Source of the DNA: a virus
IMG/VR virus record: IMGVR_UViG_3300040801_004034
Span: 1-64,000 of that record
DNA length: 64,000 nt
Direction: 5' to 3' (one strand)
Shown: positions 1-64,000 of the stretch, in pieces
Numbering within the stretch: position 1 is the first letter of the stretch
Layout of the letters: every line of letters begins with the position of its first letter
The notes under the pieces: model-generated
What the model was told of the DNA's origin: nothing
Seen by the model: only the letters and a program-made list of their open reading frames with translations
Database searches by the model: none
Translations under genes and position numbers: made by a program

Positions 1-1
1 A

Positions 2-103
2 CTAAACGTCCCTATAGGAGACACAACTTGGGATGCTCTAATCGCAGCAAGTCCAACAACCTATCAAGGAAACGCCAACGTCACTGTTGTTGCAACACTA
101 TGA
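2..103 (+). CDS. 3' end of a plus-strand gene, probably virion protein (partial)
   Basis: An open frame enters from the left edge and ends with TGA at 101-103, giving 33 residues ending in VTVVATL. The Thr, Ala and Val-rich, strand-like composition resembles the fibre-type proteins elsewhere in the window, but no domain can be recognised. It converges on the glycosyltransferase gene that ends 30 bp downstream. Confidence 0.5.
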   Translation, partial: LNVPIGDTTWDALIAASPTTYQGNANVTVVATL

Positions 104-132
104 GTAAAGTAATACATAGGCATCCGCACTGG

Positions 133-1050
133 CTATACCAGGTTAGTCGCAGATGTAAGCTGATCGTATAGAGTCTGTAGATCAAATACATCCATACTTT
201 CATACGGAAATTCATGCTCTGGTCCAGTAAACTCATAGTCGAAAAATAAACTATCAATACCATGAGCTCCTTTACCTTTTGATCTCACCGGTAAGTTAGG
301 TAATACATTGTTATGCATTTCATATCCGAACACATCTGGACTAGTACCTATCCAGCAAACTGTACTTGGCAACTGTAATGCTGCTGCACCATGTTGTAAG
401 CAACTGTCTATTAATAGTCTCTTTGAGGATACAGTGAGTAACCCTAACAGCGTACGTTTGTTCGGAACGTCATTTACCCACTCAGCTCCTTGAAGCTTCT
501 GACAGTTAGGTCGTGATACTTGCATCACTGTAAAATGTTTTAAAAGTTCATTCGTTAAAATTTGAGCTTGTTCAAACGGAAAATCTCGTGTCCAGCAATA
601 ATCTTTTTCGTTCTCATATGAACCACCATTTGTCTGAAACAGCAAAATTGGTTTATCTTTATCATTAGCTACACGTTTGTATGCATGAAGCTCATTAGGT
701 GTAAAAAACAGTTCAGGTAACTGATTATTGTATTCTAGATCATGTATGTTGTACCATGACTTAATTACGTGCTGTTTACCATATAAATGGTCAGTGTGAT
801 AATATGGTTCACCTTTGAGAATAATTGTGTCTCTGTTTTCAATATAGTCTTTATAAAAATATGGTGTCAAGCCTGTCTTGTATGCTCTATCAACATGCGG
901 GTTATTTACAAATACTTCTACCCAAGTACACACCACAATAAGTTTTCTATCAGGATACTTAGCTTTAATACCAGGCAACAGAGCAGTCGATGCTATAATC
1001 TTACCTAGACCGCCTTCTGGATTGAAAATTACAAACTGCGTTTTAGCCAT
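133..1050 (-). CDS. Glycosyltransferase family 9-like (heptosyltransferase fold)
   Basis: The 305-residue protein resembles the GT-B fold of ADP-heptose/LPS heptosyltransferases. It begins with a short strand and a glycine-rich turn (FNPEGGLGKI, residues 8-17), matching the N-terminal acceptor domain. The C-terminal half has the segment DSCLQHGAAALQLPSTVCWI followed by GTSP, resembling the GT9 donor-site pattern in which a short Ser/His-Ala-Ala segment precedes a Gly-x-Ser/Thr turn. No signal peptide or membrane segment is seen. It starts 4 bp after the GMP reductase-like gene and is probably cotranscribed with it. A role in modifying host surface sugars or virion glycans is inferred; the actual sugar and acceptor are unknown. 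Confidence 0.7.
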   Translation of the reverse strand: MAKTQFVIFNPEGGLGKIIASTALLPGIKAKYPDRKLIVVCTWVEVFVNNPHVDRAYKTGLTPYFYKDYIENRDTIILKGEPYYHTDHLYGKQHVIKSWYNIHDLEYNNQLPELFFTPNELHAYKRVANDKDKPILLFQTNGGSYENEKDYCWTRDFPFEQAQILTNELLKHFTVMQVSRPNCQKLQGAEWVNDVPNKRTLLGLLTVSSKRLLIDSCLQHGAAALQLPSTVCWIGTSPDVFGYEMHNNVLPNLPVRSKGKGAHGIDSLFFDYEFTGPEHEFPYESMDVFDLQTLYDQLTSATNLV

Positions 1051-1054
1051 ATTT

Positions 1055-2041
1055 TTAATTATTCAGATGAACTGCAAACTCCATGAATGTAAGATCTCTC
1101 ATAGATGAGTAACCACTATAACTCACGCATGATTGAATAGCTTGTTCAATTTTATCATAGTATGCAGCATAGGTCAATTCGGACATACGAAGGTTAACCG
1201 ATTTACCTTCAACATAGCTACCATGCCCTTTATTCTTTTCAGATGCACTACCATAGAATTCTTTCCAGTGAGTATAAATACCTGCAGTAGGATCCTCAAG
1301 TTGTTTAAAACATCTTGCTGGACTGTCTTTCAGCTTTGCGAACTCACTGCCGATCATTACCATTGTTGCACCACCTACAAGAGCTTTACACACATCACCA
1401 GGTTCTCTAATTTGCCCATCAGCTATAATTGGTATATCAAGTTTTGGATCTTCAAAACAATCTCTAACAATCGAGAACATAGGTGATCCAACCCCTGTTG
1501 TATTATATGTTGTACAACTCTTTCCCATACTAAGCCCAACTTTAACAGCATCTACGCCCCATTCTTGTAATCGTAAGGCACCGTCTACCGTACCAACATT
1601 ACCAGCAATGATTTTCGTATTCGGTAAATGTTTCTTGATATGTATGATCATATTTTTGACCAATACATGATCACCATGTGCTACATCAATTGTAATGCAA
1701 TTGATCTTGTCTTTATCAAGCATGGTAACAATCTTGATGTCCTGATTGTTTACACCTAAGCTTATTGATTTATACATATCTGGATGTTCATCATTTACCC
1801 AATCAAGAATTTTTTTGTACGGGTAAAATCTATGTAGTATGTAAAAATAATTACTATATGCTAGTCTTTCAGCTGTTTGAAAATCAACACAGCACTTCAT
1901 GTTAGCTGGTATGATACAACTTTTGAATTTCTTATCTAGGAACTTAACACTTGTGTCAATTTTTGATCTACTTACACATGTACTATATGCGGGTTGTAAT
2001 ACAATGTCTTTGTATGAATATAATGTTTTAAGCGTTTTCAT
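1055..2041 (-). CDS. guaC: GMP reductase-like / IMP dehydrogenase family enzyme
   Basis: This is a TIM-barrel enzyme of the IMPDH/GMPR family. The catalytic-cysteine loop reads VGLSMGKSCTTYNTTGVG, close to the GMP reductase loop. Other family signatures are IIAGNVGT, IPIIADGQIREPGDVCKAL and a GGATMVMIGSEFA phosphate-binding segment. The flap has FYGSAS and an EGK motif, as in GMP reductase rather than IMPDH, and no CBS domains are present. The family reaction is NADPH-dependent deamination of GMP to IMP. ATG at 2041 is preferred; an in-frame ATG at 2062 would add seven residues and lengthen the overlap with the upstream gene. It is intact, whereas related phages are reported to have IMPDH genes fractured by split inteins. 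Confidence 0.8.
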   Translation of the reverse strand: MKTLKTLYSYKDIVLQPAYSTCVSRSKIDTSVKFLDKKFKSCIIPANMKCCVDFQTAERLAYSNYFYILHRFYPYKKILDWVNDEHPDMYKSISLGVNNQDIKIVTMLDKDKINCITIDVAHGDHVLVKNMIIHIKKHLPNTKIIAGNVGTVDGALRLQEWGVDAVKVGLSMGKSCTTYNTTGVGSPMFSIVRDCFEDPKLDIPIIADGQIREPGDVCKALVGGATMVMIGSEFAKLKDSPARCFKQLEDPTAGIYTHWKEFYGSASEKNKGHGSYVEGKSVNLRMSELTYAAYYDKIEQAIQSCVSYSGYSSMRDLTFMEFAVHLNN

Positions 2042-2246
2042 TTTTAATCTTTTCGTATGCACTTAACATTGCTGCTCGTGGATTTTGTGTTTTAACAAAC
2101 TCATTATAATGAGTTACATATTCTTTACCAATACCAAGACCAGTAACTGTTTGCATTATCGTCTCAATTAGCTGCTTGTCTGTTTTTTTACATTGTACTC
2201 TCAAATAAGTGTACAGTTGATCACATGTTTTAAATTCTCGCATCAT
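2028..2246 (-). CDS. Small hypothetical protein
   Basis: This encodes 71-72 mostly helical, Lys-rich residues with no recognised domain. Two ATG codons are adjacent (2246 and 2243). It overlaps the start of the GMP reductase-like gene by about 14 bp, which suggests translational coupling. A TATAAT hexamer at 2251-2256 lies 4-7 nt upstream, so it is probably the first gene of a short minus-strand operon running through the glycosyltransferase. Confidence 0.6.
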   Translation of the reverse strand: MMREFKTCDQLYTYLRVQCKKTDKQLIETIMQTVTGLGIGKEYVTHYNEFVKTQNPRAAMLSAYEKIKNENA

Positions 2247-2250
2247 TCAA

Positions 2251-2278
2251 ATTATAGCTGTTGTTTCCGAATAGTCCA
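2251..2278 (-). promoter_or_regulatory. Candidate sigma70-type promoter for the GMP reductase operon
   Basis: On the minus strand TATAAT (2256-2251) is preceded 16 bp upstream by TGGACT (2278-2273). The second ATG lies 7 nt after TATAAT. The layout parallels the better early promoters at gp44, dUTPase and gp32, but the -35 match is only 4 of 6. Confidence 0.4.
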
Positions 2279-2296
2279 TCTTAAATATTATAAACA

Positions 2297-3028
2297 ATGG
2301 CGACAAACACAAAATTAAATGATACATTCTGTAATAGAATAATCTATAATACATCATTTTCCCCAAAAGATGATATGTATATTTCATTCAGACTTGCATT
2401 TGATTATAATGCACTGGTTGATGAACAGAACCAATTCCAAATTCTTTCTGAAGAAGGTCAGGTATTTTACTTAGAGAATTTCTTTGATGCACGAACAGGA
2501 TTCATGATCTTTCTAGTAGATGGTTCATACCCGATTGATGAAATCAATGGAGAACCTGGGATCGGTTATTGTCTAGCTGCTACATTATCCTCAGCATTCA
2601 CAGAAGTGTCGCGACATATTATGTCGCTTGCATTTGATATAAACGGATTGTATGGTCAAAACGATACTTTTAAAAATTCTAACTCGTCTGGTACTACAAC
2701 ACCTGTCCAAAAATCTGTGACGATACGTCAGAAGACATTACAATCAGATTATATGTTTGTAACAAGTAAATCAATTGATACATTTTTTGAAGATATTACA
2801 CAAACAGAAAGTACATATGTTGATGTCCGTATAAGATTTAAAGACTTTTTAAACACCATTTATGTTGATCTTAGGTTACCAGATGAACTGGATTACAAAA
2901 ATGTATTTAAAGAGCGTACAGGATTTAACATTAACATTCTACCTACGAGAGTTAAACCAGGTTTATCGTATTCAGGTAATCTACCATTGTTTATACGCGA
3001 CTTAACGTATAGCGGAACAACTATTTAA
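2297..3028 (+). CDS. Hypothetical virion-associated protein
   Basis: The 243-residue protein lacks cysteine-rich or catalytic motifs. It has mixed strand-rich sequence with a Ser/Asn/Thr-rich linker near residues 125-135 (SNSSGTTT), typical of phage structural proteins. CTTAAATA at 2280-2287 is 9 nt before the ATG, a slightly wider late-type arrangement than elsewhere. It is a single plus-strand gene facing a minus-strand fibre cluster, and its stop overlaps the end of the convergent S74 fibre gene by 4 bp. Function unknown. Confidence 0.7.
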   Translation: MATNTKLNDTFCNRIIYNTSFSPKDDMYISFRLAFDYNALVDEQNQFQILSEEGQVFYLENFFDARTGFMIFLVDGSYPIDEINGEPGIGYCLAATLSSAFTEVSRHIMSLAFDINGLYGQNDTFKNSNSSGTTTPVQKSVTIRQKTLQSDYMFVTSKSIDTFFEDITQTESTYVDVRIRFKDFLNTIYVDLRLPDELDYKNVFKERTGFNINILPTRVKPGLSYSGNLPLFIRDLTYSGTTI

Positions 3029-3831
3029 CTTTCAAGCTGCTCGATTCTTTTTGTAAGAGCTTTTACCTGCTCGACAAGAATTGGTATAACTTGAATATAA
3101 TCAATACCAAGCATTCCGTTGCTGTTTGTACTAACTGCTTCAGGTAGTATTTTTTGGACTTCTTGTGCTATAAAACCATATGACTGTCCCCGTCTTACAG
3201 CTTTATCATTCCATTCAAATGAAACACCGCTCAAATTACTTATTATGCTATTTGGATCAGAGATTGTTTCGATATTATTTTTAAGTCTACTATCTGAGCT
3301 ATAAAAAGCAACAATATCATTACATGAAATTATTGTATCTTCAGCTAAGATCGTACCATCAACTGCAAAATTCGTTTTACCTGTTAATGATTGTATACTT
3401 ATTGTACTCGCAGTCGGTGCAGTAAATGTCAGAGTACCACTTGCAGGGGTAGTGGCAAAAGGATTCCATGCATTGGTCGATTTACTTACTGTATGCGACC
3501 CGATAGACAATCCAGTATTTTGAACTACTAATGAAGCTGATGTTACTGAACCTGCAACAGCTGCGTTTGACAACACATCAAGCGATAGCATTGTCGCTGT
3601 TTTTGAAAATGAAGCATTATCTGAAACGTTAAGTGTGCTACCAATACTTGTAGCACCGGTCGTATTAAATGTACCGCTTACTGTAGCAGAGTTCGTACTC
3701 AAACTAAGAGCTGACGGACACCCAAGACCACTTGTTATGGGTTTTAAACTACTATCAATACTTGCGTTATCATCTGTCTTAAGCAGACCGTCATATGTAT
3801 TGTTAATTTGTTTTCCTTCGAGTGTTGCCAT
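3025..3831 (-). CDS. Tail fibre with C-terminal S74 chaperone domain
   Basis: This 268-residue protein has a Ser/Thr/Ala-rich repetitive shaft and a C-terminal intramolecular chaperone of the peptidase S74 (endosialidase chaperone) family. The hallmark SDSRLKNNI occurs near residue 180, followed by YGFIAQEVQKILPEAV and DYIQVIPILVEQVKAL. In this family the domain trimerises the fibre and then cleaves itself off before the Ser-Asp motif. The N-terminus contains TYDGLLKTDDNA, which matches the next gene (SYHGLIKTCDNA), so the two proteins are paralogues that probably attach to the same site. Its ATG shares a base with the upstream gene's stop. Confidence 0.85.
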   Translation of the reverse strand: MATLEGKQINNTYDGLLKTDDNASIDSSLKPITSGLGCPSALSLSTNSATVSGTFNTTGATSIGSTLNVSDNASFSKTATMLSLDVLSNAAVAGSVTSASLVVQNTGLSIGSHTVSKSTNAWNPFATTPASGTLTFTAPTASTISIQSLTGKTNFAVDGTILAEDTIISCNDIVAFYSSDSRLKNNIETISDPNSIISNLSGVSFEWNDKAVRRGQSYGFIAQEVQKILPEAVSTNSNGMLGIDYIQVIPILVEQVKALTKRIEQLES

Positions 3832-4544
3832 TAGATTTGTTCTTTAAGTGTTATGATTTCATTGTTAAGACGTTTTACCTCTTCAATAAGAACTGGTATA
3901 ATTTTTATATAGTCAACAGCAAGATAGCCATTATCACGTTCATGTACAGCTTGCGGGAATACTTTCTGTAACTCCTGTGCCACTACACCAGCTCCTATTT
4001 GATCCACGTATTCTGATTTTTCATTCCATGTGTATATGTAACCGTTTATACCTTCGATAATTTTTTGACTCTCAATAGGTTGTATATTATTTTTAAGTCT
4101 ACCATCTGAAGTATAGAATGCAACAATATCATTACATGAACGTATAGGACCAGTAGCAGTAATACTACCTGATGTCACAATGTTACCAGTATTGGTTATA
4201 GATGAGTTTACTGTTAATGCATTCGCAATTGTTGTTGTTGTCCCAGCTAATGTCGTTGTACCACCTGTTATAGTAACATTAAGCCCGGTTGTAGTAAGAT
4301 TGCTAGAATTAACATTAAATCCGCTCCCTGTAGATAATGATGTACCGATAACAGCTCCATTTGTTGCATTAATATCACCTGTCACGCCTAGACCACCATT
4401 TGGTTGATATATTGTGACTGATGATGAATTACCAAAACCATCTGTCAATAAAATACCACCGCTTGGTATAACTGCGTTATCACAGGTTTTAATAAGCCCG
4501 TGATAACTTTCTTTAATTACTAAATCTGTTAATGCTGTTGCCAT
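3831..4544 (-). CDS. Tail fibre with C-terminal S74 chaperone domain (paralogue)
   Basis: The 237-residue protein is arranged like its neighbour. It has an N-terminal attachment motif (SYHGLIKTCDNA), a Gly/Thr/Ser-rich shaft of short beta repeats (residues about 45-135), and an S74 chaperone starting at TSDGRLKNNI near residue 143. GVVAQELQKVFPQAV follows, and a terminal helix resembles a coiled coil. TAAAAATA, one base off the late octamer, lies 6 nt before the ATG. Two tandem paralogues suggest alternative fibres or a heteromeric fibre. Confidence 0.85.
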   Translation of the reverse strand: MATALTDLVIKESYHGLIKTCDNAVIPSGGILLTDGFGNSSSVTIYQPNGGLGVTGDINATNGAVIGTSLSTGSGFNVNSSNLTTTGLNVTITGGTTTLAGTTTTIANALTVNSSITNTGNIVTSGSITATGPIRSCNDIVAFYTSDGRLKNNIQPIESQKIIEGINGYIYTWNEKSEYVDQIGAGVVAQELQKVFPQAVHERDNGYLAVDYIKIIPVLIEEVKRLNNEIITLKEQI

Positions 4545-4563
4545 AATCTATATTTTTACTTAA

Positions 4564-6438
4564 TCAAAACGATATCTTTCGAGCCTTTGGTATGTTTTCA
4601 TTATTGTAACCTACATCAAGTAAAGCTATAACCTGTTTCTGGTAATTCAACATTGATTCAAACATTCTGTTAAACACTTTTGTTGATGTTGTTTCATTCA
4701 TACCAACGAATAAATTCTTCATAAAACTCTCTGTAACAATTTGTTTATCACCTGCTTTATCAATATATAACAAAGCAAAGAATTCAGGTATTACGTATCT
4801 TCCGTAACTCACATTTACCTTTTTGGATATATTTTGTGTTATCAAATTCATGTTATGTAACATTTTACCCATTGTTTTGTTCAACGTTATGTTATTGAAC
4901 ATATCATCTTGTATCAATACTTCATTTTTAGTGTAAAACGGTAGTGATTTTTCATTAAGAAGGGAGAACTGATCATCTGTTTCATGAAACTGGAGTATAC
5001 GGTTATTGAACATAAATGATATTCTATCGAAATCGTCACCAGTATTTAAAAGTGCCGATGCTTTAAATTGACCAGCTACAGCACTATCAGCTTCCCCCCA
5101 TGTCGGTAATGTATCTCGCCAATCTGTTTCAGTTGTACCCCATACTGTTTCAAGTGCAAAGTTACCACCAATTTTGAAACGAGCAATCAGAATGTTTTTT
5201 CGGTTGAGAAAAAATTTATATAACCCGCTATCTGTTTGAATATAATAAATGTTGCTGTTGTTTTCAGAAAATAGAATATCAACAATAGGTTCGCCTAGGA
5301 ATAAATTATTCTGGAATTTATATCTTTCAACTTCATCCATTGTATCGGTATCAAGCACAACAATAATATTCTGATCTGTTGCAACATATAAATAATTGTT
5401 ATTGATATTGTATGATATTGCTAATACTGTGTTAGTCGTAAAAAATGTCGTGTTTAAATACTTCGATCTATATAATAGTTCACTCGTGAATTTTTTAATC
5501 GATTTCTCACCGCTATCAAAAACAAACACACTACTGTTACCATACTCAATAAATGATATTTGTTCGAAATTCGTATCGTCAATTCCTGTATTACCAATTG
5601 TATCAATCAGTGAAACTGACCTGTCACCTGTTCGATCTTGCGATGTAATATTACCAATATAAATACTATAAAGTTGATTGTTTATTTCATCAGACACATA
5701 TAGTATATCTTTCCGATTTGTAGTAATGGATTTAATACTACTGAACTTGTTAGCATCAAAATTACCAACCCCTGATACAGGCGGGAATGCAGTAATGCTA
5801 TCAAAGTCAGAACCTGTTTCTGCTTGTAACGTTGCATATGATTTATCTGTAACAATAAAAAATATCGAACTTGATACAGACAATATAAATGTTAGAAAAT
5901 CATTATTTCTATTCTGTAATGTTTCAATTTTGATAGTATCTAATGCATCATCTGAAAAAGCTGGATCAAACGAACTTAATGCAAATTGACTACTTGATCC
6001 ATCAATTGCTGGCTCCAAATAGTTATTGTCTGTCCAAACAAGATCTCCATTTAACCCTGATACACCAAGTTGTGCTACAAAACCTACCGGTGCAAGAGGT
6101 GTTATAATCTGTGAATATCTGTATATGTCAATAAAGTTATCATAGAGATTTTCAAGTTTGGTGTTGATTGAGTTTTTATTTATAATTTCATTTGGTTGAA
6201 ATTTCACATCACCAATATCATATTTGAACGAAAACACATCTAACACAGAACGATCAAAGAAAGTTTCAGACAAATTTATCTCATTATCGATAACTTCCGT
6301 CGGTCTTAGAGATATTTCTTGATTGAATCTACCTTGATATGCATTATTATCAAGCACGTTGTAATATCCGACATAGTCACTGCCTGTAAGTACGAACTCA
6401 CCACCGGTTGTGTATTTGTATTTGTAAGGTAATGCCAT
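4564..6438 (-). CDS. Large structural protein, possible beta-propeller
   Basis: The 624-residue protein is rich in Asn, Thr and aromatic strands. The middle part (about residues 150-420) contains repeated strand-turn units such as ILYVSDEINNQLYSIYIG and YLYVATDQNIIVVLDTDT, reminiscent of beta-propeller blades. The C-terminal 150 residues look more helical. It lies between the S74 fibres and a 1,220-residue baseplate-like protein in one minus-strand run, so it is probably a baseplate or fibre-network component. No specific T4 equivalent is recognised. TTTAAATA lies 11 nt before the ATG. Confidence 0.7.
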   Translation of the reverse strand: MALPYKYKYTTGGEFVLTGSDYVGYYNVLDNNAYQGRFNQEISLRPTEVIDNEINLSETFFDRSVLDVFSFKYDIGDVKFQPNEIINKNSINTKLENLYDNFIDIYRYSQIITPLAPVGFVAQLGVSGLNGDLVWTDNNYLEPAIDGSSSQFALSSFDPAFSDDALDTIKIETLQNRNNDFLTFILSVSSSIFFIVTDKSYATLQAETGSDFDSITAFPPVSGVGNFDANKFSSIKSITTNRKDILYVSDEINNQLYSIYIGNITSQDRTGDRSVSLIDTIGNTGIDDTNFEQISFIEYGNSSVFVFDSGEKSIKKFTSELLYRSKYLNTTFFTTNTVLAISYNINNNYLYVATDQNIIVVLDTDTMDEVERYKFQNNLFLGEPIVDILFSENNSNIYYIQTDSGLYKFFLNRKNILIARFKIGGNFALETVWGTTETDWRDTLPTWGEADSAVAGQFKASALLNTGDDFDRISFMFNNRILQFHETDDQFSLLNEKSLPFYTKNEVLIQDDMFNNITLNKTMGKMLHNMNLITQNISKKVNVSYGRYVIPEFFALLYIDKAGDKQIVTESFMKNLFVGMNETTSTKVFNRMFESMLNYQKQVIALLDVGYNNENIPKARKISF

Positions 6439-6457
6439 TTCTATATAGTTATTTAAA

Positions 6458-9400
6458 CTACGGGTTGTATGTTACAACATCACCATTGTGAATAACGATA
6501 CCGTCCTGATAGAAAACAACATTTGGATCATCAACAGGGTTAGCTGCAATAATATCAGATTCAATTGTTGATACACCATCAGTCTGAATAGTATCATCGA
6601 TGAACTCAAAAACAATATTACCGATCTGAATATTACTGTTAGCTCTAATTTGTTCGGTGAGGTACGCTTTTAACTGTTCTCTTGTTGCAGCATCAACATT
6701 TGAACGTTTGATATATATTTTAAGATCATTATTTTTAAATCCTGGTATATTATAATTGTAAAGATTACTGATTTGTTCAATATTATTACGTGTACCGGAT
6801 GGTATATCAAAGTTAATATCATCAATTCTTGTTTGTGCTAAATGTTTAAATAGAATCATATCATCTGATAATGTTCTATCATATAATGCGATATCGGATA
6901 TTGAACCATTATCACCGTAAAAGTGACTATTGTTAACAAATTTAGTAACAGGGTCATTTTTTATAGTTGGTACATTAAAGAATATATCCGGTGTGATTAT
7001 TCTATTCATTGAGAATAAATTAGGTGAGAATGATACTGTACCTAGTTTATATGTATCTTTATAAACATCTATTGTACCGTCGTTGATGTTAAAGTTAAAT
7101 GTAAACATCGAGCTTGTCTCTACTTCACCGAGCGGTAAAAGCAATTCGAGACCGTTTTGATCACCAGCACTCTCAACAGAGAACTGGGCATCCCAATAAC
7201 CGAACCCGTCTAGATCACCAGCTGTGAGTTCAGCCGGAGATGCTGAAAACTGAAACGTTGCTGTATTCCATAGAACGGTTATAAGTTCCGCCGATACAAA
7301 ATTATCAATATTCAATCTAAAATATAACTTATTCTGATAGTCTTTATATTTCTGTTCTATGTTATAAAAACCAACAGGGTTCTCAAAGAACTCTGGTAAA
7401 GCAGAATAACTTGTCTGTATTGTTGATAGCTGACCAGTTTCGAGATTAATTCTGTCAATGATTAGTTGATTCAAACTATTCGTTGAGAAGCTAAGAGCAT
7501 TGATACCTGTTTCATCTTTAATAAAATCGATATGCTTACCAGAAACAGCTGAAACAGATAAGTTGAATGATGATAAATAATCGCGTTCAGATGAGAATAC
7601 ATCTAGCTGCCCGGTACTTAATGATCCTGTTCGTGAATATGATTGTATAAACAGTTTATTATCATATGATCCAATACTGTAAATATCCTTTTCAGTAGCT
7701 GATAATGATTGCTGATAAAACCCACCATCTGTCTTACTAAAATAAATCAGCTTTGTATCGTGATATGCATATACATCATCTGTAATAAAATATGGTGTAC
7801 TTGCTGCATTAACACCAGTTAGCGATGTAATACTCACATCAGTCGATATAGGTATAAAACCACTTAACGATGAAAATAATATTTTGTCTGTATATGCTGC
7901 ACTAAGAGGATCTGGTGTGCTACTAAGAGAAAATGAATTCAAATTAAGTGTATAAAGAGCTGATTGTGGTGTTGCAAACGTCACGGCATTGTAACTATGT
8001 ATAACCCGTGACTTGTAACCACCTTGTATGAACGTGTTGTAAACTGAACTTGAATCACTTACCACATCGATAACTTCACCATTAAAGCCAAGCTTTATAA
8101 ATGTTTTAATACTACCTAATTCACCATAAACAACAAAGTCATTTCGCTGATCCAGAAATAGAACATCTATGATTGTATCAACTTGCGGTACTTGAATTGT
8201 TCTTATAAATTCCAATTTTGAATTATAAAAATGTAAATTGGTTGAGTCTGGGATAACAATAAATGGTGTAAAATAGAAGTCGTCCAATACTGCATACCCG
8301 TCGTTGTAATAGTTACCGAATATTTGATAACTTTGGAACGGTTTTGTATTATCGGAGTTTAGCTTAAATGATATGCTGTAATTTCTATTTGTGAGTGTAT
8401 CAAGATCGAATGAATCATAACCGCTTGATGCAAAAACAAGACTGTTTTGTTTTACAGATACCGCACCATCATCAATCGTCTTTACATCAAACGAATCTTT
8501 CAGAAGGAGAGATGATATCGAATCAATCATAGTGTTGATGTATTTATTACCTATACGTTCGTAGAAATATGTACCTTGTGGTTCAAATACCATATTACTC
8601 TTAACATCAAAGAATAATTCATCTTGTAAGCTATTCTGTATTAGATATTGTTCAGCTTGCGAGAGTGTCTCAAACTGTGGTATTTCATTCGATGAAATAG
8701 CATCAATAAAGGTAATTGATGTAGGGTTATAATATCTATCATACCACACACCTGGTTGTGTTTCATCTTCCGTATTTAACCATGAGCATAAAACAGTACC
8801 ATTATTTTCGACGATTGTATCAGGGATACCTTGCTCCTGTAATACAAACACATCATTATCTTGTGTTAGCATATAGGTATTATCTTGAAAGAGCAAATCG
8901 AAATCAATATTCGGATACGGTTCGTTTTTCGTTTTATTGTTATCTAAAAGTTTGAATACTTTATCACTGAAGTATGGACTCTGGCCCCCATATGCACCGC
9001 AATTGACAAGATTGGTGTCATTTATATTAACATGTGAAAAAGGATACAATGTATCTGGTAAAACAAATTTTGTTATTTTATCAGCTTTGAATATATACTC
9101 TTTTGTGTAGAAATTGTAACTGAATGCAAGTGGTTCATTTACAATTTCTCGCGCACCAGCATTTACAATCGATGAATACAATCTTTGATTTTGCGTATGA
9201 TCTGTTTGTAACAGTGGATTTACATAAGCATTGTTTGAAATATGATTACGAAGATTGAAAAACGTCATTTGTGTTTCAAAACCTGTTGTGGTCGGTGTAA
9301 GTGCTTCGTATGGGTAATACACTAGAAAGTTATATTCCTGTTCAATAAGAGTTTCATCTGAAACAGTATATACATTATTGGTTGTATCATAATATACGAA

Positions 9401-10120
9401 GTTATCAGTAAACTTGTTCTCGATTATGAAACCAGGTTGCGGTTCAATCTTTACAAATGCATTATTGATCGCTTGTATAGACGGTGATACACCATAAAGT
9501 CTTCCACTTAAAGGAGATACTATATTAAAGATGCTGCTTATTGTGTTTGTAAACGTTATAATATTACTATCTACATCATACACATAATTGAAAATGTTCT
9601 TACCATCTCTTTTATAAAGAGGATATTGTGATATCTGTACAAACTTAATTTCACCACCAGGTTCTGGTATTACCATTTCTTTTTCCACGAAGTCGAAGAT
9701 CTTAACCTTACATGTCAAATCATCTAAAAAGTCTATAACAACTGTCTCGTTTGCATTAATACTAGACGCAAGTATAACATCGACATCCGCATTCGTATTT
9801 TGCAAACTATAACGTAAAACATTTACTGCGGATGCAGGACTAAGACCAGCAAATGTTAGTGATGTAGATAAATCCTGATTGGCAATATTCTCATTTGTCT
9901 TTTCCTGATCGATAAAATCTTTCGGTTGTTGCTTACCAGTTAAATAGTTAACTGTATAATTTTTTGCAAGAACATCTTTAACATTACCGAGTATATTATA
10001 CACACTGATATTATTACCTTGAATAGTGCGCAACTGAATTTTCTTAAGGATCGAATCAGGATCACTTAATGTAAATTCAACAGGTAGAAGATCGGTATAA
10101 AGTTTCTTTAGTATTGCCAT
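6458..10120 (-). CDS. Very large baseplate/tail structural protein (1,220 residues)
   Basis: This is the largest protein in the window. It is low in Cys and rich in Asn, Thr, Phe and Tyr, consistent with many beta domains. Residues about 950-1090 (VESAGDQNGLELLLPLGEVE, then NINDGTIDVYKDTYKLGTVS) look like a concanavalin/LamG-type sandwich. The C-terminal 100 residues end in helices and strands around YIKRSNVDAATREQLKAYL. Its size and position downstream of gp6 suggest a baseplate wedge role comparable to T4 gp7 or gp10, but homology is not established. The late element CTTAAATA (10128-10135) ends 7 nt before the ATG. Confidence 0.7.
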   Translation of the reverse strand: MAILKKLYTDLLPVEFTLSDPDSILKKIQLRTIQGNNISVYNILGNVKDVLAKNYTVNYLTGKQQPKDFIDQEKTNENIANQDLSTSLTFAGLSPASAVNVLRYSLQNTNADVDVILASSINANETVVIDFLDDLTCKVKIFDFVEKEMVIPEPGGEIKFVQISQYPLYKRDGKNIFNYVYDVDSNIITFTNTISSIFNIVSPLSGRLYGVSPSIQAINNAFVKIEPQPGFIIENKFTDNFVYYDTTNNVYTVSDETLIEQEYNFLVYYPYEALTPTTTGFETQMTFFNLRNHISNNAYVNPLLQTDHTQNQRLYSSIVNAGAREIVNEPLAFSYNFYTKEYIFKADKITKFVLPDTLYPFSHVNINDTNLVNCGAYGGQSPYFSDKVFKLLDNNKTKNEPYPNIDFDLLFQDNTYMLTQDNDVFVLQEQGIPDTIVENNGTVLCSWLNTEDETQPGVWYDRYYNPTSITFIDAISSNEIPQFETLSQAEQYLIQNSLQDELFFDVKSNMVFEPQGTYFYERIGNKYINTMIDSISSLLLKDSFDVKTIDDGAVSVKQNSLVFASSGYDSFDLDTLTNRNYSISFKLNSDNTKPFQSYQIFGNYYNDGYAVLDDFYFTPFIVIPDSTNLHFYNSKLEFIRTIQVPQVDTIIDVLFLDQRNDFVVYGELGSIKTFIKLGFNGEVIDVVSDSSSVYNTFIQGGYKSRVIHSYNAVTFATPQSALYTLNLNSFSLSSTPDPLSAAYTDKILFSSLSGFIPISTDVSITSLTGVNAASTPYFITDDVYAYHDTKLIYFSKTDGGFYQQSLSATEKDIYSIGSYDNKLFIQSYSRTGSLSTGQLDVFSSERDYLSSFNLSVSAVSGKHIDFIKDETGINALSFSTNSLNQLIIDRINLETGQLSTIQTSYSALPEFFENPVGFYNIEQKYKDYQNKLYFRLNIDNFVSAELITVLWNTATFQFSASPAELTAGDLDGFGYWDAQFSVESAGDQNGLELLLPLGEVETSSMFTFNFNINDGTIDVYKDTYKLGTVSFSPNLFSMNRIITPDIFFNVPTIKNDPVTKFVNNSHFYGDNGSISDIALYDRTLSDDMILFKHLAQTRIDDINFDIPSGTRNNIEQISNLYNYNIPGFKNNDLKIYIKRSNVDAATREQLKAYLTEQIRANSNIQIGNIVFEFIDDTIQTDGVSTIESDIIAANPVDDPNVVFYQDGIVIHNGDVVTYNP

Positions 10121-10127
10121 CTATTTT

Positions 10128-10135
10128 TATTTAAG
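10128..10135 (-). promoter_or_regulatory. Late-type promoter octamer CTTAAATA, 7 nt before the 10120 start
   Basis: CTTAAATA on the minus strand, then a 7-nt spacer and ATG. No Shine-Dalgarno sequence can fit between a normally positioned transcription start and the ATG. Confidence 0.65.
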
Positions 10136-10646
10136 TGTTGGGTGAAATTGCTGTGATAAACATATTACTATTCGTGTCTGAGAAGTTAATTACAGGAGCA
10201 GGTTTGCCGTTTACATTTGTCACAGTTACATTATCGATAAAAACTGATCTGTCTATCTGATTGACATCTGCTGCAAAAACGGATAAAAACACAGTTGATG
10301 TAAACCCGTTAAGATACATAAAATCTATTCTCCCAATTGAAATCGTATCTGTATCGAACGGGTTGTATGTATGTTCAATAGTTTCGGGTATAGAATATTC
10401 GTATAAAAATTTTGAATTATTAAAACCTAAACTACTATTAAAATACTCTGTTTTTCCATCCCCATAATCGGCAAAAATTTTGTAAATAGTTGTGTTATTT
10501 GCGCCGCCATCATCGTTTGATACACCTGATAGCCCAAATATAAAGTTTGTAATACCTGAATATGAAATTGTTTTAACAGTTGACACACTACCACTTGAAG
10601 GGAAAGGAGCAGAAAGCTGCACAGTTTTTGTATCATCAAGTAACAT
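10131..10646 (-). CDS. PKD-like domain virion protein
   Basis: The 171-residue protein contains a PKD-type Ig-like signature: FADYGDGKTEYF near residue 60, followed by a conserved EHTYNP about 35 residues later. This matches the DGDG...HTY pattern of PKD domains. Such domains in phages are found in tail and fibre proteins. It has the late octamer ATTAAATA 5 nt before its ATG and is followed by the 1,220-residue protein. A short accessory or decorating role at the baseplate is inferred. Confidence 0.65.
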   Translation of the reverse strand: MLLDDTKTVQLSAPFPSSGSVSTVKTISYSGITNFIFGLSGVSNDDGGANNTTIYKIFADYGDGKTEYFNSSLGFNNSKFLYEYSIPETIEHTYNPFDTDTISIGRIDFMYLNGFTSTVFLSVFAADVNQIDRSVFIDNVTVTNVNGKPAPVINFSDTNSNMFITAISPNT

Positions 10647-10651
10647 GACAA

Positions 10652-10659
10652 TATTTAAT
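10652..10659 (-). promoter_or_regulatory. Late-type promoter octamer ATTAAATA, 5 nt before the 10646 start
   Basis: ATTAAATA on the minus strand, spacer TTGTC, then ATG. Confidence 0.65.
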
Positions 10660-10660
10660 C

Positions 10661-13042
10661 TTATAACCCGAAACTACCATTACCACTGAGATATACGACA
10701 TCACCGCTCAATGAAACAGTTGTGTAACTATCTGTAAATGCTGAAACGATGTATGTAGTTGTTGTATCGTAATAGTTTTCAGGTACAATTATGTCGTTTG
10801 ATTCAATTACAAACTCATTATTGACAATTTTAAATAACAAAGAATGAATATAAGAGTTGTCATTCAAGTCTACGAATTGCGTCACTATAGAAAATACATC
10901 AAATAATGAGTTATACGCAAATTTCGATGTCTTGATACGTTGTGGTCTTGCTTCAATATCAATATTAAAGTTATCTATAAAGTAATCAATAGGTTGCGTA
11001 TCTCTACTGATAACTGTTTTTGATCTTTTTGTAATAGTATCATACTGGTATACTTCAAAATAATATACTGTGTTAGTCGATGAAAATTGTGGGACAACTG
11101 TGATAGCACCGATATAAATTGAGTTATCGACGTGAATTGATTCAGTATAGCTTGTAAGAAGCGCATCACTCTCCTCATCGAATCGTTCGAAAAGAAGTTC
11201 TTGTGAAATTGATGGGTTAAACACACCATCATATACAAATGAGTCAATTAAAGTATAATTTGTTGTATTAATGATAAACGTTGTATCGATACATGTTATA
11301 TCCCTGATTTCATTGTTCAATTCATCGTACAACTGCGTATTGTTGTTATATTTCGAAAATACATCTATGAATGCACCGCTGAGTGGCTGAAGCTCGTTTG
11401 TTGATATGTTTACAACATACGACTGTTTTGGTATACCAGGTAAGTCTCTATATGATGTTTCATTAGGTTCAGATCCTGGACTTCGTTTGTTTTGCGTTGT
11501 TGTATTTGCTGATTGGAATATATCACGATCGGTAACAAAAGATGTTATATCGTCAAACTGCTTTATACCTGTTGTATCATTTACAAATAATAAAAACTGA
11601 TTACCGAAAATATCAGATGTTACTTTATTGATATACCCTTTATTAACAATTTCTTCATATTTATACTCAAACCCGCTTAATGTATTTGGTGTTAAACGCT
11701 TTTGCTCAATTGAATCATATGAATAAAAATTATGATCGTCTTTACTACTCTTAACAAGCGACTTACCATACCCAGATGATTTGTTTTTGTATACATCATT
11801 AGTTAGGTAAAATACATAAGGTGATTGCGGTACGTTTTTTGATAAATTTGCAATATTACCGAAACCGTTTGGATCAGGGTATGTATATGTTGTATTTGGC
11901 TGTAAATTTGTGTTGAGTTGCGCACCGAATGGACCTTTCATTTTAAGCAATGAAAAGTTTGTTGGTTTAAAATATAAACCTACTTCGCGCTCATATTTTC
12001 TTTTATCTGTTGGTATTACAAGAGACGATGCATTGTTAATATTCAGTATATTACTAACAGGGTTTTCCGCTTCGAACAACACACCTGATACGAATTGCAT
12101 CTCACTGTTAGTAGAAAGATAAAAATAATCAGTACCGAAGTAATTACGTAAAAGCTGCTTTTCGTATATTATTTTCAGTTCATCATCATTCGTCTGGTTA
12201 AAGTTGATATAATCGATATTCTGTAATTTATCAGTATCGAAATCTGCAGTAACTTCACTTACCGATAAAGGGCTACCATCATCAATTGTAATTACAACAT
12301 CACCATCTGTGAGTTGTATACCTCTCCCATTAATTAAATCTGTAAAATACTGTGCTTCGTTTATAAACATTTCAGCACTAAGCAGGTTTGTATTAGCTGA
12401 AAGTTTATTGTCACGCTTTACTAAACCAGAATAGAAATCTTCAAGTTTATTATATGGTATATCATAATAATCATTATATACGTCATAAGCTTCTTCAATA
12501 GCAACAGATGTATTTAACTGAACACCTGTTAAGACAGCTGTATCTGTATCACCTTTTTCAAGAAATGTTAAGATACGGTCTTTAACGAATTGTTCAGTGT
12601 TCTCGAAACTACCACGATTTTTTAAAATACGAACGTTTTTAATTGTTTCATCTCTATCTCGTTTAATCTCTCTACATATTGTTTTGAGACGTTTTACGAA
12701 AAATGGAATTGCAACACTGAGCGATTCCGGATCATCAAAATCAACAGTTCTAATGATACGAGCTTGTTCTGGAGATGTATATGTATACAACAGCTCTTTG
12801 AACATATCAATGTACTGCTCCCTCACTGAGACATTATATGACTCTCCTCTTTCTACAGTTATACTATTCCATTTAACAATATAGGATTCATAGAGCTTAA
12901 AATTCTGAACATCATCATCCAGCAATTGTGTGTAATTGAGAAATTCTAAAAATGAGAAAGGCTTTTGTAAGTCCTGCTTTTCATCAGTTAAATCGTTCGT
13001 TATACTATTATAAATTAGTGCTGTTATCTTTGTTGTTGACAT
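10661..13042 (-). CDS. Large baseplate-associated structural protein
   Basis: The 793-residue protein is mostly helical for the first 180 residues (an Arg/Lys-rich segment near residues 115-140), then rich in beta strands and Asn/Thr. No catalytic motif or transmembrane segment is seen. It follows the 499-residue protein by 3 bp in the gp25-gp6 operon, so it is probably a wedge or fibre-attachment component. No specific T4 counterpart is recognised from sequence alone. Confidence 0.65.
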   Translation of the reverse strand: MSTTKITALIYNSITNDLTDEKQDLQKPFSFLEFLNYTQLLDDDVQNFKLYESYIVKWNSITVERGESYNVSVREQYIDMFKELLYTYTSPEQARIIRTVDFDDPESLSVAIPFFVKRLKTICREIKRDRDETIKNVRILKNRGSFENTEQFVKDRILTFLEKGDTDTAVLTGVQLNTSVAIEEAYDVYNDYYDIPYNKLEDFYSGLVKRDNKLSANTNLLSAEMFINEAQYFTDLINGRGIQLTDGDVVITIDDGSPLSVSEVTADFDTDKLQNIDYINFNQTNDDELKIIYEKQLLRNYFGTDYFYLSTNSEMQFVSGVLFEAENPVSNILNINNASSLVIPTDKRKYEREVGLYFKPTNFSLLKMKGPFGAQLNTNLQPNTTYTYPDPNGFGNIANLSKNVPQSPYVFYLTNDVYKNKSSGYGKSLVKSSKDDHNFYSYDSIEQKRLTPNTLSGFEYKYEEIVNKGYINKVTSDIFGNQFLLFVNDTTGIKQFDDITSFVTDRDIFQSANTTTQNKRSPGSEPNETSYRDLPGIPKQSYVVNISTNELQPLSGAFIDVFSKYNNNTQLYDELNNEIRDITCIDTTFIINTTNYTLIDSFVYDGVFNPSISQELLFERFDEESDALLTSYTESIHVDNSIYIGAITVVPQFSSTNTVYYFEVYQYDTITKRSKTVISRDTQPIDYFIDNFNIDIEARPQRIKTSKFAYNSLFDVFSIVTQFVDLNDNSYIHSLLFKIVNNEFVIESNDIIVPENYYDTTTTYIVSAFTDSYTTVSLSGDVVYLSGNGSFGL

Positions 13043-13045
13043 TGA

Positions 13046-14545
13046 TTATGATGTTAAAAGTTGTGTTCGTGTTAGTATTATATTAAGCAGCAGCTCATCG
13101 ATGATACCACCATCATCAGCAAACTGAGATATTGATGAAAGATTACTTAATTGCGTACTCGGATTATTGAAATCTACAAATTCGTTTATAAATGTACCAT
13201 CTATAGTATCGTTAAACTCATAGAACTCATAAAAATCATCGATTCGCTCAGGTTGTTGAGCATCATCGTATGTCTGATGTACCAATCTACCACCATCTTC
13301 TAATGCAAGCACATCGATGTTGTCGTTCGTATATGATTGAAGCTGAAAATTATGCGTTGTGTTGAAAACATTTGGTAGAATAAGATTCCATCCCCAATAC
13401 TTTGAGTAAGCAGAAAGAGGAAATGCTCCTGTTCCTTCATCACTATAACGTAAGTCAAATGTCTGGGGATGAACAGGGTATATTACTTTGTATTTTTCAC
13501 TAAATTTTTCGTATGCAACAATAGGTTTACCTGACACACCTGTGTATAATGTTGTTGTTAGTATTGGAAGTTTATCTCCTAAATTTGTACCGAATGTACT
13601 GCTGTTCTCAAAACCTTTTGAGTCGAAATTATACTGATATGCATTTTCACTACTATGTATTTTGGAAAGATTTAGTGAACCTATATCACAAATACGTCTA
13701 ATTGATGGTGGTAGTGATGAATCGAGTTTGTTATATGTAACCCCGAGCATATCTAAGCTTGATTGAAACTGGTCAATGTTACTTGTTGATATATCAGTTT
13801 CATTCATTGAAAAGTTTGATATCTTTTCATATATTAATGTACCAAGATCCTCTGAACTCGTCTCACCGTCCCCTACAATTTGACCTAAAAATTTATCAAA
13901 GAAATTCGGTTTATCAATTAGTATATTTTGAAATATAAGATCTTTGTATGTCTGTTTCTGATCGTGATCTTCATTTATCTTACGAATGCTATACTTACCT
14001 TCAGCAGGGTAGATATTGAACACTGATGACTCACCTGAAACAGATGAGATAGGCGTTTGCATTGTTGCAATTAGTTTAACATTATCATAGACATTATCAA
14101 CAGTAAAATAACCTTTATACACACCTTGCTCGACGATGCCATCAAATTTATCTACAACATTAATCGGAATTTGATTGTTGTTTGCATCTACACATGAAAG
14201 TGATATACCGTATAAGTTTGTTGAGTCATCAGTTAAATAGAAATTAGGAGCAGTCTTTACAGGAAAATCATTTTCTGTTTTTCCTCGAATAACAAAATAT
14301 ATCTTCTGACCCTTGTAGTATATTTCATTAAGTTCGAATGATGTATCATTATAACCTATTCCATCCACACCGTTTGTTGAAAATACAAGCTTTTCAATCG
14401 GTAACTCATCATTAGTGATATCAAACGTTATCGTTTCAGAAATATTGTTTAATACACTTTTGGTAGACGGGTTAGTATAAAAGTTCGATTCAGTATCATC
14501 AAAACCCTTTAGATCAAAATTTCCATAGATGGTTCTTAAGCTCAT
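13046..14545 (-). CDS. Baseplate-region structural protein
   Basis: The 499-residue protein has Ig-like strands in its N-terminal 200 residues and a helical stretch (about 200-290) including PPSIRRICDIGSLNLSKI. The C-terminal part has aromatic-rich segments such as YSKYWGWNLILP and ends in a helix. Late octamer CTTAAATA (14553-14560) lies 7 nt before the ATG. The position after the PKD protein and gp6 supports a baseplate role; the family is not recognised. Confidence 0.65.
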   Translation of the reverse strand: MSLRTIYGNFDLKGFDDTESNFYTNPSTKSVLNNISETITFDITNDELPIEKLVFSTNGVDGIGYNDTSFELNEIYYKGQKIYFVIRGKTENDFPVKTAPNFYLTDDSTNLYGISLSCVDANNNQIPINVVDKFDGIVEQGVYKGYFTVDNVYDNVKLIATMQTPISSVSGESSVFNIYPAEGKYSIRKINEDHDQKQTYKDLIFQNILIDKPNFFDKFLGQIVGDGETSSEDLGTLIYEKISNFSMNETDISTSNIDQFQSSLDMLGVTYNKLDSSLPPSIRRICDIGSLNLSKIHSSENAYQYNFDSKGFENSSTFGTNLGDKLPILTTTLYTGVSGKPIVAYEKFSEKYKVIYPVHPQTFDLRYSDEGTGAFPLSAYSKYWGWNLILPNVFNTTHNFQLQSYTNDNIDVLALEDGGRLVHQTYDDAQQPERIDDFYEFYEFNDTIDGTFINEFVDFNNPSTQLSNLSSISQFADDGGIIDELLLNIILTRTQLLTS

Positions 14546-14552
14546 TCACTAT

Positions 14553-14560
14553 TATTTAAG
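14553..14560 (-). promoter_or_regulatory. Late-type promoter octamer CTTAAATA, 7 nt before the 14545 start
   Basis: CTTAAATA on the minus strand, spacer ATAGTGA, then ATG. Confidence 0.65.
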
Positions 14561-14562
14561 GC

Positions 14563-15300
14563 TTAATCCTCGTAGTAATAGAACGAACCGTAACCAATTG
14601 TCCCAAGGAAGAAAGAATCGATCGTTTGAGTTGTTGAGTAGAAAATAAATCTCTCTTCAAGCTTACCGTATATATTAACAGACGTTGTTTGGACACTATC
14701 AATAATTTCAAAATCATCAGAAACATCATTCAGAAAGAAGCAGCTCTTTTTAAATTGAAAATCTGGCATATTTTGATATTTTTTTGCAGTAATAAGTTCA
14801 CGTTCATTTTTATCAACTGATAAATTAATTTTATAACCATTAGCTGATAGTGTTCTTGAAGCTGTATCGCTATTGATTCGATAAACATTAACCTTCACAC
14901 GAGATTCACTCTTTCGTTGTGTTGGTTCTCCATCTATTGTAAATGTTACACGGTCTGGAATAGATGCACGAACAGTAATTTCTACAACATTTTTTGATTT
15001 GTAAAATTTACCGTCTTTATCAACAACTATAGCTGTTATTGTATACTTACCGGGTGATGTATACACATGTGATGGTTTTGCATCATCTGATGTCGTACCA
15101 TCACCAAAGTCTACATAATAATTGTTATCACTAACAAACAACCCAGTGTTATCAAAATCTAGTTCAATACTTATCCTACCTATATTACCGGTAAAAGTTT
15201 CAGTAACATCATCACCATTTCTATCGAAAATCGTTATACCAACCGGTAACAATTCTAAATTATCATAATTATTCTGCTGTATGTTTTTAACTTTGCGCAT
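14563..15300 (-). CDS. PKD-domain baseplate protein
   Basis: The 245-residue protein has a clear PKD domain at about residues 20-110. It contains VDFGDGTTSDDAKPSHVYTS and then PGKYTITAIVVDKDGK, the canonical DFGDG and HxY...G.YTVT pattern. The second half resembles another beta domain. It overlaps the end of the gp6-like gene by 14 bp, implying coupled translation and a stoichiometric baseplate role. Confidence 0.75.
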   Translation of the reverse strand: MRKVKNIQQNNYDNLELLPVGITIFDRNGDDVTETFTGNIGRISIELDFDNTGLFVSDNNYYVDFGDGTTSDDAKPSHVYTSPGKYTITAIVVDKDGKFYKSKNVVEITVRASIPDRVTFTIDGEPTQRKSESRVKVNVYRINSDTASRTLSANGYKINLSVDKNERELITAKKYQNMPDFQFKKSCFFLNDVSDDFEIIDSVQTTSVNIYGKLEERFIFYSTTQTIDSFFLGTIGYGSFYYYED

Positions 15301-17101
15301 CTTCTACTATAATATTATCAAGGATTGTATCGTTATATAAATATGGAAATTTATAGAAAGGCATTTTGGTATCAGCAGTTATGATATCAATATCCTGTGT
15401 TGGGTATATTGAATTGAATATAACTAGACTGATATTAGGTGTTTCAAGTGTACCTTTTCGTATTAACACATCCTTAACACCTGGTATAGTAAATAGCTGG
15501 TTTTTGAGTTCGAGAATACCAATTGTGCTTCCTAAACCAATGCTCTTAAAATATGATTTGAAGATATTATTTGCTTGTTGTTTGATTCGCTCACTACCAA
15601 GTCTACTATTTTGATCCTTCTTAATTATAAGATATGTTTCATCTTTGACATCTACTGTTAGCTCTTCAGTTGGTAGTTTAATACCTAATGTGACACCGAT
15701 ATAAACAGGGTCTTGGGGTACAAGCTCTACGTTCAACATTCTACGTCGTGACATCTCATCAAGTATAAGGTTCTTTTGAGATGCAGTAAGATAGTTTAAA
15801 TCGTTATTTGAACTTACGTTTGATACTTTCGGTACTAAGAACATATACACGTTGTTAATATTAGCAGTGGAAGCAAATTTAACTTGGTTGAATAAAAATC
15901 TTGGATCGTCGTTTGGTTTATCGAGACCGAGTTGATAGAAATAGTTTAAATACCCATCGATAAACTCATTATTGTTTACCACGCTAAATGATTCAAGGAT
16001 ATTTGAAAACTCCTTATTAAGGAATACCTCATAATCAGATTGTGTAACAAGTCTATTTTGTCTTTGAAACGTTTTAGGTGCGTTGACTCTTATTTCATCA
16101 ACTGTTTCAATTTCTTTTGCAGGTGTTGATTTAACAGTGTTAGCAAAATCAAGATTTAATAATTGTGTCGGTGTAATAAGTGTCAGATTCTGGTCAGCAT
16201 AAACATCGTTTGTTATACGTTCAAACAACGGTGTGGAGAACAATGTTAATTGATTATCATCCAGATCACCAACATCAATTTCACCAGATGCACCATCACT
16301 TTTCACATAATAAATATAAACTTGGTCACCTGCTTTAAGTCTATTACCAAACACACTATTACCAAATTTAAATTCATATAAACCGTTTTCATTTATTCGT
16401 TTTTCATATACTTTTGCAGATGGGGTTTGTAGAAACATATTGTCCACTTCTGTATATTGAGTAAACTTACCGGTATCGGTATCTCTCACGTAAATATCTA
16501 CACTTTCTTCATCAATATTAAACGGTTGTTGTGTTACTGTATCTTTCGTTGCAAGCGTAATTACTTCGAAATCTTCTCCGAATGCACCTTGTGGAGGATG
16601 CTCTATAAAGCTACCTTGATATAAAAGATTTTCATCTGATACTGACTTAAGCACTTGTTCACCAGCTGTTGTCTTAGTAAATGTTACATCATCGATGAAG
16701 CTGTATTTATTACCATTTACATCAAAACTTGCATAACGTGGTATTGTGTATGTACCAGCTGGCAGGTCCTCTGTTGCTGTTACTTTAAACGAAAGTAAAG
16801 ATGTTTGGTAACCAGTAGGTTTGTAATCGATCATCTTAACAATACGATTCATATTTTCATATATGCTCGTGTCTGTAAACATAGACTCGCTTGAGGTCTG
16901 ATTCAAATAGAAAAGTAGTGTATGGTATGAATATGCAATTATATCGATAATTGCTGATATATTACTTCCTTCGTAATTTTGATCGGTAAACGCTCCACCT
17001 TCATTAAGTCTTTGTTTGATAAGTTGCTTTAGAGAAAGTGCATCAAAACATGCATAAGCATTTTTTGGTAGCGTAAAATCTGTATTGTTGTTATCGGCCA
17101 T
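15287..17101 (-). CDS. 6: Baseplate wedge protein, gp6-like (baseplate J superfamily)
   Basis: This 604-residue protein is close to T4 gp6 (660). Residues 40-80 (IIAYSYHTLLFYLNQTSSES) and the following MIDYKPTGYQTSLLSFKVTA segment match the N-terminal region of gp6/baseplate J proteins, and a central domain recurs around IETVDEIRVNAPKTFQRQNR. gp6 forms the dimeric core ring of the baseplate wedge with gp25 and gp53, both of which are encoded nearby. Late octamer ATTAAATA (17108-17115) is 6 nt before the ATG. Confidence 0.85.
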   Translation of the reverse strand: MADNNNTDFTLPKNAYACFDALSLKQLIKQRLNEGGAFTDQNYEGSNISAIIDIIAYSYHTLLFYLNQTSSESMFTDTSIYENMNRIVKMIDYKPTGYQTSLLSFKVTATEDLPAGTYTIPRYASFDVNGNKYSFIDDVTFTKTTAGEQVLKSVSDENLLYQGSFIEHPPQGAFGEDFEVITLATKDTVTQQPFNIDEESVDIYVRDTDTGKFTQYTEVDNMFLQTPSAKVYEKRINENGLYEFKFGNSVFGNRLKAGDQVYIYYVKSDGASGEIDVGDLDDNQLTLFSTPLFERITNDVYADQNLTLITPTQLLNLDFANTVKSTPAKEIETVDEIRVNAPKTFQRQNRLVTQSDYEVFLNKEFSNILESFSVVNNNEFIDGYLNYFYQLGLDKPNDDPRFLFNQVKFASTANINNVYMFLVPKVSNVSSNNDLNYLTASQKNLILDEMSRRRMLNVELVPQDPVYIGVTLGIKLPTEELTVDVKDETYLIIKKDQNSRLGSERIKQQANNIFKSYFKSIGLGSTIGILELKNQLFTIPGVKDVLIRKGTLETPNISLVIFNSIYPTQDIDIITADTKMPFYKFPYLYNDTILDNIIVEDAQS

Positions 17102-17107
17102 ATATTT

Positions 17108-17115
17108 TATTTAAT
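17108..17115 (-). promoter_or_regulatory. Late-type promoter octamer ATTAAATA, 6 nt before the gp6 start
   Basis: ATTAAATA on the minus strand, spacer AAATAT, then ATG. It overlaps the stop codon region of gp25. Confidence 0.6.
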
Positions 17116-17588
17116 TAAGTTGTATAGAAACCGGTTTGATCAAGCACACCTGATGTGATAAGAGGTTCGTTGTTAAAACGCGGTATAGTATATTTCACTG
17201 TTATTACATATTGCTGATCATCCTCATTAGCCACTACATTCACGTTTAAAATACGTACACGTGGTTCAAATTTTGCTACTGTTGATACGATTGTTTCACC
17301 TATTACACGAGCTCTTGGTTGTGTCACCGGTAAAAATAATAAATCACCAAAATTGATCCCGAAGGTTGGATTTAAAATTTTCTCACCCTGGGATGTTGTA
17401 AGTAAGCTAACAAATGCATTTCTAATTGCTCCAATATTATTATCTGTTTGAAAATCCTTATTCGGTCGTTTATGTAGTTCTGTTTTCTGTAAAACACCGA
17501 ATTTGAGATCCATATGCAAATCAGTATATATTGTAGAGTCTGGTCTACTTTCATTACGCTTCAATACATCTAATCTAATCTTTGCCAT
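17115..17588 (-). CDS. 25: Baseplate wedge protein gp25 (GPW/gp25 family)
   Basis: The 157-residue protein matches the gp25/lysozyme-like wedge family (T4 gp25 is 132 residues). It has the conserved segment NIGAIRNAFVSLLTTSQGEK, then LNPTFGINFGDLLFLP, and a C-terminal sheet with FEPRVRILNVNV. gp25 joins gp6 and gp53 at the inner baseplate and helps start sheath assembly. CATAAATA (17596-17603) lies 7 nt before the ATG. The gene is divergent from the 17663 gene. Confidence 0.9.
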   Translation of the reverse strand: MAKIRLDVLKRNESRPDSTIYTDLHMDLKFGVLQKTELHKRPNKDFQTDNNIGAIRNAFVSLLTTSQGEKILNPTFGINFGDLLFLPVTQPRARVIGETIVSTVAKFEPRVRILNVNVVANEDDQQYVITVKYTIPRFNNEPLITSGVLDQTGFYTT

Positions 17589-17595
17589 TGTTAAA

Positions 17596-17603
17596 TATTT
17601 ATG
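17596..17603 (-). promoter_or_regulatory. Late-type promoter octamer CATAAATA, 7 nt before the gp25 start
   Basis: CATAAATA on the minus strand, spacer TTTAACA, then ATG. It is back-to-back with the plus-strand element at 17650-17657. Confidence 0.7.
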
Positions 17604-17649
17604 ACAACAAACTATGTTAACTATTCGATTGTGTTTTTATACCGCTCTT

Positions 17650-17657
17650 TATAAATA
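17650..17657 (+). promoter_or_regulatory. Exact T4 late promoter TATAAATA, 5 nt before the 17663 start
   Basis: A perfect TATAAATA, spacer ATAGT, then ATG. With T4-like initiation about 6 nt after the octamer, transcription would begin at the A of the start codon. Confidence 0.8.
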
Positions 17658-17662
17658 ATAGT

Positions 17663-18244
17663 ATGGAAAGCAAATTTCTCACTTTAGCAGAGCAAACAAT
17701 CAATCGTTACACTAATGGCGGGGTTCAAAAAAATGATGTCGTTAAATTAGTATCAAATTATAAAACGACCCCGGTATATAAAGATCTTTCACCTGAAGTT
17801 CAAAAGCATATTGAAGACTATTTTCAAGACGGTAAGCAATATAGAGCAATTGATGTTAAACCTCTTCTCCCATCTAACGACGTTGGTGTATCAGATAACC
17901 GCGGAACAACATTTAACGTTGAGGTAGCAGTAGAAATTGCACCTGGTAGATATGATGCACAAAACAAGGTAACAATTCCTGCTCAACTTCTTGAAGTTGA
18001 TGAAACATATCCTAATCTTCCAAATATTCCGGATGATGCAAAATATGATAATAAAGTTTCGATGACCCCGAAAGAACCTGAAGAAAATGAGGAAGAGCAA
18101 CAAACGATGACTCAGCAAGGTGATAAGCTCAAAAAGAGTGAAACGAAATTACCTATTAAAAACACTGATATTTCAAAGACATCAGCACCTGATAAAAATA
18201 TTGTCGGTGAAAGTTACGTTGCTGGCTTTATGAAAGGGTACTAA
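17663..18244 (+). CDS. Hypothetical virion-associated protein
   Basis: The 193-residue protein has a helical N-terminus (TLAEQTINRYTNGG, then a DVVKL helix), a central beta region and a Glu/Gln/Lys-rich disordered tail from about residue 130. A LAE followed by Gln near residue 10 weakly resembles a T4 prohead-protease site. It is transcribed from a perfect late octamer, so it is probably a late structural or internal protein. It is the first of four plus-strand genes in this island. Confidence 0.65.
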   Translation: MESKFLTLAEQTINRYTNGGVQKNDVVKLVSNYKTTPVYKDLSPEVQKHIEDYFQDGKQYRAIDVKPLLPSNDVGVSDNRGTTFNVEVAVEIAPGRYDAQNKVTIPAQLLEVDETYPNLPNIPDDAKYDNKVSMTPKEPEENEEEQQTMTQQGDKLKKSETKLPIKNTDISKTSAPDKNIVGESYVAGFMKGY

Positions 18245-18271
18245 TAATCGGTAAGTAGCATATGGGCTATG

Positions 18272-18279
18272 ATTAAATA
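18272..18279 (+). promoter_or_regulatory. Late-type promoter octamer ATTAAATA, 5 nt before the 18285 start
   Basis: ATTAAATA, spacer AAAAT, then ATG. Confidence 0.7.
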
Positions 18280-18284
18280 AAAAT

Positions 18285-19490
18285 ATGCCTTATGATTTAG
18301 AAAATTTAATCCGTGCCGGGATTCTCGATATCGAGCTTAGTGTACCTGACCCTACTGTTGGCGGGGTTAGCGCAGGTGACGGTGCAATCGGTTTTGGTAG
18401 CGACAAAACAAGATGGATAAAATTAGATATAGCTGATACTGCTTGGAAACGTATAGTGTTTAGTAACGAGCTTAACTGGGACCTATTTGAGTATAGTAGA
18501 ACATATAATGTTGGTGAAAAATTTAGAGATGATGTCGTGTTTAAAGTTTATGAAGTTACAACATTATTCACATCTACATCTGCACGATTAAGTGGCGACC
18601 CTACAGCTGAATATGTTGATGCAGCTGATACCAACCAATGTAAAGTCGTGTTTGATTTTTCTGCTGCTCCTGACGCATGTCGAGATGCACTCGCTCTCAC
18701 CGAAGCTGCTCGTGATACAACACTTCTGAGTATTTCAGCATTTGATGAGAGATATATTGGTGCTTTTGCAAATGATACACTTGCTAATGCTGTTACCGGT
18801 GTTTCGATTGATGTTGGTGATATATACTACAATACTTCAACACTTACTCTTAAATTCTGGGATGGTGTAAATTGGACAACACCTATTAGCGATATTGAAG
18901 CAGCTTTATCTGTTACTCAAACTGCATCGGCGAATGCCTTATTCTATGCTTTAAGTGCTGAAACATATGCTTTAAGTGCTGAAACATATGCTACATCAAT
19001 TGTTGATACTGATCGCATTGCTGATTTAGCAATTACAACACCAAAGATAGATAATCTTGCTGTTACAGAAGCTAAAATTAATACTGGTGCAGTAACAGAA
19101 GCTAAAATTAATACCGGTGCAGTAACAGCTGGTAAAATTGGATCAAATGCTGTTACAGAAGCTAAAATTAATACTGGCGCAGTTACTGTTAACAAAATTG
19201 GCTCAAATGCTGTTACAGAAGCTAAAATTAATACTGGTGCAGTTACTGTTAACAAAATCGGTTCAAATGCAGTTACTAATGTAAAAATTGCTAATGATGC
19301 TATCACAGCTAATAAGATTGATAGTACAATCACAATTGCTGTAGCAAGTCTTAGTTCTTATGATGTGGAGATAAACGATACATCAACAGTACCTACAACA
19401 CCTACAACAGGCGGGGTTATGTTTGTTTCAGCTGGTGATCTAAAATATATAGGTTCAGGTGGTACGATAACGACAATAGCTACAGCTTAA
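18285..19490 (+). CDS. Tail fibre-like protein with decapeptide repeats
   Basis: The 401-residue protein has an N-terminal domain, a central region with YALSAETYALSAETYA (residues about 222-238), and then about nine decapeptide repeats of the form AVTEAKINTG / AVTVNKIGSN (about residues 245-345). A short C-terminal beta domain follows (TPTTGGVMFVSAGDLKYIGS). Periodic Ile/Val/Lys repeats of this type form trimeric fibre shafts. Late octamer ATTAAATA is 5 nt before the ATG. It probably encodes a host-contacting or accessory fibre. Confidence 0.75.
   Translation: MPYDLENLIRAGILDIELSVPDPTVGGVSAGDGAIGFGSDKTRWIKLDIADTAWKRIVFSNELNWDLFEYSRTYNVGEKFRDDVVFKVYEVTTLFTSTSARLSGDPTAEYVDAADTNQCKVVFDFSAAPDACRDALALTEAARDTTLLSISAFDERYIGAFANDTLANAVTGVSIDVGDIYYNTSTLTLKFWDGVNWTTPISDIEAALSVTQTASANALFYALSAETYALSAETYATSIVDTDRIADLAITTPKIDNLAVTEAKINTGAVTEAKINTGAVTAGKIGSNAVTEAKINTGAVTVNKIGSNAVTEAKINTGAVTVNKIGSNAVTNVKIANDAITANKIDSTITIAVASLSSYDVEINDTSTVPTTPTTGGVMFVSAGDLKYIGSGGTITTIATA
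19021..19330 (+). repeat. 30-bp tandem repeats inside the fibre gene
   Basis: About nine imperfect 30-bp units encode decapeptides that start with A(V/I)T and carry a KI pair. Units alternate between AEAKINTG-type and VNKIGSN-type. The near-identical copies at 19140-19260 could allow unequal recombination that changes fibre length without breaking the frame. Confidence 0.8.
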
Positions 19491-19538
19491 TCTGATACTG
19501 TTGTACAAACCAGTTTATAACCATAAATAAATGTAAGT

Positions 19539-20000
19539 ATGTCAGTACCAGGTATTAAAATCTCGCAGTTAACAAAAACATCATCACTATCTGGTGTTGC
19601 AGCGTTTGTTGTATCCCAAAACGGTTCAACGTTTCAGACATCAATTAGTGCAGGTTATGTAACAGGTTATAACACTCTACAAACGAAACAGAACAATGTT
19701 GTTACATTCCCTGAAAATTTTATAGGTGGTGGGGTGAACAATACTATTTCGAGTAATAATTCAGCAATACTTGGTGGTAGTAACAATACTATACAAACAA
19801 CTCATGATAATTCTTTTATAGTTGGTAATAATTTAACATCAACACAACCAAATACAATTTATACAAATAATATAATTTCTAGCGGTACGATATCTGGCAC
19901 AACAATATCTGGTACGTTGAATCTTACGAGCCCTGATAGCAGCGAATGGGCTCTTTCAATCGACAACAACGGTACATTAATAACAACAAAAATAATATAA
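19539..20000 (+). CDS. Fibre-like protein with short beta-helical repeats
   Basis: The 153-residue protein begins with KISQLTKTSSLSG, a motif typical of the N-termini of phage tail fibre and adaptor proteins. It continues with an Asn/Gly/Ser-rich region of hydrophobic repeats resembling a trimeric coiled beta-helix (head domain): GGGVNNTISSNNSAILGGSN. The end is WALSIDNNGTLIT. CATAAATA (19522-19529) lies 9 nt before the ATG. The 34175-34723 protein has a similar N-terminal motif. Confidence 0.7.
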   Translation: MSVPGIKISQLTKTSSLSGVAAFVVSQNGSTFQTSISAGYVTGYNTLQTKQNNVVTFPENFIGGGVNNTISSNNSAILGGSNNTIQTTHDNSFIVGNNLTSTQPNTIYTNNIISSGTISGTTISGTLNLTSPDSSEWALSIDNNGTLITTKII

Positions 20001-20003
20001 TTT

Positions 20004-21314
20004 ATGCCAACACATACTACAACACAAGATTTAGACACAAACTCACCACAAATCGATGGTGCTACAGCTACAAAAGGTTCATTCGGGGTAGCACCGGATG
20101 GTACACGTTATGTTAAAAATGGGCCAGCTGATACTGATTGGGAGGTTGCTGGTACAGGAAGCGATGGAGATGCTACTAACCTTGATCCCTTATTGTTACG
20201 TCAAGCACAGTTAGCACAAGAATACATTGATGGTCAATATACAACAAGTGAAATTAAAACTATCCCGTTTACACCTTCTGTAGCAGGTGATCCGAATAAT
20301 CAGTTTCGTTGCGGTGTTTATGATATCATTAAAGAGCGTATTATATTTATACCAACAAACGGTGAAAAATTTAATATTATAGATCAAAATACTAACACAA
20401 CCACACAATCTACATTCGGTTTAGATCTTACTACACCTAATTGGATATCTGTTTGCTTAGGAAATGATGGTAAAGCATATGCTACACCTGACGCTGATAA
20501 CATTACCGGATTTCTCATTATTGATTTAGAAAACGATACAGCTACTGAATCAAGATTTGGTTTACCGCTTTCAGCTTTCGAAGAAAATGAATTTGGTAAA
20601 GTACAATGGCTTGGAATTTGCAACGGTGGTAATGGAAAGTTGTATGCAATGCCATTTAACAGTAATTTTGTATGCATTATTGATACAGAAACACAGACTG
20701 CTGAGCTTAAAGATTATGGTCTCGATTTTGTTGGAAATGGATCATATAGAGGTTGTATTACAGGTCTTGATGGTAGAATTTACGGCACACCGCTAAATTC
20801 TACTTCGGTCCTTATTATAGATCCGGTAACTGACACAGCTACGCAAACCGATTTCGGTATTGATATGAACGATCAACAATGGAATTATGCTGGTACTGGT
20901 CCTGATGGTAAAATTTACTGCTTACCATATAGAGCAGAAGGTGTATTAATAATTGATCCAGCTACTGATACAGCAATAGTAAAAGACTATGGTGCTGATT
21001 GGGCGGTAAGACGACCAGCATATAGAGGAGCTTCTACAGGTGTTGACGGTAGAATTTACGGTTTTCCATATAGAGGTATACGTGAAATTGCTATTCTTGA
21101 TCCTGTTGCAGACACACTCGAATTCACAACAGCTGGTATAGATTTTGATAACGGTGGTACTAATGGTAGCTCCCTTCGTTATGATGGTGGCGTTATTGCT
21201 TCAAACGGTAATTTATACCCTGTAATGGCAAAAGGTGAGGTACAACTTGTTATAGAAAATAACTTAATTAAAAGTTTCCCAAGAGCATGGACACCACCAT
21301 ATAATAACAATTAA
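20004..21314 (+). CDS. Beta-propeller adhesin-like virion protein
   Basis: The 436-residue protein carries a short N-terminal segment typical of fibre-associated proteins. From about residue 110 it has five to six repeats of about 45 residues. Each has the form G.DGK(I/L)Y..P, then a VLIIDP.TDTA strand and a FG(I/L)D turn, for example GPDGKIYCLPYRAEG and GVDGRIYGFPYRG. This is a beta-propeller pattern. It follows the preceding fibre gene by 3 bp and converges on the gp44 C-terminal gene with a 4-bp overlap. A receptor-binding role is inferred from repeats and neighbours, not proved. Confidence 0.75.
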   Translation: MPTHTTTQDLDTNSPQIDGATATKGSFGVAPDGTRYVKNGPADTDWEVAGTGSDGDATNLDPLLLRQAQLAQEYIDGQYTTSEIKTIPFTPSVAGDPNNQFRCGVYDIIKERIIFIPTNGEKFNIIDQNTNTTTQSTFGLDLTTPNWISVCLGNDGKAYATPDADNITGFLIIDLENDTATESRFGLPLSAFEENEFGKVQWLGICNGGNGKLYAMPFNSNFVCIIDTETQTAELKDYGLDFVGNGSYRGCITGLDGRIYGTPLNSTSVLIIDPVTDTATQTDFGIDMNDQQWNYAGTGPDGKIYCLPYRAEGVLIIDPATDTAIVKDYGADWAVRRPAYRGASTGVDGRIYGFPYRGIREIAILDPVADTLEFTTAGIDFDNGGTNGSSLRYDGGVIASNGNLYPVMAKGEVQLVIENNLIKSFPRAWTPPYNNN

Positions 21315-22045
21315 TATATTTCTTCTAGTTTTACAAAACAAGCAAACGCATTAATTTCTTTGTCCATAACAATTGCATCTTTGTATAAATGCTCACTTAT
21401 ACATAAGATATAACGTTTGCTCTGTTCATCGCTAAGATCTTCACACTTGTAAACATGTTCCAAGTAACCTCTCATCAAGGCATGATAATCACCTTGGAAC
21501 TCGCTGTCATTCTCAATCAAATACTTTCTAAGCTTAAGAGATTTCTTACCTGTAATACATTCATGCATGAATGAGTATATGTTATTGAGATTGGTCAACG
21601 TTTGAATATCTAACTTACCATCAACACAATTTTTCTGTACTTCGTTAATGATCTTACGTATATCTGGAAAGTTATTTTTGATAAGCTTACCAAGCTTTGA
21701 TTTCTGCTCACCACTAACGGTAATACCTTCAGCTGATAAGATATGAGCAACCCTCTTAAGAACATCACCAATATCAGCTGTAAAGTCGAATGACTGTGTT
21801 CTACTCTGAAGGGCTGGAATGATCTTGTGCTTGTAATTAGCTGTAAGTATAAACCTGGTTACCTCACTATACTCTTCAATTGTATTTCGTAGGGCTTTTT
21901 GGCCATCTTTTGAGAGCCCGTCACAATTACTCGTTAATACTTTTTTATTTCCAACAAAGAAATTATGTGTTTCATCAACTGAAAGGTCATAAACTTTCTT
22001 CTTTATACCAATTTTTGTTATTTTTTTAATCTTTAATTTTTGCAT
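21311..22045 (-). CDS. 44: Clamp loader gp44, C-terminal half with C-intein (fractured gene)
   Basis: This gene encodes 244 residues. Residues 1-40 are a C-intein: VYDLSVDETHNFFVGNKKVL followed by TSN is intein blocks F and G, ending in Asn before Cys41. Residues 41-244 are the C-extein, which continues the AAA+ clamp loader: CDGLSKDGQKALRNTIEEY, then RFILTANY and helical lid and collar domains. The N-half is at 22975-23625. Trans-splicing would give a 307-residue protein, near T4 gp44 (319). The C-extein +1 residue is Cys. Its ATG overlaps the endonuclease stop by about 20 bp, which could couple translation. Confidence 0.9.
   Translation of the reverse strand: MQKLKIKKITKIGIKKKVYDLSVDETHNFFVGNKKVLTSNCDGLSKDGQKALRNTIEEYSEVTRFILTANYKHKIIPALQSRTQSFDFTADIGDVLKRVAHILSAEGITVSGEQKSKLGKLIKNNFPDIRKIINEVQKNCVDGKLDIQTLTNLNNIYSFMHECITGKKSLKLRKYLIENDSEFQGDYHALMRGYLEHVYKCEDLSDEQSKRYILCISEHLYKDAIVMDKEINAFACFVKLEEIY
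21926..22045 (-). other. C-intein of the split gp44 intein
   Basis: Forty codons ending in Ser-Asn, just before the Cys at +1. This half supplies the block F and G residues for trans-splicing; the N-intein partner is at 22978-23316. Confidence 0.85.
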
Positions 22046-22970
22046 ATGCCTTTCTCATCATTTTAAGTTGTAATAAATTATCATCTTCAAATTTTGTTTC
22101 GTCAATATATTGTATAATATTTTCTTCATTAATCCATTTAAATGACATTTCATTCTGATCACAATATTCTTGCAATGCTGTCATTTTGTCTATTTCTATA
22201 TTATATCTATTTTTCGGTTTAATTTCATACATTGTACGGGTTTCCGGATCATAAAAATCTGAAATGTATGTTTTGACATCTGTTTTGACTCGTATCGTTT
22301 CATACTCACAATGTTGGTTACATAACCAAAAGCATGCTTCCCACGAACTTCTAAATTTTTTAGTTGTTTCCCCAATTACTATTTTTGCATCCCAGTGTGT
22401 CCATGTATTAGTAATGTTTGGTGTGTATTCACCTGATGCGATTTTCCGTTTCATGGTTCGTGACATTTTCTTTGAACACATCTTTTTATGTTGTTTACCT
22501 TCTTCAGTTTCGTAGAATTTTTTCATACGTTTTGATTTTTTATTCCGCTGAGCTATACCTGCATCTGTCTTATTATATTGTTTAAGTGTTTTACGTATTT
22601 TTTCTATTTCAGATTCAGTTTTTGTGTAATCTCTTAGTTTTGTCCACACACGTTGTTTAATTTCTGATGGCGTATATTTTTTCCAACCGGTCCAACCTTT
22701 AAATGTTCCTGAATAAGAAAAACTATCTTCTGTTAACAAAATTCCAGAATATAAGCTATAGTGCGGTTCTTCGAGTAAAAACAAAAAATGATTAACACTG
22801 GGTTTATCCATCCAGTATACCAAGTTAGTAAACCACAACTTATGTGTATCATATACCTTTTTTGTTACAGGATTATAATAACGTACCTGTTTTTGTTTAT
22901 AATCTTGTACCAAATGTTTTATTGACTCTTTTGAATATGATTTTCTATTCGTTCGATTGCCACCTCTCAT
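22026..22970 (-). CDS. Homing endonuclease inserted in the fractured gp44 gene
   Basis: Starting at ATG 22970 the protein is 314 residues. An upstream ATG/TTG-type start at 23006 would add 12 residues but lies inside the N-intein. The N-terminus is basic, the centre is Lys-rich (RNKKSKRMKKF and MCSKKMSRTMKR) and probably DNA-binding. The C-terminus has WEACFWLCNQHCEYETIRV, then YISDFYDPETRTMYEIKPKN, resembling a PD-(D/E)XK or Vsr-type nuclease core. CATAAATA (22976-22983) lies 5 nt before ATG and overlaps the last codons and stop of the N-intein gene. This endonuclease likely spreads the intein between gp44 alleles; cleavage activity is inferred. Confidence 0.75.
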   Translation of the reverse strand: MRGGNRTNRKSYSKESIKHLVQDYKQKQVRYYNPVTKKVYDTHKLWFTNLVYWMDKPSVNHFLFLLEEPHYSLYSGILLTEDSFSYSGTFKGWTGWKKYTPSEIKQRVWTKLRDYTKTESEIEKIRKTLKQYNKTDAGIAQRNKKSKRMKKFYETEEGKQHKKMCSKKMSRTMKRKIASGEYTPNITNTWTHWDAKIVIGETTKKFRSSWEACFWLCNQHCEYETIRVKTDVKTYISDFYDPETRTMYEIKPKNRYNIEIDKMTALQEYCDQNEMSFKWINEENIIQYIDETKFEDDNLLQLKMMRKAYAKIKD

Positions 22971-22974
22971 ATAA

Positions 22975-23625
22975 TTATTTATGACATTCAACAGTAATAC
23001 TATCAACCTTTGTTAAAATTGTATCTATTCCTTTTGAGATCATATCATCTAATTTCATCCTTTCAATCTCACCGTCTTCATTTTCAACATACCATTTATG
23101 ACTACCAGTACATATTATTTTTTCATCATTTTCAAATTCAAGTTCGTAACAATCTTGTTCACCCATGTAAAAATGGCTAAATGGTCTATACTCTATTCTG
23201 TCTTTTATTTGATTATATGACATTACAAGATCATTATCATGATCAAGATCTTTAATAGGTTGAGTACATTTTTTACCATCTCTCAATACATGGACTGGTG
23301 TATTCTCATCAAGACATTCATCAAGCACAATGATCTTCAAATTTTTATCAAACGATTTCGTCTGTGCAAATCCTACAACTTTACTTCTGATAGTATCAAT
23401 ACCGTTTTCGTCAGATGCATTGATATACATATAATCACATTGCAACTTACTAATGATGATTTTCGCAAGCGTTGTTTTACCAATACCTGGTGTACCACAA
23501 AATAACATATGCGGTATTTCAGATGTTATATTTTCAAAATACTTACGATTTTGATTTGACAACACTAAGTCGTCTAATGTTTGAGGTCTGTAACGTTCTG
23601 TCCACAATTGATTAAATTTATCCAT
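22975..23625 (-). CDS. 44: Clamp loader gp44, N-terminal half with N-intein (fractured gene)
   Basis: This gene encodes 216 residues. Residues 1-103 are the gp44 AAA+ N-extein, with CGTPGIGKTT (Walker A, about 43-52) and LKIIVLDE (Walker B, about 96-103). The intein begins immediately after the Walker B Glu with CLDENTPVHV at residue 104, and has the block B motif GSHKWYV. The N-intein is 113 residues. It starts at ATG 23625. TATAAT lies 6 nt upstream with TTGAAC 16 nt further, so transcription would begin at the start codon. gp62 and gp45 are not adjacent. Confidence 0.9.
   Translation of the reverse strand: MDKFNQLWTERYRPQTLDDLVLSNQNRKYFENITSEIPHMLFCGTPGIGKTTLAKIIISKLQCDYMYINASDENGIDTIRSKVVGFAQTKSFDKNLKIIVLDECLDENTPVHVLRDGKKCTQPIKDLDHDNDLVMSYNQIKDRIEYRPFSHFYMGEQDCYELEFENDEKIICTGSHKWYVENEDGEIERMKLDDMISKGIDTILTKVDSITVECHK
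22976..22983 (-). promoter_or_regulatory. Late-type promoter CATAAATA of the gp44 endonuclease, overlapping the intein stop
   Basis: CATAAATA (minus strand) also encodes His-Lys-stop at the end of the N-intein. Spacer ATTAT, then ATG at 22970. Confidence 0.75.
22978..23316 (-). other. N-intein of the split gp44 intein
   Basis: 113 codons starting with Cys after the Walker B Asp-Glu. Blocks A and B are recognisable (CLDENTPVHV; ICTGSHKWYV). The coding ends with a stop, followed by the separate endonuclease gene. Confidence 0.85.
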
Positions 23626-23631
23626 ATTGAT

Positions 23632-23659
23632 ATTATAGTTTATGTTTATGGTTGTTCAA
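23632..23659 (-). promoter_or_regulatory. Sigma70-type promoter of gp44, positioned for a leaderless transcript
   Basis: TTGAAC (23659-23654), 16-bp spacer, TATAAT (23637-23632), then 6 nt (ATCAAT) to ATG. The predicted transcription start coincides with the A of the start codon. Confidence 0.7.
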
Positions 23660-23662
23660 TAG

Positions 23663-23670
23663 ATTAAATA
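23663..23670 (+). promoter_or_regulatory. Late-type promoter ATTAAATA, 5 nt before the 23676 start
   Basis: ATTAAATA, spacer TTTTT, then ATG. It overlaps the region just upstream of the divergent gp44 -35 box. Confidence 0.65.
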
Positions 23671-23675
23671 TTTTT

Positions 23676-23912
23676 ATGTACAAAACAGAACTCGAACTAA
23701 TCAACGAAGCTTACTATAATAGATCAGAGCAGGAATCTGATGAAGTATCAACTCAATATGATGAAATGGTGCCAGTTTCAATGGAAGAAGTGGTACATTA
23801 CTACATCGAAATGGTATCAGATGTTGCCGGAGACGGTCGTGAAGCGACCGAGCTTCGCAAGTTTGCCAATTTCGTTGATAACAATAGTTACGAAATCAGA
23901 GCAAGCGGTTAA
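23676..23912 (+). CDS. Small protein with candidate capsid-targeting sequence
   Basis: Starting at ATG 23676 (5 nt after the late octamer) the protein has 78 residues. Its N-terminus MYKTELELINEAYY resembles the T4 internal-protein targeting leader MKTYQEFIAEA and contains INE followed by Ala, fitting the T4 prohead-protease consensus (L/I)xE|A. The rest is acidic and helical (VSMEEVVHYYIEMVSD). It may be a protein packaged into the prohead and trimmed there. The stop overlaps the convergent membrane-protein gene by 4 bp. The role is inferred from the motif. Confidence 0.6.
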   Translation: MYKTELELINEAYYNRSEQESDEVSTQYDEMVPVSMEEVVHYYIEMVSDVAGDGREATELRKFANFVDNNSYEIRASG

Positions 23913-24154
23913 ATCTTTTTATCTTTGTTTACAGAGAGATTATATGTCCTCAAAACCCATCCAATGGTATAAGCAACGTGCACAGGTGTTGTATACCAAT
24001 ACTCTGTAAGAACAAGCATCATGTACCAAAATGGTTGACTAACCCAACCGAGCACAACACCTATAATCTTCCACTTACGTTGCTCGCTCATAGAGCAAAT
24101 AAATGCAGCAGGACCAAAGATGCCGATACCGAGTTGTGCAATTAAATCAAGCAT
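23909..24154 (-). CDS. Small membrane protein
   Basis: The 81-residue protein has two or three hydrophobic stretches (LIAQLGIGIFGPAAFICSM, IIGVVLGWVSQPFWYMMLVL, and YTTPVHVAYTIGWVL). A short basic C-tail (VNKDKKI) follows. It starts within the dUTPase stop (TGATG overlap), so it is coexpressed with dUTPase. Function unknown; no lysis motif is recognised. Confidence 0.65.
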   Translation of the reverse strand: MLDLIAQLGIGIFGPAAFICSMSEQRKWKIIGVVLGWVSQPFWYMMLVLTEYWYTTPVHVAYTIGWVLRTYNLSVNKDKKI

Positions 24155-24642
24155 CAGCGACCGCTTGATCCGAAACCGTGTGCGCCTCGTTCTGCCGGGG
24201 TAATTTGATCAGCCCATTCAACTGTTGTTACATAGTTCTTTTCAATCTTAATTTGCGCAACTTTATCACCTTTCTTATAGTGATATGGTATACCTGTCAG
24301 ATTGTATATTTTTACACCAAGATCAGACCTGTAGCCGGTGTCGATTTCCCCGAAGTGTGGTTGAATACCATGTTTAAACCCTAAACCAGACTTTGGTTTA
24401 ATAACAAATCCAAACCCTGGTGTAATGTTACCGACTGTAATACCTGTAGGTACAACAGCGTGCCCGACATCTACACCACCGGTTGTATCAACTTTACTAC
24501 GTGGTATTGTAGTATCCTCTACAGCAAACAGATCGTAACAATTATCATCATGATGGGCCTTTTCAGGTAATTTAGCATCATCATGGGTTTTTACAAATTC
24601 GATTTTACAATCAATACGCTGGATGTTATTTTCTTCATTCAT
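24154..24642 (-). CDS. dut: dUTPase (deoxyuridine 5'-triphosphatase)
   Basis: The 162-residue protein shows the five dUTPase motifs in order: DDNCYDLFAVEDT (1), KPKSGLGFK (2), EIDTGYRSDLGV (3), KKGDKVAQI (4) and RGAHGFGSSGR (5). The catalytic Asp and the Ser/Gly loop are present. It hydrolyses dUTP to dUMP and PPi, keeping uracil out of phage DNA and feeding dTMP synthesis. Transcription comes from TTGATA, 16 bp, TATAAT (24676-24649) with ATG 6 nt after TATAAT. Confidence 0.95.
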   Translation of the reverse strand: MNEENNIQRIDCKIEFVKTHDDAKLPEKAHHDDNCYDLFAVEDTTIPRSKVDTTGGVDVGHAVVPTGITVGNITPGFGFVIKPKSGLGFKHGIQPHFGEIDTGYRSDLGVKIYNLTGIPYHYKKGDKVAQIKIEKNYVTTVEWADQITPAERGAHGFGSSGR

Positions 24643-24648
24643 ACACCT

Positions 24649-24676
24649 ATTATACAGTATGTGTTTGGTTTATCAA
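24649..24676 (-). promoter_or_regulatory. Sigma70-type promoter of dUTPase, leaderless geometry
   Basis: TTGATA (24676-24671), 16-bp spacer, TATAAT (24654-24649), then AGGTGT and ATG. The spacing equals that at gp44 and gp32. Confidence 0.75.
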
Positions 24677-24683
24677 GATATCG

Positions 24684-24691
24684 ACTAAATA
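24684..24691 (+). promoter_or_regulatory. Late-type promoter octamer ACTAAATA, 6 nt before the 24698 start
   Basis: ACTAAATA, spacer TAATAA, then ATG. Confidence 0.55.
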
Positions 24692-24697
24692 TAATAA

Positions 24698-25183
24698 ATG
24701 GATAATGATGAATTAGATGATTCAGTGAATGACCTTATAAGTCAATTACAATCAATAGATAACAATACAGGCGTACAGAAAAGCCAAAAAGAATTGACAC
24801 CTGAAGATGTGGAAAAATTTCTTGTTATGAGTTCTGGTAAGCTTGTTACAGACTCGCTTGATGTTGTAAGTACATTAAAGGAATACGTAAGAAGCTCGCC
24901 AAACCCGGAAGATGTAGAGGCACTTGCAAGAATACTTTCATCAAGTGCAGCAGCTATTGAAACATTGAACAAGATTCATATTAACGAAAGAAAAATCACT
25001 GCTCAACGACAAATCAAAGAGATGGATATTGAGAGTAAAAAAGAAATTGAAGAACAAAGATCTAATGCTGGTGCTCTTACGATAAATCGTGATGAATTAC
25101 TCGATTATATGATCTCTAAAGCTAAAGTAATCGACGCAGATGCAACAGATGCTGAGGTAGCTGAAATTAAAGATGCTACCTAA
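24698..25183 (+). CDS. Hypothetical helical protein
   Basis: The 161-residue acidic protein has a Ser/Ala-rich middle part (LARILSSSAAAIETLN) and a Lys/Glu-rich coiled-coil-like helix at about residues 90-125 (ITAQRQIKEMDIESKKEIEE). No enzyme motif is seen. It converges on the 26024 gene with an 8-bp overlap. The location among tail genes and the late-type element suggest a virion or assembly role. Confidence 0.6.
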   Translation: MDNDELDDSVNDLISQLQSIDNNTGVQKSQKELTPEDVEKFLVMSSGKLVTDSLDVVSTLKEYVRSSPNPEDVEALARILSSSAAAIETLNKIHINERKITAQRQIKEMDIESKKEIEEQRSNAGALTINRDELLDYMISKAKVIDADATDAEVAEIKDAT

Positions 25184-26024
25184 CTGCACTAAGTGAATCA
25201 TTCATTGTAGGCGCCCCCGATTCAATTTTATTCAAAAACATATCTACCTGTGTTGTAATGCCTTCAACATCTAACGTTACTGGGATTAACTTTGCAACGT
25301 TCTCGTTCTCACGAATATTAACATTTTTAATATAAAATATGAACTCACCCATTTCTTTAAGAGCTGAGATAAGACCTTTTTTCGTTTCGTCTTTAAAATC
25401 GAACAATCGCTCATAATACTGATAGTCCACAACATGATTTTTACCATGTGATGTTGTACTATCTGTTTTGGTAACAGACCCGTTTATTCCTTGCAAATTC
25501 TGCTTCATCAGCGCATCAAGATGAAGCGACATTTTAACTTGTAGTAGTTTGTTATGGTTTGTCGTTTTGTTGAATAATGTAACAGGTGTATTCATTACAA
25601 CAGGGGATTCTTCACTGAATATATCAAAGAATGGTGATAAACTGTTGTCAAAGACTGTCGTATGCTCTGTTAACAAACCAATATCATCAGAATACTCAGT
25701 GAAATACTGATTGCTCGAACCTATTATCGTTTGAATTGATTGTTGTAGTGCTGATGATAATGAATTGAATTTCTCAATAAAATGATTTTTAAAATTGTTA
25801 TCAAATAGCTCAAACCGTTCATCATTCAATTGTTTATAAAGTTCAGCTGTAGCTTGTATAGCTTTCGGATCACATTTTTTTGTTTCAAACGCAATGCTTG
25901 AGTCTAATGCATCGATGTATTTGCTGAAGATGTCTAACATGTTACTTGCTGATCTGTAGTATTCAGTTGTCGGTAATACAACAGTATCTACATAAGCTGG
26001 TAATAATGATGTCTGGTATGCCAT
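25176..26024 (-). CDS. Hypothetical tail/hub-region protein
   Basis: The 282-residue protein is largely helical in the first 140 residues with an extended C-terminal half. No family is recognised. It starts inside the stop of the upstream hub gene and carries AAGGAGGAT 9 nt before the ATG, one of few strong Shine-Dalgarno sequences here. It is the last gene of the tail operon. Confidence 0.6.
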   Translation of the reverse strand: MAYQTSLLPAYVDTVVLPTTEYYRSASNMLDIFSKYIDALDSSIAFETKKCDPKAIQATAELYKQLNDERFELFDNNFKNHFIEKFNSLSSALQQSIQTIIGSSNQYFTEYSDDIGLLTEHTTVFDNSLSPFFDIFSEESPVVMNTPVTLFNKTTNHNKLLQVKMSLHLDALMKQNLQGINGSVTKTDSTTSHGKNHVVDYQYYERLFDFKDETKKGLISALKEMGEFIFYIKNVNIRENENVAKLIPVTLDVEGITTQVDMFLNKIESGAPTMNDSLSAVR

Positions 26025-27586
26025 TATATTGTATCCTCCTTAAATTGCGGATCAGTAAAGTGGTACGTCTTAACAGCAATCACTTTGTTATAGTATTCTG
26101 TTTCGTTAACAAACACATGTTCTACATTAATAATGAAATATGTACCTATAAACTTTCTATCGAACTTATTATCCACATACTGACCATCACGCTCGACGTT
26201 TATAAATTTACCAGAACGTCTAAAAACTTGACCGGGTAATGTTAATTCAACACCAATGTTGGTAAGAAGAGCATTACGTAGGAATTTGTTTACCCCAGCA
26301 TTACGCTTCAACGCTGGGTTATTTGCGTATTGCGAGAATGTGTTTTCGTGTGATAGGTTTCTGCGTTTAGTGTCGTTAACAATAAGATTAGGTGATGGCT
26401 CACCATTTTGTCCTTTCATACCATCAACATAATTTTGCGCAAATACACTCTTTCCGGTTTCAATATTACTTGATTTCTGTTCAGCATTAAACTGTTTTTT
26501 GTCATAATCGTATGAATGTACAATTTTTGTATTAACTTTGTTTGAAAGAAGAAGACTATCAGTATTAAAGAATTTGTAATCTCTTACTTGACTTTGTTCA
26601 CCGAATGACGGTGATATAAGTGGTGTTTTTCTTTCGTTTTCTGAAAGCGTACCACCTTCTTCTGGTAACCCGGATATGATTACTGTTTCGATTGCATCTT
26701 TACCTGCACTATCAGTATCTACACCTTTAACATACGCTCTTGAAAACTTTTTTGAAACACTTTCGAGAGAATAAAGACCTGTGTATTGATGTTTGCTCAA
26801 AATACTAAAATCGGAAACTGTATCATCACTAACATGTCTATCATAAATATACATCATATCATCATATGCAGAACTCTGTGATGGTGAACTATAAAATATT
26901 TTCGATGCACCGGGTTCAAAATTTTCACCAGCTGGATCGATAATAGCATTTATATCACCTACAAAGAGCGCATCTTTAAGTATGAGTTTAAGACAATTGC
27001 CTGTCGATACTTGTCTTTCTTCATTCGTAAGATTTTGAACCTCTAATGGGTTGTCAAGATTGAGTAACTTTGTTGTAGAGAAGAATATGTTCTTCTCTCT
27101 TAACAGCAACTCATCATAATCCATAAGTTTAAAACGTTTGTATGAACCTTCTTCTTCTGTTATTTCTTCATCATATTGACATACAAATGTATTTCTAAAT
27201 CCAAACACTCGTTTAAACTCTTCACCTAAATCACTATAAGCGTTCTTTTCAATAGGTATAATTTCAAGATACATTATATCTCTACCATCACCTCGAATAT
27301 TAAACCCTTGTACATCGTTTAATTCCGGATTTTGCTCGGTGTCCGAATTACTAAATTTTAATCTTTCAAACACATTATCATTATTCTTAATAACCATATC
27401 AGCTGATGTGAATGGTGAAAAAATATTATCGGTAATTGTCAATGTCTTAATACTAGACTTTGTAATTGGTAATACATTGTTATCCGGGTTTAAAAACACC
27501 GGTTTGAATATGTATTTCTGCTCATGTAAAATACACTCAAAATTTTGTGAATCTAGTTCATTCAGTAATGTGTTATTGATTGGCAT
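26024..27586 (-). CDS. Baseplate hub protein, gp27-like
   Basis: The 520-residue protein has N-terminal beta domains (KYIFKPVFLNP, then KTLTITDNIFSPFTSADMVI), a middle region with FGFRNTFVCQYD and a C-terminal barrel. The C-terminus reads LTLPGQVFRRSGKFINVERD, then FIGTYFIINVEHVFVNETEY, a pattern seen in phage hub proteins (gp27 and late-control gpD families). T4 gp27 is 391 residues. It probably forms the trimeric hub on which the tube starts. No gp5-type lysozyme domain was found in the window. Assignment is by pattern and position, moderately sure. Confidence 0.6.
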   Translation of the reverse strand: MPINNTLLNELDSQNFECILHEQKYIFKPVFLNPDNNVLPITKSSIKTLTITDNIFSPFTSADMVIKNNDNVFERLKFSNSDTEQNPELNDVQGFNIRGDGRDIMYLEIIPIEKNAYSDLGEEFKRVFGFRNTFVCQYDEEITEEEGSYKRFKLMDYDELLLREKNIFFSTTKLLNLDNPLEVQNLTNEERQVSTGNCLKLILKDALFVGDINAIIDPAGENFEPGASKIFYSSPSQSSAYDDMMYIYDRHVSDDTVSDFSILSKHQYTGLYSLESVSKKFSRAYVKGVDTDSAGKDAIETVIISGLPEEGGTLSENERKTPLISPSFGEQSQVRDYKFFNTDSLLLSNKVNTKIVHSYDYDKKQFNAEQKSSNIETGKSVFAQNYVDGMKGQNGEPSPNLIVNDTKRRNLSHENTFSQYANNPALKRNAGVNKFLRNALLTNIGVELTLPGQVFRRSGKFINVERDGQYVDNKFDRKFIGTYFIINVEHVFVNETEYYNKVIAVKTYHFTDPQFKEDTI

Positions 27587-27588
27587 TG

Positions 27589-27951
27589 TTAAAGTTGTCT
27601 ACGTATCGCATCAACAACAAGTTTAATATACTTGGGTTTCACAATGCGTATATCTCTCCCTACAGGTAAGTTCTTAACAGGGTTAGATATATTATTTACA
27701 ATTAAAATCAGCCACCACAAGTGCATAGTACCATATGCATTATACGATATTGTTGTGAGGGGAGATTTTTTAACAAGTTTTATTGCATCAAAGTAATTAC
27801 TATTTAAATCATCCGGTAACTCTATTTTCTTGATTATATTGTAGAAGTAATAATCTCTTTCACCTGTTTCATACACACGGAAAATATTCTCGAATCTGTA
27901 TGATTCAAGTGTTGGTAAATCTGGTATATTATTTTGATATTTCCCGTTCAT
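27589..27951 (-). CDS. 53: Baseplate wedge protein gp53-like
   Basis: The 120-residue protein carries the gp53 family segment YGTMHLWWLILIVNNI (about residues 73-88), preceded by short strands and a YYFYNIIKKIELPDDL segment. gp53 completes the baseplate inner wedge with gp6 and gp25, which are at 15-17.6 kb. The C-terminus is Lys/Arg/Val-rich (VKPKYIKLVVDAIRRQL). T4 gp53 is longer (196), so this is a shorter version. It is packed between hub-like genes. Confidence 0.75.
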   Translation of the reverse strand: MNGKYQNNIPDLPTLESYRFENIFRVYETGERDYYFYNIIKKIELPDDLNSNYFDAIKLVKKSPLTTISYNAYGTMHLWWLILIVNNISNPVKNLPVGRDIRIVKPKYIKLVVDAIRRQL

Positions 27952-27954
27952 ATG

Positions 27955-29259
27955 TTAGTTAGTTAAATTTCGAACAGCTGCTTTTGTTGTATTGCTATGT
28001 TCTAATGGAATTATATCTGGAGACGAAATACCACCAGCATTATACCCAGGTGTTGGTCCCCCAGCTACATTTGATGTACCTAGAACAGGTTCCGTTAACG
28101 TTTCACCACCTACAGAACTTGTTGTTACAAGACCTGGACTAATACTTTCATAAAGAAAGTTACGTGTTTCTTCGTTAAGTCCTGAAATTGTTATATTCAC
28201 TTGATATGCATCTGGTATAATAGCTTCTACTCTTTGAACACCTACATCAGCATCATCAGAAGATGTTGTAACCGGTAATGGTATTTTCATCTTACGTCTA
28301 CCACCAATAAAGTCGACTGACATGTTTGAAATGTAGCTATACGGCATAAACAACACCCCGTCTATAATAGTTTCATAAATAACAGGTAAATCAACAAGTG
28401 TTCTTGTTATTCGGCCCGGGCGATTTTGATATACTAACCCGAAAATAAGTTGCCAATTTTGTGCTACATCATCATATGTACCAGTATTTAGCAACGGAAA
28501 TGAAATATTAATATTTCGACCTTCTTGCTGCATTTGAAACTGTCTTGACTCTTCAATATACGTACCAGGTCGGAGGGCTTGAGCAACACTAGCTAGGTTT
28601 GCAGCAATATCTACCGCAGCACTTGCAAAACTACTTGCAATATTTTGCTGATTTTCTCCCATTTGAGTTCGTAATTCAGAATGTTTATTATCAAAGTATG
28701 GTAGGTTATATTCAAAACCTGTATCTTCTAATGCATAAAGACCATTATATGGTTTCAACACATTGCTTGTAAACTGCGCTCCACCGCCTAACTCTGTAAT
28801 AGCGTTTTGTGCAGCCGAAATTGTCTCTGAAATTTGCTCGCTTGATATCTGAGCAATACTACCCACATTTTGGCCGATTGATGTTTGACTCAATGCGTTA
28901 CCGCCTGGTATCAAATTCTGTACTGTAGCTGCTGAGTTTATTAAACTATCTACACCTGTACCACCCGCACCAAGAGCAGCATTTAAACTATATGCAAGAT
29001 TTGTGATAGTGCTATTCTTTGTTATACGTTTTTCTTTAATACGAACACTCGGTGTATCACGACGTGATGTTTGTGGAGACTTTGTCCATTGAAAATCGTT
29101 AACGACATCAATAGGGCTTGTAGGGTTTCCTACAATAAGCTTTTCATACACAGTATTCGCAGAAAAGTCTATATCATTACCTGTTATACTAGTAGATGAG
29201 CGTACTAGAGCAGGTATTGTACCGTCTTTACCGAATTTAAGTGACCATAAGTTTGACAT
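27955..29259 (-). CDS. Baseplate tail-tube cap protein, gp48-like
   Basis: The 434-residue protein has a Ser/Ala/Gln-rich middle (about 90-170) and a C-terminal tube-like domain. There YISNMSVDFIGGRRKMKIPL and IPDAYQVNITISGLNEETRN resemble gp48/gp54 tube-initiator proteins. Late octamer ATTAAATA is 7 nt before the ATG. Position between the tape measure and gp53 supports a tube-base role. T4 gp48 is 364 residues. Confidence 0.55.
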   Translation of the reverse strand: MSNLWSLKFGKDGTIPALVRSSTSITGNDIDFSANTVYEKLIVGNPTSPIDVVNDFQWTKSPQTSRRDTPSVRIKEKRITKNSTITNLAYSLNAALGAGGTGVDSLINSAATVQNLIPGGNALSQTSIGQNVGSIAQISSEQISETISAAQNAITELGGGAQFTSNVLKPYNGLYALEDTGFEYNLPYFDNKHSELRTQMGENQQNIASSFASAAVDIAANLASVAQALRPGTYIEESRQFQMQQEGRNINISFPLLNTGTYDDVAQNWQLIFGLVYQNRPGRITRTLVDLPVIYETIIDGVLFMPYSYISNMSVDFIGGRRKMKIPLPVTTSSDDADVGVQRVEAIIPDAYQVNITISGLNEETRNFLYESISPGLVTTSSVGGETLTEPVLGTSNVAGGPTPGYNAGGISSPDIIPLEHSNTTKAAVRNLTN

Positions 29260-29266
29260 CTACTAA

Positions 29267-29274
29267 TATTTAAT
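29267..29274 (-). promoter_or_regulatory. Late-type promoter octamer ATTAAATA, 7 nt before the 29259 start
   Basis: ATTAAATA on the minus strand, spacer TTAGTAG, then ATG. Confidence 0.65.
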
Positions 29275-30970
29275 ACGAGTGTCTGTATTGAAGATCACGC
29301 AGTCCATTACCATTGAAATTAATATGTGTAACTTTATTAGATGATGATATATTGTTTGTACTAGGGTTTTGGAGTCTTGCTTCAATATTTTTGAGAACCT
29401 CTGTATTCTCTTTTTGAATTGCTAACTGATCTTCTGCAATTTGTGTAAGTTCTTTTACACTTTCATCAGTTTTCTGTTCTTTTTTCTGCTGTTTGGTATT
29501 TGCATATGCAGCAACATCACTAACACTGTTACGTTTTCTGAGTTCATCTTTAATAAACTTCATGTCCTCATCACGCAAATCATTATCATCAATTATAGCT
29601 TGTAACTGCATGTCTGTTGCAGCAGTAACTTTGTTTTTATCAATTTCAGATGCACCAATTATATCTTTATTATAAAGGCCAGAAGTTTTCGCTGATTTAT
29701 ATGCATCAATTTCCGCATCACCGGCTCCGCCATCATCAAATCCAGGTATACCAAGAAGGCTTGCTACTTTTGATTGTATACCGAACATTTTCGGAAACGA
29801 GTTGATAATTCCAGTCATTGCTTTCTCTCGTATAGCTTTGAACAAGTCTTTAAATGAACCTTTTGGAGCACCTCTTTCACCTGTTTCTTCATCAACTTCA
29901 CCAAACAAGAAATCAGCTAATGGTTTAACAAATGGTATAGCATATGCCATTTCAGTAAAACCTTCTTTAAAATTACCAGTAAATACTTTACCAACACCAC
30001 CCCAGAATTGAAACAGGTTTTTGATCGGATAGCTATTCATCATTTTATCTTTGATTTTACCAAAAAATTCTTTGATTTTGAAACCTTTTCCTTCACCTGA
30101 CTTGCTTGTATCTTCTGATGGTGCGGTATTCATAAATGCATTTAGTATATCGATACCAATACCAACAGCTGTACCAATACCAGGGAAGAGATATGCAATA
30201 CCTGAAGCTACATTCATCATACCACTAATTAGATCACCGTTCTTGAAATCTTTAAATGCAAATGCCCATGATATCATTGACCCAATACCTGGTAGTCTAC
30301 CTAATACTGGTTTTAGCATTTTACCAGCTAAACTAACAATTTTAGAAAAAATACCTTTACCAGCACCTTGACCTAGTATTTTTGCAAACGGTTTCATAAT
30401 CATACTTGCTACTGATTTAAACACACCTTTGACTTTTGTTATAACAGTATCAAACACTTTAGTATTTTTTACAATACCAAGAGCTTTACTTATGATTTTT
30501 GATAAACCGCTAATAAACGTCTTGATAGGCTTCATAATAGTATTACTCAATACTTTAAGACCACCCATAATACCACCTTTTGCAAGCAAGCTCAGAAATT
30601 GTGAAAGTGGACCATCTGACATCAACCCTTTCACTAGAGCAGCTAGACCACCCAAAACAAGCATACCACCAAGCATTAGTTTTTTTATAAAGCCTGAATC
30701 ATCCTTACCTTGCTTACCATCCTGACCGTCTTGACCACCACCATATGCTGAACGTTTTAAATCATCTTCAGCTTTGCGTCCAAAATCAGTAACAATGACA
30801 GACTTAGGCTTTTCAATTACTCTATCAGCATCCTGTCCAGTAACTTTACTTTCACCAGACCCTGTAACCTTACCAGTAAGAGATTTTACATTCTGAGCTG
30901 TTTGTTCAGTAATTTTTGTTACCTTTGATACGAGTGATAAAACCTCTGCAATTTGTATAGCGTCTGCCAT
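29270..30970 (-). CDS. 29: Tape measure / baseplate hub protein gp29-like
   Basis: This 566-residue protein, close to T4 gp29 (590), is strongly helical. Hydrophobic Gly/Ala/Lys-rich stretches (about residues 90-300) include LMLGGMLVLGGLAALVKGL and GIGTAVGIGIDILNAFM. Such sequences are typical of tape measure proteins that thread the tube and contact the host membrane. The C-terminal part has a coiled-coil (KELTQIAEDQLAIQKENTEV). The similar length predicts a tail about as long as T4's, as an inference. Late octamer TATAAATA is 5 nt before the ATG. Confidence 0.75.
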   Translation of the reverse strand: MADAIQIAEVLSLVSKVTKITEQTAQNVKSLTGKVTGSGESKVTGQDADRVIEKPKSVIVTDFGRKAEDDLKRSAYGGGQDGQDGKQGKDDSGFIKKLMLGGMLVLGGLAALVKGLMSDGPLSQFLSLLAKGGIMGGLKVLSNTIMKPIKTFISGLSKIISKALGIVKNTKVFDTVITKVKGVFKSVASMIMKPFAKILGQGAGKGIFSKIVSLAGKMLKPVLGRLPGIGSMISWAFAFKDFKNGDLISGMMNVASGIAYLFPGIGTAVGIGIDILNAFMNTAPSEDTSKSGEGKGFKIKEFFGKIKDKMMNSYPIKNLFQFWGGVGKVFTGNFKEGFTEMAYAIPFVKPLADFLFGEVDEETGERGAPKGSFKDLFKAIREKAMTGIINSFPKMFGIQSKVASLLGIPGFDDGGAGDAEIDAYKSAKTSGLYNKDIIGASEIDKNKVTAATDMQLQAIIDDNDLRDEDMKFIKDELRKRNSVSDVAAYANTKQQKKEQKTDESVKELTQIAEDQLAIQKENTEVLKNIEARLQNPSTNNISSSNKVTHINFNGNGLRDLQYRHSY

Positions 30971-30975
30971 ACATA

Positions 30976-30983
30976 TATTTATA
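30976..30983 (-). promoter_or_regulatory. Exact T4 late promoter TATAAATA, 5 nt before the tape measure start
   Basis: TATAAATA on the minus strand, spacer TATGT, then ATG. Confidence 0.8.
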
Positions 30984-30990
30984 CGCTAAG

Positions 30991-31713
30991 TTATACTATG
31001 AAAAATTCAGGTGTAATTGAAATAGCATTCTTTTCATTACCTGTATGTGTTAATTGCGATTCTGCACCACGAACATCATTAATATAGTCTTTCACGTCTT
31101 TAAAATGTTTTGTATCTATTGCACCTAATAACTCTACTGTTGGTGCTACACTCGTACATTTAAACTGATTATCATTGATTGTAATACATGTAATAAACTT
31201 AGCAAGCTCATGTACATAGAGATCACCAATCAAATCATTATAATCATCTTTACCTGAATGTTTTTTCAACAAGAATGCATTAACTTTATTATCATGCTCT
31301 AAGTTCGGAGCAGTTACTTCAAATATATAATCACCGGATGTAACTGTTTTTGTTTCAAACAACAATTCCGTATCTTTGTTATGTTCAATGATATCTGAAA
31401 TTTTAACCGTTGTATCATCATCAATTTCAACTTCGTCTTGAATATATTTTCGTAAAGCTAGTGCAAGTTTTACACGATCAATAGTGTTAATACGATTTAC
31501 AACACCAATGTCTGTATTTTCTTTGATAATTTTATAGAATACAGTATTGAAGAAAACAGCTCCGAGTAATGGATCACTATTTGAATCAATAACCGTTTTT
31601 TGCTGTGATAATGTAAGTGGTTTTATAGTAACTACTTCATTTGTACAATCAACCGGGATACCACTGTTTGATTTTTTGATATCTGCAAGTATATTATTAA
31701 AGTTTTCTGACAT
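30991..31713 (-). CDS. Baseplate hub assembly protein, gp26/gp51-like
   Basis: The 240-residue protein begins with VTIKPLTLSQQKTVIDSN, resembling the entry segment of T4 gp26-type hub assembly proteins. The remainder mixes helices and beta strands; no catalytic motif is seen. Position immediately upstream of the tape measure fits a hub chaperone, which is produced but not stably present in T4 virions. Late element AATAAATA is 5 nt before the ATG. Confidence is limited. Confidence 0.5.
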   Translation of the reverse strand: MSENFNNILADIKKSNSGIPVDCTNEVVTIKPLTLSQQKTVIDSNSDPLLGAVFFNTVFYKIIKENTDIGVVNRINTIDRVKLALALRKYIQDEVEIDDDTTVKISDIIEHNKDTELLFETKTVTSGDYIFEVTAPNLEHDNKVNAFLLKKHSGKDDYNDLIGDLYVHELAKFITCITINDNQFKCTSVAPTVELLGAIDTKHFKDVKDYINDVRGAESQLTHTGNEKNAISITPEFFIV

Positions 31714-31718
31714 AAATG

Positions 31719-31726
31719 TATTTATT
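31719..31726 (-). promoter_or_regulatory. Late-type promoter octamer AATAAATA, 5 nt before the 31713 start
   Basis: AATAAATA on the minus strand, spacer CATTT, then ATG. Confidence 0.6.
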
Positions 31727-31746
31727 CGTACTTCAAGATATTACCA

Positions 31747-32490
31747 CTAGCTGTCATTTTCATCTTGCTCTTGTTTGTTAAGAACGTTGATGAAATATTT
31801 TAACTCAGGATATGTATACGTTTTAAGATCATCTGCTGTCATATTAAGACGTTGTTTGACTAGAAATTCAAACTTCAGCAATTGTTCAAGATCTTCATAT
31901 AGAATAGATGTTAAAAAATCTAGTGCTGAACTATCATATAAGCTGAATTCAATATTCTTCGAAACAACTATCTTTTGCTTTTCTGCTTCTTTGCTGAGAA
32001 ACGTATAAAGACTTTTCAAAGGTATAGGTAAATTATCAAGTAGCATACCTTTTTGTTTATCTGTGAAACATTGCACAACATCATCATTTATTTTATAAAG
32101 ACATGCAGTTAAAATATCATACTCATCTTTTGGTATCCGTGATGGCATTATAAAAGATATTTTATAATCACCGGATTTAAACACCGCTGGATTAAAACTG
32201 ATTTTGTTATTGAATATCTTAGTTAAATCATCGGTGTATTCTGTGCCGTTTTTCTTATACGATAAGTTATTACCAAATATTGTATTTCTCAGTGTAGTAA
32301 TTGTAAACACTATATCAAGCACATTTTTACAGTTACCTTTTATAACTACTTGTTTGCATATCTGATTAATTACATCAACACGATAATTATGTTCATCTGT
32401 AAGTAACATTTTTGTAATGTTCTTGAGTTCATGAAATGAAATTTCACGGATAGCTATATATTCATTGACCGGTATTGTATTTATTATCAT
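31747..32490 (-). CDS. Baseplate hub assembly-region protein
   Basis: The 247-residue protein has a helical C-terminal segment (YEDLEQLLKFEFLVKQRLNM) and an acidic end (EQDENDS). Its length is close to T4 gp51 (249) and it lies between a tube-like protein and a gp26-like protein, so a chaperone role in hub assembly is plausible. No direct domain match is visible. AGGA sits 7-10 nt before the ATG. Confidence 0.5.
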   Translation of the reverse strand: MIINTIPVNEYIAIREISFHELKNITKMLLTDEHNYRVDVINQICKQVVIKGNCKNVLDIVFTITTLRNTIFGNNLSYKKNGTEYTDDLTKIFNNKISFNPAVFKSGDYKISFIMPSRIPKDEYDILTACLYKINDDVVQCFTDKQKGMLLDNLPIPLKSLYTFLSKEAEKQKIVVSKNIEFSLYDSSALDFLTSILYEDLEQLLKFEFLVKQRLNMTADDLKTYTYPELKYFINVLNKQEQDENDS

Positions 32491-33339
32491 TTAAAATCCT
32501 ATAGGATTAATTGTATCTAAAATACTCTTAGGATCCAGAAATATATTGCTACTAATTTCGTATTTATCATACGCCCAGTTAGTTACAAATTCTTCCCCAC
32601 CTTCTGTTGATGGATCGTATGAGTAATCACGGGATGATACATTGAGCGGTACACAGTTATAGAATCTCCATGTTTTACGCGGAATTTGTGACATACCCTT
32701 TTTTGTGGGTGCAAATTGAATAACAGTCATATTTGTTTTAACATCTTTTATTGCTTCTTCAGGATCATCTGGATTACGAGCTACATATCCAAAGTGAGAA
32801 CCTAGAATTACCCAAGGTCTTATAACAGAGTCTGTAAACGACGTGTTTGTTTCTCTCAGTCTTAATGAAAATTGCTGGTTTGTGAATGGTGCTCTGTCAC
32901 CTAACACAATACCAGGTATAAACCCACGATTATTCGGAATTGTTGCTGCTTCATGTCTAAGCTCTTCAGAACCTATATTGAACCCAGTTGAAAAAATACA
33001 TCCAATAATCAGTTGTGATTTTGCATTAGTGGTTACACCTTTTGATAAATTTATATTCCATGCTGATGAATTGACTGTTGGTTCAAAGCGTTGCATCATA
33101 TCAGCAGATATTGCAGACGGAAAATTATCAAAAAATACAAGCCATTGTGTTCTCTTTGGGATAGTATGTGTCCATTGCGACAAGCTATCAAGAAACGTAT
33201 CCCTCATACTTATTAACGGTGTACCTGGCAAGTTGGTACCAAACAGTTGCAAGCTTGGTTGTGCAATCGAACCACCAGCAATACCATTAACAGTATTGCC
33301 TATTCCTTGGATTACATCATTTATAGGGTTAAGAGCCAT
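32491..33339 (-). CDS. Tail tube-like protein, possibly gp54-like
   Basis: The 282-residue protein has a tube-fold pattern: a WLVFFDNFPSAI strand near residue 66, a central SKGVTTNAKSQLIIGCIFST, and a C-terminal pairing of NMTVIQFAP with KTWRFYNCVPLNVSSRDY and YDKYEISSNIFLDP. This resembles tube and tube-initiator proteins of T4-like phages. T4 gp54 has 320 residues. It follows gp19 after a stem-loop and has late octamer ATTAAATA 7 nt before the ATG. Confidence 0.6.
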   Translation of the reverse strand: MALNPINDVIQGIGNTVNGIAGGSIAQPSLQLFGTNLPGTPLISMRDTFLDSLSQWTHTIPKRTQWLVFFDNFPSAISADMMQRFEPTVNSSAWNINLSKGVTTNAKSQLIIGCIFSTGFNIGSEELRHEAATIPNNRGFIPGIVLGDRAPFTNQQFSLRLRETNTSFTDSVIRPWVILGSHFGYVARNPDDPEEAIKDVKTNMTVIQFAPTKKGMSQIPRKTWRFYNCVPLNVSSRDYSYDPSTEGGEEFVTNWAYDKYEISSNIFLDPKSILDTINPIGF

Positions 33340-33346
33340 TTTTTAT

Positions 33347-33354
33347 TATTTAAT
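33347..33354 (-). promoter_or_regulatory. Late-type promoter octamer ATTAAATA, 7 nt before the 33339 start
   Basis: ATTAAATA on the minus strand, spacer ATAAAAA, then ATG. Confidence 0.65.
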
Positions 33355-33357
33355 ACA

Positions 33358-33388
33358 GGAAAGCCCTTATACAAAATAAGGGCCTTCC
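33358..33388 (-). terminator. Strong stem-loop after gp19
   Basis: An inverted repeat (GGAAAGCCCTTAT / ATAAGGGCCTTCC) forms a 13-bp stem with one mismatch and an ACAAA loop. On the minus strand it follows gp19 and precedes the promoter of the 33339 gene. There is no T-run after it, so it may be an attenuator or mRNA-stabilising end rather than a classic intrinsic terminator. Confidence 0.6.
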
Positions 33389-33414
33389 GCATTACTCGTG
33401 TCGTGAGACTTAAA

Positions 33415-33969
33415 TTAATCTTGTGGTGATGTTTCTTTAAAGTAGTGATATGTCACTGTTACATCAAACTCAACGATTTCACCATCACCAGTTTGATCAT
33501 AATCAATTTCACCAACTGATTTAATAGCAACGCCAACAAGTTGGTATTGTTTTGCTCGGTCAAGTTGTTTATCTAACAGAACAAGATCGATTACACTATC
33601 TGGCTTTGGGGCAAAGTAAGCACCTGTTGATGTTTCATCATCAAATGTTGCTCTCGATGCTCGTAAAAAAGCTTCTCTTAAATTGTATTGTTCATCACAG
33701 CGAAATCTAATAACATATGCATCACTACCAGGGTATTTAGCTACACCAGGTACATTGAAAGCTAGCCCCATGAATGGTACTGCTTGAGATGCATTATCTC
33801 TTGCTGGTAATTTAGCTGTTGTTGCATATACTAGCTCATCTTCACCGAATTGAAGACCAATATCACCACCTAAGTCAATATTGAGCACTCTGAATAAATT
33901 CTTACGTGCAAAATCTTTATCTTGAAGTTGGGTATAGAAACCTTGTATATTTTGGGAAGTCTGTGCCAT
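33415..33969 (-). CDS. 19: Tail tube protein gp19
   Basis: The 184-residue protein (T4 gp19 is 163) begins LQDKDFARKNLFRVLNIDLG, like the gp19 DFARPNLFQV start. It then shows alternating strands and FMGLAFNVPGVAKYPGSDAY near the middle. It polymerises into the inner tube within the sheath. It has its own late octamer ATTAAATA 7 nt before the ATG and a strong stem-loop downstream, which suits high-level expression. Confidence 0.85.
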   Translation of the reverse strand: MAQTSQNIQGFYTQLQDKDFARKNLFRVLNIDLGGDIGLQFGEDELVYATTAKLPARDNASQAVPFMGLAFNVPGVAKYPGSDAYVIRFRCDEQYNLREAFLRASRATFDDETSTGAYFAPKPDSVIDLVLLDKQLDRAKQYQLVGVAIKSVGEIDYDQTGDGEIVEFDVTVTYHYFKETSPQD

Positions 33970-33976
33970 TTGTAAT

Positions 33977-33984
33977 TATTTAAT
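33977..33984 (-). promoter_or_regulatory. Late-type promoter octamer ATTAAATA, 7 nt before the gp19 start
   Basis: ATTAAATA on the minus strand, spacer ATTACAA, then ATG. It overlaps the end of the preceding small gene. Confidence 0.65.
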
Positions 33985-34178
33985 CAACCAAGTATAAGAC
34001 CGCTGCTGTTTGTTTGTCTGCTATCCAATAAAATTTGTTTTATTGTTATATCAGTTTTATCATACCAAGTATTGTTTATTTTATACCCTAGTGAAGTTAC
34101 CTCATCAATAGTACCTTCTTGATCTATTGTGGAGAATTTACTTTTATACTTTACTGTTTGTCCTTTTTCTACTATCAT
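33984..34178 (-). CDS. Small hypothetical protein
   Basis: ATG at 34178 overlaps the upstream stop (ATGA), giving 64 residues with short beta strands (EKGQTVKYKSKFSTI, then GYKINNTWYDKTDITI). An upstream in-frame start would extend it by 10 residues, but the ATGA overlap is more natural. Compact beta composition suggests a small SH3-like fold. Role unknown; it lies directly upstream of gp19. Confidence 0.55.
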   Translation of the reverse strand: MIVEKGQTVKYKSKFSTIDQEGTIDEVTSLGYKINNTWYDKTDITIKQILLDSRQTNSSGLILG

Positions 34179-34723
34179 AATGTTGGAATTGTTAGAACAG
34201 CTACCCACGATGTACTTGCTGGTATTGTAATACTACTTGCATTATTATTTCTAATGTACATCTCAAACGCTGATGGTGCTGTGACATATGCATTAATATC
34301 AAGCCCGCTCAAACCACCGGTTGCACTTAATGTTATAGCAACTGCAGCAGTTGTATCAAATTCTTTCAACTCTGTAAAAATAGCACTAACACTATCTAAT
34401 GTAAATGTTGTATTATATAAAGCTCCTGATGCAACTGTAATAGAACCAGGGTTAAAAATAAAATCAAAATATCTATCCTGAACTGTATTGAGTTCACTGA
34501 TTGCTGTCAATACTTGCTGAACTGTGAGTTTGTTTAATTCAAGATCAGCAGATATAGTATCTACAGTTGATGTTATCGTCTCTACGGCTTCCAGTCTTGT
34601 ATTTACAAATGTATCGTATGATATACTATGTGACGTATTTGTTGAAACATCAACAACGTAAATTAGATCACTTCCATCGATTGCGGTTCGTTGTGTTAAG
34701 TCTGTAAGTTTCTTGTCTGGCAT
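34175..34723 (-). CDS. Fibre-like virion protein
   Basis: The 182-residue protein starts KKLTDLTQRTAIDGSDLIYV, an N-terminal motif common to phage fibre and adaptor proteins (also at 19539). A short coiled coil follows (residues about 45-80), then a beta-sandwich-like C-terminus. It lies between the sheath terminator and the gp19 cluster. Late element AATAAATA is 5 nt before the ATG. Confidence 0.65.
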   Translation of the reverse strand: MPDKKLTDLTQRTAIDGSDLIYVVDVSTNTSHSISYDTFVNTRLEAVETITSTVDTISADLELNKLTVQQVLTAISELNTVQDRYFDFIFNPGSITVASGALYNTTFTLDSVSAIFTELKEFDTTAAVAITLSATGGLSGLDINAYVTAPSAFEMYIRNNNASSITIPASTSWVAVLTIPTL

Positions 34724-34728
34724 AATAT

Positions 34729-34736
34729 TATTTATT
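34729..34736 (-). promoter_or_regulatory. Late-type promoter octamer AATAAATA, 5 nt before the 34723 start
   Basis: AATAAATA on the minus strand, spacer ATATT, then ATG. Confidence 0.6.
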
Positions 34737-34775
34737 GTGTATCATGTTGTTTCATAGACTCTGATAATATTATAC

Positions 34776-34811
34776 AAAAAAAAACCGCTCCTATTTCTAA
34801 GAGCGGTTTTT
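34776..34811 (-). terminator. Intrinsic terminator after the sheath gene
   Basis: The inverted repeat (AAAAACCGCTC / GAGCGGTTTTT, loop of 10 nt) is flanked by a long T-run on the minus strand. It lies 15 bp after the gp18 stop and separates the sheath from the next late transcription unit. Confidence 0.85.
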
Positions 34812-34825
34812 GTTTTAAGTGGGAA

Positions 34826-37219
34826 TTATGATGTACCGTTTATGATTTCATCAAAATTAGCACCTGTCTGGGTTGCCAAGAAGTTGACTAAGATAAATTC
34901 AGCTGCTCGAACTGGCTTGATATAAATATCAATCACTAGTTCATTCTGATCAATAACATCATTTGTGTTGTTACGTTCATCACAAATGATTCGGTAATCG
35001 TAAACACCTTCAGTATTCTTAGTAAGTTTGAAGATTGGATCAAGTACGTTGACAACTCGTGTTCGTGTAATCAATGTATTCGGTTCGAACACAAAGTACT
35101 TAGCTGTACGTCTTGTTGCCTTTTCTAACCATAAGAATAATCTACGAACATTAATTCTATCAAATGCACTTGGTTTTGCTTGCATTGTCTTCTGACCGAA
35201 TGTTACAAAACCTTCTCCTGGGAAGAATGCAACCGGGTTAACAGAAATTTTGTATAACTGATCACGTTGCTTCTGTTTAGGGTAGATTGCTAGATCATTA
35301 ACACCTGAAACTAGACCTCTTGTGAAACCTGCTGGTGCATACCAAGGCTGGAAGTTATCATCTGTGTTAGCCATCATAGCTGCCATTGTACCTGACATCG
35401 GTGCCCAGAACTGATCGTCTAGAACACTGTCATAAACCTTACCCCAGTTACCATATGTAGCTGCATAGCTTGTGTTAATTAAACTCATTACAGCTTGGAT
35501 TGGTTTAAGAACGTTTAATGAGAAGTTCTTTGATTTATCTTCAAGAGTCAAGAAATTGCTTCCTTGAACGAAGAACTGTCTTGGAAGATCACCAATGAAC
35601 ATATGATCTTTACGACGTTTTTCAGCAAAATCTGAGAAGCGTTGAAAGATCGTATTGTAATCTGCTCTGAAGGCTTTAGCTTCGTTTGAAATCTCAAGAA
35701 TATTAGATTTGTAGAACCCATCAATAGCACCAACTGCCATTGTATCGTCGAAATATTTCGTACCTGTTGTACGCTCTGTATATTCTGCTGTCGCGTTAAT
35801 AGTGGTAAGACCACCATCAACAGTGAGATCGATATCAAACATATCAATGTTTTCAACACTATCGAATAATCTATCAAGCTTGCGTGGAATAGAACCGAGT
35901 TTCTTTGTCTTAGGATTTGCTTCAGCATATGCACCGAGAGCATAGAGATTATCTGCTGCACCTAATGTTGCTGTTGCTTCAATATAAACATCCTTGATTG
36001 TCTCAGCTTGAGCTGATGTTGTTGCACCTAATGAACTGCTCAATGATACGATATTTGTATTAGCTGCAGATACATTAGCGAAACGAGATGATGTGAAACG
36101 CACCTTCTTCGTTGGCACTCCATTAATATCTAACCATGTGCTACCATTTTTGCTATTAACATATTCATTTGTCATCACAACAACATTCGGTGATGCATTT
36201 TCTCGTGTTTCAATTGAATAGCTGATTGCTGGACCACCATTTTGGTTGTTGATTTGTCTATGTGTATCAAATGAACCAACATATGTTTCTGAAATATTGT
36301 ATGCAAGCTTAATTGTATCAGAGGTGAATGGTGATTGGCTTAATTTAACAACACCGAGCGTTACTGTATCATCAAACTGATTCGATGAAATATCAAACAG
36401 GCTCACATTCTCCATAACTTCAGATATGCTATCATCACTTGAATCAAATGTATTAACTGTTGTTGCAGTATTATCAGAGATTGCTGATAGTGCGAAGTCA
36501 AGTCTTGAACTTGGAAGTGATGTGTATGCTGTTGTAAAGCCTGCTGATTGTGTAACAGTCTTAACACTGAGAATACCATCGAAATCTGTCGCAGGGTTTA
36601 GATTTGTGTTATCAATAGCACCAATATAAAAACCTTGAAACTTCTGATCAATTGTAGTCTGCCCTTTGTTAAGTACAATCATTGCTGCACCGCTTAAGTC
36701 TTGAACGCTATTGAATGATGTTTTCGGTGTATTTCCCCACTGGAAGTATTGAGGATTTTTACCAAGAATACCATAATATTCATCACGTGTAAGTTCAACG
36801 TGTGTTGGTTCACCAAGAATGTATGTCACATCTGTTGATTGTTCATCATACTCAGTAAGTGCTGTACCGAAGTTACTTGATAGTGTACTAACCGCACTAC
36901 ATGGATATGCAAGAGCACCATAATTGCTACCAAAACCAGCTCCTGTATCTTCACCGTATGGTAAGCGATATGTTAAAATATTTGCTGGTGAGTTGAAAAG
37001 TGGTCGAACTGAGTGATAAAAATATCTTTCAGCTGGTGTAGATGGTCTACCGTAAATTTGTTCAAATTCACTCTGGCTTGTAACTTGTATAACCTCATCA
37101 GTTGGCCCTTTAGATGCGAAACCTGGGATTAAAACGTTGGTGCCTGTTGGTAGATTTGCTCTAAGGGATAAATCAATCTCTCTCACCTCGACTCCGGGGC
37201 TCTGTATTTGTCTGCTCAT
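34826..37219 (-). CDS. 18: Tail sheath protein gp18
   Basis: This 797-residue protein is longer than T4 gp18 (659). The start SPGVEVREIDLS and VLIPGFASKGPTDEVIQV match the sheath N-terminus. The C-terminal core has AGFTRGLVSGVNDLAIYPK, then NVRRLFLWLEKATRRTAKYF and FEPNTLITRTRVVNVLD, typical of the conserved sheath handshake domain. The extra length lies in the surface-exposed middle. The sheath contracts to drive the tube through the host envelope. TATAAATA is 7 nt before the ATG and an intrinsic terminator follows. Confidence 0.95.
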   Translation of the reverse strand: MSRQIQSPGVEVREIDLSLRANLPTGTNVLIPGFASKGPTDEVIQVTSQSEFEQIYGRPSTPAERYFYHSVRPLFNSPANILTYRLPYGEDTGAGFGSNYGALAYPCSAVSTLSSNFGTALTEYDEQSTDVTYILGEPTHVELTRDEYYGILGKNPQYFQWGNTPKTSFNSVQDLSGAAMIVLNKGQTTIDQKFQGFYIGAIDNTNLNPATDFDGILSVKTVTQSAGFTTAYTSLPSSRLDFALSAISDNTATTVNTFDSSDDSISEVMENVSLFDISSNQFDDTVTLGVVKLSQSPFTSDTIKLAYNISETYVGSFDTHRQINNQNGGPAISYSIETRENASPNVVVMTNEYVNSKNGSTWLDINGVPTKKVRFTSSRFANVSAANTNIVSLSSSLGATTSAQAETIKDVYIEATATLGAADNLYALGAYAEANPKTKKLGSIPRKLDRLFDSVENIDMFDIDLTVDGGLTTINATAEYTERTTGTKYFDDTMAVGAIDGFYKSNILEISNEAKAFRADYNTIFQRFSDFAEKRRKDHMFIGDLPRQFFVQGSNFLTLEDKSKNFSLNVLKPIQAVMSLINTSYAATYGNWGKVYDSVLDDQFWAPMSGTMAAMMANTDDNFQPWYAPAGFTRGLVSGVNDLAIYPKQKQRDQLYKISVNPVAFFPGEGFVTFGQKTMQAKPSAFDRINVRRLFLWLEKATRRTAKYFVFEPNTLITRTRVVNVLDPIFKLTKNTEGVYDYRIICDERNNTNDVIDQNELVIDIYIKPVRAAEFILVNFLATQTGANFDEIINGTS

Positions 37220-37226
37220 ATACTAT

Positions 37227-37234
37227 TATTTATA
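37227..37234 (-). promoter_or_regulatory. Exact T4 late promoter TATAAATA, 7 nt before the sheath start
   Basis: TATAAATA on the minus strand, spacer ATAGTAT, then ATG. It is back-to-back with the endonuclease promoter at 37262-37269. Confidence 0.8.
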
Positions 37235-37261
37235 TATTGCGGGATATTTTATTAGTACATG

Positions 37262-37269
37262 CTTAAATA
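37262..37269 (+). promoter_or_regulatory. Late-type promoter CTTAAATA, 5 nt before the 37275 start
   Basis: CTTAAATA, spacer ATTTT, then ATG. Confidence 0.7.
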
Positions 37270-37274
37270 ATTTT

Positions 37275-38054
37275 ATGACACCAGGTAACGAAATTAACGA
37301 CATACCATATTATGGGTATATTTATATGTGGACGGATATTAAACGACAAATGTTCTATATAGGTTCTCATAAAGGCAGCTTTTATGATAGTTATAAAGCT
37401 AGCAATACAAGATTAAAACATGCTATTAGAAAGAGACCAGATACATTCACTGTAAGAGTTATAGAATATGTATGTTGTAATGACCGTCATGAGCTTCATA
37501 AGGTTGAAGAAAAATGGCTTAAATTTTATAATGTCGATGCAAATTATGCTTTCTATAATCATAAAAAAACAGCAAGTGGTGGATCAGGACCATCATCAAG
37601 AAAAGGTTTAACACATAAACAATTTTACGGTGATGATTACATCGATCCAAGAAAGGGTAAAACATTAGAACAAATTTATGGTGATGAAGCTACTGTTGTA
37701 AGGAACCGTTTATCTAAAACATTGCAAGATTATTATATCAAACATGGGCATGGTATCAAAAAAGGCATAACACATGACGGTGTTGATCCTCGTAAAGGTA
37801 AAACATTAGAAGAAATTTATGGTTACAAAAAATATGCAAATCCTCCTAAACCATTTAAGATCATGATATCAATACCTGGTCAGAATAGTGTATATGAAAC
37901 ATTCGAGTCCGAACGAGATTTTTTCAAACGTACATTGTTTGAAGCTACCACACTCGATAAAATTAAAAAAGATAAACGACATACTGTTAAGCGTAGATTA
38001 CCATCAACGAAACATAAATACCCTGTCGGTACTACGTTTTTGTTGTATCCTTAA
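37275..38054 (+). CDS. Free-standing GIY-YIG homing endonuclease
   Basis: Starting at ATG 37275 the protein has 259 residues. The N-terminus has a GIY-YIG core: YYGYIYMWTDIKRQMFYIGS (about residues 14-33), then ERVIEY-like and an E in VEEKWLKFYN. Two NUMOD-like DNA-binding repeats follow: DPRKGKTLEQIYGD and DPRKGKTLEEIYGY. It is on the plus strand between minus-strand sheath and tube-like genes and does not interrupt a reading frame. Its stop overlaps the end of the 38665 gene by 4 bp. It probably targets a neighbouring allele in related phages. Confidence 0.8.
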   Translation: MTPGNEINDIPYYGYIYMWTDIKRQMFYIGSHKGSFYDSYKASNTRLKHAIRKRPDTFTVRVIEYVCCNDRHELHKVEEKWLKFYNVDANYAFYNHKKTASGGSGPSSRKGLTHKQFYGDDYIDPRKGKTLEQIYGDEATVVRNRLSKTLQDYYIKHGHGIKKGITHDGVDPRKGKTLEEIYGYKKYANPPKPFKIMISIPGQNSVYETFESERDFFKRTLFEATTLDKIKKDKRHTVKRRLPSTKHKYPVGTTFLLYP

Positions 38055-38665
38055 ATTAGTTCAATATATAGCTGCGAAAATGCAAACTCAAAAGATGAAT
38101 ACAATTCCGCAGAGTCGTCGTTATCATATGTGTATTCAATTGCACCAACAGATACAGGGAATGCATCTTTGTAAATAAATTTTACAACATTCTTATTATA
38201 TTCATCAATACCATAAACTGTAAATGTCGTCTGGTATTGTTGCGGTGGTGTTGCAGATCGTTTAATTTTACCAACCGTCGGTTTTTGTACGTTTGCAACA
38301 TTATCAGCATCATATACAGAATCTTTCATATCATTCAACAATGATAGCCATCTTTGTAACAACCAATAATTATAATATCTATTATCAACAGGAAATTGTA
38401 CAGTCACATTTTCGTACGGCTCTCTTGTATGTAATGATACCTTCATACTCTGACCAGCATATTTTAAAGTTTCAGAATTTACTTTTGTACTTGGCACTAT
38501 CGTACCCTTAATTGATAGCTGTAGCGAATCAGTTATAATTTCACCTTTATCACTCGTACCAAAATTTTTAGTATTGATATCTCTTAAAGCATCTGGTATA
38601 TCGATAACAAGTCTAAACTTGTCTGTACGTGCTTGGTTAAGCGTTGATTGAATTATCTCCCCCAT
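38051..38665 (-). CDS. Tail tube-like / tail completion protein
   Basis: From ATG 38665 the protein is 204 residues (a GTG at 38674 could add three). It has a tube-fold pattern: ARTDKFRLVIDIPDALRDI at the N-terminus, LQLSIKGTIVPSTKVNSETL in the middle, and a C-terminal series QTTFTVYGIDEYNKNVVKFI with FPVSVGAIEYTYDNDDSAEL. It resembles gp19-like proteins and could be a tube terminator or neck protein. It follows the terminase C-half and overlaps its stop. Confidence 0.6.
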   Translation of the reverse strand: MGEIIQSTLNQARTDKFRLVIDIPDALRDINTKNFGTSDKGEIITDSLQLSIKGTIVPSTKVNSETLKYAGQSMKVSLHTREPYENVTVQFPVDNRYYNYWLLQRWLSLLNDMKDSVYDADNVANVQKPTVGKIKRSATPPQQYQTTFTVYGIDEYNKNVVKFIYKDAFPVSVGAIEYTYDNDDSAELYSSFEFAFSQLYIELI

Positions 38666-39858
38666 TGTGTCCACCCTTGTTGTTCTAACATTGCCATATC
38701 ATCATCTTGCGACATACCATTATTTATAAGAGCTGGCATCACATCATAATGTTCTTCATTTTCATTACTCATATAACCACCTGGTCTCATAAACTCTTTG
38801 ATACCATAATCATGCTCTTCAAGTAGAAGTGGTTTGTTTGCCTCGTCTCTCTCAACCACTGTAAAATATTGTTCAATCACATCATCTATAAGAATGATTA
38901 AATTCCACATCAATCCAGCAACACGGTCATCGTAAAATCCTGATTTAGCTTGCCATTTCCCGTTCTTACCCTTTGTGAATGTTTTAAGTTCATTGATTAA
39001 ATGAATGTCACGGATACTTACAGCACGTACATTAGTGACCCAATGTCTCATGTTTGTTACACCAATATGTTTTGTGTTAGTATGACTAATTATACCATTT
39101 TGTATTGATTTACGTTTTGCTTTACTGGCGCCCCACGATACTATTTTTTCATAGTTGTGAACATTTTTAAGACCATCAACGACCTGTGCACCACTATTAT
39201 TACGTTCGACACAGACTAAAGGCATTCCCCAGTTTTGTAATATCTCATGTACTTTTTCAACAAAATTATACGGTGCTATTTCATTGTTATGATAACAAGC
39301 AACCTGTTTAATTTCTGTAAGATCTGTATAATCAAAAATTTGCACCACACTAGCATCACGCCCTATACCTTCACTTGTATCAACACTTGCAACATAGATT
39401 TTCTCATCACTTGGTTCTTCCCATATCTTATAATGGCCGTTATCATAAACATATTTTGGTTCATATGTGTTCGATTTCAAAAACTCGAACATTTCCTCAT
39501 TAATAGTCTGATCTGATGAATCAATCCACACACAATTATGGCTATACATATCATTTGTATAATATGCTTTAGTACCATCAACATTTACGATATCGTAAAC
39601 AACACGATCACCACATGGGTGTTTCGAAATAACTTTCTGTAAACCACTTAAGGTTTCCACACCTGTACCTAGTAGTATATCGTTAACTCGTTCAAAACCG
39701 TATTCCGTTTTCAACATATGGTCATACGATGCAGTTAGACTATATACACCACAGTTAATTGATATACATGGTTTTGTTTGCTTAGATATACCATAGAATG
39801 TTTTATATCCTTCTTCAGTCAATACTTTCGTATTGTTAATATTTTTAATGAATTCCAT
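38653..39858 (-). CDS. 17: Terminase large subunit gp17, C-terminal half with large C-intein (fractured gene)
   Basis: This gene encodes 401 residues. Residues 1-108 are an unusually long C-intein. It starts NTKVLTEEGYKTFYG, has the block B region YSLTASYDHMLKT, and ends VDGTKAYYTNDMYSHN before Cys109. Residues 109-401 are the C-extein with the nuclease domain: IYVASVDTSEGIGRDASVVQ is the first Asp-containing nuclease motif. The N-half with a short N-intein is at 40660-41562. Joined protein would be about 560 residues (T4 gp17 is 610). The intein halves match the split position of the published AceL-TerL intein as I recall it. Confidence 0.9.
   Translation of the reverse strand: MEFIKNINNTKVLTEEGYKTFYGISKQTKPCISINCGVYSLTASYDHMLKTEYGFERVNDILLGTGVETLSGLQKVISKHPCGDRVVYDIVNVDGTKAYYTNDMYSHNCVWIDSSDQTINEEMFEFLKSNTYEPKYVYDNGHYKIWEEPSDEKIYVASVDTSEGIGRDASVVQIFDYTDLTEIKQVACYHNNEIAPYNFVEKVHEILQNWGMPLVCVERNNSGAQVVDGLKNVHNYEKIVSWGASKAKRKSIQNGIISHTNTKHIGVTNMRHWVTNVRAVSIRDIHLINELKTFTKGKNGKWQAKSGFYDDRVAGLMWNLIILIDDVIEQYFTVVERDEANKPLLLEEHDYGIKEFMRPGGYMSNENEEHYDVMPALINNGMSQDDDMAMLEQQGWTQWGR
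39535..39858 (-). other. C-intein of the split terminase intein (atypical split)
   Basis: 108 codons, containing the usual N-terminal block B and C-terminal blocks F and G. The matching N-intein is only 33 residues, so the break lies near the N-terminus, unlike the gp44 and gp41 inteins here. Confidence 0.85.
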
Positions 39859-40228
39859 CTTTAGTAATATTTAGGTCGTTAATAGGAGTAATACGATCAT
39901 CATATATGATAACGAAATTACAGTTCAGTTCTTCCTGTATATCCTGTTGTCTCATATGGTCCTTTTTCATTTGACCTGGTGTAAGATGATATGGCTCATA
40001 CACCTCAAAAACAGTGTTCGTTTTATGACAATAACCGTCTGGAAAATAAGAGAGTACTCTAAAATTTCTATCTATTTTAATATTTTGATGTTGTTCATAA
40101 TAATCTAATATATCAGATTCTCTGTATCCTTTATTGATGAATGATGTTATACCTCTCTGTCGTTTTATATTTTGACATTTTTTACCATTTTGTTTATATT
40201 GTGAATTCCATGCGACGATGATATTCAA
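39845..40228 (-). CDS. Endonuclease C-terminal ORF in the fractured terminase (possible frameshift)
   Basis: The 127-codon frame would start with TTG at 40228. It contains SYFPDGYCHKTNTVFEVYEP, then a KKDHMRQQDIQEELNCNFVI segment, resembling a Vsr-type nuclease core with an acidic metal-binding site. It overlaps ORF 40194-40721 by 35 bp in another frame. The two are probably pieces of one endonuclease: the first has DNA-binding and zinc motifs, the second the nuclease domain. Its end overlaps the start of the terminase C-half by 14 bp. Confidence 0.6.
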   Translation of the reverse strand: MNIIVAWNSQYKQNGKKCQNIKRQRGITSFINKGYRESDILDYYEQHQNIKIDRNFRVLSYFPDGYCHKTNTVFEVYEPYHLTPGQMKKDHMRQQDIQEELNCNFVIIYDDRITPINDLNITKDGIH

Positions 40229-40721
40229 GATAATGTTTCCTCCAATCGTTCCCGTATGTATACATGAAATGTTCTCGTTTGTTTGGCATTATTCTGCACT
40301 TACCGCAGTATGCTTTTTCTTTAAATTGCTGTGTAGCAGCGTCCCATGTAATTTTCGAACCGCATTTACAATAGTATTTTCTCGGTATATCACCACCACA
40401 AAAACCTAATATAAACAAATGCGCAGAAAAACTCTTCGTTTTGAGTTTATCATGATATTCTATACCGTAATGTTGCACGCTTTTGAATAATGAAATATCA
40501 TCCTTTTGCATTTTTCTATTACCAGATTTACCGAGATATTTTTTCCAATTATCATCTTCTGATAGCATACTAATAGTTTTTTGCTTACTATATAATTGTG
40601 CTTGTTCTAATCGGTTTTTTTGTGTTGTATACCAATTTGTTGTTATTTCACTCTGGTTTTCATTTGCTTTCGCACTGTAGTCTTTCGTAAAGTTCTTCGA
40701 TTGTTTGGGTATATTGTTCAT
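40194..40721 (-). CDS. Homing endonuclease N-terminal ORF in the fractured terminase
   Basis: The 175-residue product starts inside the N-intein coding region at ATG 40721. ATTAAGTA (40728-40735) lies 6 nt upstream. It is Lys-rich and has a four-cysteine zinc-ribbon-like motif (YYCKCGSKITW, then AYCGKCRIM). It lacks a nuclease core, which appears in the +1-shifted frame downstream. It is either a DNA-binding part of a frameshifted enzyme or a separate partner. Confidence 0.6.
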   Translation of the reverse strand: MNNIPKQSKNFTKDYSAKANENQSEITTNWYTTQKNRLEQAQLYSKQKTISMLSEDDNWKKYLGKSGNRKMQKDDISLFKSVQHYGIEYHDKLKTKSFSAHLFILGFCGGDIPRKYYCKCGSKITWDAATQQFKEKAYCGKCRIMPNKREHFMYTYGNDWRKHYLEYHRRMEFTI

Positions 40722-41562
40722 TTTTATTACTTAATCGAACAAGAGTGTTTCCAGCGCAACAACCAAATTCTTGATCAAACGCTTCTTCACTATCCATACT
40801 AGCTTTTGTAAGCTTTACCCATGCATCATCTCTACCAGGTACTTCATTCCAAAGCACCTTATCACATGCCCAACCATTTGTGTTGTTTTCTGCACCAGTG
40901 AAAAGCTTGTAAAATAAGTTGTCAGTACCATTTGCAGTAGATGCTATAAAAATCTTAGATTTCTTAGAAGATGAAATAACAGGGTATACAGATGACCAGA
41001 ACGGCTTCATAATATGTGGTTCAACGAAAGCCATTTCGTCAATAATAAGAGTACCAACTGCTTGACCACGAGCTGCAGTACCTGTTGTTGTCGAAATATT
41101 AATCTGACTACCATTACTCAATTCAACTGATGTCTTACCATAAGCAACAACACCAGGCTTTAACCAGTTTGGCAATTCTTCGTATGCAAGTCTAACACGA
41201 CCGAGAATTTCAATAGCTGTATCCTCTTTATTTGCTACAATAAGAATACGTTGGTCTTTTTGAAAGCAAGCCACCCATAAAGCGTATATTGTAAAGAGTG
41301 TTGTTTTACCAATCTGTCTAGATGCTAATAATATAAAGAAACGATTTTTGACCATCTTCCTAAGAACCCGGTCCTGAAATTTATGAAGCGTGATAGGTTT
41401 TCTACCTTCGTCAACATTAATAATAGTAAAAAACTTTGAGAAAAAATGAATATCATTTTTTGCTTTAATCAGATCACGCATCATCTCTGGTGTATAATCG
41501 TGTTCAGCTCTCGCGGTAGGCAAATTAGGATTATTTTTGTATGACTGTGTATTTTGCGACAT
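40660..41562 (-). CDS. 17: Terminase large subunit gp17, N-terminal half with short N-intein (fractured gene)
   Basis: The 300-residue protein has residues 1-267 as the ATPase N-extein. It shows LASRQIGKTTLF (Walker A, about 79-90), a typical adenine-binding Gln region around LHKFQDRVL and TLIIDEMAFVE (Walker B). It ends at FDQEFG, where T4-like terminases continue with CEF. The next 33 residues (CCAGNTLVRLSN, ending TIEELYERLQ then CESK) form a short N-intein. The C-half is at 38653-39858. Terminase packages DNA into proheads, so protein trans-splicing would be required for virion production. The gene is divergent from the 41581 gene. Confidence 0.9.
   Translation of the reverse strand: MSQNTQSYKNNPNLPTARAEHDYTPEMMRDLIKAKNDIHFFSKFFTIINVDEGRKPITLHKFQDRVLRKMVKNRFFILLASRQIGKTTLFTIYALWVACFQKDQRILIVANKEDTAIEILGRVRLAYEELPNWLKPGVVAYGKTSVELSNGSQINISTTTGTAARGQAVGTLIIDEMAFVEPHIMKPFWSSVYPVISSSKKSKIFIASTANGTDNLFYKLFTGAENNTNGWACDKVLWNEVPGRDDAWVKLTKASMDSEEAFDQEFGCCAGNTLVRLSNKNEQYTQTIEELYERLQCESK
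40663..40761 (-). other. N-intein of the split terminase intein (33 residues)
   Basis: The fragment starts at the Cys of CCAGNTLV and ends with a stop. Its coding sequence also carries the late-type promoter and start codon of the inserted endonuclease. Confidence 0.8.
40728..40735 (-). promoter_or_regulatory. Late-type promoter ATTAAGTA of the terminase endonuclease, inside intein codons
   Basis: ATTAAGTA (minus strand) is part of codons for Arg-Leu-Ser-Asn of the N-intein. Spacer ATAAAA, then ATG at 40721. It uses the TAAGTA variant found at 45941 and 62008. Confidence 0.55.
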
Positions 41563-41567
41563 AGGCG

Positions 41568-41575
41568 TATAAATA
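41568..41575 (+). promoter_or_regulatory. Exact T4 late promoter TATAAATA, 5 nt before the 41581 start
   Basis: TATAAATA, spacer TTTAC, then ATG. It is part of the palindrome TAAATATTTA, which also places TGTAAATA on the minus strand upstream of gp17. Confidence 0.8.
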
Positions 41576-41580
41576 TTTAC

Positions 41581-42438
41581 ATGAGCAATACAAATTCACT
41601 AGTTGATATATGGGACAGATACCAAAATGGTGTTATTTCAGAAAAGTTTGTACCACAAAAGGAAACAAAACATGGTACAAAACCTGGTAAGGGACCAAAT
41701 AATCTAAACAGCGATAAAAACAAAGGTATATATAAGCAAGATACAACTGGACCTAATGCACAGGAGGATAGTCTTAAGAAGCCTATTGACCCTAAAAACG
41801 CTAAGGAAGAAGACGAACTTTATGACTCTGATAAGTTTTCTTCAGAAAAATATGACGAAAGTGTTGAAAAAGTAGATAGTGATATGATAAATAATTGTAT
41901 GGCAAAGAAAACACAATTTGATAAACTCTTCGAAATGGTTACTGGCGACGGTGATGATTTTTCAATCGGTAATGAACCAGAAGTTGATATGGAGCTCGAT
42001 GCTCTTGGTATTGACGATGAAGGTGGCGATGGTGATGGTGAAGATGTAACAATCACTATTTCAAGTCAAGCTGTTGAATGCTTACGAGAAATCTTAGCAC
42101 AGATCGACGGTGACGAAGAAGGTGATGATGAATTCGGAGACGAAGATGGTGGTGATGATGAATTCGGTGATGATGAAGATGATAATGAAGATCCATTTGG
42201 TGAAGCTGTTGAATCACAAGATGTACCAGACTCAGCAGGTATGAAACTTCAAGACAAGAACAACAAGGTTAATGCACCGGGTTACAAACAAAGCGGTGGA
42301 AAAGCATCTGGTAAGATCAAGAAATCAGACGATGAAGGTTCTGATGTAAGTGATTCAGATGGTAAGAAAATGCAAGACAAAAACAACAAGGTGAAGTCAA
42401 ATAAGACATCAACAGTTGGTAAGTCACTTTTTGATTAA
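41581..42438 (+). CDS. Acidic hypothetical virion/assembly protein
   Basis: From ATG 41581 the protein has 285 residues. The N-terminal half is basic and helical; residues about 120-210 are very acidic (GDEEGDDEFGDEDGGDDEFG). The C-terminus carries two copies of KxQDKNNKV (LQDKNNKVNAPGY and MQDKNNKVKSNK) and ends TVGKSLFD. Its location opposite terminase and upstream of gp14, and its late promoter, suggest a packaging or head-related role such as a scaffold. This is inferred. An intrinsic terminator follows. Confidence 0.65.
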   Translation: MSNTNSLVDIWDRYQNGVISEKFVPQKETKHGTKPGKGPNNLNSDKNKGIYKQDTTGPNAQEDSLKKPIDPKNAKEEDELYDSDKFSSEKYDESVEKVDSDMINNCMAKKTQFDKLFEMVTGDGDDFSIGNEPEVDMELDALGIDDEGGDGDGEDVTITISSQAVECLREILAQIDGDEEGDDEFGDEDGGDDEFGDDEDDNEDPFGEAVESQDVPDSAGMKLQDKNNKVNAPGYKQSGGKASGKIKKSDDEGSDVSDSDGKKMQDKNNKVKSNKTSTVGKSLFD

Positions 42439-42459
42439 TCTTTAAGCCATAAACAATTT

Positions 42460-42494
42460 AATACTCTACATTTCACGATGTAGAGTATTTTTTT
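42460..42494 (+). terminator. Intrinsic terminator after the acidic protein gene
   Basis: AATACTCTACAT / ATGTAGAGTATT forms a 12-bp stem with a 6-nt loop, followed by five Ts. The next late promoter begins 2 nt downstream at 42496. Confidence 0.9.
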
Positions 42495-42495
42495 G

Positions 42496-42503
42496 TATAA
42501 ATA
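42496..42503 (+). promoter_or_regulatory. Exact T4 late promoter TATAAATA, 5 nt before the 42509 start
   Basis: TATAAATA, spacer TATAG/TT region of 5 nt, then GTG. Initiation at the usual distance would place the transcript end at the GTG. Confidence 0.8.
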
Positions 42504-42508
42504 TAGTT

Positions 42509-42853
42509 GTGGATAAGTTTGATAAATTTTTCAATGATAGACAATCATCGACATCACTCGGTAATATAAAGCAACCGAACTCACCTGACTACTATAAACG
42601 TCATGAAAACAAACACATGAAAGGTATCGGTAAGGATGTAGCTGATTATGCTAAGAAGAGTGGAAACACATCAGAACGAAAAATAGACAATATTAAAAAA
42701 CGTGGTGGTCAAACTGCATTAGCTCCACAAGATGTACAATATGTTCAAAAGACATATGTCTTGGATCTCCCTCAACTAGGTCAGTCTAAGCAGCTTGGTA
42801 ACACAGGTGTAACTATCACAAACAACAATAACACATATTTCATATCTAAATGA
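42509..42853 (+). CDS. Hypothetical protein upstream of the neck gene
   Basis: Start GTG at 42509 gives 114 residues. It is Lys/Gln/Asn-rich and helical (DYAKKSGNTSERKIDNIKKR). Its stop overlaps the gp14 ATG (ATGA), so the two are translationally coupled and likely act together in neck assembly. No domain recognised. Confidence 0.65.
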   Translation: MDKFDKFFNDRQSSTSLGNIKQPNSPDYYKRHENKHMKGIGKDVADYAKKSGNTSERKIDNIKKRGGQTALAPQDVQYVQKTYVLDLPQLGQSKQLGNTGVTITNNNNTYFISK

Positions 42854-43635
42854 GTTCAATAGATTTCAACAACTGCTATCCTGGTATGGTTCAAGATGAT
42901 GAGACATGCTTCAGATTTACTGACAAATCGGTACAAGAGAATGAACGTACTATTTATGATAATGCTTGGAGAGAAGAGATAAACAAGTACGGCATTCAAG
43001 TAAACTACTATGTAAATACATTCACTACACTTTCAGCAGATAATATCTATGGTGAACAAACAACACAAGTATTTTCTGAACCGCGTACGATTAAGATCGG
43101 TGCTGAACTTAATGATGATGCTGTGACATTGTCGAGATTTGGATATGAAAGTGATGATCTTATATCTGCTATGATACATATCAAAACGTTCGAAACAGTA
43201 TTCGGATCATTAAGATCTGTCTACAACAAACAGAATAGTTTGATAGAACCTAAAGCAGGTGATGTATTTCAACTCACGGAATATGGAGATGATAGACCGG
43301 GAGGACGTCAAGCAAAATATTTTGAAATTACAGAACGTCTTGATCAGGCAATAGCTGAAATTAACCAGCTTCAAGGACATTTCGTGTTTAGAATCAAAGC
43401 TAAACGTCTTGATTATTCATATGAACCTGGCATTCCATTCAACAGTGTTGTTGATGGTGTTTCTGGTAACCAACAAATTTACGAAGATACATTTACTGGT
43501 AGATTATCTGGTGGTACACATCCAGAAACAGAAGGTAAGAAAGAGAACTACGGTCAATATGACGCTGACAAAAACAGCTTCAATATATTTGATATGGATT
43601 CAGAAGATCGTGGAGACCAATACGGTAGATATTAA
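42850..43635 (+). CDS. 14: Neck protein gp14-like
   Basis: The 261-residue protein (T4 gp14 is 256) has the family segment INKYGIQVNYYVNTFTTLSA, then DNIYGEQTTQVFSEPRTI and a FGYESDDLISAMI region. A later segment EPKAGDVFQLTEYGDDRPGG resembles the gp14 core. gp14 with gp13 forms the connector between head and tail. The end converges on a small minus-strand zinc-binding gene with a 4-bp overlap. Confidence 0.75.
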   Translation: MSSIDFNNCYPGMVQDDETCFRFTDKSVQENERTIYDNAWREEINKYGIQVNYYVNTFTTLSADNIYGEQTTQVFSEPRTIKIGAELNDDAVTLSRFGYESDDLISAMIHIKTFETVFGSLRSVYNKQNSLIEPKAGDVFQLTEYGDDRPGGRQAKYFEITERLDQAIAEINQLQGHFVFRIKAKRLDYSYEPGIPFNSVVDGVSGNQQIYEDTFTGRLSGGTHPETEGKKENYGQYDADKNSFNIFDMDSEDRGDQYGRY

Positions 43636-43769
43636 TCTAGTTCGTTTTCAGCTAACCAGTATTCAAAAGCGCATTCATCGCAATAGCACTGACCTTCTGG
43701 TAACCAGTTTGGATTGAAATCCTCATCACCGCATGATTCACATGCATCTGGTTCTTCTAGATCAATCAT
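43632..43769 (-). CDS. Small zinc-binding-like protein (45 residues)
   Basis: A 45-residue frame begins ATG 43769 (sharing bases with the upstream stop) and ends TTA (43632-43634). It has CESCGD and then CYCDECAFEYW, a Cys-x2-Cys / Cys-x-Cys-x2-Cys pattern typical of small zinc ribbons. It is just below the usual ORF-length cut-off. It is the last gene of the 45364-43632 minus-strand operon. Confidence 0.6.
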   Translation of the reverse strand: MIDLEEPDACESCGDEDFNPNWLPEGQCYCDECAFEYWLAENELD

Positions 43770-43984
43770 TACACACCTTTGAATTTATCAATTATTTCAT
43801 CAGCAATAATTGTGTTATCGAACGTTACTTCCGAAACGAGCTTACCATTGCTATAAAAGACATAGATAAACTTACCATCTTGTCTTCTTATATTACGAAG
43901 CACCATGTCGACTCCTTTTGGAAAGTCTTTATGGTGCTTTATATCATTTTTAAATTTTGCTCCAGGGATATATTTCATCGTCAT
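43769..43984 (-). CDS. Small hypothetical protein
   Basis: About 71 residues from ATG 43984 (43978 and a GTG at 43990 are alternatives). It has basic and aromatic beta-like sequence (RRQDGKFIYVFYSNGKLVSE) and a helical end (IIADEIIDKFKGV). It overlaps genes on both sides, typical of a compact operon. Function unknown. Confidence 0.55.
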   Translation of the reverse strand: MTMKYIPGAKFKNDIKHHKDFPKGVDMVLRNIRRQDGKFIYVFYSNGKLVSEVTFDNTIIADEIIDKFKGV

Positions 43985-44249
43985 CAACACCGCTTCGATA
44001 TCGGTTTATATTATATTTCATATCACCGAAACGCTCTTCAACGTATTTTTGTAAGGCTCCCGGTTTAATCCATGATGTGCTTTTATCTGTATTTACACCA
44101 ACTCTTTCAGCATGAGCGGCAGCTAGATTTACACCCTCGTATAAGCATGCAAATCTAGCAATAAAACCATCACCATATGATTCTTCAGCATCGTTTTTTA
44201 GTCCTTGTTGTTTAGCTAGTTCGATACTATTGTTCATCTGTTTTTTCAT
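43950..44249 (-). CDS. Small hypothetical helical protein
   Basis: The 99-residue protein (ATG 44249, or 44237) has an Ala-rich helix (NLAAAHAERVGVNTD) and an acidic tail. It overlaps the upstream gene stop by 11-23 bp. No domain is recognised. Confidence 0.55.
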   Translation of the reverse strand: MKKQMNNSIELAKQQGLKNDAEESYGDGFIARFACLYEGVNLAAAHAERVGVNTDKSTSWIKPGALQKYVEERFGDMKYNINRYRSGVDDDEIYPWSKI

Positions 44250-44649
44250 GTAATGATTGTAACAGAGTTCCTAATATCTTATAATCAAGTGTATTATCAT
44301 CATTGATTTTAAGAGCTATCAATTGTTCACGAACACTACGTAAATTATTCAATAGCATCTTTTTACATGAATTATTGAATGTAGCTGTTTTATCATCTGT
44401 GTTATTTGTTTGAAATGTATTATAAATCTGTTCCTCAATTAAATTGAAAATTATCTTGATCGTAGCTGTCTGCACTTTTTGGTTTTTAGAAAGAACCTTC
44501 CCAGCTAAAATATTATCATACTGTTCCATCGGTACAAATTTCTTCAGCAACTTAATAATATCGTCGATACTAGGTGTTTCTGGTTCTTCAACCGGTCGAT
44601 CTAATATTGTTGTCGGTACCTCTCTAGTAATCTTATCTAATTCGCTCAT
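44227..44649 (-). CDS. Hypothetical helical protein
   Basis: The 140-residue protein has an acidic, Pro/Glu-containing start (DRPVEEPETPSIDDIIKLLK) and several helices. Its start overlaps the upstream stop (ATGA). No enzyme motif is visible. Possibly an assembly factor; function unknown. Confidence 0.6.
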   Translation of the reverse strand: MSELDKITREVPTTILDRPVEEPETPSIDDIIKLLKKFVPMEQYDNILAGKVLSKNQKVQTATIKIIFNLIEEQIYNTFQTNNTDDKTATFNNSCKKMLLNNLRSVREQLIALKINDDNTLDYKILGTLLQSLHEKTDEQ

Positions 44650-45011
44650 TTCTTTGTATAAATCGGAGTAGTCTTAAGCGCTGTATTAATCGATAACATT
44701 GATTGAACTTTACGCTCACATCGTTCACATTCATATTCAACATCTTCATTGAGTGATACTTCAACGTTCTGTACATGATTTTGACCACATGGGCATGATA
44801 GTGGCTTAAGAGATTTGATTTTTGATGATTCAATATCAGCTTGAATTTCAGCTGCTTGCTTTTTGAGCCGGTTTATGTAAAGTGTTCTAATACCTGACCA
44901 GATCAAAAACTGTAAAATCGTTGCAACTATGAACACGGGTATAAATTGTTCTTGGAAAAGGAATGCAAAGCATGTACTAATACCAAGCGTTATTAAAATG
45001 GATTGTATCAT
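44646..45011 (-). CDS. Membrane-anchored zinc-ribbon protein
   Basis: The 121-residue protein has two hydrophobic N-terminal segments (LITLGISTCFAFLF and VFIVATILQFLIW), then a soluble zinc-ribbon-like domain with LSCPCGQNH and YECERCERKV. It appears to be an inner-membrane protein with a cytoplasmic zinc-binding part. Its role is not known; it is cotranscribed with neighbours of unknown function. Confidence 0.6.
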   Translation of the reverse strand: MIQSILITLGISTCFAFLFQEQFIPVFIVATILQFLIWSGIRTLYINRLKKQAAEIQADIESSKIKSLKPLSCPCGQNHVQNVEVSLNEDVEYECERCERKVQSMLSINTALKTTPIYTKK

Positions 45012-45364
45012 TATTTTATTTTAGCTACATACCCACCAATTTTCCACAACTTTCTCTTCATCTCTTCTAATGCTTTGAGCGGTGCATCAATCTTGTCCGT
45101 ATCCTTTATAGAAGGGTTAACCTTTGCAATTTTAAGAGAAAATATCAAATTATCAATATTGATCACAGCATCTGTTGTAGTATTTGAAAAATTATTGAGC
45201 GGGTAACCTGGTTGTCTTTGCGCAGTTGTAATTTCTTTGTTTTGTTGCTGTCTCAACATATCGTTGATATTCTGCGTACCAGGCATTTGTTCTGACCCGA
45301 TGCCTCCCATTGAGTGTGTTTGGCTGTCGCCAGCATCTTCATTAACTGGTTTGTTAGATTTCAT
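45011..45364 (-). CDS. Hypothetical protein, first gene of small operon
   Basis: The 117-residue protein has a Ser/Gln/Gly-rich disordered N-terminus and a helical C-terminal half (KIDAPLKALEEMKRKLWKIG). Late octamer ATTAAATA (45370-45377) is 5 nt before the ATG. It heads an operon of six small minus-strand genes ending at 43632. Confidence 0.6.
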   Translation of the reverse strand: MKSNKPVNEDAGDSQTHSMGGIGSEQMPGTQNINDMLRQQQNKEITTAQRQPGYPLNNFSNTTTDAVINIDNLIFSLKIAKVNPSIKDTDKIDAPLKALEEMKRKLWKIGGYVAKIK

Positions 45365-45369
45365 ACTAT

Positions 45370-45377
45370 TATTTAAT
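45370..45377 (-). promoter_or_regulatory. Late-type promoter octamer ATTAAATA, 5 nt before the 45364 start
   Basis: ATTAAATA on the minus strand, spacer ATAGT, then ATG. It faces the plus-strand element at 45427-45434. Confidence 0.65.
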
Positions 45378-45426
45378 TGAATATATCAGTAATTGTGATA
45401 CTATATAGGTTTTAACGCACTGATAT

Positions 45427-45434
45427 AATAAATA
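45427..45434 (+). promoter_or_regulatory. Late-type promoter octamer AATAAATA, 5 nt before the 45440 start
   Basis: AATAAATA, spacer ATTGT, then ATG. Confidence 0.65.
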
Positions 45435-45439
45435 ATTGT

Positions 45440-45856
45440 ATGGAGATGTATAGTAAGAAATTTCAAAATGTACTCAATGAACAAGATCTATCAGAACTTG
45501 ATACAGATAAAGAGGCATTTGCAGCACAGTTAGACCCAGGTACAGCACCTGAAGATTATGATACCGAGCCTGCACCTCAAGGTGCAACTGGCGCAATTAC
45601 ACAACAGCAACAACAAATGTTTAGCGAGCTTTCAAGCTGGATCACTAGAATGGATGATTTTGCTGATTTCATGAATGGTGTTGAAGGTAGTATGCAATCA
45701 TCTCTTAATAGTGCAGAACCAGATACATTATTCGATGTTATCGGAAGTAGTGAAACAAAGAAAATTGCACGTGTTGCAATGGAAATTTCATCTCTTAGCG
45801 AAATCCTTAAAGGTTATCTTGCAAGTTCCAATAACCCAAGATATAAGGGCGTGTAG
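45440..45856 (+). CDS. Hypothetical late protein
   Basis: The 138-residue acidic protein has a Gln run (about residues 54-60) and several helices, including a C-terminal hydrophobic segment (KKIARVAMEISSLSEILKGYL). Its N-terminus MEMYSKKFQNVLNEQ has LNE followed by Gln, only loosely like a prohead-protease site. It is monocistronic, since a hairpin pair follows. Function unknown. Confidence 0.6.
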   Translation: MEMYSKKFQNVLNEQDLSELDTDKEAFAAQLDPGTAPEDYDTEPAPQGATGAITQQQQQMFSELSSWITRMDDFADFMNGVEGSMQSSLNSAEPDTLFDVIGSSETKKIARVAMEISSLSEILKGYLASSNNPRYKGV

Positions 45857-45887
45857 CCCCTTTTGTAACTCGTTATATATCAACGAG
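45847..45887 (+). terminator. Hairpin pair at the 3' end of the 45440 gene
   Basis: GGGC-GTGTA-GCCC is followed by CTTTT (45847-45864), and CTCGTT / AACGAG forms a second stem (45869-45887). The first resembles a weak intrinsic terminator that overlaps the stop codon. Neither is strong. Confidence 0.4.
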
Positions 45888-45927
45888 ATTCAAACCTGTT
45901 AATCAGTTGTAATTCACCTGGTTCGAT

Positions 45928-45935
45928 CATAAGTA
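45928..45935 (+). promoter_or_regulatory. Late-type promoter CATAAGTA, 5 nt before the 45941 start
   Basis: CATAAGTA, spacer TTATT, then ATG. It shares the TAAGTA variant with the endonuclease genes at 40721 and 62008. Confidence 0.6.
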
Positions 45936-45940
45936 TTATT

Positions 45941-47065
45941 ATGGTCGATGTAATTGAAAAATACAAACAAGGTTCTTCAATGAGAGAGCTTGCTATAGAG
46001 TACAAATGTTCACAGAACAAAATTAAAAAATATCTTGTTGATAACAATATTACATTACGAACACGATCCCAAGCACTATCAAAGAATACATGCGAACAAT
46101 ATAGAGATGAGATACTTCAAAAGTACGCAGATTCTATAACAATTGGTCGGTTAACAAAAGAGTATAACATACCTAGTCATAAAATACGCGAATTCCTCAA
46201 ATCGAACGATGTTCATGTCCGTACTAAAGAAGAAGAATATATAACCGAATGCGAACAACAAAACATCAATATACAGGACATAGTTCGCAGGTATAATGAA
46301 GATGGTGTACCTGCAAAGGAACTTTCCAGGATTTACAACACATCCCATACACGTATAAAGACAATTTTCAACAAATTCGGTAACGGGTTAAAAACAACGA
46401 AAGAAATTCGTAACAGTAAATGGTATAATGATAAATTATCGAAAACAACAACTAAAATACAAGACCAAACACAGATAGATGATATTCTAGAAATGTACAG
46501 TAATGATGTTAGATGCGAGGATATAGCTGAAAAATATAACATATCTATTGGATCTATTATGAATCTTCTAAACCGTGTTGGTGTTGAGAAACGCTGTAGA
46601 AAACAAGTTGATAAGAATGCAGTAGCTCAACGAGAAGCTACAATGAATGAAAAATACGGTGTATCATATTTTATGCAGGATCCTAAAAACATATACAAAC
46701 CGTATTGTATGTATAGTGTCGAAATTGAGGGTATCGAATATACGAATTTACAAGGTTTTGAAAAACAAGGTATTATATATTTGAATGAATGTTACAACAT
46801 AAACTATAGCGAGATTTTAGCAGGTCGAAACGAACATATACCGACGATAAAATATGTTTCAACAGATAAAAAACAACACTACTATTTTCCTGATATCTAC
46901 ATACCGTCTCAAAATATGTTAATCGAAATCAAATGTGAGTATACATTTTCAACTTCGAAACATATTACAATGCTTAAACACAAAGCATGTAAAGAGCAGG
47001 GGTATAAACACAAAATTATTATATTCAACAACACCGGAACAGAAATAATTGAAACTATAGCTTAA
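45941..47065 (+). CDS. Free-standing homing endonuclease with four HTH repeats
   Basis: The 374-residue protein contains four helix-turn-helix-like repeats of about 45 residues at the N-terminus: SMRELAIEYKCSQNKIKKYL, TIGRLTKEYNIPSHKIREFL, PAKELSRIYNTSHTRIKTIF and RCEDIAEKYNISIGSIMNLL. The C-terminal part has YYFPDIYIPSQNMLIEIKCE and a KHKIIIFN strand, resembling a Vsr/PD-(D/E)XK nuclease core with E..K. It inserts between two small late genes and does not interrupt a recognised gene. Endonuclease function is inferred from architecture. Confidence 0.75.
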   Translation: MVDVIEKYKQGSSMRELAIEYKCSQNKIKKYLVDNNITLRTRSQALSKNTCEQYRDEILQKYADSITIGRLTKEYNIPSHKIREFLKSNDVHVRTKEEEYITECEQQNINIQDIVRRYNEDGVPAKELSRIYNTSHTRIKTIFNKFGNGLKTTKEIRNSKWYNDKLSKTTTKIQDQTQIDDILEMYSNDVRCEDIAEKYNISIGSIMNLLNRVGVEKRCRKQVDKNAVAQREATMNEKYGVSYFMQDPKNIYKPYCMYSVEIEGIEYTNLQGFEKQGIIYLNECYNINYSEILAGRNEHIPTIKYVSTDKKQHYYFPDIYIPSQNMLIEIKCEYTFSTSKHITMLKHKACKEQGYKHKIIIFNNTGTEIIETIA

Positions 47066-47068
47066 ATA
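47061..47068 (+). promoter_or_regulatory. Late-type promoter CTTAAATA, 6 nt before the 47075 start
   Basis: CTTAAATA, spacer ATAATA, then ATG. It overlaps the endonuclease stop codon. Confidence 0.6.
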
Positions 47069-47074
47069 ATAATA

Positions 47075-47539
47075 ATGAATACTAATGACACAGACTTAAT
47101 TTTTGAAGCATACTCAAATTCTCGACAACCAAGAGATTATCAACTAAACGGTATTGTTACTGTTCAGGGTAAAACGTTCATGCTTGATGAACAAACCGGT
47201 GATGAGGATAATAGCTGGGTTGTAACGGACGACAGCGGTGAAGAATATCTATTCGTCCCTGGTACAGAAGATAGTTATGAAGCTCCACAAGCTGTTCATC
47301 AGGTAACGCCTGAAGAAGCTGAAGAAGATGAAGACGATGAAGACGATGATTCAGAAGCTGAAGAAGATGAAAATGAAGAAGCTGAAGAAGATGATGATTC
47401 AGATGCTGAAGAATACGAAAATGAAGAAGCTGAAGAAGATGACGAAGACGAAGAAGATGTAAGTCATAATGAAAGCCGCTTCGTATCAGAAGACGATTTG
47501 ATCAACGAAGCATACTATGCATCAAAACACAAACGATAG
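47075..47539 (+). CDS. Very acidic small protein with LI(N/F)EAY motifs at both ends
   Basis: The 154-residue protein has a domain of Gly/Val/Asp-containing strands followed by a highly acidic region (residues about 85-130, Glu/Asp repeats). The N-terminus MNTNDTDLIFEAYSNS and C-terminus DDLINEAYYASKHKR carry (L/I)xE|A sites like those cut by the T4 prohead protease gp21. It could be an internal head or scaffold-like protein trimmed on assembly. This is inferred from motif and late promoter. Confidence 0.65.
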   Translation: MNTNDTDLIFEAYSNSRQPRDYQLNGIVTVQGKTFMLDEQTGDEDNSWVVTDDSGEEYLFVPGTEDSYEAPQAVHQVTPEEAEEDEDDEDDDSEAEEDENEEAEEDDDSDAEEYENEEAEEDDEDEEDVSHNESRFVSEDDLINEAYYASKHKR

Positions 47540-47786
47540 TAAGTTAATTTTTGAAGCATATCAATCGTCATCATCAGTAAAAGATGATCATACTGTTGTT
47601 GTTCATATAAACGAAAAAGATTATTTCGAGTCATTCTGTAAGTTTATGGATGAACTATCAAATTTAGCTGCAGCAGGTGCATCGAGAGAGATCGGGATCT
47701 TAGATCCATCTGATGATGAGGAAAGATCGATCACATGGAGTTTTGATGGCGATGGTTCAACTAGATTTGAAATAGAAAAAAGCTAA
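47517..47786 (+). CDS. Small protein with LIFEAY leader
   Basis: The 89-residue protein overlaps the end of the preceding gene by 23 bp. Its leader NTNDSKLIFEAYQSS repeats the neighbour's N-terminus; 17 nt of coding sequence around LIFEAY are identical. A folded part follows with HTVVVHINEKDYFESFCKF. It may be a paralogous internal protein with the same cleavage site. It converges on the primase gene with a 4-bp overlap. Confidence 0.6.
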   Translation: MHQNTNDSKLIFEAYQSSSSVKDDHTVVVHINEKDYFESFCKFMDELSNLAAAGASREIGILDPSDDEERSITWSFDGDGSTRFEIEKS

Positions 47787-48820
47787 ACTTGTTTAAGTAA
47801 TATTTCCCCCTTGAGCCCTGAGTGAGTATTTTTTAATATGAACTCAGGGTCCACTTTGTCTATATTCCCGTATACGCACATTTCATTCATATCCTTAAAT
47901 CGCTTACCGAATAATTCAGGCCAAATAAAGACTTTATACCCTTCATCAATTGCGATTTTACTTTTCTTTAAAGCAGCACTATCCTGCCATTGAGAATCGA
48001 ATACGAATATTTTTTCGTGTAATCTAAATCTATCAATTTGCTCTTGTTGCTTCTGTGTGAAGAAAATTTTCGATTTATCTGTTATTCCGCAAGTAGCTAA
48101 CCCGTTTTGTACAAAATAACTATCAATCGGTCCTTCAAATATAAACAAGTAATCTAGATCAACTGACACATTGTGTATACCATAGAGAGATTTTTCAGCA
48201 CCGATCTTGCTAATATACTTTGATTTCGTATCATTCGGTAGCATTGACCTCGTTTGATAAAATACAATCTTACCTGATTCATCATAAAATGGTAGTACTA
48301 ATCTGTTTTTATGTGTAAAGTCTTTAAGAGAAACGTATAGTGCTTTCGGACTATTGACTCCCCTTAGTAGATGCCTGCTCTCAATGAGTTCCAAGCATTT
48401 CTTTACAACCGGTTCATTTTTGTAGTACTCAACTTGATTACGATCTGTCAGATTGATACAATCATCAGGTAAACTCGGTAATTCCTGTTTTGTCTCATTT
48501 TGACCAAACGATGATATATCCGTCTGTTCAGTAATATCAATTGTTGAATCAAACCCTTTAACATGTTCAATGAGCTGTGAAACGCTCCAATGGTTTAGAT
48601 CCATCAAAAACTGAAACGGCTTTTTACTGTAACCGCAGTTATGACAAAAAGCTACTTCTTTCTCAGGTATATAAAAGAAACGTTTCTTTATCCCCCAACT
48701 CTTGCCCTCTCGACAAAAAGGACAACAACCATTGTATGTGTTGTTGAACTTTTGAAATTTTAGCTTATGTACATTCTCGTAAAGTTTTTGTACAACAAAT
48801 TGCTCGGGTATCTGAATCAC
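47783..48820 (-). CDS. 61: DNA primase, gp61-like
   Basis: This 345-residue protein (T4 gp61 342) has an N-terminal CHC2-type zinc finger (CCPFCREGKSWG and then CHNCGYSKK). The TOPRIM domain carries IFEGPIDSYF with the catalytic Glu and FVFDSQWQDSAALKK with the Asp motif. It makes RNA primers for lagging-strand synthesis with the gp41 helicase. Start is GTG at 48820. TATAAT lies 6 nt before it, with a weak TAGATT 16 bp further upstream. Confidence 0.9.
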   Translation of the reverse strand: MIQIPEQFVVQKLYENVHKLKFQKFNNTYNGCCPFCREGKSWGIKKRFFYIPEKEVAFCHNCGYSKKPFQFLMDLNHWSVSQLIEHVKGFDSTIDITEQTDISSFGQNETKQELPSLPDDCINLTDRNQVEYYKNEPVVKKCLELIESRHLLRGVNSPKALYVSLKDFTHKNRLVLPFYDESGKIVFYQTRSMLPNDTKSKYISKIGAEKSLYGIHNVSVDLDYLFIFEGPIDSYFVQNGLATCGITDKSKIFFTQKQQEQIDRFRLHEKIFVFDSQWQDSAALKKSKIAIDEGYKVFIWPELFGKRFKDMNEMCVYGNIDKVDPEFILKNTHSGLKGEILLKQV

Positions 48821-48826
48821 CCGTTA

Positions 48827-48854
48827 ATTATATACTAGAAAATGCTTTAATCTA
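48827..48854 (-). promoter_or_regulatory. Candidate sigma70-type promoter of primase
   Basis: TAGATT (48854-48849), 16-bp spacer, TATAAT (48832-48827), TAACGG, GTG. The -35 match is poor, but the spacing equals that at gp44, dUTPase and gp32. Confidence 0.5.
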
Positions 48855-49061
48855 GTCTTGTTTCTTATGAACACCAGAAACATCTTCATATGTACCATCT
48901 GCACGCTCGATCTTTACAATACCTTTATGGAAGAAGATACCAGATGATGGGCAGTAGTATTGAGCTTCTGTATAAACGTCTTGACCAACAGTCTTTGTAA
49001 CAATTTTTGGAGATGTAATTACACCTGATGGAGAGCTGATTCTTTTTGGAGTGATAAACAT
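48852..49061 (-). CDS. Small hypothetical protein
   Basis: The 69-residue protein has Lys/Gly/Tyr-rich strands (TEAQYYCPSSGIFFHKG) and no recognised domain. CATAAATA (49070-49077) is 8 nt before the ATG, so it may be late-expressed and separate from the neighbouring replication genes. Confidence 0.55.
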   Translation of the reverse strand: MFITPKRISSPSGVITSPKIVTKTVGQDVYTEAQYYCPSSGIFFHKGIVKIERADGTYEDVSGVHKKQD

Positions 49062-49069
49062 TATACAAT

Positions 49070-49077
49070 TATTTATG
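49070..49077 (-). promoter_or_regulatory. Late-type octamer CATAAATA, 8 nt before the 49061 start
   Basis: CATAAATA on the minus strand, spacer ATTGTATA, then ATG. Confidence 0.45.
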
Positions 49078-49080
49078 CAT

Positions 49081-49932
49081 CTATGATAGCAGATCTAGTA
49101 ATCTTTTACTCTGAAACAGAGTACTATACCATATTTCGCGTTTATTAAGGATTTGTTGAAAACCATTTGCTTCAACAAGCTGTAAAAACTCTTTCCAATT
49201 TTGATCAAAACTTATCGTTTCAAGCTGCTGTTTGACGTACTCTGCATCTTCACCGTCTGCCTTAAGTGTCATAAGTTTTAAATTATGTTCCAACACTTCT
49301 TGCTGTTCTGGTGTAAGCTCGACCTCACCTGCAAGATACCTAGCAATCGTTTTAGGTCCAAACCCTTTAATACCTGCTATGTTATCTGACTTGTCACCAT
49401 TAATAGCTTTATACGTTAAAAATTCATCTGGTTTACATTTTAGTAGTTCTTCAAAATTATGAAGTGCAAAGGTACGTTTTCTTACAGGATCAACAACTTC
49501 AGTTGTTTCATTAATAAGTTGGCACATATCTAAATCAGCTGACATAATTTGTATGTAACTGTCTTTATATTCATTACATAAAATGCATATTACATCATCA
49601 GCTTCATAGTGTTGCGGAAAGACGCTAGGAATACCTAATGTCTGGAGTAGTTCTTTTATTAAATCGTTTTGAGCATGGACACGTAAACTATACTCTTTGT
49701 CACGGTTCTGTTTATAATTCTCATCTTCTGATTTCCGTTTATTCGGAGTATTGCCCAATTTCTCATCCCATACGCAAATAGTTTTTGTCGGGTTGAAATC
49801 ACTAACATATTTTTTAATACATATCAGTAATAAATACACATGAAAAAATTCATCATCTGCATTTGATTGTTGACCTCTATAGAACACTCTATGTACAAGG
49901 TTATTACCATCGATTATTAATAATCTATCCAT
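49081..49932 (-). CDS. rnh: RNase H / 5'-3' exonuclease (T4 rnh type)
   Basis: The 283-residue protein (T4 RNase H 305) shows the PIN/FEN fold. The catalytic acidic residues sit in LIIDGNNLVHRVF, YEADDVICIL, SADLDMCQL and GDKSDNIAGIKGFGPK; the last includes the helix-hairpin-helix. It removes RNA primers from lagging-strand fragments. GAGGAATAA precedes the ATG, so it has a Shine-Dalgarno sequence formed by the upstream gene's end. Confidence 0.9.
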   Translation of the reverse strand: MDRLLIIDGNNLVHRVFYRGQQSNADDEFFHVYLLLICIKKYVSDFNPTKTICVWDEKLGNTPNKRKSEDENYKQNRDKEYSLRVHAQNDLIKELLQTLGIPSVFPQHYEADDVICILCNEYKDSYIQIMSADLDMCQLINETTEVVDPVRKRTFALHNFEELLKCKPDEFLTYKAINGDKSDNIAGIKGFGPKTIARYLAGEVELTPEQQEVLEHNLKLMTLKADGEDAEYVKQQLETISFDQNWKEFLQLVEANGFQQILNKREIWYSTLFQSKRLLDLLS

Positions 49933-49933
49933 T

Positions 49934-50137
49934 TTATTCCTCTTCTTTTATATAAACAGGTCTAGCTTTACCATAACGATTAGCAATACCTTCAGTTAAG
50001 TAAATTTTCGGCGGAACTCGAACTTCTCCGGTCCCGTTTCTACCGCGTTTGAACATGGCTTTATAAGCATCATGGCGTGTCTCATTCATTCCATGAGCAA
50101 TCCATCCGATTTGTGTAAATTTTTCTGGTTCATTCAT
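49934..50137 (-). CDS. Small basic hypothetical protein
   Basis: The 67-residue protein has Arg/Lys-rich content (MFKRGRNGTGEVRVPPK) and an acidic tail. It overlaps the HAD gene stop (ATGA) and is followed by RNase H 2 bp downstream. Function unknown; nucleic-acid binding is possible. Confidence 0.55.
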   Translation of the reverse strand: MNEPEKFTQIGWIAHGMNETRHDAYKAMFKRGRNGTGEVRVPPKIYLTEGIANRYGKARPVYIKEEE

Positions 50138-50694
50138 AATACTGTTTCAATGCTCTTCCAAACCATATCGAACGTCAAATTCTGGGTATTCCAATCCGAC
50201 GGCACACATACCGCTTGACCACCATTTGCTCTAAATGCGTTACAGAATTTACTATTGTCGTCGATTAACAATGTATGCGGTTTTGCTAAAAGCTCTTTAT
50301 GATGAGTTAGTATAATGTTTTCTTCCGGTGCATTTAAATTCTTAACACACCATGCAATTTTTTGTGACGGACAATTCTTATCATTAGCTAGTGGTTTAGT
50401 ACAAATATACATTTCATCACAATATTGATGCAAATATTTGTATAGTTGGTTAGCCCAAGGCATTGGTCTCAATGATGACCAAAAATTGAGCTCATTTTTA
50501 ATTAACAATGCCCATTCATCATGTGTTAAATTCCAATGTTGGTGTAAATTCCATGAATTTGAATGTATTATATCATCAATCGTTTTATGCAAATTCGTAT
50601 CTGTACACGCGTCGTTACAAACTTCAACACACCGTTCGGTAAAATGAGCTAGAACACCATCCATATCTAGAAAAATTGTTTTATACCTCTTCAT
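50134..50694 (-). CDS. HAD-family nucleotidase-like phosphatase
   Basis: From ATG 50694 the protein has 186 residues. It carries the HAD nucleophile motif FLDMDGVLAHF near residue 10 and the downstream TLLIDDNSKFC acidic motif near residue 145. A Lys/Ser motif lies between (YICTKPLANDKNCPSQKIAW). This resembles 5'(3')-deoxyribonucleotidases of T4-like phages, which recycle nucleotides. The longer frame with an upstream start is unlikely, since ATG 50694 overlaps the previous stop. Confidence 0.7.
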   Translation of the reverse strand: MKRYKTIFLDMDGVLAHFTERCVEVCNDACTDTNLHKTIDDIIHSNSWNLHQHWNLTHDEWALLIKNELNFWSSLRPMPWANQLYKYLHQYCDEMYICTKPLANDKNCPSQKIAWCVKNLNAPEENIILTHHKELLAKPHTLLIDDNSKFCNAFRANGGQAVCVPSDWNTQNLTFDMVWKSIETVL

Positions 50695-50956
50695 TCTTTT
50701 TATTCTTTTTGTATTGCTTTTTAACAGTTGAAAACATATGTATCGGCATTTGCTCAACGAACTCCAGTATACCGTTGTCCATACCAAAATCAAATTTTTC
50801 TTTTGGTACTGTTACATTTTCCATATCAGGAATTGCTAAAAAACCATATTCACTCTTTGTTATATGACATGCAATAAACATCTGACCAGCATAATCACCA
50901 TGATGAGTTGCATATATATCTCTCTTCTTCGGTTTAATATGATTTGATTGTTTCAT
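50681..50956 (-). CDS. Hypothetical protein in the dTDP-sugar cluster
   Basis: From ATG 50956, which overlaps the rmlB end, the protein has 91 residues. It has TKSEYGFLAIPDMENVTVPK and a basic C-terminus (VKKQYKKNKKNEEV). No domain recognised. It is coupled to rmlB by a 23-bp overlap. Confidence 0.5.
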   Translation of the reverse strand: MKQSNHIKPKKRDIYATHHGDYAGQMFIACHITKSEYGFLAIPDMENVTVPKEKFDFGMDNGILEFVEQMPIHMFSTVKKQYKKNKKNEEV

Positions 50957-51890
50957 TAAGTTTATCTTCAAAAATTTCATCATAAAGTGGATACCATAAT
51001 AATTCATCCCGTATTTTAGACGAATCAATTGCATATTTAAAATCATGGCCTTTACGATCTTCTACAAATCTAACACACTGATCCATATCCATATCAAAAG
51101 CTTGACATATGAGATCTACTAGTTCAATATTTGACAGCTCTCGACCAGTCCCTATATTATAAATTTCTCCCCTTCTACCTTTAGTTGCAACCATCCATAA
51201 TGCACTAATATGATCATAAACATGAATCCACTCACGTACGTTCATACCAGTACCATACACAGGTATTTTTCTACCATTCTTGAGGTTTTGGATAATCGTT
51301 GGAATGAACTTTTCTTCGTATTGATTAGGACCGAAATTATTACAACATCTAGTTATACAAACATTAGTACCATACGTCTCAAAAAAGCTTTTTACGATTA
51401 AATCACTTGCAGCTTTTGTTGATGAGTATGGTGATCTTGGTGCGAGCGGATCTGTTTCAGTAAATGCTTTATCGGTAATGCTTTCTTTCTCAGTTATATG
51501 ACCGTAAACTTCGTCAGTACTTACATGAACAAACCTACCATGATTTTGTTGTCTAAATGCTTGTAATACATTAGCTGTCCCAACTACATTACTTTGAACG
51601 AAAATATCAGGTGCATCAATACTATTATCAACATGAGATTCAGCAGCTAAATGAAACACGTAATCAAACGGGCCGCATTCATCAAAAACACATTCAACAT
51701 CCTTTTTATTACAAATATCAAATTCATATGATTTAACAGCATATTTTTTGTATGTATCATCTGATGCATATCCGTTTTTATCTAAGATGTAAATTTCATG
51801 ATCGAAATTTGCATGTAAATATTGTGCAAGGTGGCCACCTATAAAACCGTACCCACCTGTTATTAAAATTTTCTTATTTGTTTGCGTCAT
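50934..51890 (-). CDS. rmlB: dTDP-glucose 4,6-dehydratase
   Basis: This 318-residue SDR enzyme has the nucleotide-binding GGYGFIGGHL motif at the N-terminus and HVSTDEVYGHI and SPYSSTKAASD (catalytic Tyr-x3-Lys). The substrate-site motif NNFGPNQYEEKFIP and GTGMNVREWIHVYDH are typical of RmlB. It converts dTDP-glucose to dTDP-4-keto-6-deoxyglucose. A TTG at 51896 is in frame but ATG 51890 is preferred. Confidence 0.9.
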   Translation of the reverse strand: MTQTNKKILITGGYGFIGGHLAQYLHANFDHEIYILDKNGYASDDTYKKYAVKSYEFDICNKKDVECVFDECGPFDYVFHLAAESHVDNSIDAPDIFVQSNVVGTANVLQAFRQQNHGRFVHVSTDEVYGHITEKESITDKAFTETDPLAPRSPYSSTKAASDLIVKSFFETYGTNVCITRCCNNFGPNQYEEKFIPTIIQNLKNGRKIPVYGTGMNVREWIHVYDHISALWMVATKGRRGEIYNIGTGRELSNIELVDLICQAFDMDMDQCVRFVEDRKGHDFKYAIDSSKIRDELLWYPLYDEIFEDKLNETIKSY

Positions 51891-52641
51891 ACCCAACTAT
51901 TAAATTTGTTCTTGTTTGTACTGATCTTACAAAGTTACCAGCATCAAGTAGATCATCGATATTACCACAATCGAACCATGCAGCTTCATCAGGTAGTTTG
52001 TACAGAAAGATATTACCTTCATCAATATATTGTTTGATCACATCCACGATTTCATATTCGCCTCTGTCGCTTTTCTTACAGTTTTTTGCTTTTTCCACAA
52101 CTGTTTCATCGAAAATATACAGTCCTGGGATTGCATACTGACTCGGCGGTGATATAGGTTTTTCAACAACATCAATTAATTCATCCCTTTCATCAAATTT
52201 TGCGACACCATATGCTGAAGGGTTTTTTACTCTATACCCTAATATGATGTTGTTTCTTTGAAATTTCTGCATATTTCGTAGATATTGTCTAAGTCCTTCA
52301 CTTTGAAATATGTTATCACCAAGAGCTAGAATAACAGAGTGACCTTTAATGTATTCTTCAGCTAGTATAAATGCTTGTGCTAAACCGTCCGGCTCATCCT
52401 GTAATACAATTTTATAACCAACAGGTAAATGCAACTTAGAAATCAAATTATAAAAATTATTTGATTGATCAGGTTTAACAATAAATATGATTTCATCAAC
52501 ACCAGCGTCAAGCACTGTCTGAATAGGGTATAACAACATAGGCTTATCATAAACAGGTAAAAGCTGTTTTGAAATGCTATATGTTAACGGAAACAACCTA
52601 GTACCATTTCCACCTGCTAGTATGATTCCTTTACGCGCCAT
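51874..52641 (-). CDS. rmlA: Glucose-1-phosphate thymidylyltransferase
   Basis: The 255-residue protein has the nucleotidyltransferase signature LAGGNGTRLFPLT and QLLPVYDKPM near the N-terminus, then VILALGDNIF and GVAKFD. It activates glucose-1-phosphate with dTTP to dTDP-glucose. It overlaps rmlD (10 bp) and rmlB (17 bp). It is shorter than typical bacterial RmlA (about 290). Confidence 0.9.
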   Translation of the reverse strand: MARKGIILAGGNGTRLFPLTYSISKQLLPVYDKPMLLYPIQTVLDAGVDEIIFIVKPDQSNNFYNLISKLHLPVGYKIVLQDEPDGLAQAFILAEEYIKGHSVILALGDNIFQSEGLRQYLRNMQKFQRNNIILGYRVKNPSAYGVAKFDERDELIDVVEKPISPPSQYAIPGLYIFDETVVEKAKNCKKSDRGEYEIVDVIKQYIDEGNIFLYKLPDEAAWFDCGNIDDLLDAGNFVRSVQTRTNLIVGYDANK

Positions 52642-53482
52642 TTCTTTGTAAAACTGAACAATTTAACCTAATGTAATACTCTTCATCGCCGAAGTCAAAA
52701 TTGAAATCTTGTGTTGCTTTTGTATTACTCAATACACAATTACTACGATTCGCTTTAATTGGTAGATCATCATAATCAATAAACTCCCAGTTCGGATTTT
52801 CAAGATCATATTCCTTCATGATTTCTATCACTCGTTTTGTTGATAATGCATTGCTATGTACAGCATTATAAATACCTGGTTTAAAATTATGTGCTACTGC
52901 GAAAACAAATTCACCAAGTCTTAATACATCCGTTTTACTATTTACAAAATCAATAAGTTTATGATATTTCAACAATTTTGAAATCAGATTTTTATGATCC
53001 ATACTAGACGATATCGGCATCCTAATTCTAATTGTATTTGTAAATTCAGAATCAAGAAACATTTCGCAAAGATGTTTCGTCTTGCTATAAAAGCTTGATT
53101 CTTCATTTGTTATACCGAAGTTTGGATAATCATCTTCAGTATATGCTTGTGGTTCATATCCAGTGTATATACAACCTGAGCTTATGTTAATAAACTTCGT
53201 ACCAGTTGCTTTACACTCTGCTTCTATTTGAAGCGGAATCGTTATATTATAAAGTGTCGCTTTAGCTTTATTATCTTCACATGCATCTACATTTGGAAAC
53301 CCTGTATATCCACAAGTATTGATTACAACTTCAACACTATGCTGTTTAATAAATTCCGAAAGTTTACCTGGAACGTGGTATTGATCATCTGTTTGATTCA
53401 ATACCCATACTCCATCACCGTCATGTCCTCTGTATCGTAGGTATTTCGAAATAAAACCGTTACCTAATATAGCTATATTCAT
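52631..53482 (-). CDS. rmlD: dTDP-4-dehydrorhamnose reductase-like
   Basis: From ATG 53482 the 283-residue protein has a Rossmann start MNIAILGNGFISKYL and an SDR-type ISSGCIYTG with a downstream SFYSKTKHLCEMF (Tyr-x3-Lys). It resembles RmlD, though another reductase producing a related sugar is possible. No rmlC epimerase is found nearby. The cluster order is rmlD, rmlA, rmlB on the minus strand. TATAAT is 8 nt before the ATG. Confidence 0.8.
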   Translation of the reverse strand: MNIAILGNGFISKYLRYRGHDGDGVWVLNQTDDQYHVPGKLSEFIKQHSVEVVINTCGYTGFPNVDACEDNKAKATLYNITIPLQIEAECKATGTKFINISSGCIYTGYEPQAYTEDDYPNFGITNEESSFYSKTKHLCEMFLDSEFTNTIRIRMPISSSMDHKNLISKLLKYHKLIDFVNSKTDVLRLGEFVFAVAHNFKPGIYNAVHSNALSTKRVIEIMKEYDLENPNWEFIDYDDLPIKANRSNCVLSNTKATQDFNFDFGDEEYYIRLNCSVLQRNGA

Positions 53483-53507
53483 ATAACACAATTATAGTGT
53501 ATAAAAT

Positions 53508-53813
53508 TTACATATCCATATCATGCATCATAAAAAACCTATTAATATACGTGTTAAGTGCATCTGCATCACTTGTATTCTTAGCATACATTACTGGAGG
53601 AATTGGTTCACCATCAAACCCATATCCGATGATTATGAAACTCTTCATAAACTCACTACAAGTAGAAACCATTGCTTCTATTTCATCTTGAGATTGTGTA
53701 CGCTCACGTTTTGCATCTTGCATCATGAGAACAACATCCTTTAAAATATTTTTAAGCTCTTGTTCGTCTATCTTTGGCTTATTTTCATTATTTGGTTGTT
53801 TTTGTTCATCCAT
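53508..53813 (-). CDS. Hypothetical small protein
   Basis: From ATG 53813 the protein has 101 residues. It has an acidic helical first part (NILKDVVLMMQDAKRERTQS), then FIIIGYGFDGEPIPP and a Met-rich end. TATAAATA lies 10 nt before the ATG. Function unknown. Confidence 0.55.
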   Translation of the reverse strand: MDEQKQPNNENKPKIDEQELKNILKDVVLMMQDAKRERTQSQDEIEAMVSTCSEFMKSFIIIGYGFDGEPIPPVMYAKNTSDADALNTYINRFFMMHDMDM

Positions 53814-53853
53814 CGTATAATAGTATTTATACAATACTAAAAATTATTTGACT

Positions 53854-54210
53854 TTATTTTGAAAACGGGTTTTGACTTGGATCATTGTTAATGTTATGCT
53901 CAAGTAGTTTATTTATGATAACTTCTATGCTATCAGTTTTCATAAAAAATCCTTTTGAAAAACTATGACCACCATCATCAATTTCAAACAGGATTTCACC
54001 TGCTTCTGTTTTATTCGAATAACATGTTATAAACACAGATGAAAATCCAGGATCTACTAACACCGTCCAACGACGTGGATCAGTTGTAGCATATGCATTA
54101 AAAATCTTCCAAACAACGAACCCATTATCTTTCAATCTCTTGATAAAATATCCAGGTGTGCGTATCTTATTAGATACCTTTTTTTCGGACCAAAACGGTT
54201 TCTCACTCAT
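53854..54210 (-). CDS. Hypothetical protein downstream of gp45
   Basis: The 118-residue protein has beta-rich sequence (VVWKIFNAYATTDPRRWTVL) and a helical C-terminus. It starts 1 bp after the gp45 stop, so it is likely coupled to the clamp. Function unknown. Confidence 0.6.
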   Translation of the reverse strand: MSEKPFWSEKKVSNKIRTPGYFIKRLKDNGFVVWKIFNAYATTDPRRWTVLVDPGFSSVFITCYSNKTEAGEILFEIDDGGHSFSKGFFMKTDSIEVIINKLLEHNINNDPSQNPFSK

Positions 54211-54211
54211 A

Positions 54212-54943
54212 CTATTTAATTAGGGTCGTTACGATGTAAGTCAACACTGTTTCACCTTTTGTAAGTGTACAGATCAATATACCTGTGTCACTATTCACAT
54301 CGATTTTAACATGTTTTGTATTCTGATAGCTTAACAATCTGAATACCTCAAAATCAACAACGATCGGCTCGATCGGGGATCCTGTAAATGATTCAGCAAG
54401 TTTGCAAGTAAAATTATCACTATTATGTTTTGTTTTATCACCTAACTCACCACAAACATGATCATCTTCAGTATAGAAGTAGAGTTTATTAGTGTTTGTC
54501 GTAAATGAGCTTGCTTTAAACAATAGAGCAATATCTTTTTCAATACATGTAAATGTACTTGGGAAGTCAAGCTGCTTTGCTTTCTCTGGGTTCAGATTTG
54601 GTTGTTTGATGATACCGTCTTCAAGTAAATGATATTTGAATTTAAATTCCCCTTTCTTGTACGAAATATTATTACTACCTATTGTAAGTTCAATTTCATT
54701 CTCAGGTATAATATCAAGCACCCTAATAAGCTTTTTGATATCAGGTACGTTTAGTTTAGATGGTACAAAATCAACAACAGTTACAGGGTATACACCGTTA
54801 CATACAAGCGTTACATTATTTGTTGCAATGATACAACTTATCAGGTCTTCTTTAACTTCGAAAATACCCAGTTCATTAATATTCGAAACAGGTTCGAGGA
54901 AGTTTTTGATGAAATCGTTTTTGTTTTTGATTTGCAGTTTCAT
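54212..54943 (-). CDS. 45: Sliding clamp gp45
   Basis: The 243-residue protein (T4 gp45 228) has the clamp beta-strand pattern, including LGIFEVKEDLISCIIAT at the N-terminus and a terminal strand LICTLTKGETVLTYIV. gp45 is the trimeric processivity factor and in T4 also the late-transcription activator. It overlaps the 148-residue gene (4 bp) and is separated by 30 kb from gp44, unlike T4. Confidence 0.85.
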   Translation of the reverse strand: MKLQIKNKNDFIKNFLEPVSNINELGIFEVKEDLISCIIATNNVTLVCNGVYPVTVVDFVPSKLNVPDIKKLIRVLDIIPENEIELTIGSNNISYKKGEFKFKYHLLEDGIIKQPNLNPEKAKQLDFPSTFTCIEKDIALLFKASSFTTNTNKLYFYTEDDHVCGELGDKTKHNSDNFTCKLAESFTGSPIEPIVVDFEVFRLLSYQNTKHVKIDVNSDTGILICTLTKGETVLTYIVTTLIK

Positions 54944-55386
54944 ATCTTTTCTTGTTCTTTTAGCTCCGCAACTGTTTTGCTCAATTTGTTAACCCTTGAA
55001 AGAAGCTGTTGTAATGATGATTGTATATCATCAAGTGTACTAAACAACTGACCTTTTTCAGATTCATCAAAATGAAACTCAATTTGATTATCATTGACTG
55101 GTATATTTACACTTTCGGTTTGTTCAACAACTTGAGAAACAGGTTCAGCAATAGTAACAGTTTGTTCAGCTGGCTTTACAGCCGGTACCGGATCATTTAC
55201 CGGTACCGCTGTAGATGTTACAAACTTTTCAAATGCTTGTTTTGCTTTACCAGCACTAGGTTTCAATGTTGTACTCGGGGACGCAAGTAGTGAATCAGCT
55301 TCACGCGCATCCTTGTACATATTACCAAGAAACCCTGTAAGAGCAGCTTTAGCTTCTTCTTGACGTTTCTGTTCGTTGGGATCCAT
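54940..55386 (-). CDS. Hypothetical coiled-coil protein between gp32 and gp45
   Basis: The 148-residue protein has a Pro/Val/Thr-rich linker (about 60-95) and a C-terminal coiled coil (LQQLLSRVNKLSKTVAELKE). It shares its ATG with the gp32 stop region and overlaps gp45. The location in the replication operon suggests a clamp- or SSB-associated role. No domain recognised. Confidence 0.6.
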   Translation of the reverse strand: MDPNEQKRQEEAKAALTGFLGNMYKDAREADSLLASPSTTLKPSAGKAKQAFEKFVTSTAVPVNDPVPAVKPAEQTVTIAEPVSQVVEQTESVNIPVNDNQIEFHFDESEKGQLFSTLDDIQSSLQQLLSRVNKLSKTVAELKEQEKI

Positions 55387-56255
55387 TATGAAAGATCAAT
55401 ACCATCAAGAAGCTCTTTCATCTTTGCGTCTTCTTCTTCATTAGAAGCTGCACTTGATTCATCAGGAGCTTTTTCTGATCGTGTGTTTGTTTCAGCATGC
55501 TCAGAAGGCTTGGTTGATTGATTCACTTCACTTGTATCAACCTGTGCCGGTGCACCTTCACAAATGATGTGTTCACGAACCATGTTTTGCAACTCTTCAG
55601 TTGTTTTAACCGGTTGTACACTTGTGAGATCAAATACACTACCAAGAATTTCTTTTTGTTTATCTTTTGTCATACCATCAATTTCTGATGGTAATGTAAA
55701 CTTCGATGAAACATATGTTGGGTAATCACCTTGTTGTTCAACTTTGATACGAAGATTAACACCTTCAGGTCCTAGATCAAATACACGACGACCGAGATCT
55801 TCTGCATCTTCACCACTAATAGCATCAACAACAATCTTATGAATTTGCTTACCATATCGAAGAATTTTTACCTTTCCGTTATTATCAGGATTTTTAGGAT
55901 CATCAATAACATAAACGTTCACAAGCCATTTTTCAGACCAACGAAGCTTTTCAGCTTTATTACGTTGTTCAGGTGTACCTGCTTTATATTTAAATTTGAT
56001 TTCACTAATTGGATCACGTTCACCGAATGTAACCGGGCTTAAAGCTGAAACATATTGTCCAGTTGCAAGACTATTCCATCCATTCATGTAATAATGGAAG
56101 AATGTCTTTTTTGGTTCTTTTGAGAATGGTAAAAGACGTACTAGGTATGTATTACCTGGTTCTGTCTTCAGAAAATCACCATAAGATGATGCTTTGTTAT
56201 CGTCTGCAAGAGCTGATTGAATGCTCTGGAATATATCGTTTGTTACGTTGCTCAT
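55386..56255 (-). CDS. 32: Single-stranded DNA-binding protein gp32
   Basis: This 289-residue protein (T4 gp32 301) has the N-terminal cooperativity segment, a core with YLVRLLPFSKEPKKTFFHYY, then EKWLVNVYVIDDPKNPDNNG and YGKQIHKIVVDAI. An acidic C-tail ends MKELLDGIDLS, as in gp32. The zinc-binding Cys residues of T4 gp32 are absent in the equivalent loop (NGWNSLATGQYVSALSPV). Early promoter TTGATT, 16 bp, TATAAT is 6 nt before the ATG. The gene is coupled to downstream genes up to gp45. Confidence 0.9.
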   Translation of the reverse strand: MSNVTNDIFQSIQSALADDNKASSYGDFLKTEPGNTYLVRLLPFSKEPKKTFFHYYMNGWNSLATGQYVSALSPVTFGERDPISEIKFKYKAGTPEQRNKAEKLRWSEKWLVNVYVIDDPKNPDNNGKVKILRYGKQIHKIVVDAISGEDAEDLGRRVFDLGPEGVNLRIKVEQQGDYPTYVSSKFTLPSEIDGMTKDKQKEILGSVFDLTSVQPVKTTEELQNMVREHIICEGAPAQVDTSEVNQSTKPSEHAETNTRSEKAPDESSAASNEEEDAKMKELLDGIDLS

Positions 56256-56261
56256 AAATCT

Positions 56262-56289
56262 ATTATAAATACTAGGTCGCTGAAATCAA
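56262..56289 (-). promoter_or_regulatory. Sigma70-type promoter of gp32, leaderless geometry
   Basis: TTGATT (56289-56284), 16-bp spacer, TATAAT (56267-56262), AGATTT, then ATG at 56255. Confidence 0.7.
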
Positions 56290-56904
56290 TACAGCCTTGA
56301 CCTTTTCTACTATTTGTTTTGTTTTTCTACTTGAATAATATTTTGCTCGTATGTAGTTAATACGTGTAAAACATTCACTAAATTCTTGAAGTTCATTGTA
56401 CGAAAATTTTGATAAAACCTTCTCAACCGGAAATGCGAATAATGAGAAGAAATTTATTTTTCGTTGTTTTATATGTTTGAAAAATGCAGGGTATATTGCT
56501 TGTGGTTCAACGTGTGTTATATAATGTTTAATCGATATACCTTGCTCTTTACAATAATTACTGATAAACATAAAACTGTCTCTTACCTTTTCTGTTGTCA
56601 TATCACTATCAGGTTCGTTTAAAAGATATCGATCGTTGTATAATGTATATGTTCGAATTGCTCGTTGAGTCGTATAGAAATCCAACTCAACATATTTTTT
56701 TGTTTGAACAAAAAACGGAGCTTCAAAAAAAGACGTCATATCAACATCAGGGAATTTGAAAAACAGGTCATCAAGCCTTTTGAGTGCTAATTTAACAGTA
56801 TCATCAAGTTTAGTGAAATCTTTACGAGCTTTAAACGGTTTATCGTTTACTCTTTGAAGAACATAAAGGTATGTGTTATATATCTGTTGTTGTTTTAAGT
56901 CCAT
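56272..56904 (-). CDS. Hypothetical protein upstream of gp32 (gp59 position)
   Basis: The 210-residue protein is helical with Lys-rich segments (KPFKARKDFTKLDDTVKLAL). Its size and place just upstream of gp32 match T4 gp59 helicase loader (217 residues) in the 33-59-32 operon, but sequence similarity is not recognisable. Its end lies in the gp32 promoter. Confidence 0.55.
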   Translation of the reverse strand: MDLKQQQIYNTYLYVLQRVNDKPFKARKDFTKLDDTVKLALKRLDDLFFKFPDVDMTSFFEAPFFVQTKKYVELDFYTTQRAIRTYTLYNDRYLLNEPDSDMTTEKVRDSFMFISNYCKEQGISIKHYITHVEPQAIYPAFFKHIKQRKINFFSLFAFPVEKVLSKFSYNELQEFSECFTRINYIRAKYYSSRKTKQIVEKVKAVLISAT

Positions 56905-57178
56905 CTAACCCGCTAAATTTATTGAGATATTTTGTTACGTATTTACTCTTTGATACTGATGGTTCTGTGTGTATGAATTTTCTGATTGCTTCAAAATCGT
57001 TAGGTTCATCTATTTGCTGTTTATAAATGTCTCTAATCGTTTTATTTTCAAGTATCTTTAGAAACACCGTAGCAAAATTCATCTTTTTATCATATGTTAA
57101 AGATACGAATGAACAAAATGAGTAAAATGAATGATGAAACTCGTCTGTTTCAATATTGGTATATGGAATATATGACAT
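56876..57178 (-). CDS. Hypothetical protein in the gp33 position
   Basis: The 100-residue protein overlaps the next gene (29 bp) and starts at the stop of the DHH gene. It is helical with an acidic start. T4 gp33 (112) occupies the same order relative to genes 59 and 32, but no sequence match to gp33 is visible. Confidence 0.5.
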   Translation of the reverse strand: MSYIPYTNIETDEFHHSFYSFCSFVSLTYDKKMNFATVFLKILENKTIRDIYKQQIDEPNDFEAIRKFIHTEPSVSKSKYVTKYLNKFSGLDGLKTTTDI

Positions 57179-58056
57179 TATAAAAGTTTGAGTGTTTTTG
57201 TTAGGTTCATCACGTTTTCATTTAATGCTACACCGGCAGCACATTCGTGACCACCACCTTGTCCTAATTTTTCCGCAAGCTCTCCCATATGTAATTTACA
57301 TTCGTTTGTGCTTCTTAGATATGCTTTCTTCATTTTAGGATTGATTATAAGTATAAAGTCGTATCCGTATTTTTCAAGCATTCTACCTGCTATTTCATTA
57401 GGCCATTTTTCTGCACAGCAGCTTAACATCTTAAACTGTTTATCACCAATAGGTATTTGTGTACCATACATTTTTGTCTGTACTATTATCTGATTGATTT
57501 CATTATGAATAATATGAAGCGCATTTTTATGAAATTTATTAAAGCCGACAAAACCTGTACCGAAATCATCAATAAATTTACCAAGTTTATCACCAGTATA
57601 CCCCCAGTAAATAAAATCTAAATCTTTACTAAACGGAAACTTAAGTGTGTAACTATCGTAATCATCGATTAGTGCAAATAGTGTTACCATTGGTTTTGAA
57701 AGCTTATCTTTAATTTTAAAAACATCACAAATTAGCTTTGTACAAGACGTTTCCATCTTCACAACTTGTTTAGCTATTTTCCAAACATGACTATTCTCAA
57801 CATGTTGTTCATGATGATCAATAACTACCACGTTTGGGTAGTCGCAAATATATGCATAATCATAAATCGGTAAATCACAAATAAACACTTTTGAATATTG
57901 TGAAAAATCAAATTGATCAAAATCCTTCTTGAAACTTTTAACAGTGGTAACCTTATAAACAACTTTATATGTATCTGCTGGCATAGCTTCACGGATTGCA
58001 AGGAATGACCCAGCTCCATCTAAATCTGCATCGACTATGACTAAAATCTTTTTCAT
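57178..58056 (-). CDS. DHH-family phosphoesterase
   Basis: The 292-residue protein has DHH motifs I-III: VDADLDGAGS, FICDLPI, VVVIDHHEQH, and the DHHA1 glycine-rich GQGGGHECAAGV near the C-terminus. Such enzymes hydrolyse nanoRNA, pAp or cyclic dinucleotides. The substrate cannot be told from sequence. Its ATG precedes the operon that continues to gp32. Confidence 0.8.
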   Translation of the reverse strand: MKKILVIVDADLDGAGSFLAIREAMPADTYKVVYKVTTVKSFKKDFDQFDFSQYSKVFICDLPIYDYAYICDYPNVVVIDHHEQHVENSHVWKIAKQVVKMETSCTKLICDVFKIKDKLSKPMVTLFALIDDYDSYTLKFPFSKDLDFIYWGYTGDKLGKFIDDFGTGFVGFNKFHKNALHIIHNEINQIIVQTKMYGTQIPIGDKQFKMLSCCAEKWPNEIAGRMLEKYGYDFILIINPKMKKAYLRSTNECKLHMGELAEKLGQGGGHECAAGVALNENVMNLTKTLKLL

Positions 58057-58090
58057 TGTAAATAGTTATTTAATAATAGGTTCCTTCAGT

Positions 58091-58477
58091 TCAACTCATT
58101 CTACCTAGTTCATCCGAAACGTCATCAATATCGTTTCTTCTTGCAGCAAGATTATCATCCTCTTCAATCCAAAGCGTGTCATAATTGATTCTCATTGCAT
58201 TACTACCGAAATTCGGTCCGAATCTATTTTTAACTGAACCTATGTTGATAATACCTAGTTCTTTATCTTCAGGAGATTGAAAAATATTGTAAATAGCATC
58301 ACAAGTAGCAGCAAGACCGTATGATTCACTGATTGTATCAAGCCCTGGTGAATTTTGACCATATCCACTATTATGTGTTAGAATTCCATTTGCAAAAAAT
58401 AAATTATCATCCGATACAGATATATCTACTGTTTCAATTTCACCTATTTCTTGTATTTCTACTATTTCATCAACCAT
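58091..58477 (-). CDS. 41: Replicative helicase gp41, C-terminal part with C-intein (fractured gene)
   Basis: From ATG 58477 the protein has 128 residues. Residues 1-36 are a C-intein (MVDEIVEIQEIGEIETVDIS, ending VSDDNLFFANGILTHN) very like the published gp41-1 C-intein. Ser at +1 begins the C-extein (SGYGQNSPGLDTISESYG), 92 residues that complete the RecA-like helicase domain. The start overlaps the endonuclease stop (ATGGTTGA), so translation is coupled. The N-part is at 59696-61015. Confidence 0.9.
   Translation of the reverse strand: MVDEIVEIQEIGEIETVDISVSDDNLFFANGILTHNSGYGQNSPGLDTISESYGLAATCDAIYNIFQSPEDKELGIINIGSVKNRFGPNFGSNAMRINYDTLWIEEDDNLAARRNDIDDVSDELGRMS
58370..58477 (-). other. 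C-intein of the split gp41 intein
   Basis: 36 codons ending Thr-His-Asn, followed by Ser at +1. The N-intein partner is at 59699-59965. Confidence 0.85.
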
Positions 58478-59660
58478 AAAGGTGTTGTTTACATTTTTCA
58501 ATTGTTTCATCAGGTTTTTCATTATAATCTTTCTCCCATATTACCAGAACATCAAATCCTAGATTTTTTATTATAGCTTGTTTTTCTGCATCTTCAATCC
58601 AAATTTGCTCACATGTAAGATCATTATAAGGATTAGGTTTATCAGTGTTACGGTAAATATCAGGGTTACCATGGAATACATCACCATTAAATTCAATAAC
58701 TTTTTTTCTATCAACATTTACATAATCATAAAAGAAGCTTCGTTTTTTATGTTGTTTATGAAATTCTTTGTTTTTGATCGCATAATATGTATTTTCAGTG
58801 TTACTATCAATCAACTCAAATAGTTGTTGTGATATTTTTGAGAAACCAGAGACCCCTATAGCGCTGTGTGTACACCAGTGTAAATATTTTCTTTCACCGA
58901 GTTCAATACCGTATTTACTAATATAAAAATCTTTTGTATTCCTAAATCTGCATAGTTCTATATGTTTTTCATATTTTTCAGCGCCTTCTTTTTCACCATA
59001 CTTCCTTTTAAAAGACTGCAGCGATTTATGATCTTTAGCTTGTTTCATTTTTTTCGGACCATCTATAACACCATATTTTTTAATAAACCCTTCTTTTGAA
59101 CTACCGAAATGTAGTTTCATTATTTTTTCGTTGTATAATATTACACCTTCATCTTCTCCGTATTTTTGTATATAACTCTCTAACGTATGTTTTTTCTTTT
59201 CCTTTTCTCTCATCAATCTGAATCTTTTACGACCATCAGCATCACCGTATTTTTTTACAAATCGTTCAATCGTTTTATTACCTTTATTATTTTCACACTT
59301 TTCAGCAAATTTCTCACGTCCTTTTATTTCCCCATATAATTTAACATAATTATCAATAGTATGTGCTTTTTTATTACACGCTTGTTCATACCGTTTTTTA
59401 CCTTCCTTTTCTCCAAACTTTAATATACAACCTTCTAGTGTTGATGCAGATTTATACATTTTATTATATTTTTCTATCTTTTTAAGACGATCTAGCCACG
59501 GAAACGGTATATCATACTCGCAAAATCTTGCTAACTGAACCATTTGCATGATAGATAGTTTTTCATAAACATCTTCAATAATTTGTATTTGTTTCTGCTG
59601 TTGCAGGTCAGGGGTTTTATTACAATGTTTTTTCCAGTTTTTTGACTTGTAGTATACCAT
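58470..59660 (-). CDS. Homing endonuclease inserted in fractured gp41
   Basis: From ATG 59660 the protein has 396 residues (59666 is an alternative but leaves no spacer to the promoter). The N-terminal half carries seven repeats of about 25-30 residues with a (K/L)YG.xxGxx(R/K)(Y/F) pattern, such as VKKYGDADGRKRF and IQKYGEDEGVILY; these are probably DNA-binding. The C-terminus has YDYVNVDRKKVIEFNGDVFH, then FDVLVIWEKDYNE, a Vsr-like nuclease core. CATAAATA (59667-59674) lies 6 nt upstream. This matches the Vsr-related homing endonuclease family described for fractured genes. Confidence 0.85.
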   Translation of the reverse strand: MVYYKSKNWKKHCNKTPDLQQQKQIQIIEDVYEKLSIMQMVQLARFCEYDIPFPWLDRLKKIEKYNKMYKSASTLEGCILKFGEKEGKKRYEQACNKKAHTIDNYVKLYGEIKGREKFAEKCENNKGNKTIERFVKKYGDADGRKRFRLMREKEKKKHTLESYIQKYGEDEGVILYNEKIMKLHFGSSKEGFIKKYGVIDGPKKMKQAKDHKSLQSFKRKYGEKEGAEKYEKHIELCRFRNTKDFYISKYGIELGERKYLHWCTHSAIGVSGFSKISQQLFELIDSNTENTYYAIKNKEFHKQHKKRSFFYDYVNVDRKKVIEFNGDVFHGNPDIYRNTDKPNPYNDLTCEQIWIEDAEKQAIIKNLGFDVLVIWEKDYNEKPDETIEKCKQHLYG

Positions 59661-59666
59661 AAACAT

Positions 59667-59674
59667 TATTTATG
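59667..59674 (-). promoter_or_regulatory. Late-type promoter CATAAATA of the gp41 endonuclease
   Basis: CATAAATA on the minus strand, spacer ATGTTT, then ATG (59660). Confidence 0.7.
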
Positions 59675-59695
59675 ACTGCTACACAGATTAACATG

Positions 59696-61015
59696 CTATT
59701 TCTCAGTAAAAAGTTTATCACCTACCTCTAAACCAGTATTGATTGATTTTACAAGCTGATTGGATACTGGAAACATATGTTTACCGCTACAAATAATTTC
59801 TTTACCAGACTTTAACTTTATTTTATAACATTTTTGCGTTTCTACAGGATAAACATATCTCACATCAACATATTTTTTTGACCCTAATATTTTATCTCCT
59901 ATTTTTAAATCAACAATGCGTTTATTACCATTTGGTGTTTTCACCACAGTATTGATATCCAAGCATCTGTTAATCTGAGATGCTGTGATTATAGGGCAAC
60001 TAAAAATGTATGACAAGGCTCGAACCTTTTCAGACACACCTTTAATACGTTCATAAAGCTGACTATTTTCATTACCTTTAATCAAATTCAAATAGTCAAG
60101 AACGATTGCATCAAATTTAAACCCTGAACTTTGTACTGATTTTAAATAACCCTGCAATCCTTCTACAGTAACAGTGTTAGGTGGAAATTCTTTTACAACA
60201 ATTGACCCTTGTTTTGGTTGACCTTCTTGCTCATTCATCATGTGCTTGAGTGTTACTGTTTGAGACTTAAGTTCTCGTACAGGTATTTTCGTTAATCCTG
60301 ATACGAGTCGTCTACCATACATCATTTCAGCCATTTCAAATGATATCAGTAGTACGTTTTTACCGGATGCTGCTATATTACATGCAACATTACCAAGAAC
60401 AATACTCTTACCAATATTAGTCTCACCGACGAACATGTATAATGAACGACCATTTTGTAAAAAGCCGCCATCTAAACTATTATTCAACCAATCCCACCCA
60501 GTAGTAATTGTCGGTTCATCGACATTCAAATCATCGATTAAACGATCAATATCTTTAAAGAGATCAAGACCAATATCAGTAGTAAGGTCAACATTACAAC
60601 TCCTCTCGAAACTATCTAAAATATAAGCTGTATCAATATTACCTTGTGAAAAATCCTCTGCAACACTCAACATTGTATTGTAAATTGCACGTTCTTTAAT
60701 AAAACGCTCAGTATTACTTACCAATTCATCTTTATCAAGAACACGATCAAAGTCTTTTACTTCCTTGATTATGTTTTTGAAGTTTTCTTTGAGAGTATCG
60801 TTAACCAAGAACGATTTAATCTCTGTTATGGTCGGTATTTTCTGTCGACGTTCATAGAACGTTTTAATAACAGTAAAAACATTTTTGATATCTTTGTTCT
60901 TAAAATGACTTGGGTCTACAAAAGGTATTACTTGTGTTAAGTATTGCTCATCGAACAGGCATTGATGTATTAAAATCTTCTCAAAAAAATCTGTATCTAG
61001 TCTTTGTTTTTCCAT
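59696..61015 (-). CDS. 41: Replicative helicase gp41, N-terminal part with N-intein (fractured gene)
   Basis: From ATG 61015 the protein has 439 residues. Residues 1-350 are a DnaB/gp41 N-extein with the Walker A segment FVGETNIGKSIVL and Walker B ending FDAIVLDYLNLIKG. The extein breaks after TASQINR. The last 89 residues are an N-intein beginning CLDINTVVKTPNG, similar to gp41-1. The C-part is at 58091-58477; joined length is about 442 (T4 gp41 475). gp41 unwinds the fork with gp61 primase. The start overlaps the preceding glycosyltransferase-like gene. Confidence 0.9.
   Translation of the reverse strand: MEKQRLDTDFFEKILIHQCLFDEQYLTQVIPFVDPSHFKNKDIKNVFTVIKTFYERRQKIPTITEIKSFLVNDTLKENFKNIIKEVKDFDRVLDKDELVSNTERFIKERAIYNTMLSVAEDFSQGNIDTAYILDSFERSCNVDLTTDIGLDLFKDIDRLIDDLNVDEPTITTGWDWLNNSLDGGFLQNGRSLYMFVGETNIGKSIVLGNVACNIAASGKNVLLISFEMAEMMYGRRLVSGLTKIPVRELKSQTVTLKHMMNEQEGQPKQGSIVVKEFPPNTVTVEGLQGYLKSVQSSGFKFDAIVLDYLNLIKGNENSQLYERIKGVSEKVRALSYIFSCPIITASQINRCLDINTVVKTPNGNKRIVDLKIGDKILGSKKYVDVRYVYPVETQKCYKIKLKSGKEIICSGKHMFPVSNQLVKSINTGLEVGDKLFTEK
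59699..59965 (-). other. N-intein of the split gp41 intein
   Basis: 89 codons starting CLDINT and ending before a stop. Block B is EIICSGKHMFP. Close to the gp41-1 N-intein as remembered. Confidence 0.85.
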
Positions 61016-61665
61016 TTGTTTAGAAACCATCTCTGTCCATTATAGAATGTTTCATCTGGTTTATCAAGGCCTGGTGATTGATGAATGACTGGTATGTCAA
61101 CAACCCCAACAGATACTTTGTGTTCGTTACATGTCAGACATATGTCAAGGTCATAAAAATGAAACTTACTCGGGCAGGTTTCATCAAATCGAACTTCATC
61201 CGGTAACTGTTTAATATTGATACATATGAATAGACCATCTATCAATAGCGCTCTTGATGGTAACGGGCCAAATGAAGTATACATGTATTGATCTTCAGAA
61301 CCATGAGCAACACAACCTCTATGATCTTTACGATCCGACATTAAATGCCATAGTGCTGGTTCTTTCAAATTACAACCTCTTGAACCAGCTAAACCGTTGA
61401 CTGTATAAACGCAGTTGTTTTGGATACGATCCCATAAATCGGAGCAGTTAATATACACATCATCGTGTATCAAAACTAAGAAATCGTATTTGTAATTTTT
61501 TGCTTCTTGAATACACTTGTTATAGTATGATTGTAAAGGTTCTGAATTATTTTCTTTGAACTTAAAATGTAAAAAATATTGATCTAATAGTTTTTTGCTG
61601 CTTTTAAACAGAGCTGTATCTTCTTTTTTACCTTTTGTAGCGCTACATACTAAAATATTACTCAT
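60997..61665 (-). CDS. Glycosyltransferase-like protein
   Basis: From ATG 61665 the protein has 222 residues. It has a GT2-like pattern with FLVLIHDDVYIN near residue 65 (acidic metal-binding) and a C-terminal FHFYDLDICLTC with VVDIPVIHQSPG. It lacks a membrane segment. The start overlaps the upstream gene stop. It may add a sugar to DNA, protein or host glycans. The assignment is moderate. Confidence 0.55.
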   Translation of the reverse strand: MSNILVCSATKGKKEDTALFKSSKKLLDQYFLHFKFKENNSEPLQSYYNKCIQEAKNYKYDFLVLIHDDVYINCSDLWDRIQNNCVYTVNGLAGSRGCNLKEPALWHLMSDRKDHRGCVAHGSEDQYMYTSFGPLPSRALLIDGLFICINIKQLPDEVRFDETCPSKFHFYDLDICLTCNEHKVSVGVVDIPVIHQSPGLDKPDETFYNGQRWFLNKWKNKD

Positions 61666-61990
61666 ATTCTTTCCTATCGTCCAGTTCTGGTTTATTTTTT
61701 TCGGTATACATTGCAGCCATGATATTCCAAATAGCTGCTGCAGCATGGTCTTCATCAGTATGGTTCTGAAACCACTTTCTCAAATGTCTATCAGCACTAT
61801 CATAGTAAACACTCAATGGCATACCGAGTTTCCAGTTGTTTGGTGAATAACGCTCTGCACCTTTTGTAAAATGTAATGCTACTCTTTCTAACTCTTCTTG
61901 CGGTACTAATGACATCCGCGGCTTACCAACCCCTGTATCACGGTGAGCTCCAGTGTCGAATTTTCGGTTATTTTCATTCCTATCTTCCAT
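61658..61990 (-). CDS. dATP/dGTP diphosphohydrolase-like domain protein
   Basis: The 110-residue protein fits the DUF5664/dNTP diphosphohydrolase N-terminal family: DTGAHRDTGVGKPRMSLVP near the start, then KGAERYSPNNWKLGMPLSVY, DSADRHLRKWF and an AAAIWNIMAAMY helix. These phage proteins are thought to act on purine dNTPs. A functional assignment is by family only. It is coupled to the downstream glycosyltransferase-like gene. Confidence 0.65.
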   Translation of the reverse strand: MEDRNENNRKFDTGAHRDTGVGKPRMSLVPQEELERVALHFTKGAERYSPNNWKLGMPLSVYYDSADRHLRKWFQNHTDEDHAAAAIWNIMAAMYTEKNKPELDDRKEYE

Positions 61991-61994
61991 TATG

Positions 61995-62002
61995 ATTAAG
62001 TA
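61995..62002 (+). promoter_or_regulatory. Late-type promoter ATTAAGTA, 5 nt before the 62008 start
   Basis: ATTAAGTA, spacer TTGTT, then ATG. It shares TAAGTA with the endonuclease genes at 40721 and 45941. Confidence 0.6.
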
Positions 62003-62007
62003 TTGTT

Positions 62008-62823
62008 ATGTTTATCGGATTCATTTATATAGTATATTATATAGGTAATAATAGTATAATCAAGGACCACAGTTATATAGGTTCAAGATTATACAACAAA
62101 GGTTGGGAGACGTACATGGGATCATCTGTATCAAATAACGAGAAGTGTGTTATTTGGCGAAATGAACTTAAAACCAATCCAGAGAATTTTAAACGTGTGA
62201 TTTTAAAAAATGTGACTGATAGTGAGAACATTTACACCGAAGAACATTTAATGATGGAAAAATTTGGTGTTGATTTAAAATCCAATAGTAAGTGGATTAA
62301 TAGATCTTTCCCGATATTAAATGGATTATCCGACAATTTCTTAGATGATGATCAGTTACAAGCTATAAAAGAAAAACGTAAACAAACATGCATACAAAAA
62401 TATGGTGTTGATCACCCTTCTAAAACAATCATAAATAGAAAAAAATGTAAAGCGCGTTTCAACACTGATGATGTCCGTAAAAGACGAGGTAAAAGTATTT
62501 CGAAAGCGTGGAAAAACAAAACAAAAATTGAACTAGAACAAATTACACAAAAACGTACAAAAAAATTACAGAAATATCTCAGTAACCAAAAAAATTATTC
62601 AAAACACTGTGAAATGAGAAAACGTACAGCATTAAAATGGTGGGTCACAGTTGAATGTATTGAAACTAATAAAACATTTTCATTTTTTAAAAACGATAGT
62701 TTATATCATATACAAGTAGGTCCTGGACAAATAATGAAACGTATAAGGAAAGTCACAATGTCACCTTTTAAAAGTAAAGATGGTATGACATACAGGTTGA
62801 TATCATGTATTAAAAAACACTAA
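62008..62823 (+). CDS. Free-standing GIY-YIG-like homing endonuclease
   Basis: The 271-residue protein begins with a GIY-YIG-type module (FIYIVYYIGNN, then SYIGSRLYNKGWETYMGSS). The second half is Lys-rich with a KYGVDHPSKT motif seen in phage endonucleases. It is on the plus strand between minus-strand nucleotide genes and interrupts no recognised gene. It probably encodes a mobile endonuclease; its target is unknown. Confidence 0.7.
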   Translation: MFIGFIYIVYYIGNNSIIKDHSYIGSRLYNKGWETYMGSSVSNNEKCVIWRNELKTNPENFKRVILKNVTDSENIYTEEHLMMEKFGVDLKSNSKWINRSFPILNGLSDNFLDDDQLQAIKEKRKQTCIQKYGVDHPSKTIINRKKCKARFNTDDVRKRRGKSISKAWKNKTKIELEQITQKRTKKLQKYLSNQKNYSKHCEMRKRTALKWWVTVECIETNKTFSFFKNDSLYHIQVGPGQIMKRIRKVTMSPFKSKDGMTYRLISCIKKH

Positions 62824-62836
62824 ACCAAATCCCATT

Positions 62837-63322
62837 TTACCAATTATTGATTCTACGTTCTATTTCATATTTCCATGTTTCTTTATCTGTAAAAACAGGA
62901 ATATTATATCGTTGACATACGATATCTACGTTGCCTTTACGATAGAAATCATCACAATAAACAACTACCTTATCGTCTTTTGCATGGAGACCAAGCTCTA
63001 ACAAAGATATAGGTGATTGACTTCCGTTTGCAAAATACAGTGCAATAATATCACACTGTTCTAAATGATCTAGCTCCCACTGAACTTGTTCATAAAATTG
63101 TTTTTCGTTCAGACCTTGTTTCCACGATGAATCCCAATCGGATCGACGAGGGTTAAACCACACGCATTTTTTCGATTTAAATTCGTTTGCAAGTTCATCC
63201 TGCCAATCTTCAGCTGCGCCCATATCAATCGACCCTGCTAAAAAAATCCAAGGTCGACTTCGATCATAATGTTTACCCGGGTATATCTCAGGTGGTTTTA
63301 CTATTGTATGCTCTTCACCCAT
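62837..63322 (-). CDS. Nucleoside 2-deoxyribosyltransferase-like
   Basis: The 161-residue protein has family signatures IFLAGSIDMGAAEDWQDEL, then FNPRRSDWDSSW and YFANGSQSPISLLELGLHA. These proteins transfer deoxyribose between bases or hydrolyse deoxynucleotides. In phage it probably helps recycle nucleotides. The substrate cannot be read from sequence. Confidence 0.8.
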   Translation of the reverse strand: MGEEHTIVKPPEIYPGKHYDRSRPWIFLAGSIDMGAAEDWQDELANEFKSKKCVWFNPRRSDWDSSWKQGLNEKQFYEQVQWELDHLEQCDIIALYFANGSQSPISLLELGLHAKDDKVVVYCDDFYRKGNVDIVCQRYNIPVFTDKETWKYEIERRINNW

Positions 63323-63323
63323 A

Positions 63324-63845
63324 TTATTTTAATAGTTTGACCGAATCTACTCGGAATTCGATATCTGTCGAACCAAATTCGTTATCTACTTTTGTGCTAT
63401 TAATTTGACCTAACCAGTTAGCAAAAAACGCACAACCATCGCTATTGATATCACTGTTTACAAAGTATGTATTACAATGTTTTTCATGATTATGATCAAA
63501 GTACATATTAAGTAGTACTGCTTGTTTGATGAGTTTTTTAGCATATCCGAACCCTCTGTGGTTCTTACTTGTAGCAATATAATATGTTTTCAATACACCT
63601 AATCCTTTTGTATGTGTTGTAAATGCATGTACTGCTACAATATCTCGTTTTGCTCCTGTCACAGGATTAGGTGTATCATATTCATCATACATAATATGAA
63701 TAGGAAATTCTTCCCACCAGTTACGTGATTCCCATAACCACATGAATGTGTTCATAATGAACCCATCTGTATTATTATACAACCACTCACCTATTTGCAG
63801 TTTTTCTTCATTTGTCGGGCTTAATAGTGCATTTGTTTTTATCAT
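63324..63845 (-). CDS. GNAT-family acetyltransferase-like
   Basis: The 173-residue protein has a GNAT motif A: KTYYIATSKNHRGFGYAKKL, followed by a helix and a typical beta strand. It could acetylate a host or phage protein, or a small amine. It directly precedes the deoxyribosyltransferase gene (1 bp apart). Confidence 0.6.
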   Translation of the reverse strand: MIKTNALLSPTNEEKLQIGEWLYNNTDGFIMNTFMWLWESRNWWEEFPIHIMYDEYDTPNPVTGAKRDIVAVHAFTTHTKGLGVLKTYYIATSKNHRGFGYAKKLIKQAVLLNMYFDHNHEKHCNTYFVNSDINSDGCAFFANWLGQINSTKVDNEFGSTDIEFRVDSVKLLK

Positions 63846-63863
63846 AAAAATTTGTTATTGTGT

Positions 63864-64000
63864 TTATTTTTTGTCTGCCCAACGAAAAAACGCTGGTTCC
63901 TGTTCGAGTTCTGATCTCAATTTCTGTTCTTCGTCGCCTTCCAAAGTAGCCCATTTTTCTACTTGAAGTTCTAGTTGACCATCTCTCAACTTATTACGTT
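63864..64000 (-). CDS. 3' end of a minus-strand gene (partial)
   Basis: An open frame enters from the right edge and ends with TAA (63864-63866): 45 residues, acidic and helical, ending FFRWADKK. The 5' end lies outside the window. Function not recognised. The next gene starts 19 bp downstream. Confidence 0.55.
   Translation of the reverse strand, partial: RNKLRDGQLELQVEKWATLEGDEEQKLRSELEQEPAFFRWADKK

Follow-up and report, generated by a model that had tools for sequence, protein, structure and literature searches.

Promoters that appear to be built into start codons, of late gp55 type and early sigma70 type, in an uncultured T4-like phage clade

Introduction

The late octamer of phage T4 spans −13 to −6, with its first base numbered −13 (PMC2988020). 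This numbering places +1 at the sixth base after the octamer, so that a spacer of 5 nt between octamer and ATG puts +1 on the A of the start codon. A first-pass annotation of the window, which is the whole 64,000-nucleotide stretch considered here (bases 1-64000 of the 221,292-base virus contig IMG/VR IMGVR_UViG_3300040801_004034), reported about 27 genes whose T4-type octamer stops 5, 6 or 7 nt short of the start codon, and predicted leaderless late mRNAs. The question raised by this locus is whether its late promoters are indeed fused to start codons, and whether such an arrangement extends to the rest of the genome and to its relatives. The full contig was analyzed.

Results

A T4-like contig without a close cultured relative

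The gene set comprised 253 genes predicted over the whole contig with a simple home-made codon-usage caller. Homologues of the T4-like myovirus markers gp17, gp18, gp20, gp21, gp23, gp43, gp46/47 and gp55 identified the 221-kb contig as T4-like, without a close cultured relative. Its gp20 was about 30% identical to those of cultured T4-like phages, compared with 67% and 64% for two related genomes, G001 and G002. The gp55 homologue is located at 77787-78275 of the contig (phmmer, E about 1e-16 against T4-like gp55) and has orthologues in both relatives, while a candidate gp45 sliding clamp at 54212-54943 gave only a modest match (E = 2.5e-5). A search of bacterial and archaeal genomes with the focal gp23, intended for host identification, found zero relatives.

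Several other features were recorded. Approximately 39 tRNA genes and a tmRNA lie at 125549-143167 of the contig (plus strand). One tRNA of this cluster has a CTA anticodon and is a possible amber suppressor; TAG is still the stop codon of 43 of the 253 called genes. A GOLLD RNA (Rfam RF02032, 179 bits), with a tRNA-like match within it, was found at 143025-143472 (plus strand). The terminase gp17 (window 38653-41562) and the clamp loader gp44 (window 21311-23625) are each divided into two ORFs with other ORF(s) between the pieces, and the inserted ORFs starting at 40721 (in gp17) and 22970 (in gp44) each have a fused late octamer of their own.

Late octamers are fused to start codons throughout the genome

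All 27 genes named in the first-pass annotation were confirmed, each beginning a genuine ORF with ATG or GTG. The octamer fits NWTAARTA in 26 of them; the site before 24698 is ACTAAATA (CTAAATA), which falls outside the variants originally given. The sites in the window are as follows.

17650..17657, plus strand: octamer TATAAATA, spacer 5 to ATG 17663
18272..18279, plus strand: octamer ATTAAATA, spacer 5 to ATG 18285, tail fibre-like gene
23663..23670, plus strand: octamer ATTAAATA, spacer 5 to ATG 23676
24684..24691, plus strand: variant octamer ACTAAATA, spacer 6 to ATG 24698
37262..37269, plus strand: octamer CTTAAATA, spacer 5 to ATG 37275, homing endonuclease-like gene
41568..41575, plus strand: octamer TATAAATA, spacer 5 to ATG 41581
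42496..42503, plus strand: octamer TATAAATA, spacer 5 to GTG 42509
45427..45434, plus strand: octamer AATAAATA, spacer 5 to ATG 45440
45928..45935, plus strand: octamer CATAAGTA, spacer 5 to ATG 45941
47061..47068, plus strand: octamer CTTAAATA, spacer 6 to ATG 47075
61995..62002, plus strand: octamer ATTAAGTA, spacer 5 to ATG 62008
10128..10135, minus strand: octamer CTTAAATA, spacer 7 to ATG 10120
10652..10659, minus strand: octamer ATTAAATA, spacer 5 to ATG 10646
14553..14560, minus strand: octamer CTTAAATA, spacer 7 to ATG 14545
17108..17115, minus strand: octamer ATTAAATA, spacer 6 to ATG 17101, gp6-like baseplate wedge
17596..17603, minus strand: octamer CATAAATA, spacer 7 to ATG 17588, gp25-like
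22976..22983, minus strand: octamer CATAAATA, spacer 5 to ATG 22970, gene between gp44 halves
29267..29274, minus strand: octamer ATTAAATA, spacer 7 to ATG 29259
30976..30983, minus strand: octamer TATAAATA, spacer 5 to ATG 30970
31719..31726, minus strand: octamer AATAAATA, spacer 5 to ATG 31713
33347..33354, minus strand: octamer ATTAAATA, spacer 7 to ATG 33339, tail tube-like
33977..33984, minus strand: octamer ATTAAATA, spacer 7 to ATG 33969, gp19-like tail tube
34729..34736, minus strand: octamer AATAAATA, spacer 5 to ATG 34723
37227..37234, minus strand: octamer TATAAATA, spacer 7 to ATG 37219, gp18-like tail sheath
40728..40735, minus strand: octamer ATTAAGTA, spacer 6 to ATG 40721, ORF between terminase gp17 pieces
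45370..45377, minus strand: octamer ATTAAATA, spacer 5 to ATG 45364
59667..59674, minus strand: octamer CATAAATA, spacer 6 to ATG 59660

Offsets of 5-7 nt from WTAARTA to ATG occurred 30 times in the window against 6.4 expected (P = 1e-11). Over the whole contig, WTAARTA was followed by ATG at exactly 5 nt in 52 cases, compared with a flat background of 5.6 (P about 4e-32) and 7.9 in Markov-shuffled sequence, and the counts at offsets 6 and 7 were raised too. The spacing is beyond AT-rich chance, as had been claimed, and the offset distribution is not flat in the genome at large. The over-represented signal is the spacing to ATG rather than the abundance of TATAAATA, whose over-representation in the window was unclear (18 copies vs 12.5); the whole contig held 272 octamer copies, below the 368 of the shuffles. 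Among 114 wholly intergenic octamers, 52 were fused to a start and only 13 (about 11-13%) stood 8-40 nt from one. An unbiased hexamer scan of the focal genome returned GGAACC at 16 nt, TATAAT at 6 nt and TAAATA at 5 nt as the top start-positioned words.

At the gene level, an octamer ended 5-7 nt before the start in 64 of the 253 called genes. The fused start was the first ATG of its ORF in 58 of these 64 and the pick of the caller itself, which was blind to the octamer, in 54. The original observation is confirmed, and it understated the extent of the arrangement.

The initiator signature is anchored to the octamer

Alignment of the genes on the octamer revealed, irrespective of spacer, a T at the second base past the box and a step from pyrimidine to purine at positions 5|6. 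The base at −1 was a pyrimidine in 41 of 45 spacer-5 genes but in 108 of 189 other genes (P = 9e-6), and base 6 past the octamer was a purine in 16 of the 19 genes with a spacer of 6 or 7. Since the distance of this initiator is fixed to the octamer and not to the AUG, the motif acts like a promoter whose +1 is predicted at the AUG or 1-2 nt before it.

Shine-Dalgarno sequences, scored as a duplex energy of ≤ −5 kcal, preceded none of the 64 octamer genes, 10% of the other focal genes and 13% of internal codons, compared with 69% in T4 and 48% of the other genes sampled in HTVC008M by the same measure. The earlier argument that late starts leave no room for a Shine-Dalgarno sequence was right about the absence; however, the sequence is missing from the whole focal genome, so that lack of room is no special feature of late genes. 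Searches of the three genomes for bS21 and IF3, as phage-encoded helpers of leaderless initiation, gave no match and thus yielded no phage factor that would assist leaderless initiation.

Early promoters are fused as well

In octamer-free genes, TATAAT was concentrated directly before the starts, and over the whole contig it was followed by ATG at exactly 6 nt in 59 cases against about 10. The −10 box of sigma70 promoters occupies −12 to −7, so that TATAAT-N6-ATG would again place +1 on the A of AUG. Early-type sites in the window are as follows.

23632..23637, minus strand: −10 TATAAT, spacer 6 to ATG 23625, gp44 N-terminal part
24649..24654, minus strand: −10 TATAAT, spacer 6 to ATG 24642
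48827..48832, minus strand: −10 TATAAT, spacer 6 to GTG 48820, gp61-like primase
56262..56267, minus strand: −10 TATAAT, spacer 6 to ATG 56255, gp32-like
61039..61044, minus strand: −10 TATAAT, spacer 8 to ATG 61030, gp41-like helicase
44256..44271, minus strand: GGAAC-N5-TACAAT promoter, spacer 6 to ATG 44249

Some TATAAT promoters of the focal phage have a TTGA −35 box at a spacing of 16-17 nt. A larger number are preceded by GGAAC at a strictly kept distance, with 55 sites of GGAAC-N5-TATAAT against 3 summed over all other gaps from 0 to 11. Relaxing the −10 box to TANNNT gave 80 sites on the focal contig, 45 of which had an ATG at exactly 6 nt, and the base at −1 was a pyrimidine in all 45 (T in 37, C in 8). 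These promoters are distributed over 124.7-142.7 kb and 164-220 kb of the contig, in addition to the window site at 44249-44271. Copies of GGAAC-N5-TATAAT are also present near the tRNA cluster with no ATG behind them, which fits the expectation for a promoter. An exact scan of IMG/VR for GGAAC-N5-TATAAT-N5-Y-ATG retrieved at least 118 stretches; among the matches listed, several had 5-9 copies and many loci encode relatives of focal proteins. GGAAC-N5-TATAAT appears to be a new class of early promoter, mostly fused to ATG at 6 nt. The rule proposed for late promoters is true of them but is not specific to them, as sigma70-type early TATAAT promoters are fused too.

Promoter type follows gene class

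Homologues in T4, S-PM2, HTVC008M and Melnitz served to assign the genes to classes. Nine late structural genes of the focal phage (gp5, 6, 13, 15, 18, 19, 20, 21 and 25) carried the octamer and none a fused TATAAT, while its early genes gp32, 41, 43, 44, 55, 61 and uvsX carried a fused TATAAT and none the octamer. For the core genes of the focal phage, G001 and G002 together, with TTGA-spaced TANNNT boxes also accepted, the ratio of octamer to TATAAT was 24/0 for late and 0/16 for early genes (P = 1.6e-11). About half of the core genes, 17 late and 21 early, lacked a fused box, among them split fragments and genes located within operons.

The capsid gene seems to keep a leader

The window gene 27955-29259 was considered as the capsid protein and rejected, since gp23 was located at 149846-151342 of the contig. 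In the focal phage, gp23 has no fused octamer. The gap between gp22 and gp23 holds a conserved element instead, composed of CCTGAGTTWCCTGG, a hairpin, CCTTGGGGTCGAA, AAAGGAAAA and the ATG; it lies at about 151350-151403 (minus strand) and combines a covarying hairpin with a AAAGGAAA stretch. The DNA pattern of this leader was found in 67 IMG/VR contigs, typically directly in front of a start resembling that of a capsid protein (MNSIRP or a near variant). Base pairs in the outer stems totalled 132 across 28 different hairpin inserts, compared with 18 (maximum 40) in the shuffled inserts; the search pattern itself imposed about two pairs on each insert. An Rfam search with the leader gave no plausible match, only one spurious snoRNA hit. 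In view of the conserved element, gp23, the most abundant virion protein, seems to be translated with a structured leader containing an AGGA stretch. The late-gene rule has exceptions, notably gp23, and also operon-internal genes.

The arrangement recurs in relatives and, in part, in two cultured pelagiphages

An octamer offset of 5 nt to ATG was found 50 times in G001 (185 kb; 8.1 expected) and 47 times in G002 (209 kb; 7.2 expected), with P about 1e-22, and TAAATA at 5 nt ranked first in the hexamer scans of both. At the gene level, starts in both genomes are preceded by TTGA at about 30 nt and by TATAAT at 6-7 nt, while their plain TATAAT-ATG count was only mildly raised. Relatives of the 27955-29259 protein, mostly 38-53% identical, were found at 27 IMG/VR loci, and a fused octamer preceded the orthologue in most of them. 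With two near-identical copies removed, the octamer offsets summed over these loci, some of which overlap the same phage so that the sum is not fully independent, peaked at 5 (94) and 6 (44) against about 12.

In control phages, the octamer-to-ATG distance peaked at 21-29 nt for T4 and at about 23-29 nt for S-PM2, which upholds the contrast drawn earlier with the leadered late genes of T4. Octamer-N5-ATG sites were few or none, near the reversed-pattern control, in T4, KVP40, RB49, phiM12, Cr30, P-SSM2, P-HM1, S-PM2, phage C48C1 and ACG-2014f. HTVC008M had 9 NATAAATA-N5-ATG sites vs 1 in the control, and Mosig had 8 vs 0. Seven of the HTVC008M sites were matched to RefSeq-annotated starts, among them those of gp48-, gp25- and gp2-type genes, and this phage lacks a TATAAT-N6-ATG peak. 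For the HTVC008M genes that start at 6280, 7562, 19456, 31132 and 49760 (plus strand) and at 16007 and 18916 (minus strand), the predicted +1 is the A of the AUG. Both phages were cultured on Ca. Pelagibacter ubique HTCC1062. Since they carry fused late octamers, the late half of the rule can be tested in culture.

Discussion

These results very probably describe a T4-like clade with promoters built into the start codon, late ones of gp55 type and early ones of sigma70 type, and with leaderless promoter-proximal mRNAs. In late genes, an NWTAARTA box covering −13 to −6 would be read by the host RNA polymerase with gp55 as its phage-encoded sigma factor; in early genes, the promoter would consist of a TATAAT box of sigma70 type, covering −12 to −7, and a TTGA −35 or a GGAAC box immediately upstream of it. 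The predicted first base of the transcript is the A of the AUG where the spacer is 5 (late) or 6 (early), and otherwise a base 1-2 nt ahead of it. Translation of the resulting messages would proceed without a Shine-Dalgarno sequence and would probably rely on 70S ribosomes recognizing the 5′-terminal AUG. The start sites, the use of gp55 at the octamers and the translation route are what we infer from sequence. The earlier prediction of leaderless late mRNAs is favored by the spacing, the octamer-anchored YR step, the lack of Shine-Dalgarno sequences, the restriction of the octamer to late core genes and its conservation in divergent relatives.

Three other explanations were weighed. Chance in AT-rich DNA has a negligible probability: the octamer is common in such sequence, as its copy number below that of the shuffles illustrates, but the offset-5 excess recurs in two relatives and 25 further loci and is not seen in the similarly AT-rich T4 and P-SSM2, and chance was rejected by the shuffles, the flat-offset background and the control phages. 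It is also very unlikely that the AT-rich box is a translation signal, that is, a Shine-Dalgarno substitute or enhancer in mRNAs that begin further upstream. An alternative initiation signal could exist in a genome where Shine-Dalgarno sequences are lacking and every start is preceded by A-rich sequence; however, the box is the T4 late promoter word, core octamers are late-only and TATAAT early-only, the YR step and the conserved T track the distance to the box and not to the AUG, the −35 TTGA and GGAAC boxes sit at promoter spacing, and GGAAC-TATAAT stands near tRNA genes that have no AUG.

Somewhat less remote, though still improbable, is that the promoters are fused while most protein comes from leadered read-through transcripts, with the leaderless form minor and the fusion mainly saving genome space. 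Many late genes are in tight clusters, within 10-20 nt of the upstream gene, where upstream read-through would also yield leadered copies, and gp23, which has no fused box in the focal phage, retains its AGGA leader. On the other hand, no Shine-Dalgarno or other conserved leader signal was found upstream of the fused genes, and compaction alone would not pin +1 to the A of AUG across three promoter types.

The system resembles T4 late transcription (gp55, gp33, gp45; TATAAATA) in its similar octamer, its late structural genes and its gp55 homologue, and a candidate clamp with a modest match is encoded as well. It differs in that the octamer stands 5-7 nt from the start without a Shine-Dalgarno sequence, whereas in T4 it stands 21-29 nt before the AUG and such a sequence follows, and the first two octamer positions are looser here (NW). 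The middle and late transcripts of the Thermus thermophilus phage phiYS40 are mostly leaderless (PMC3594737), a property predicted here as well; unlike in that unrelated phage and host, where only middle and late mRNAs are described as leaderless, early promoters are fused too and the late octamer is of T4 type. In Deinococcus-Thermus, TANNNT a few bp before the ORF yields leaderless mRNA, experiment having identified it as a promoter and not a ribosome-binding site, in a cellular class of about one third of genes (PMC12340547). The −10 box adjoins the ORF in both systems, but no gp55-type box exists in the latter. HTVC008M and Mosig likewise have 8-9 fused late octamers each, but in only a subset of genes, and HTVC008M otherwise uses Shine-Dalgarno sequences and lacks the early peak.

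A literature search of incomplete coverage found no earlier description of late promoters fused to start codons in T4-like phages. The claim that the rule was previously undescribed stands to that extent, although phiYS40 already provides a case of leaderless phage mRNA. What appears new is the clade-wide fusion of early and late promoters in a T4-like genome, together with the GGAAC class. It is likely that a widespread uncultured clade leaves nearly all promoter-proximal genes, whether early or late, leaderless with +1 on the A of AUG, uses the new GGAAC-N5-TATAAT class and keeps a conserved structured leader for gp23.

If true, this would be the first known T4-like lineage whose whole expression program bypasses leaders and Shine-Dalgarno recognition, and such phages recur across environmental viromes. 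The arrangement yields transcription start predictions at the level of single bases, gene starts could be annotated from promoters, and natural leaderless initiation would become testable via cultured pelagiphages. Judged by their genomes, the phages of this group seem to dispense, in most of their messages, with the leader on which ribosomes usually land.

What the first reader, a model, noticed from the sequence alone, without database searches (positions are those of the whole stretch)
38653..41562. Fractured terminase with an atypically split intein (33 + 108 residues)
The N-part ends with a very short N-intein (33 residues from CCAGNTLV) and the C-part begins with a 108-residue C-intein containing block B. 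This matches the split position of AceL-TerL, an Antarctic lake phage intein, with similar segments such as IEELYERL versus IEDLYKRL. The insertion is at the QEF|C site of gp17. Atypically split inteins with short N-parts are rare and valued for study of splicing. DNA packaging in this phage would depend on trans-splicing.
Basis: partly seen in the sequence, partly recalled or inferred. Interest (0 to 1): 0.85.

Follow-up and report, generated by a model that had tools for sequence, protein, structure and literature searches.

The report
Phage terminase gene split by intein
A large uncultured phage makes its DNA-packaging motor (terminase) as two separate proteins, each carrying part of a self-splicing intein cut at an unusual place, so the motor probably has to be stitched together after translation; this is a clear new example of a known arrangement that turns out to be widespread in T4-like phages.

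Summary
Confirmed. On the minus strand, terL is split into an N-half (300 aa, ending in a 33-residue IntN) and a C-half (401 aa, starting with a 108-residue IntC). Between them lie two overlapping ORFs that look like a PD-(D/E)xK-type (DUF559/DUF7487) homing endonuclease broken by a frame change. Joined exteins give a 560-aa T4 gp17-type terminase. Relatives 63-67% identical in the N-extein have one uninterrupted ORF with an empty site exactly at EFG|C. No other terL was found in the 221-kb record. IntC's best sequence match among solved structures is CatC, the engineered AceL/GOS-TerL consensus with an atypical split; its model has the HINT fold. So it is an S2-type, AceL/GOS-TerL-like split intein. 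Corrections: the junction is QEFG|C, not QEF|C, and the kind is not rare: 70 phage records encode a related IntC, and T4-like coliphages such as HY03 share the layout N-half/endonuclease/C-half. Relatives with the endonuclease free, fused to either half, or absent suggest that the split arises by endonuclease insertion at S2. The window also has two canonically split fractured genes (clamp loader, DnaB helicase). New member of a known kind; trans-splicing itself is untested.

The parts
40762..41562 (-). terL N-extein (267 aa, ATPase part, ends FDQEFG)
   Evidence: Terminase_6N E=2e-14; phrog_5989 E=3e-47; 67% identical to the uninterrupted TerL of L065
40663..40761 (-). N-intein, 33 aa, Cys1, ends after the first helix (IEELYERL); stop codon at 40660-40662
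   Evidence: Translation; aligns with N-inteins of PSTRCR_127, PX29, HY03 and others
40194..40721 (-). HENa, 175 aa, N-terminal part of a probable homing endonuclease, Cys-pair motifs (CKCG..CGKC)
   Evidence: ORF; no family match; no relatives beyond identical contigs; role inferred from position
39845..40228 (-). HENb, 127 aa, probable nuclease domain of the homing endonuclease, in another frame; SD-like GGAGGA 10 nt before its TTG
   Evidence: Weak DUF7487 E=2e-4 and DUF559 E=0.04, both under Pfam's cut-off; 35-40% identity to DUF559-type phage proteins, best E=2e-7; upstream sequence
39535..39858 (-). C-intein, 108 aa, block-B-like SxxH, ends His-Asn
   Evidence: CatC best PDB sequence match E=9e-5; AlphaFold2 model pLDDT 93.6; inteins as best fold matches
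38653..39534 (-). terL C-extein (293 aa, starts Cys+1, RNase H-like nuclease part) and stop codon
   Evidence: phrog_24361 E=1e-9; 50% identical to the uninterrupted TerL of L065; joined exteins match T4 gp17

Best explanation
This is a fractured T4-type terL whose two halves are joined by protein trans-splicing through a split intein cut at the S2 position (after the first helix), as in AceL-TerL and GOS-TerL. Shown from sequence: two ORFs, each with part of an intein carrying class-1 residues (Cys1, block-B His, His-Asn end, Cys+1); an empty, uninterrupted site in relatives; no second terL in the record. Inferred: both halves are translated from one message with coupled starts; the 33-aa IntN docks into the partly folded 108-aa IntC; splicing releases the intein and joins the ATPase and nuclease domains at FDQEFG-CVWIDS, restoring a 560-aa packaging motor. 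Also inferred: the element arrived as a selfish unit with its own homing endonuclease, whose gene lies at the split point. That gene is now in two frames, so the endonuclease is probably decaying (or made as two pieces), while the intein is kept because packaging needs it.
For: Joined exteins align to T4 gp17 over 6-476 with E=5e-55. Empty site EFG|C in relatives 67%, 63% and (as EFN|C) 53% identical in the N-extein. Single TerL locus in the 221,292-bp record. IntC matches CatC and its high-confidence model is an intein fold. N-intein aligns to those of related fractured terL genes. Same layout, two halves with a free endonuclease ORF between, in cultured phages HY03, PspYZU05 and PSTRCR_127. 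The same split works with the gene halves about 26 kb apart in Fletchervirus. No Rfam match that would suggest an RNA intron.
Against: No splicing assay. IntN alone is too short for a significant match. Pairwise identity to known inteins is modest (41% to the Krischvirus IntC). Block A has Asn where Asp is common. The record may be incomplete, so a second terL elsewhere is not fully excluded. The endonuclease assignment rests on weak matches and a poor model.
Confidence: 0.92

Rival explanations
1. The halves are not spliced: TerL works as two separate polypeptides (genes in pieces), the intein parts being relics.
For: The break lies near the ATPase-nuclease domain boundary as judged from the T4 gp17 alignment, and a phage nucleotide reductase split by a homing endonuclease is known to work as two peptides (stated in PMC10448857).
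Against: All splicing residues and the whole HINT sequence are kept, which relics would not be; many unrelated phages keep the same pair.
Confidence: 0.04
2. An RNA-level intron joins the two coding parts, as reported for the terL of phage ICP1.
For: terL is spliced at the RNA level in ICP1, next to a homing endonuclease (PMC10448857).
Against: No Rfam match in the locus even at a lax threshold or in the window; the intein halves are translated in frame with the exteins and explain the break exactly.
Confidence: 0.01
3. Assembly or sequencing artefact: a contiguous intein with an in-frame endonuclease, broken by errors.
For: HENa and HENb are in different frames; one contig (3300040780_000016) starts, and another of that sample (3300040780_000035) ends, inside this locus.
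Against: Each half has its own start and stop, the sequence is identical in L003 and in the overlapping part of L002, and cultured phages show the same layout with separate ORFs. The frame change in the endonuclease alone could still be an error shared by related assemblies.
Confidence: 0.03

Closest known systems
AceL-TerL and GOS-TerL split inteins, and their engineered consensus Cat (PDB 6DSL)
   Same: Inserted in TerL; split after helix 1 (S2); short IntN (25 and 37 aa, 30 in Cat; here 33) and IntC of about 104 (here 108); IntC sequence and fold match CatC (lengths from PMC11766414, PMC13014065)
   Different: Only about 31% identical to CatC in the fold alignment; Cys1/Cys+1 rather than the Ser1/Cys+1 of GOS-TerL; native AceL/GOS not aligned directly
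Fractured gp17 of cultured T4-like phages: Tequatrovirus HY03, Pseudomonas PspYZU05, Providencia PSTRCR_127, Aeromonas PX29, Krischvirus JK32, Vibrio VP-1
   Same: terL in two ORFs with the same kind of short IntN and long IntC and an endonuclease at the split; HY03, PspYZU05 and PSTRCR_127 have it as a free ORF
   Different: HY03, PspYZU05 and JK32 use the Walker B DE|C site; PSTRCR_127 and PX29 insert one residue earlier than here; endonuclease GIY-YIG in PSTRCR_127, PX29 and VP-1; here the endonuclease is in two frames
Fractured genes with split inteins and a homing endonuclease between (Dassa et al. 2009, cited in PMC11766414 and PMC13014065; not held, content known to the author from memory)
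   Same: Two gene halves with intein parts and an intervening endonuclease gene
   Different: The classical cases split canonically (S0); this one splits at S2. The gp44-like and DnaB loci of this window are classical
VidaL split intein (PDB 6VGV)
   Same: Atypically split with short IntN; top Foldseek hit
   Different: Split at S1 after strand 2 with a 16-aa IntN (PMC13014065); only a distant sequence match (E=0.01)

Membership tests
Atypically (S2) split TerL inteins (AceL/GOS/Cat) | Short N-intein (natural range 15-37 aa, PMC13014065) | tested here: met
   33 aa
Atypically (S2) split TerL inteins (AceL/GOS/Cat) | Split directly after the first helix, so IntC starts just before the next strand | tested here: met
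   IntC residues 3-107 align with CatC residues 10-111 of 118; SRB7757 shows the unsplit equivalent
Atypically (S2) split TerL inteins (AceL/GOS/Cat) | Sequence relation to the group | tested here: met
   CatC best PDB match, E=9e-5; profile of the relatives E=3e-23
Atypically (S2) split TerL inteins (AceL/GOS/Cat) | Catalytic residues: Cys/Ser1, block-B His, His-Asn end, Cys+1 | tested here: met
   Cys1; H47, H107 and N108 invariant in the alignment; Cys follows
Atypically (S2) split TerL inteins (AceL/GOS/Cat) | Direct alignment to native AceL-TerL and GOS-TerL | not tested
   Sequences not available here
Atypically (S2) split TerL inteins (AceL/GOS/Cat) | Protein trans-splicing activity | not testable with these tools
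   Needs expression of both halves
Intein (HINT fold) | HINT-domain fold | tested here: met
   IntC model pLDDT 93.6; best Foldseek hits VidaL, gp41-1, Cat
Fractured gene (split intein plus homing endonuclease) | Gene interrupted relative to uninterrupted relatives, in two ORFs with intein halves | tested here: met
   Empty sites in L065-L067 and L070
Fractured gene (split intein plus homing endonuclease) | Homing endonuclease gene between the halves | tested here: inconclusive
   HENb resembles DUF559/DUF7487 weakly; in two frames; model poor
T4 gp17-type large terminase | Full-length match with Walker A/B ATPase and RNase H-like acidic residues in the joined exteins | tested here: met
   Alignment to 3EZK, E=5e-55, residues 6-476; SRQIGKTT, TLIIDE, VDTSEG, VERNNSG, YDDRV in register with T4

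The most novel reading that the evidence does not exclude
The S2 position of the intein fold is a second, repeatedly used entry point for homing endonucleases, distinct from the classical S0 site, and atypically split inteins are the fractured products of such entry. In TerL inteins at four insertion sites the endonuclease (GIY-YIG or PD-(D/E)xK-like) is found at S2 fused to IntN, fused to IntC, free between the halves, in two frames (this window), or gone (L048; Fletchervirus, with the gene halves about 26 kb apart), beside uninterrupted mini-inteins (SRB7757). The window would show the decay step.
Probability: 0.4. Interest if true: 0.6.

Novelty: new member of a known kind. Interest (0 to 1): 0.42.

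Why it matters
It adds a natural Cys1/Cys+1 split intein with a 33-aa IntN, a size that can be made by peptide synthesis, to a tool class with few characterised natural members. With its relatives it gives a comparative series (contiguous, endonuclease-fused, free endonuclease, broken, lost, unlinked) that makes the origin of atypical splitting testable. It also means that an essential packaging motor depends on trans-splicing, and that annotation pipelines can miss or half-annotate terL in such phages.

Tried and rejected
The first C-intein alignment (A1) was too divergent to scan with; a closer one worked. IntN alone gives no significant match in the PDB. The tree of 18 C-inteins is mostly unresolved for this member, so no claim is made on whether it moved from the Walker B site. 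HENb single-sequence model too poor for a fold search. HENa has no relatives beyond identical contigs. RNA intron rejected: no Rfam match. Second terL in the record: none found. Nucleotide-level relative among phage records: none. Promoter and terminator scans at chance level.

Full report
What is there. On the minus strand of the window, terL is in two pieces. The N-half (41562..40660, 300 aa) ends ..EEAFDQEFG|CCAGNTLVRLSNKNEQYTQTIEELYERLQCESK*; the last 33 residues are the N-intein. The C-half (39858..38653, 401 aa) opens with a 108-residue C-intein ending ..YYTNDMYSHN, followed by |CVWIDSSDQ. Between them are two overlapping ORFs in different frames, HENa (40721..40194) and HENb (40228..39845). 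Neighbouring ORFs overlap by 62, 35 and 14 nt, which suggests a translationally coupled string.

It is a terminase. The N-half matches Terminase_6N (E=2e-14) and terminase PHROGs (best E=3e-47); the C-half matches a terminase PHROG more weakly (E=1e-9). Joining the exteins at the predicted junction gives 560 aa that align to T4 gp17 over residues 6-476 (E=5e-55), with the Walker A and B and the nuclease acidic residues in register. The break falls between the ATPase and nuclease parts, so neither half alone should be a packaging motor (inference from T4 gp17).

It is an insertion, and the site can be fixed. A viral-contig scan with the N-half found relatives 67% (L065), 63% (L066) and 53% (L070) identical in the N-extein. 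Each has a single ORF running straight through..EEAFDQEFGC|EFIDGG....EEAFDQEFGC|KFIQTG....EEAFEQEFNC|SFIEKG... The DNA next to the site is conserved (TTTGATCAAGAATTTGG on the N-side in window, L065 and L066).

It is a split intein cut at S2. The C-intein carries a block-B-like SxxH and ends His-Asn before Cys+1. A PDB sequence search returns CatC, the engineered AceL/GOS-TerL consensus, as best match (E=9e-5; query 3-107 on CatC 10-111). The AlphaFold2 model (pLDDT 93.6) has inteins as its best fold matches: VidaL, gp41-1 and Cat. Papers place AceL-TerL (25-aa IntN) and GOS-TerL (37-aa IntN) at the S2 split after helix 1 (PMC13014065, PMC11766414). The present 33 + 108 fits that class. The comparison with native AceL was made through Cat because the primary papers are not held.

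It is not alone. A tblastn of the C-intein found 70 phage records, 67 of them with at least 80% of the query covered; most listed matches with annotation lie in terminase genes, and an unannotated 462-kb phage has one in a PhoH-like gene. The records and contigs read here show four kinds of insertion site in TerL: Walker A GK|C, upstream of Walker B, Walker B DE|C, and the present QE(F/H/Y)-(x)|C site, where PSTRCR_127 and PX29 insert one residue earlier. The endonuclease varies. It is a free ORF between the halves in HY03, PspYZU05 (PD-(D/E)xK-like by motif) and PSTRCR_127 (GIY-YIG); fused to the N-half in JK32, Thanatos-2 and VP-1; fused to the C-half in PX29, Va1 and L004; absent in L048, which has the same site as here, and in Fletchervirus. 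SRB7757 has an unsplit mini-intein. In Fletchervirus PC5 the two halves lie about 26 kb apart on opposite strands, so there only joining in trans could restore one protein. PX29 is already annotated with a putative N-intein and C-intein, and an intein in the terL of a Campylobacter coli phage was reported (PMC3322345). The kind is therefore known, even if few cases have been tested at the bench.

The endonuclease. HENb has weak DUF7487 and DUF559 matches, both under the curated cut-off, and 35-40% identity to phage proteins of the DUF559 type. HENa carries Cys-pair motifs and by eye resembles the part that precedes the nuclease in Va1. The two look like one gene with a frame change near 40200. 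The same sequence is in two further IMG/VR contigs, so it is not an error of one contig, though all may come from one population or related samples. HENb has a Shine-Dalgarno-like GGAGGA 10 nt before its TTG, so a two-piece enzyme is possible; decay is the simpler reading.

Context. The window holds two more fractured genes, both canonically split: a gp44-like clamp loader (N 23625..22975, endonuclease-like 23006..22026, C 22045..21311) and a DnaB-type helicase (N 61030..59696, endonuclease-like 59666..58470, C 58522..58091). The record also has an uninterrupted intein in a ribonucleotide reductase at 116970-117899. One genome thus shows canonically split, atypically split and contiguous inteins side by side.

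Mechanism. Shown from sequence: the parts, their residues, the empty site, the lone terL. Inferred: IntN docks on a partly folded IntC, splicing joins FDQEFG to CVWIDS, and packaging depends on it. The rivals (two working polypeptides, RNA intron, artefact) are each less likely for the reasons given with them. The tree of C-inteins does not resolve whether this copy moved from another site.

Verdict. Real, correctly read in essence, and a new member of a known kind. The most novel idea it supports is that S2 is a second entry point for homing endonucleases in inteins and that atypically split inteins are the outcome; this was not tested formally.

Noticed in passing
21311-23625 (-): Fractured gp44-like clamp loader with a canonically split intein (about 110-aa IntN after IIVLDE|C, about 40-aa IntC before |CDGLS) and an endonuclease-like ORF between the halves.
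   Followed up: partly
58091-61030 (-): Fractured DnaB/gp41-type helicase with a canonically split intein (SQINR|CLDINT.. and ..ILTHN|SGYG) and a DUF559/MTES_1575-like endonuclease ORF between the halves.
   Followed up: partly
G000 116970-117899 (+), L020: Outside the window, an uninterrupted intein with a LAGLIDADG-like motif in a ribonucleotide reductase gene of the same record.
   Followed up: partly
L029 with L055 (Campylobacter phage PC5), L031 with L056 (NCTC12673): terL in two halves about 26 kb apart, on opposite strands in both, each with an atypical intein part (IntN CVAGDTKITVRNKKTGVIEDITMEELYNRIG) and no endonuclease between. In NCTC12673 no gene is annotated over the C-half; the PC5 announcement mentions an intein-like sequence only in a ribonucleotide reductase of PC14.
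   Followed up: partly
37137-38054 (+), 62008-62823 (+), 45941-47065 (+): Free-standing homing-endonuclease-like genes: GIY-YIG between tail tube and tail sheath genes, a second one with a weak DUF7487 match, and a helix-turn-helix protein with a strong DUF7487 match.
   Followed up: no
L028 (LR756500.1, 462-kb uncultured phage): Atypically split intein of the same kind in a PhoH-like gene (26-aa IntN, endonuclease-like ORF between), so the S2 split is not confined to TerL.
   Followed up: no
L044-L046 and L071-L073: TerL genes with two inteins (L044: split at Walker A and contiguous near Walker B), and close relatives of this phage with a 934-aa TerL ORF that is empty at the present site and probably holds a contiguous intein near Walker A.
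   Followed up: no
L048 (IMGVR_UViG_3300002231_005069): Fractured terL at the same kind of site with no endonuclease ORF: the two halves are 18 nt apart, as expected after loss of the endonuclease.
   Followed up: partly
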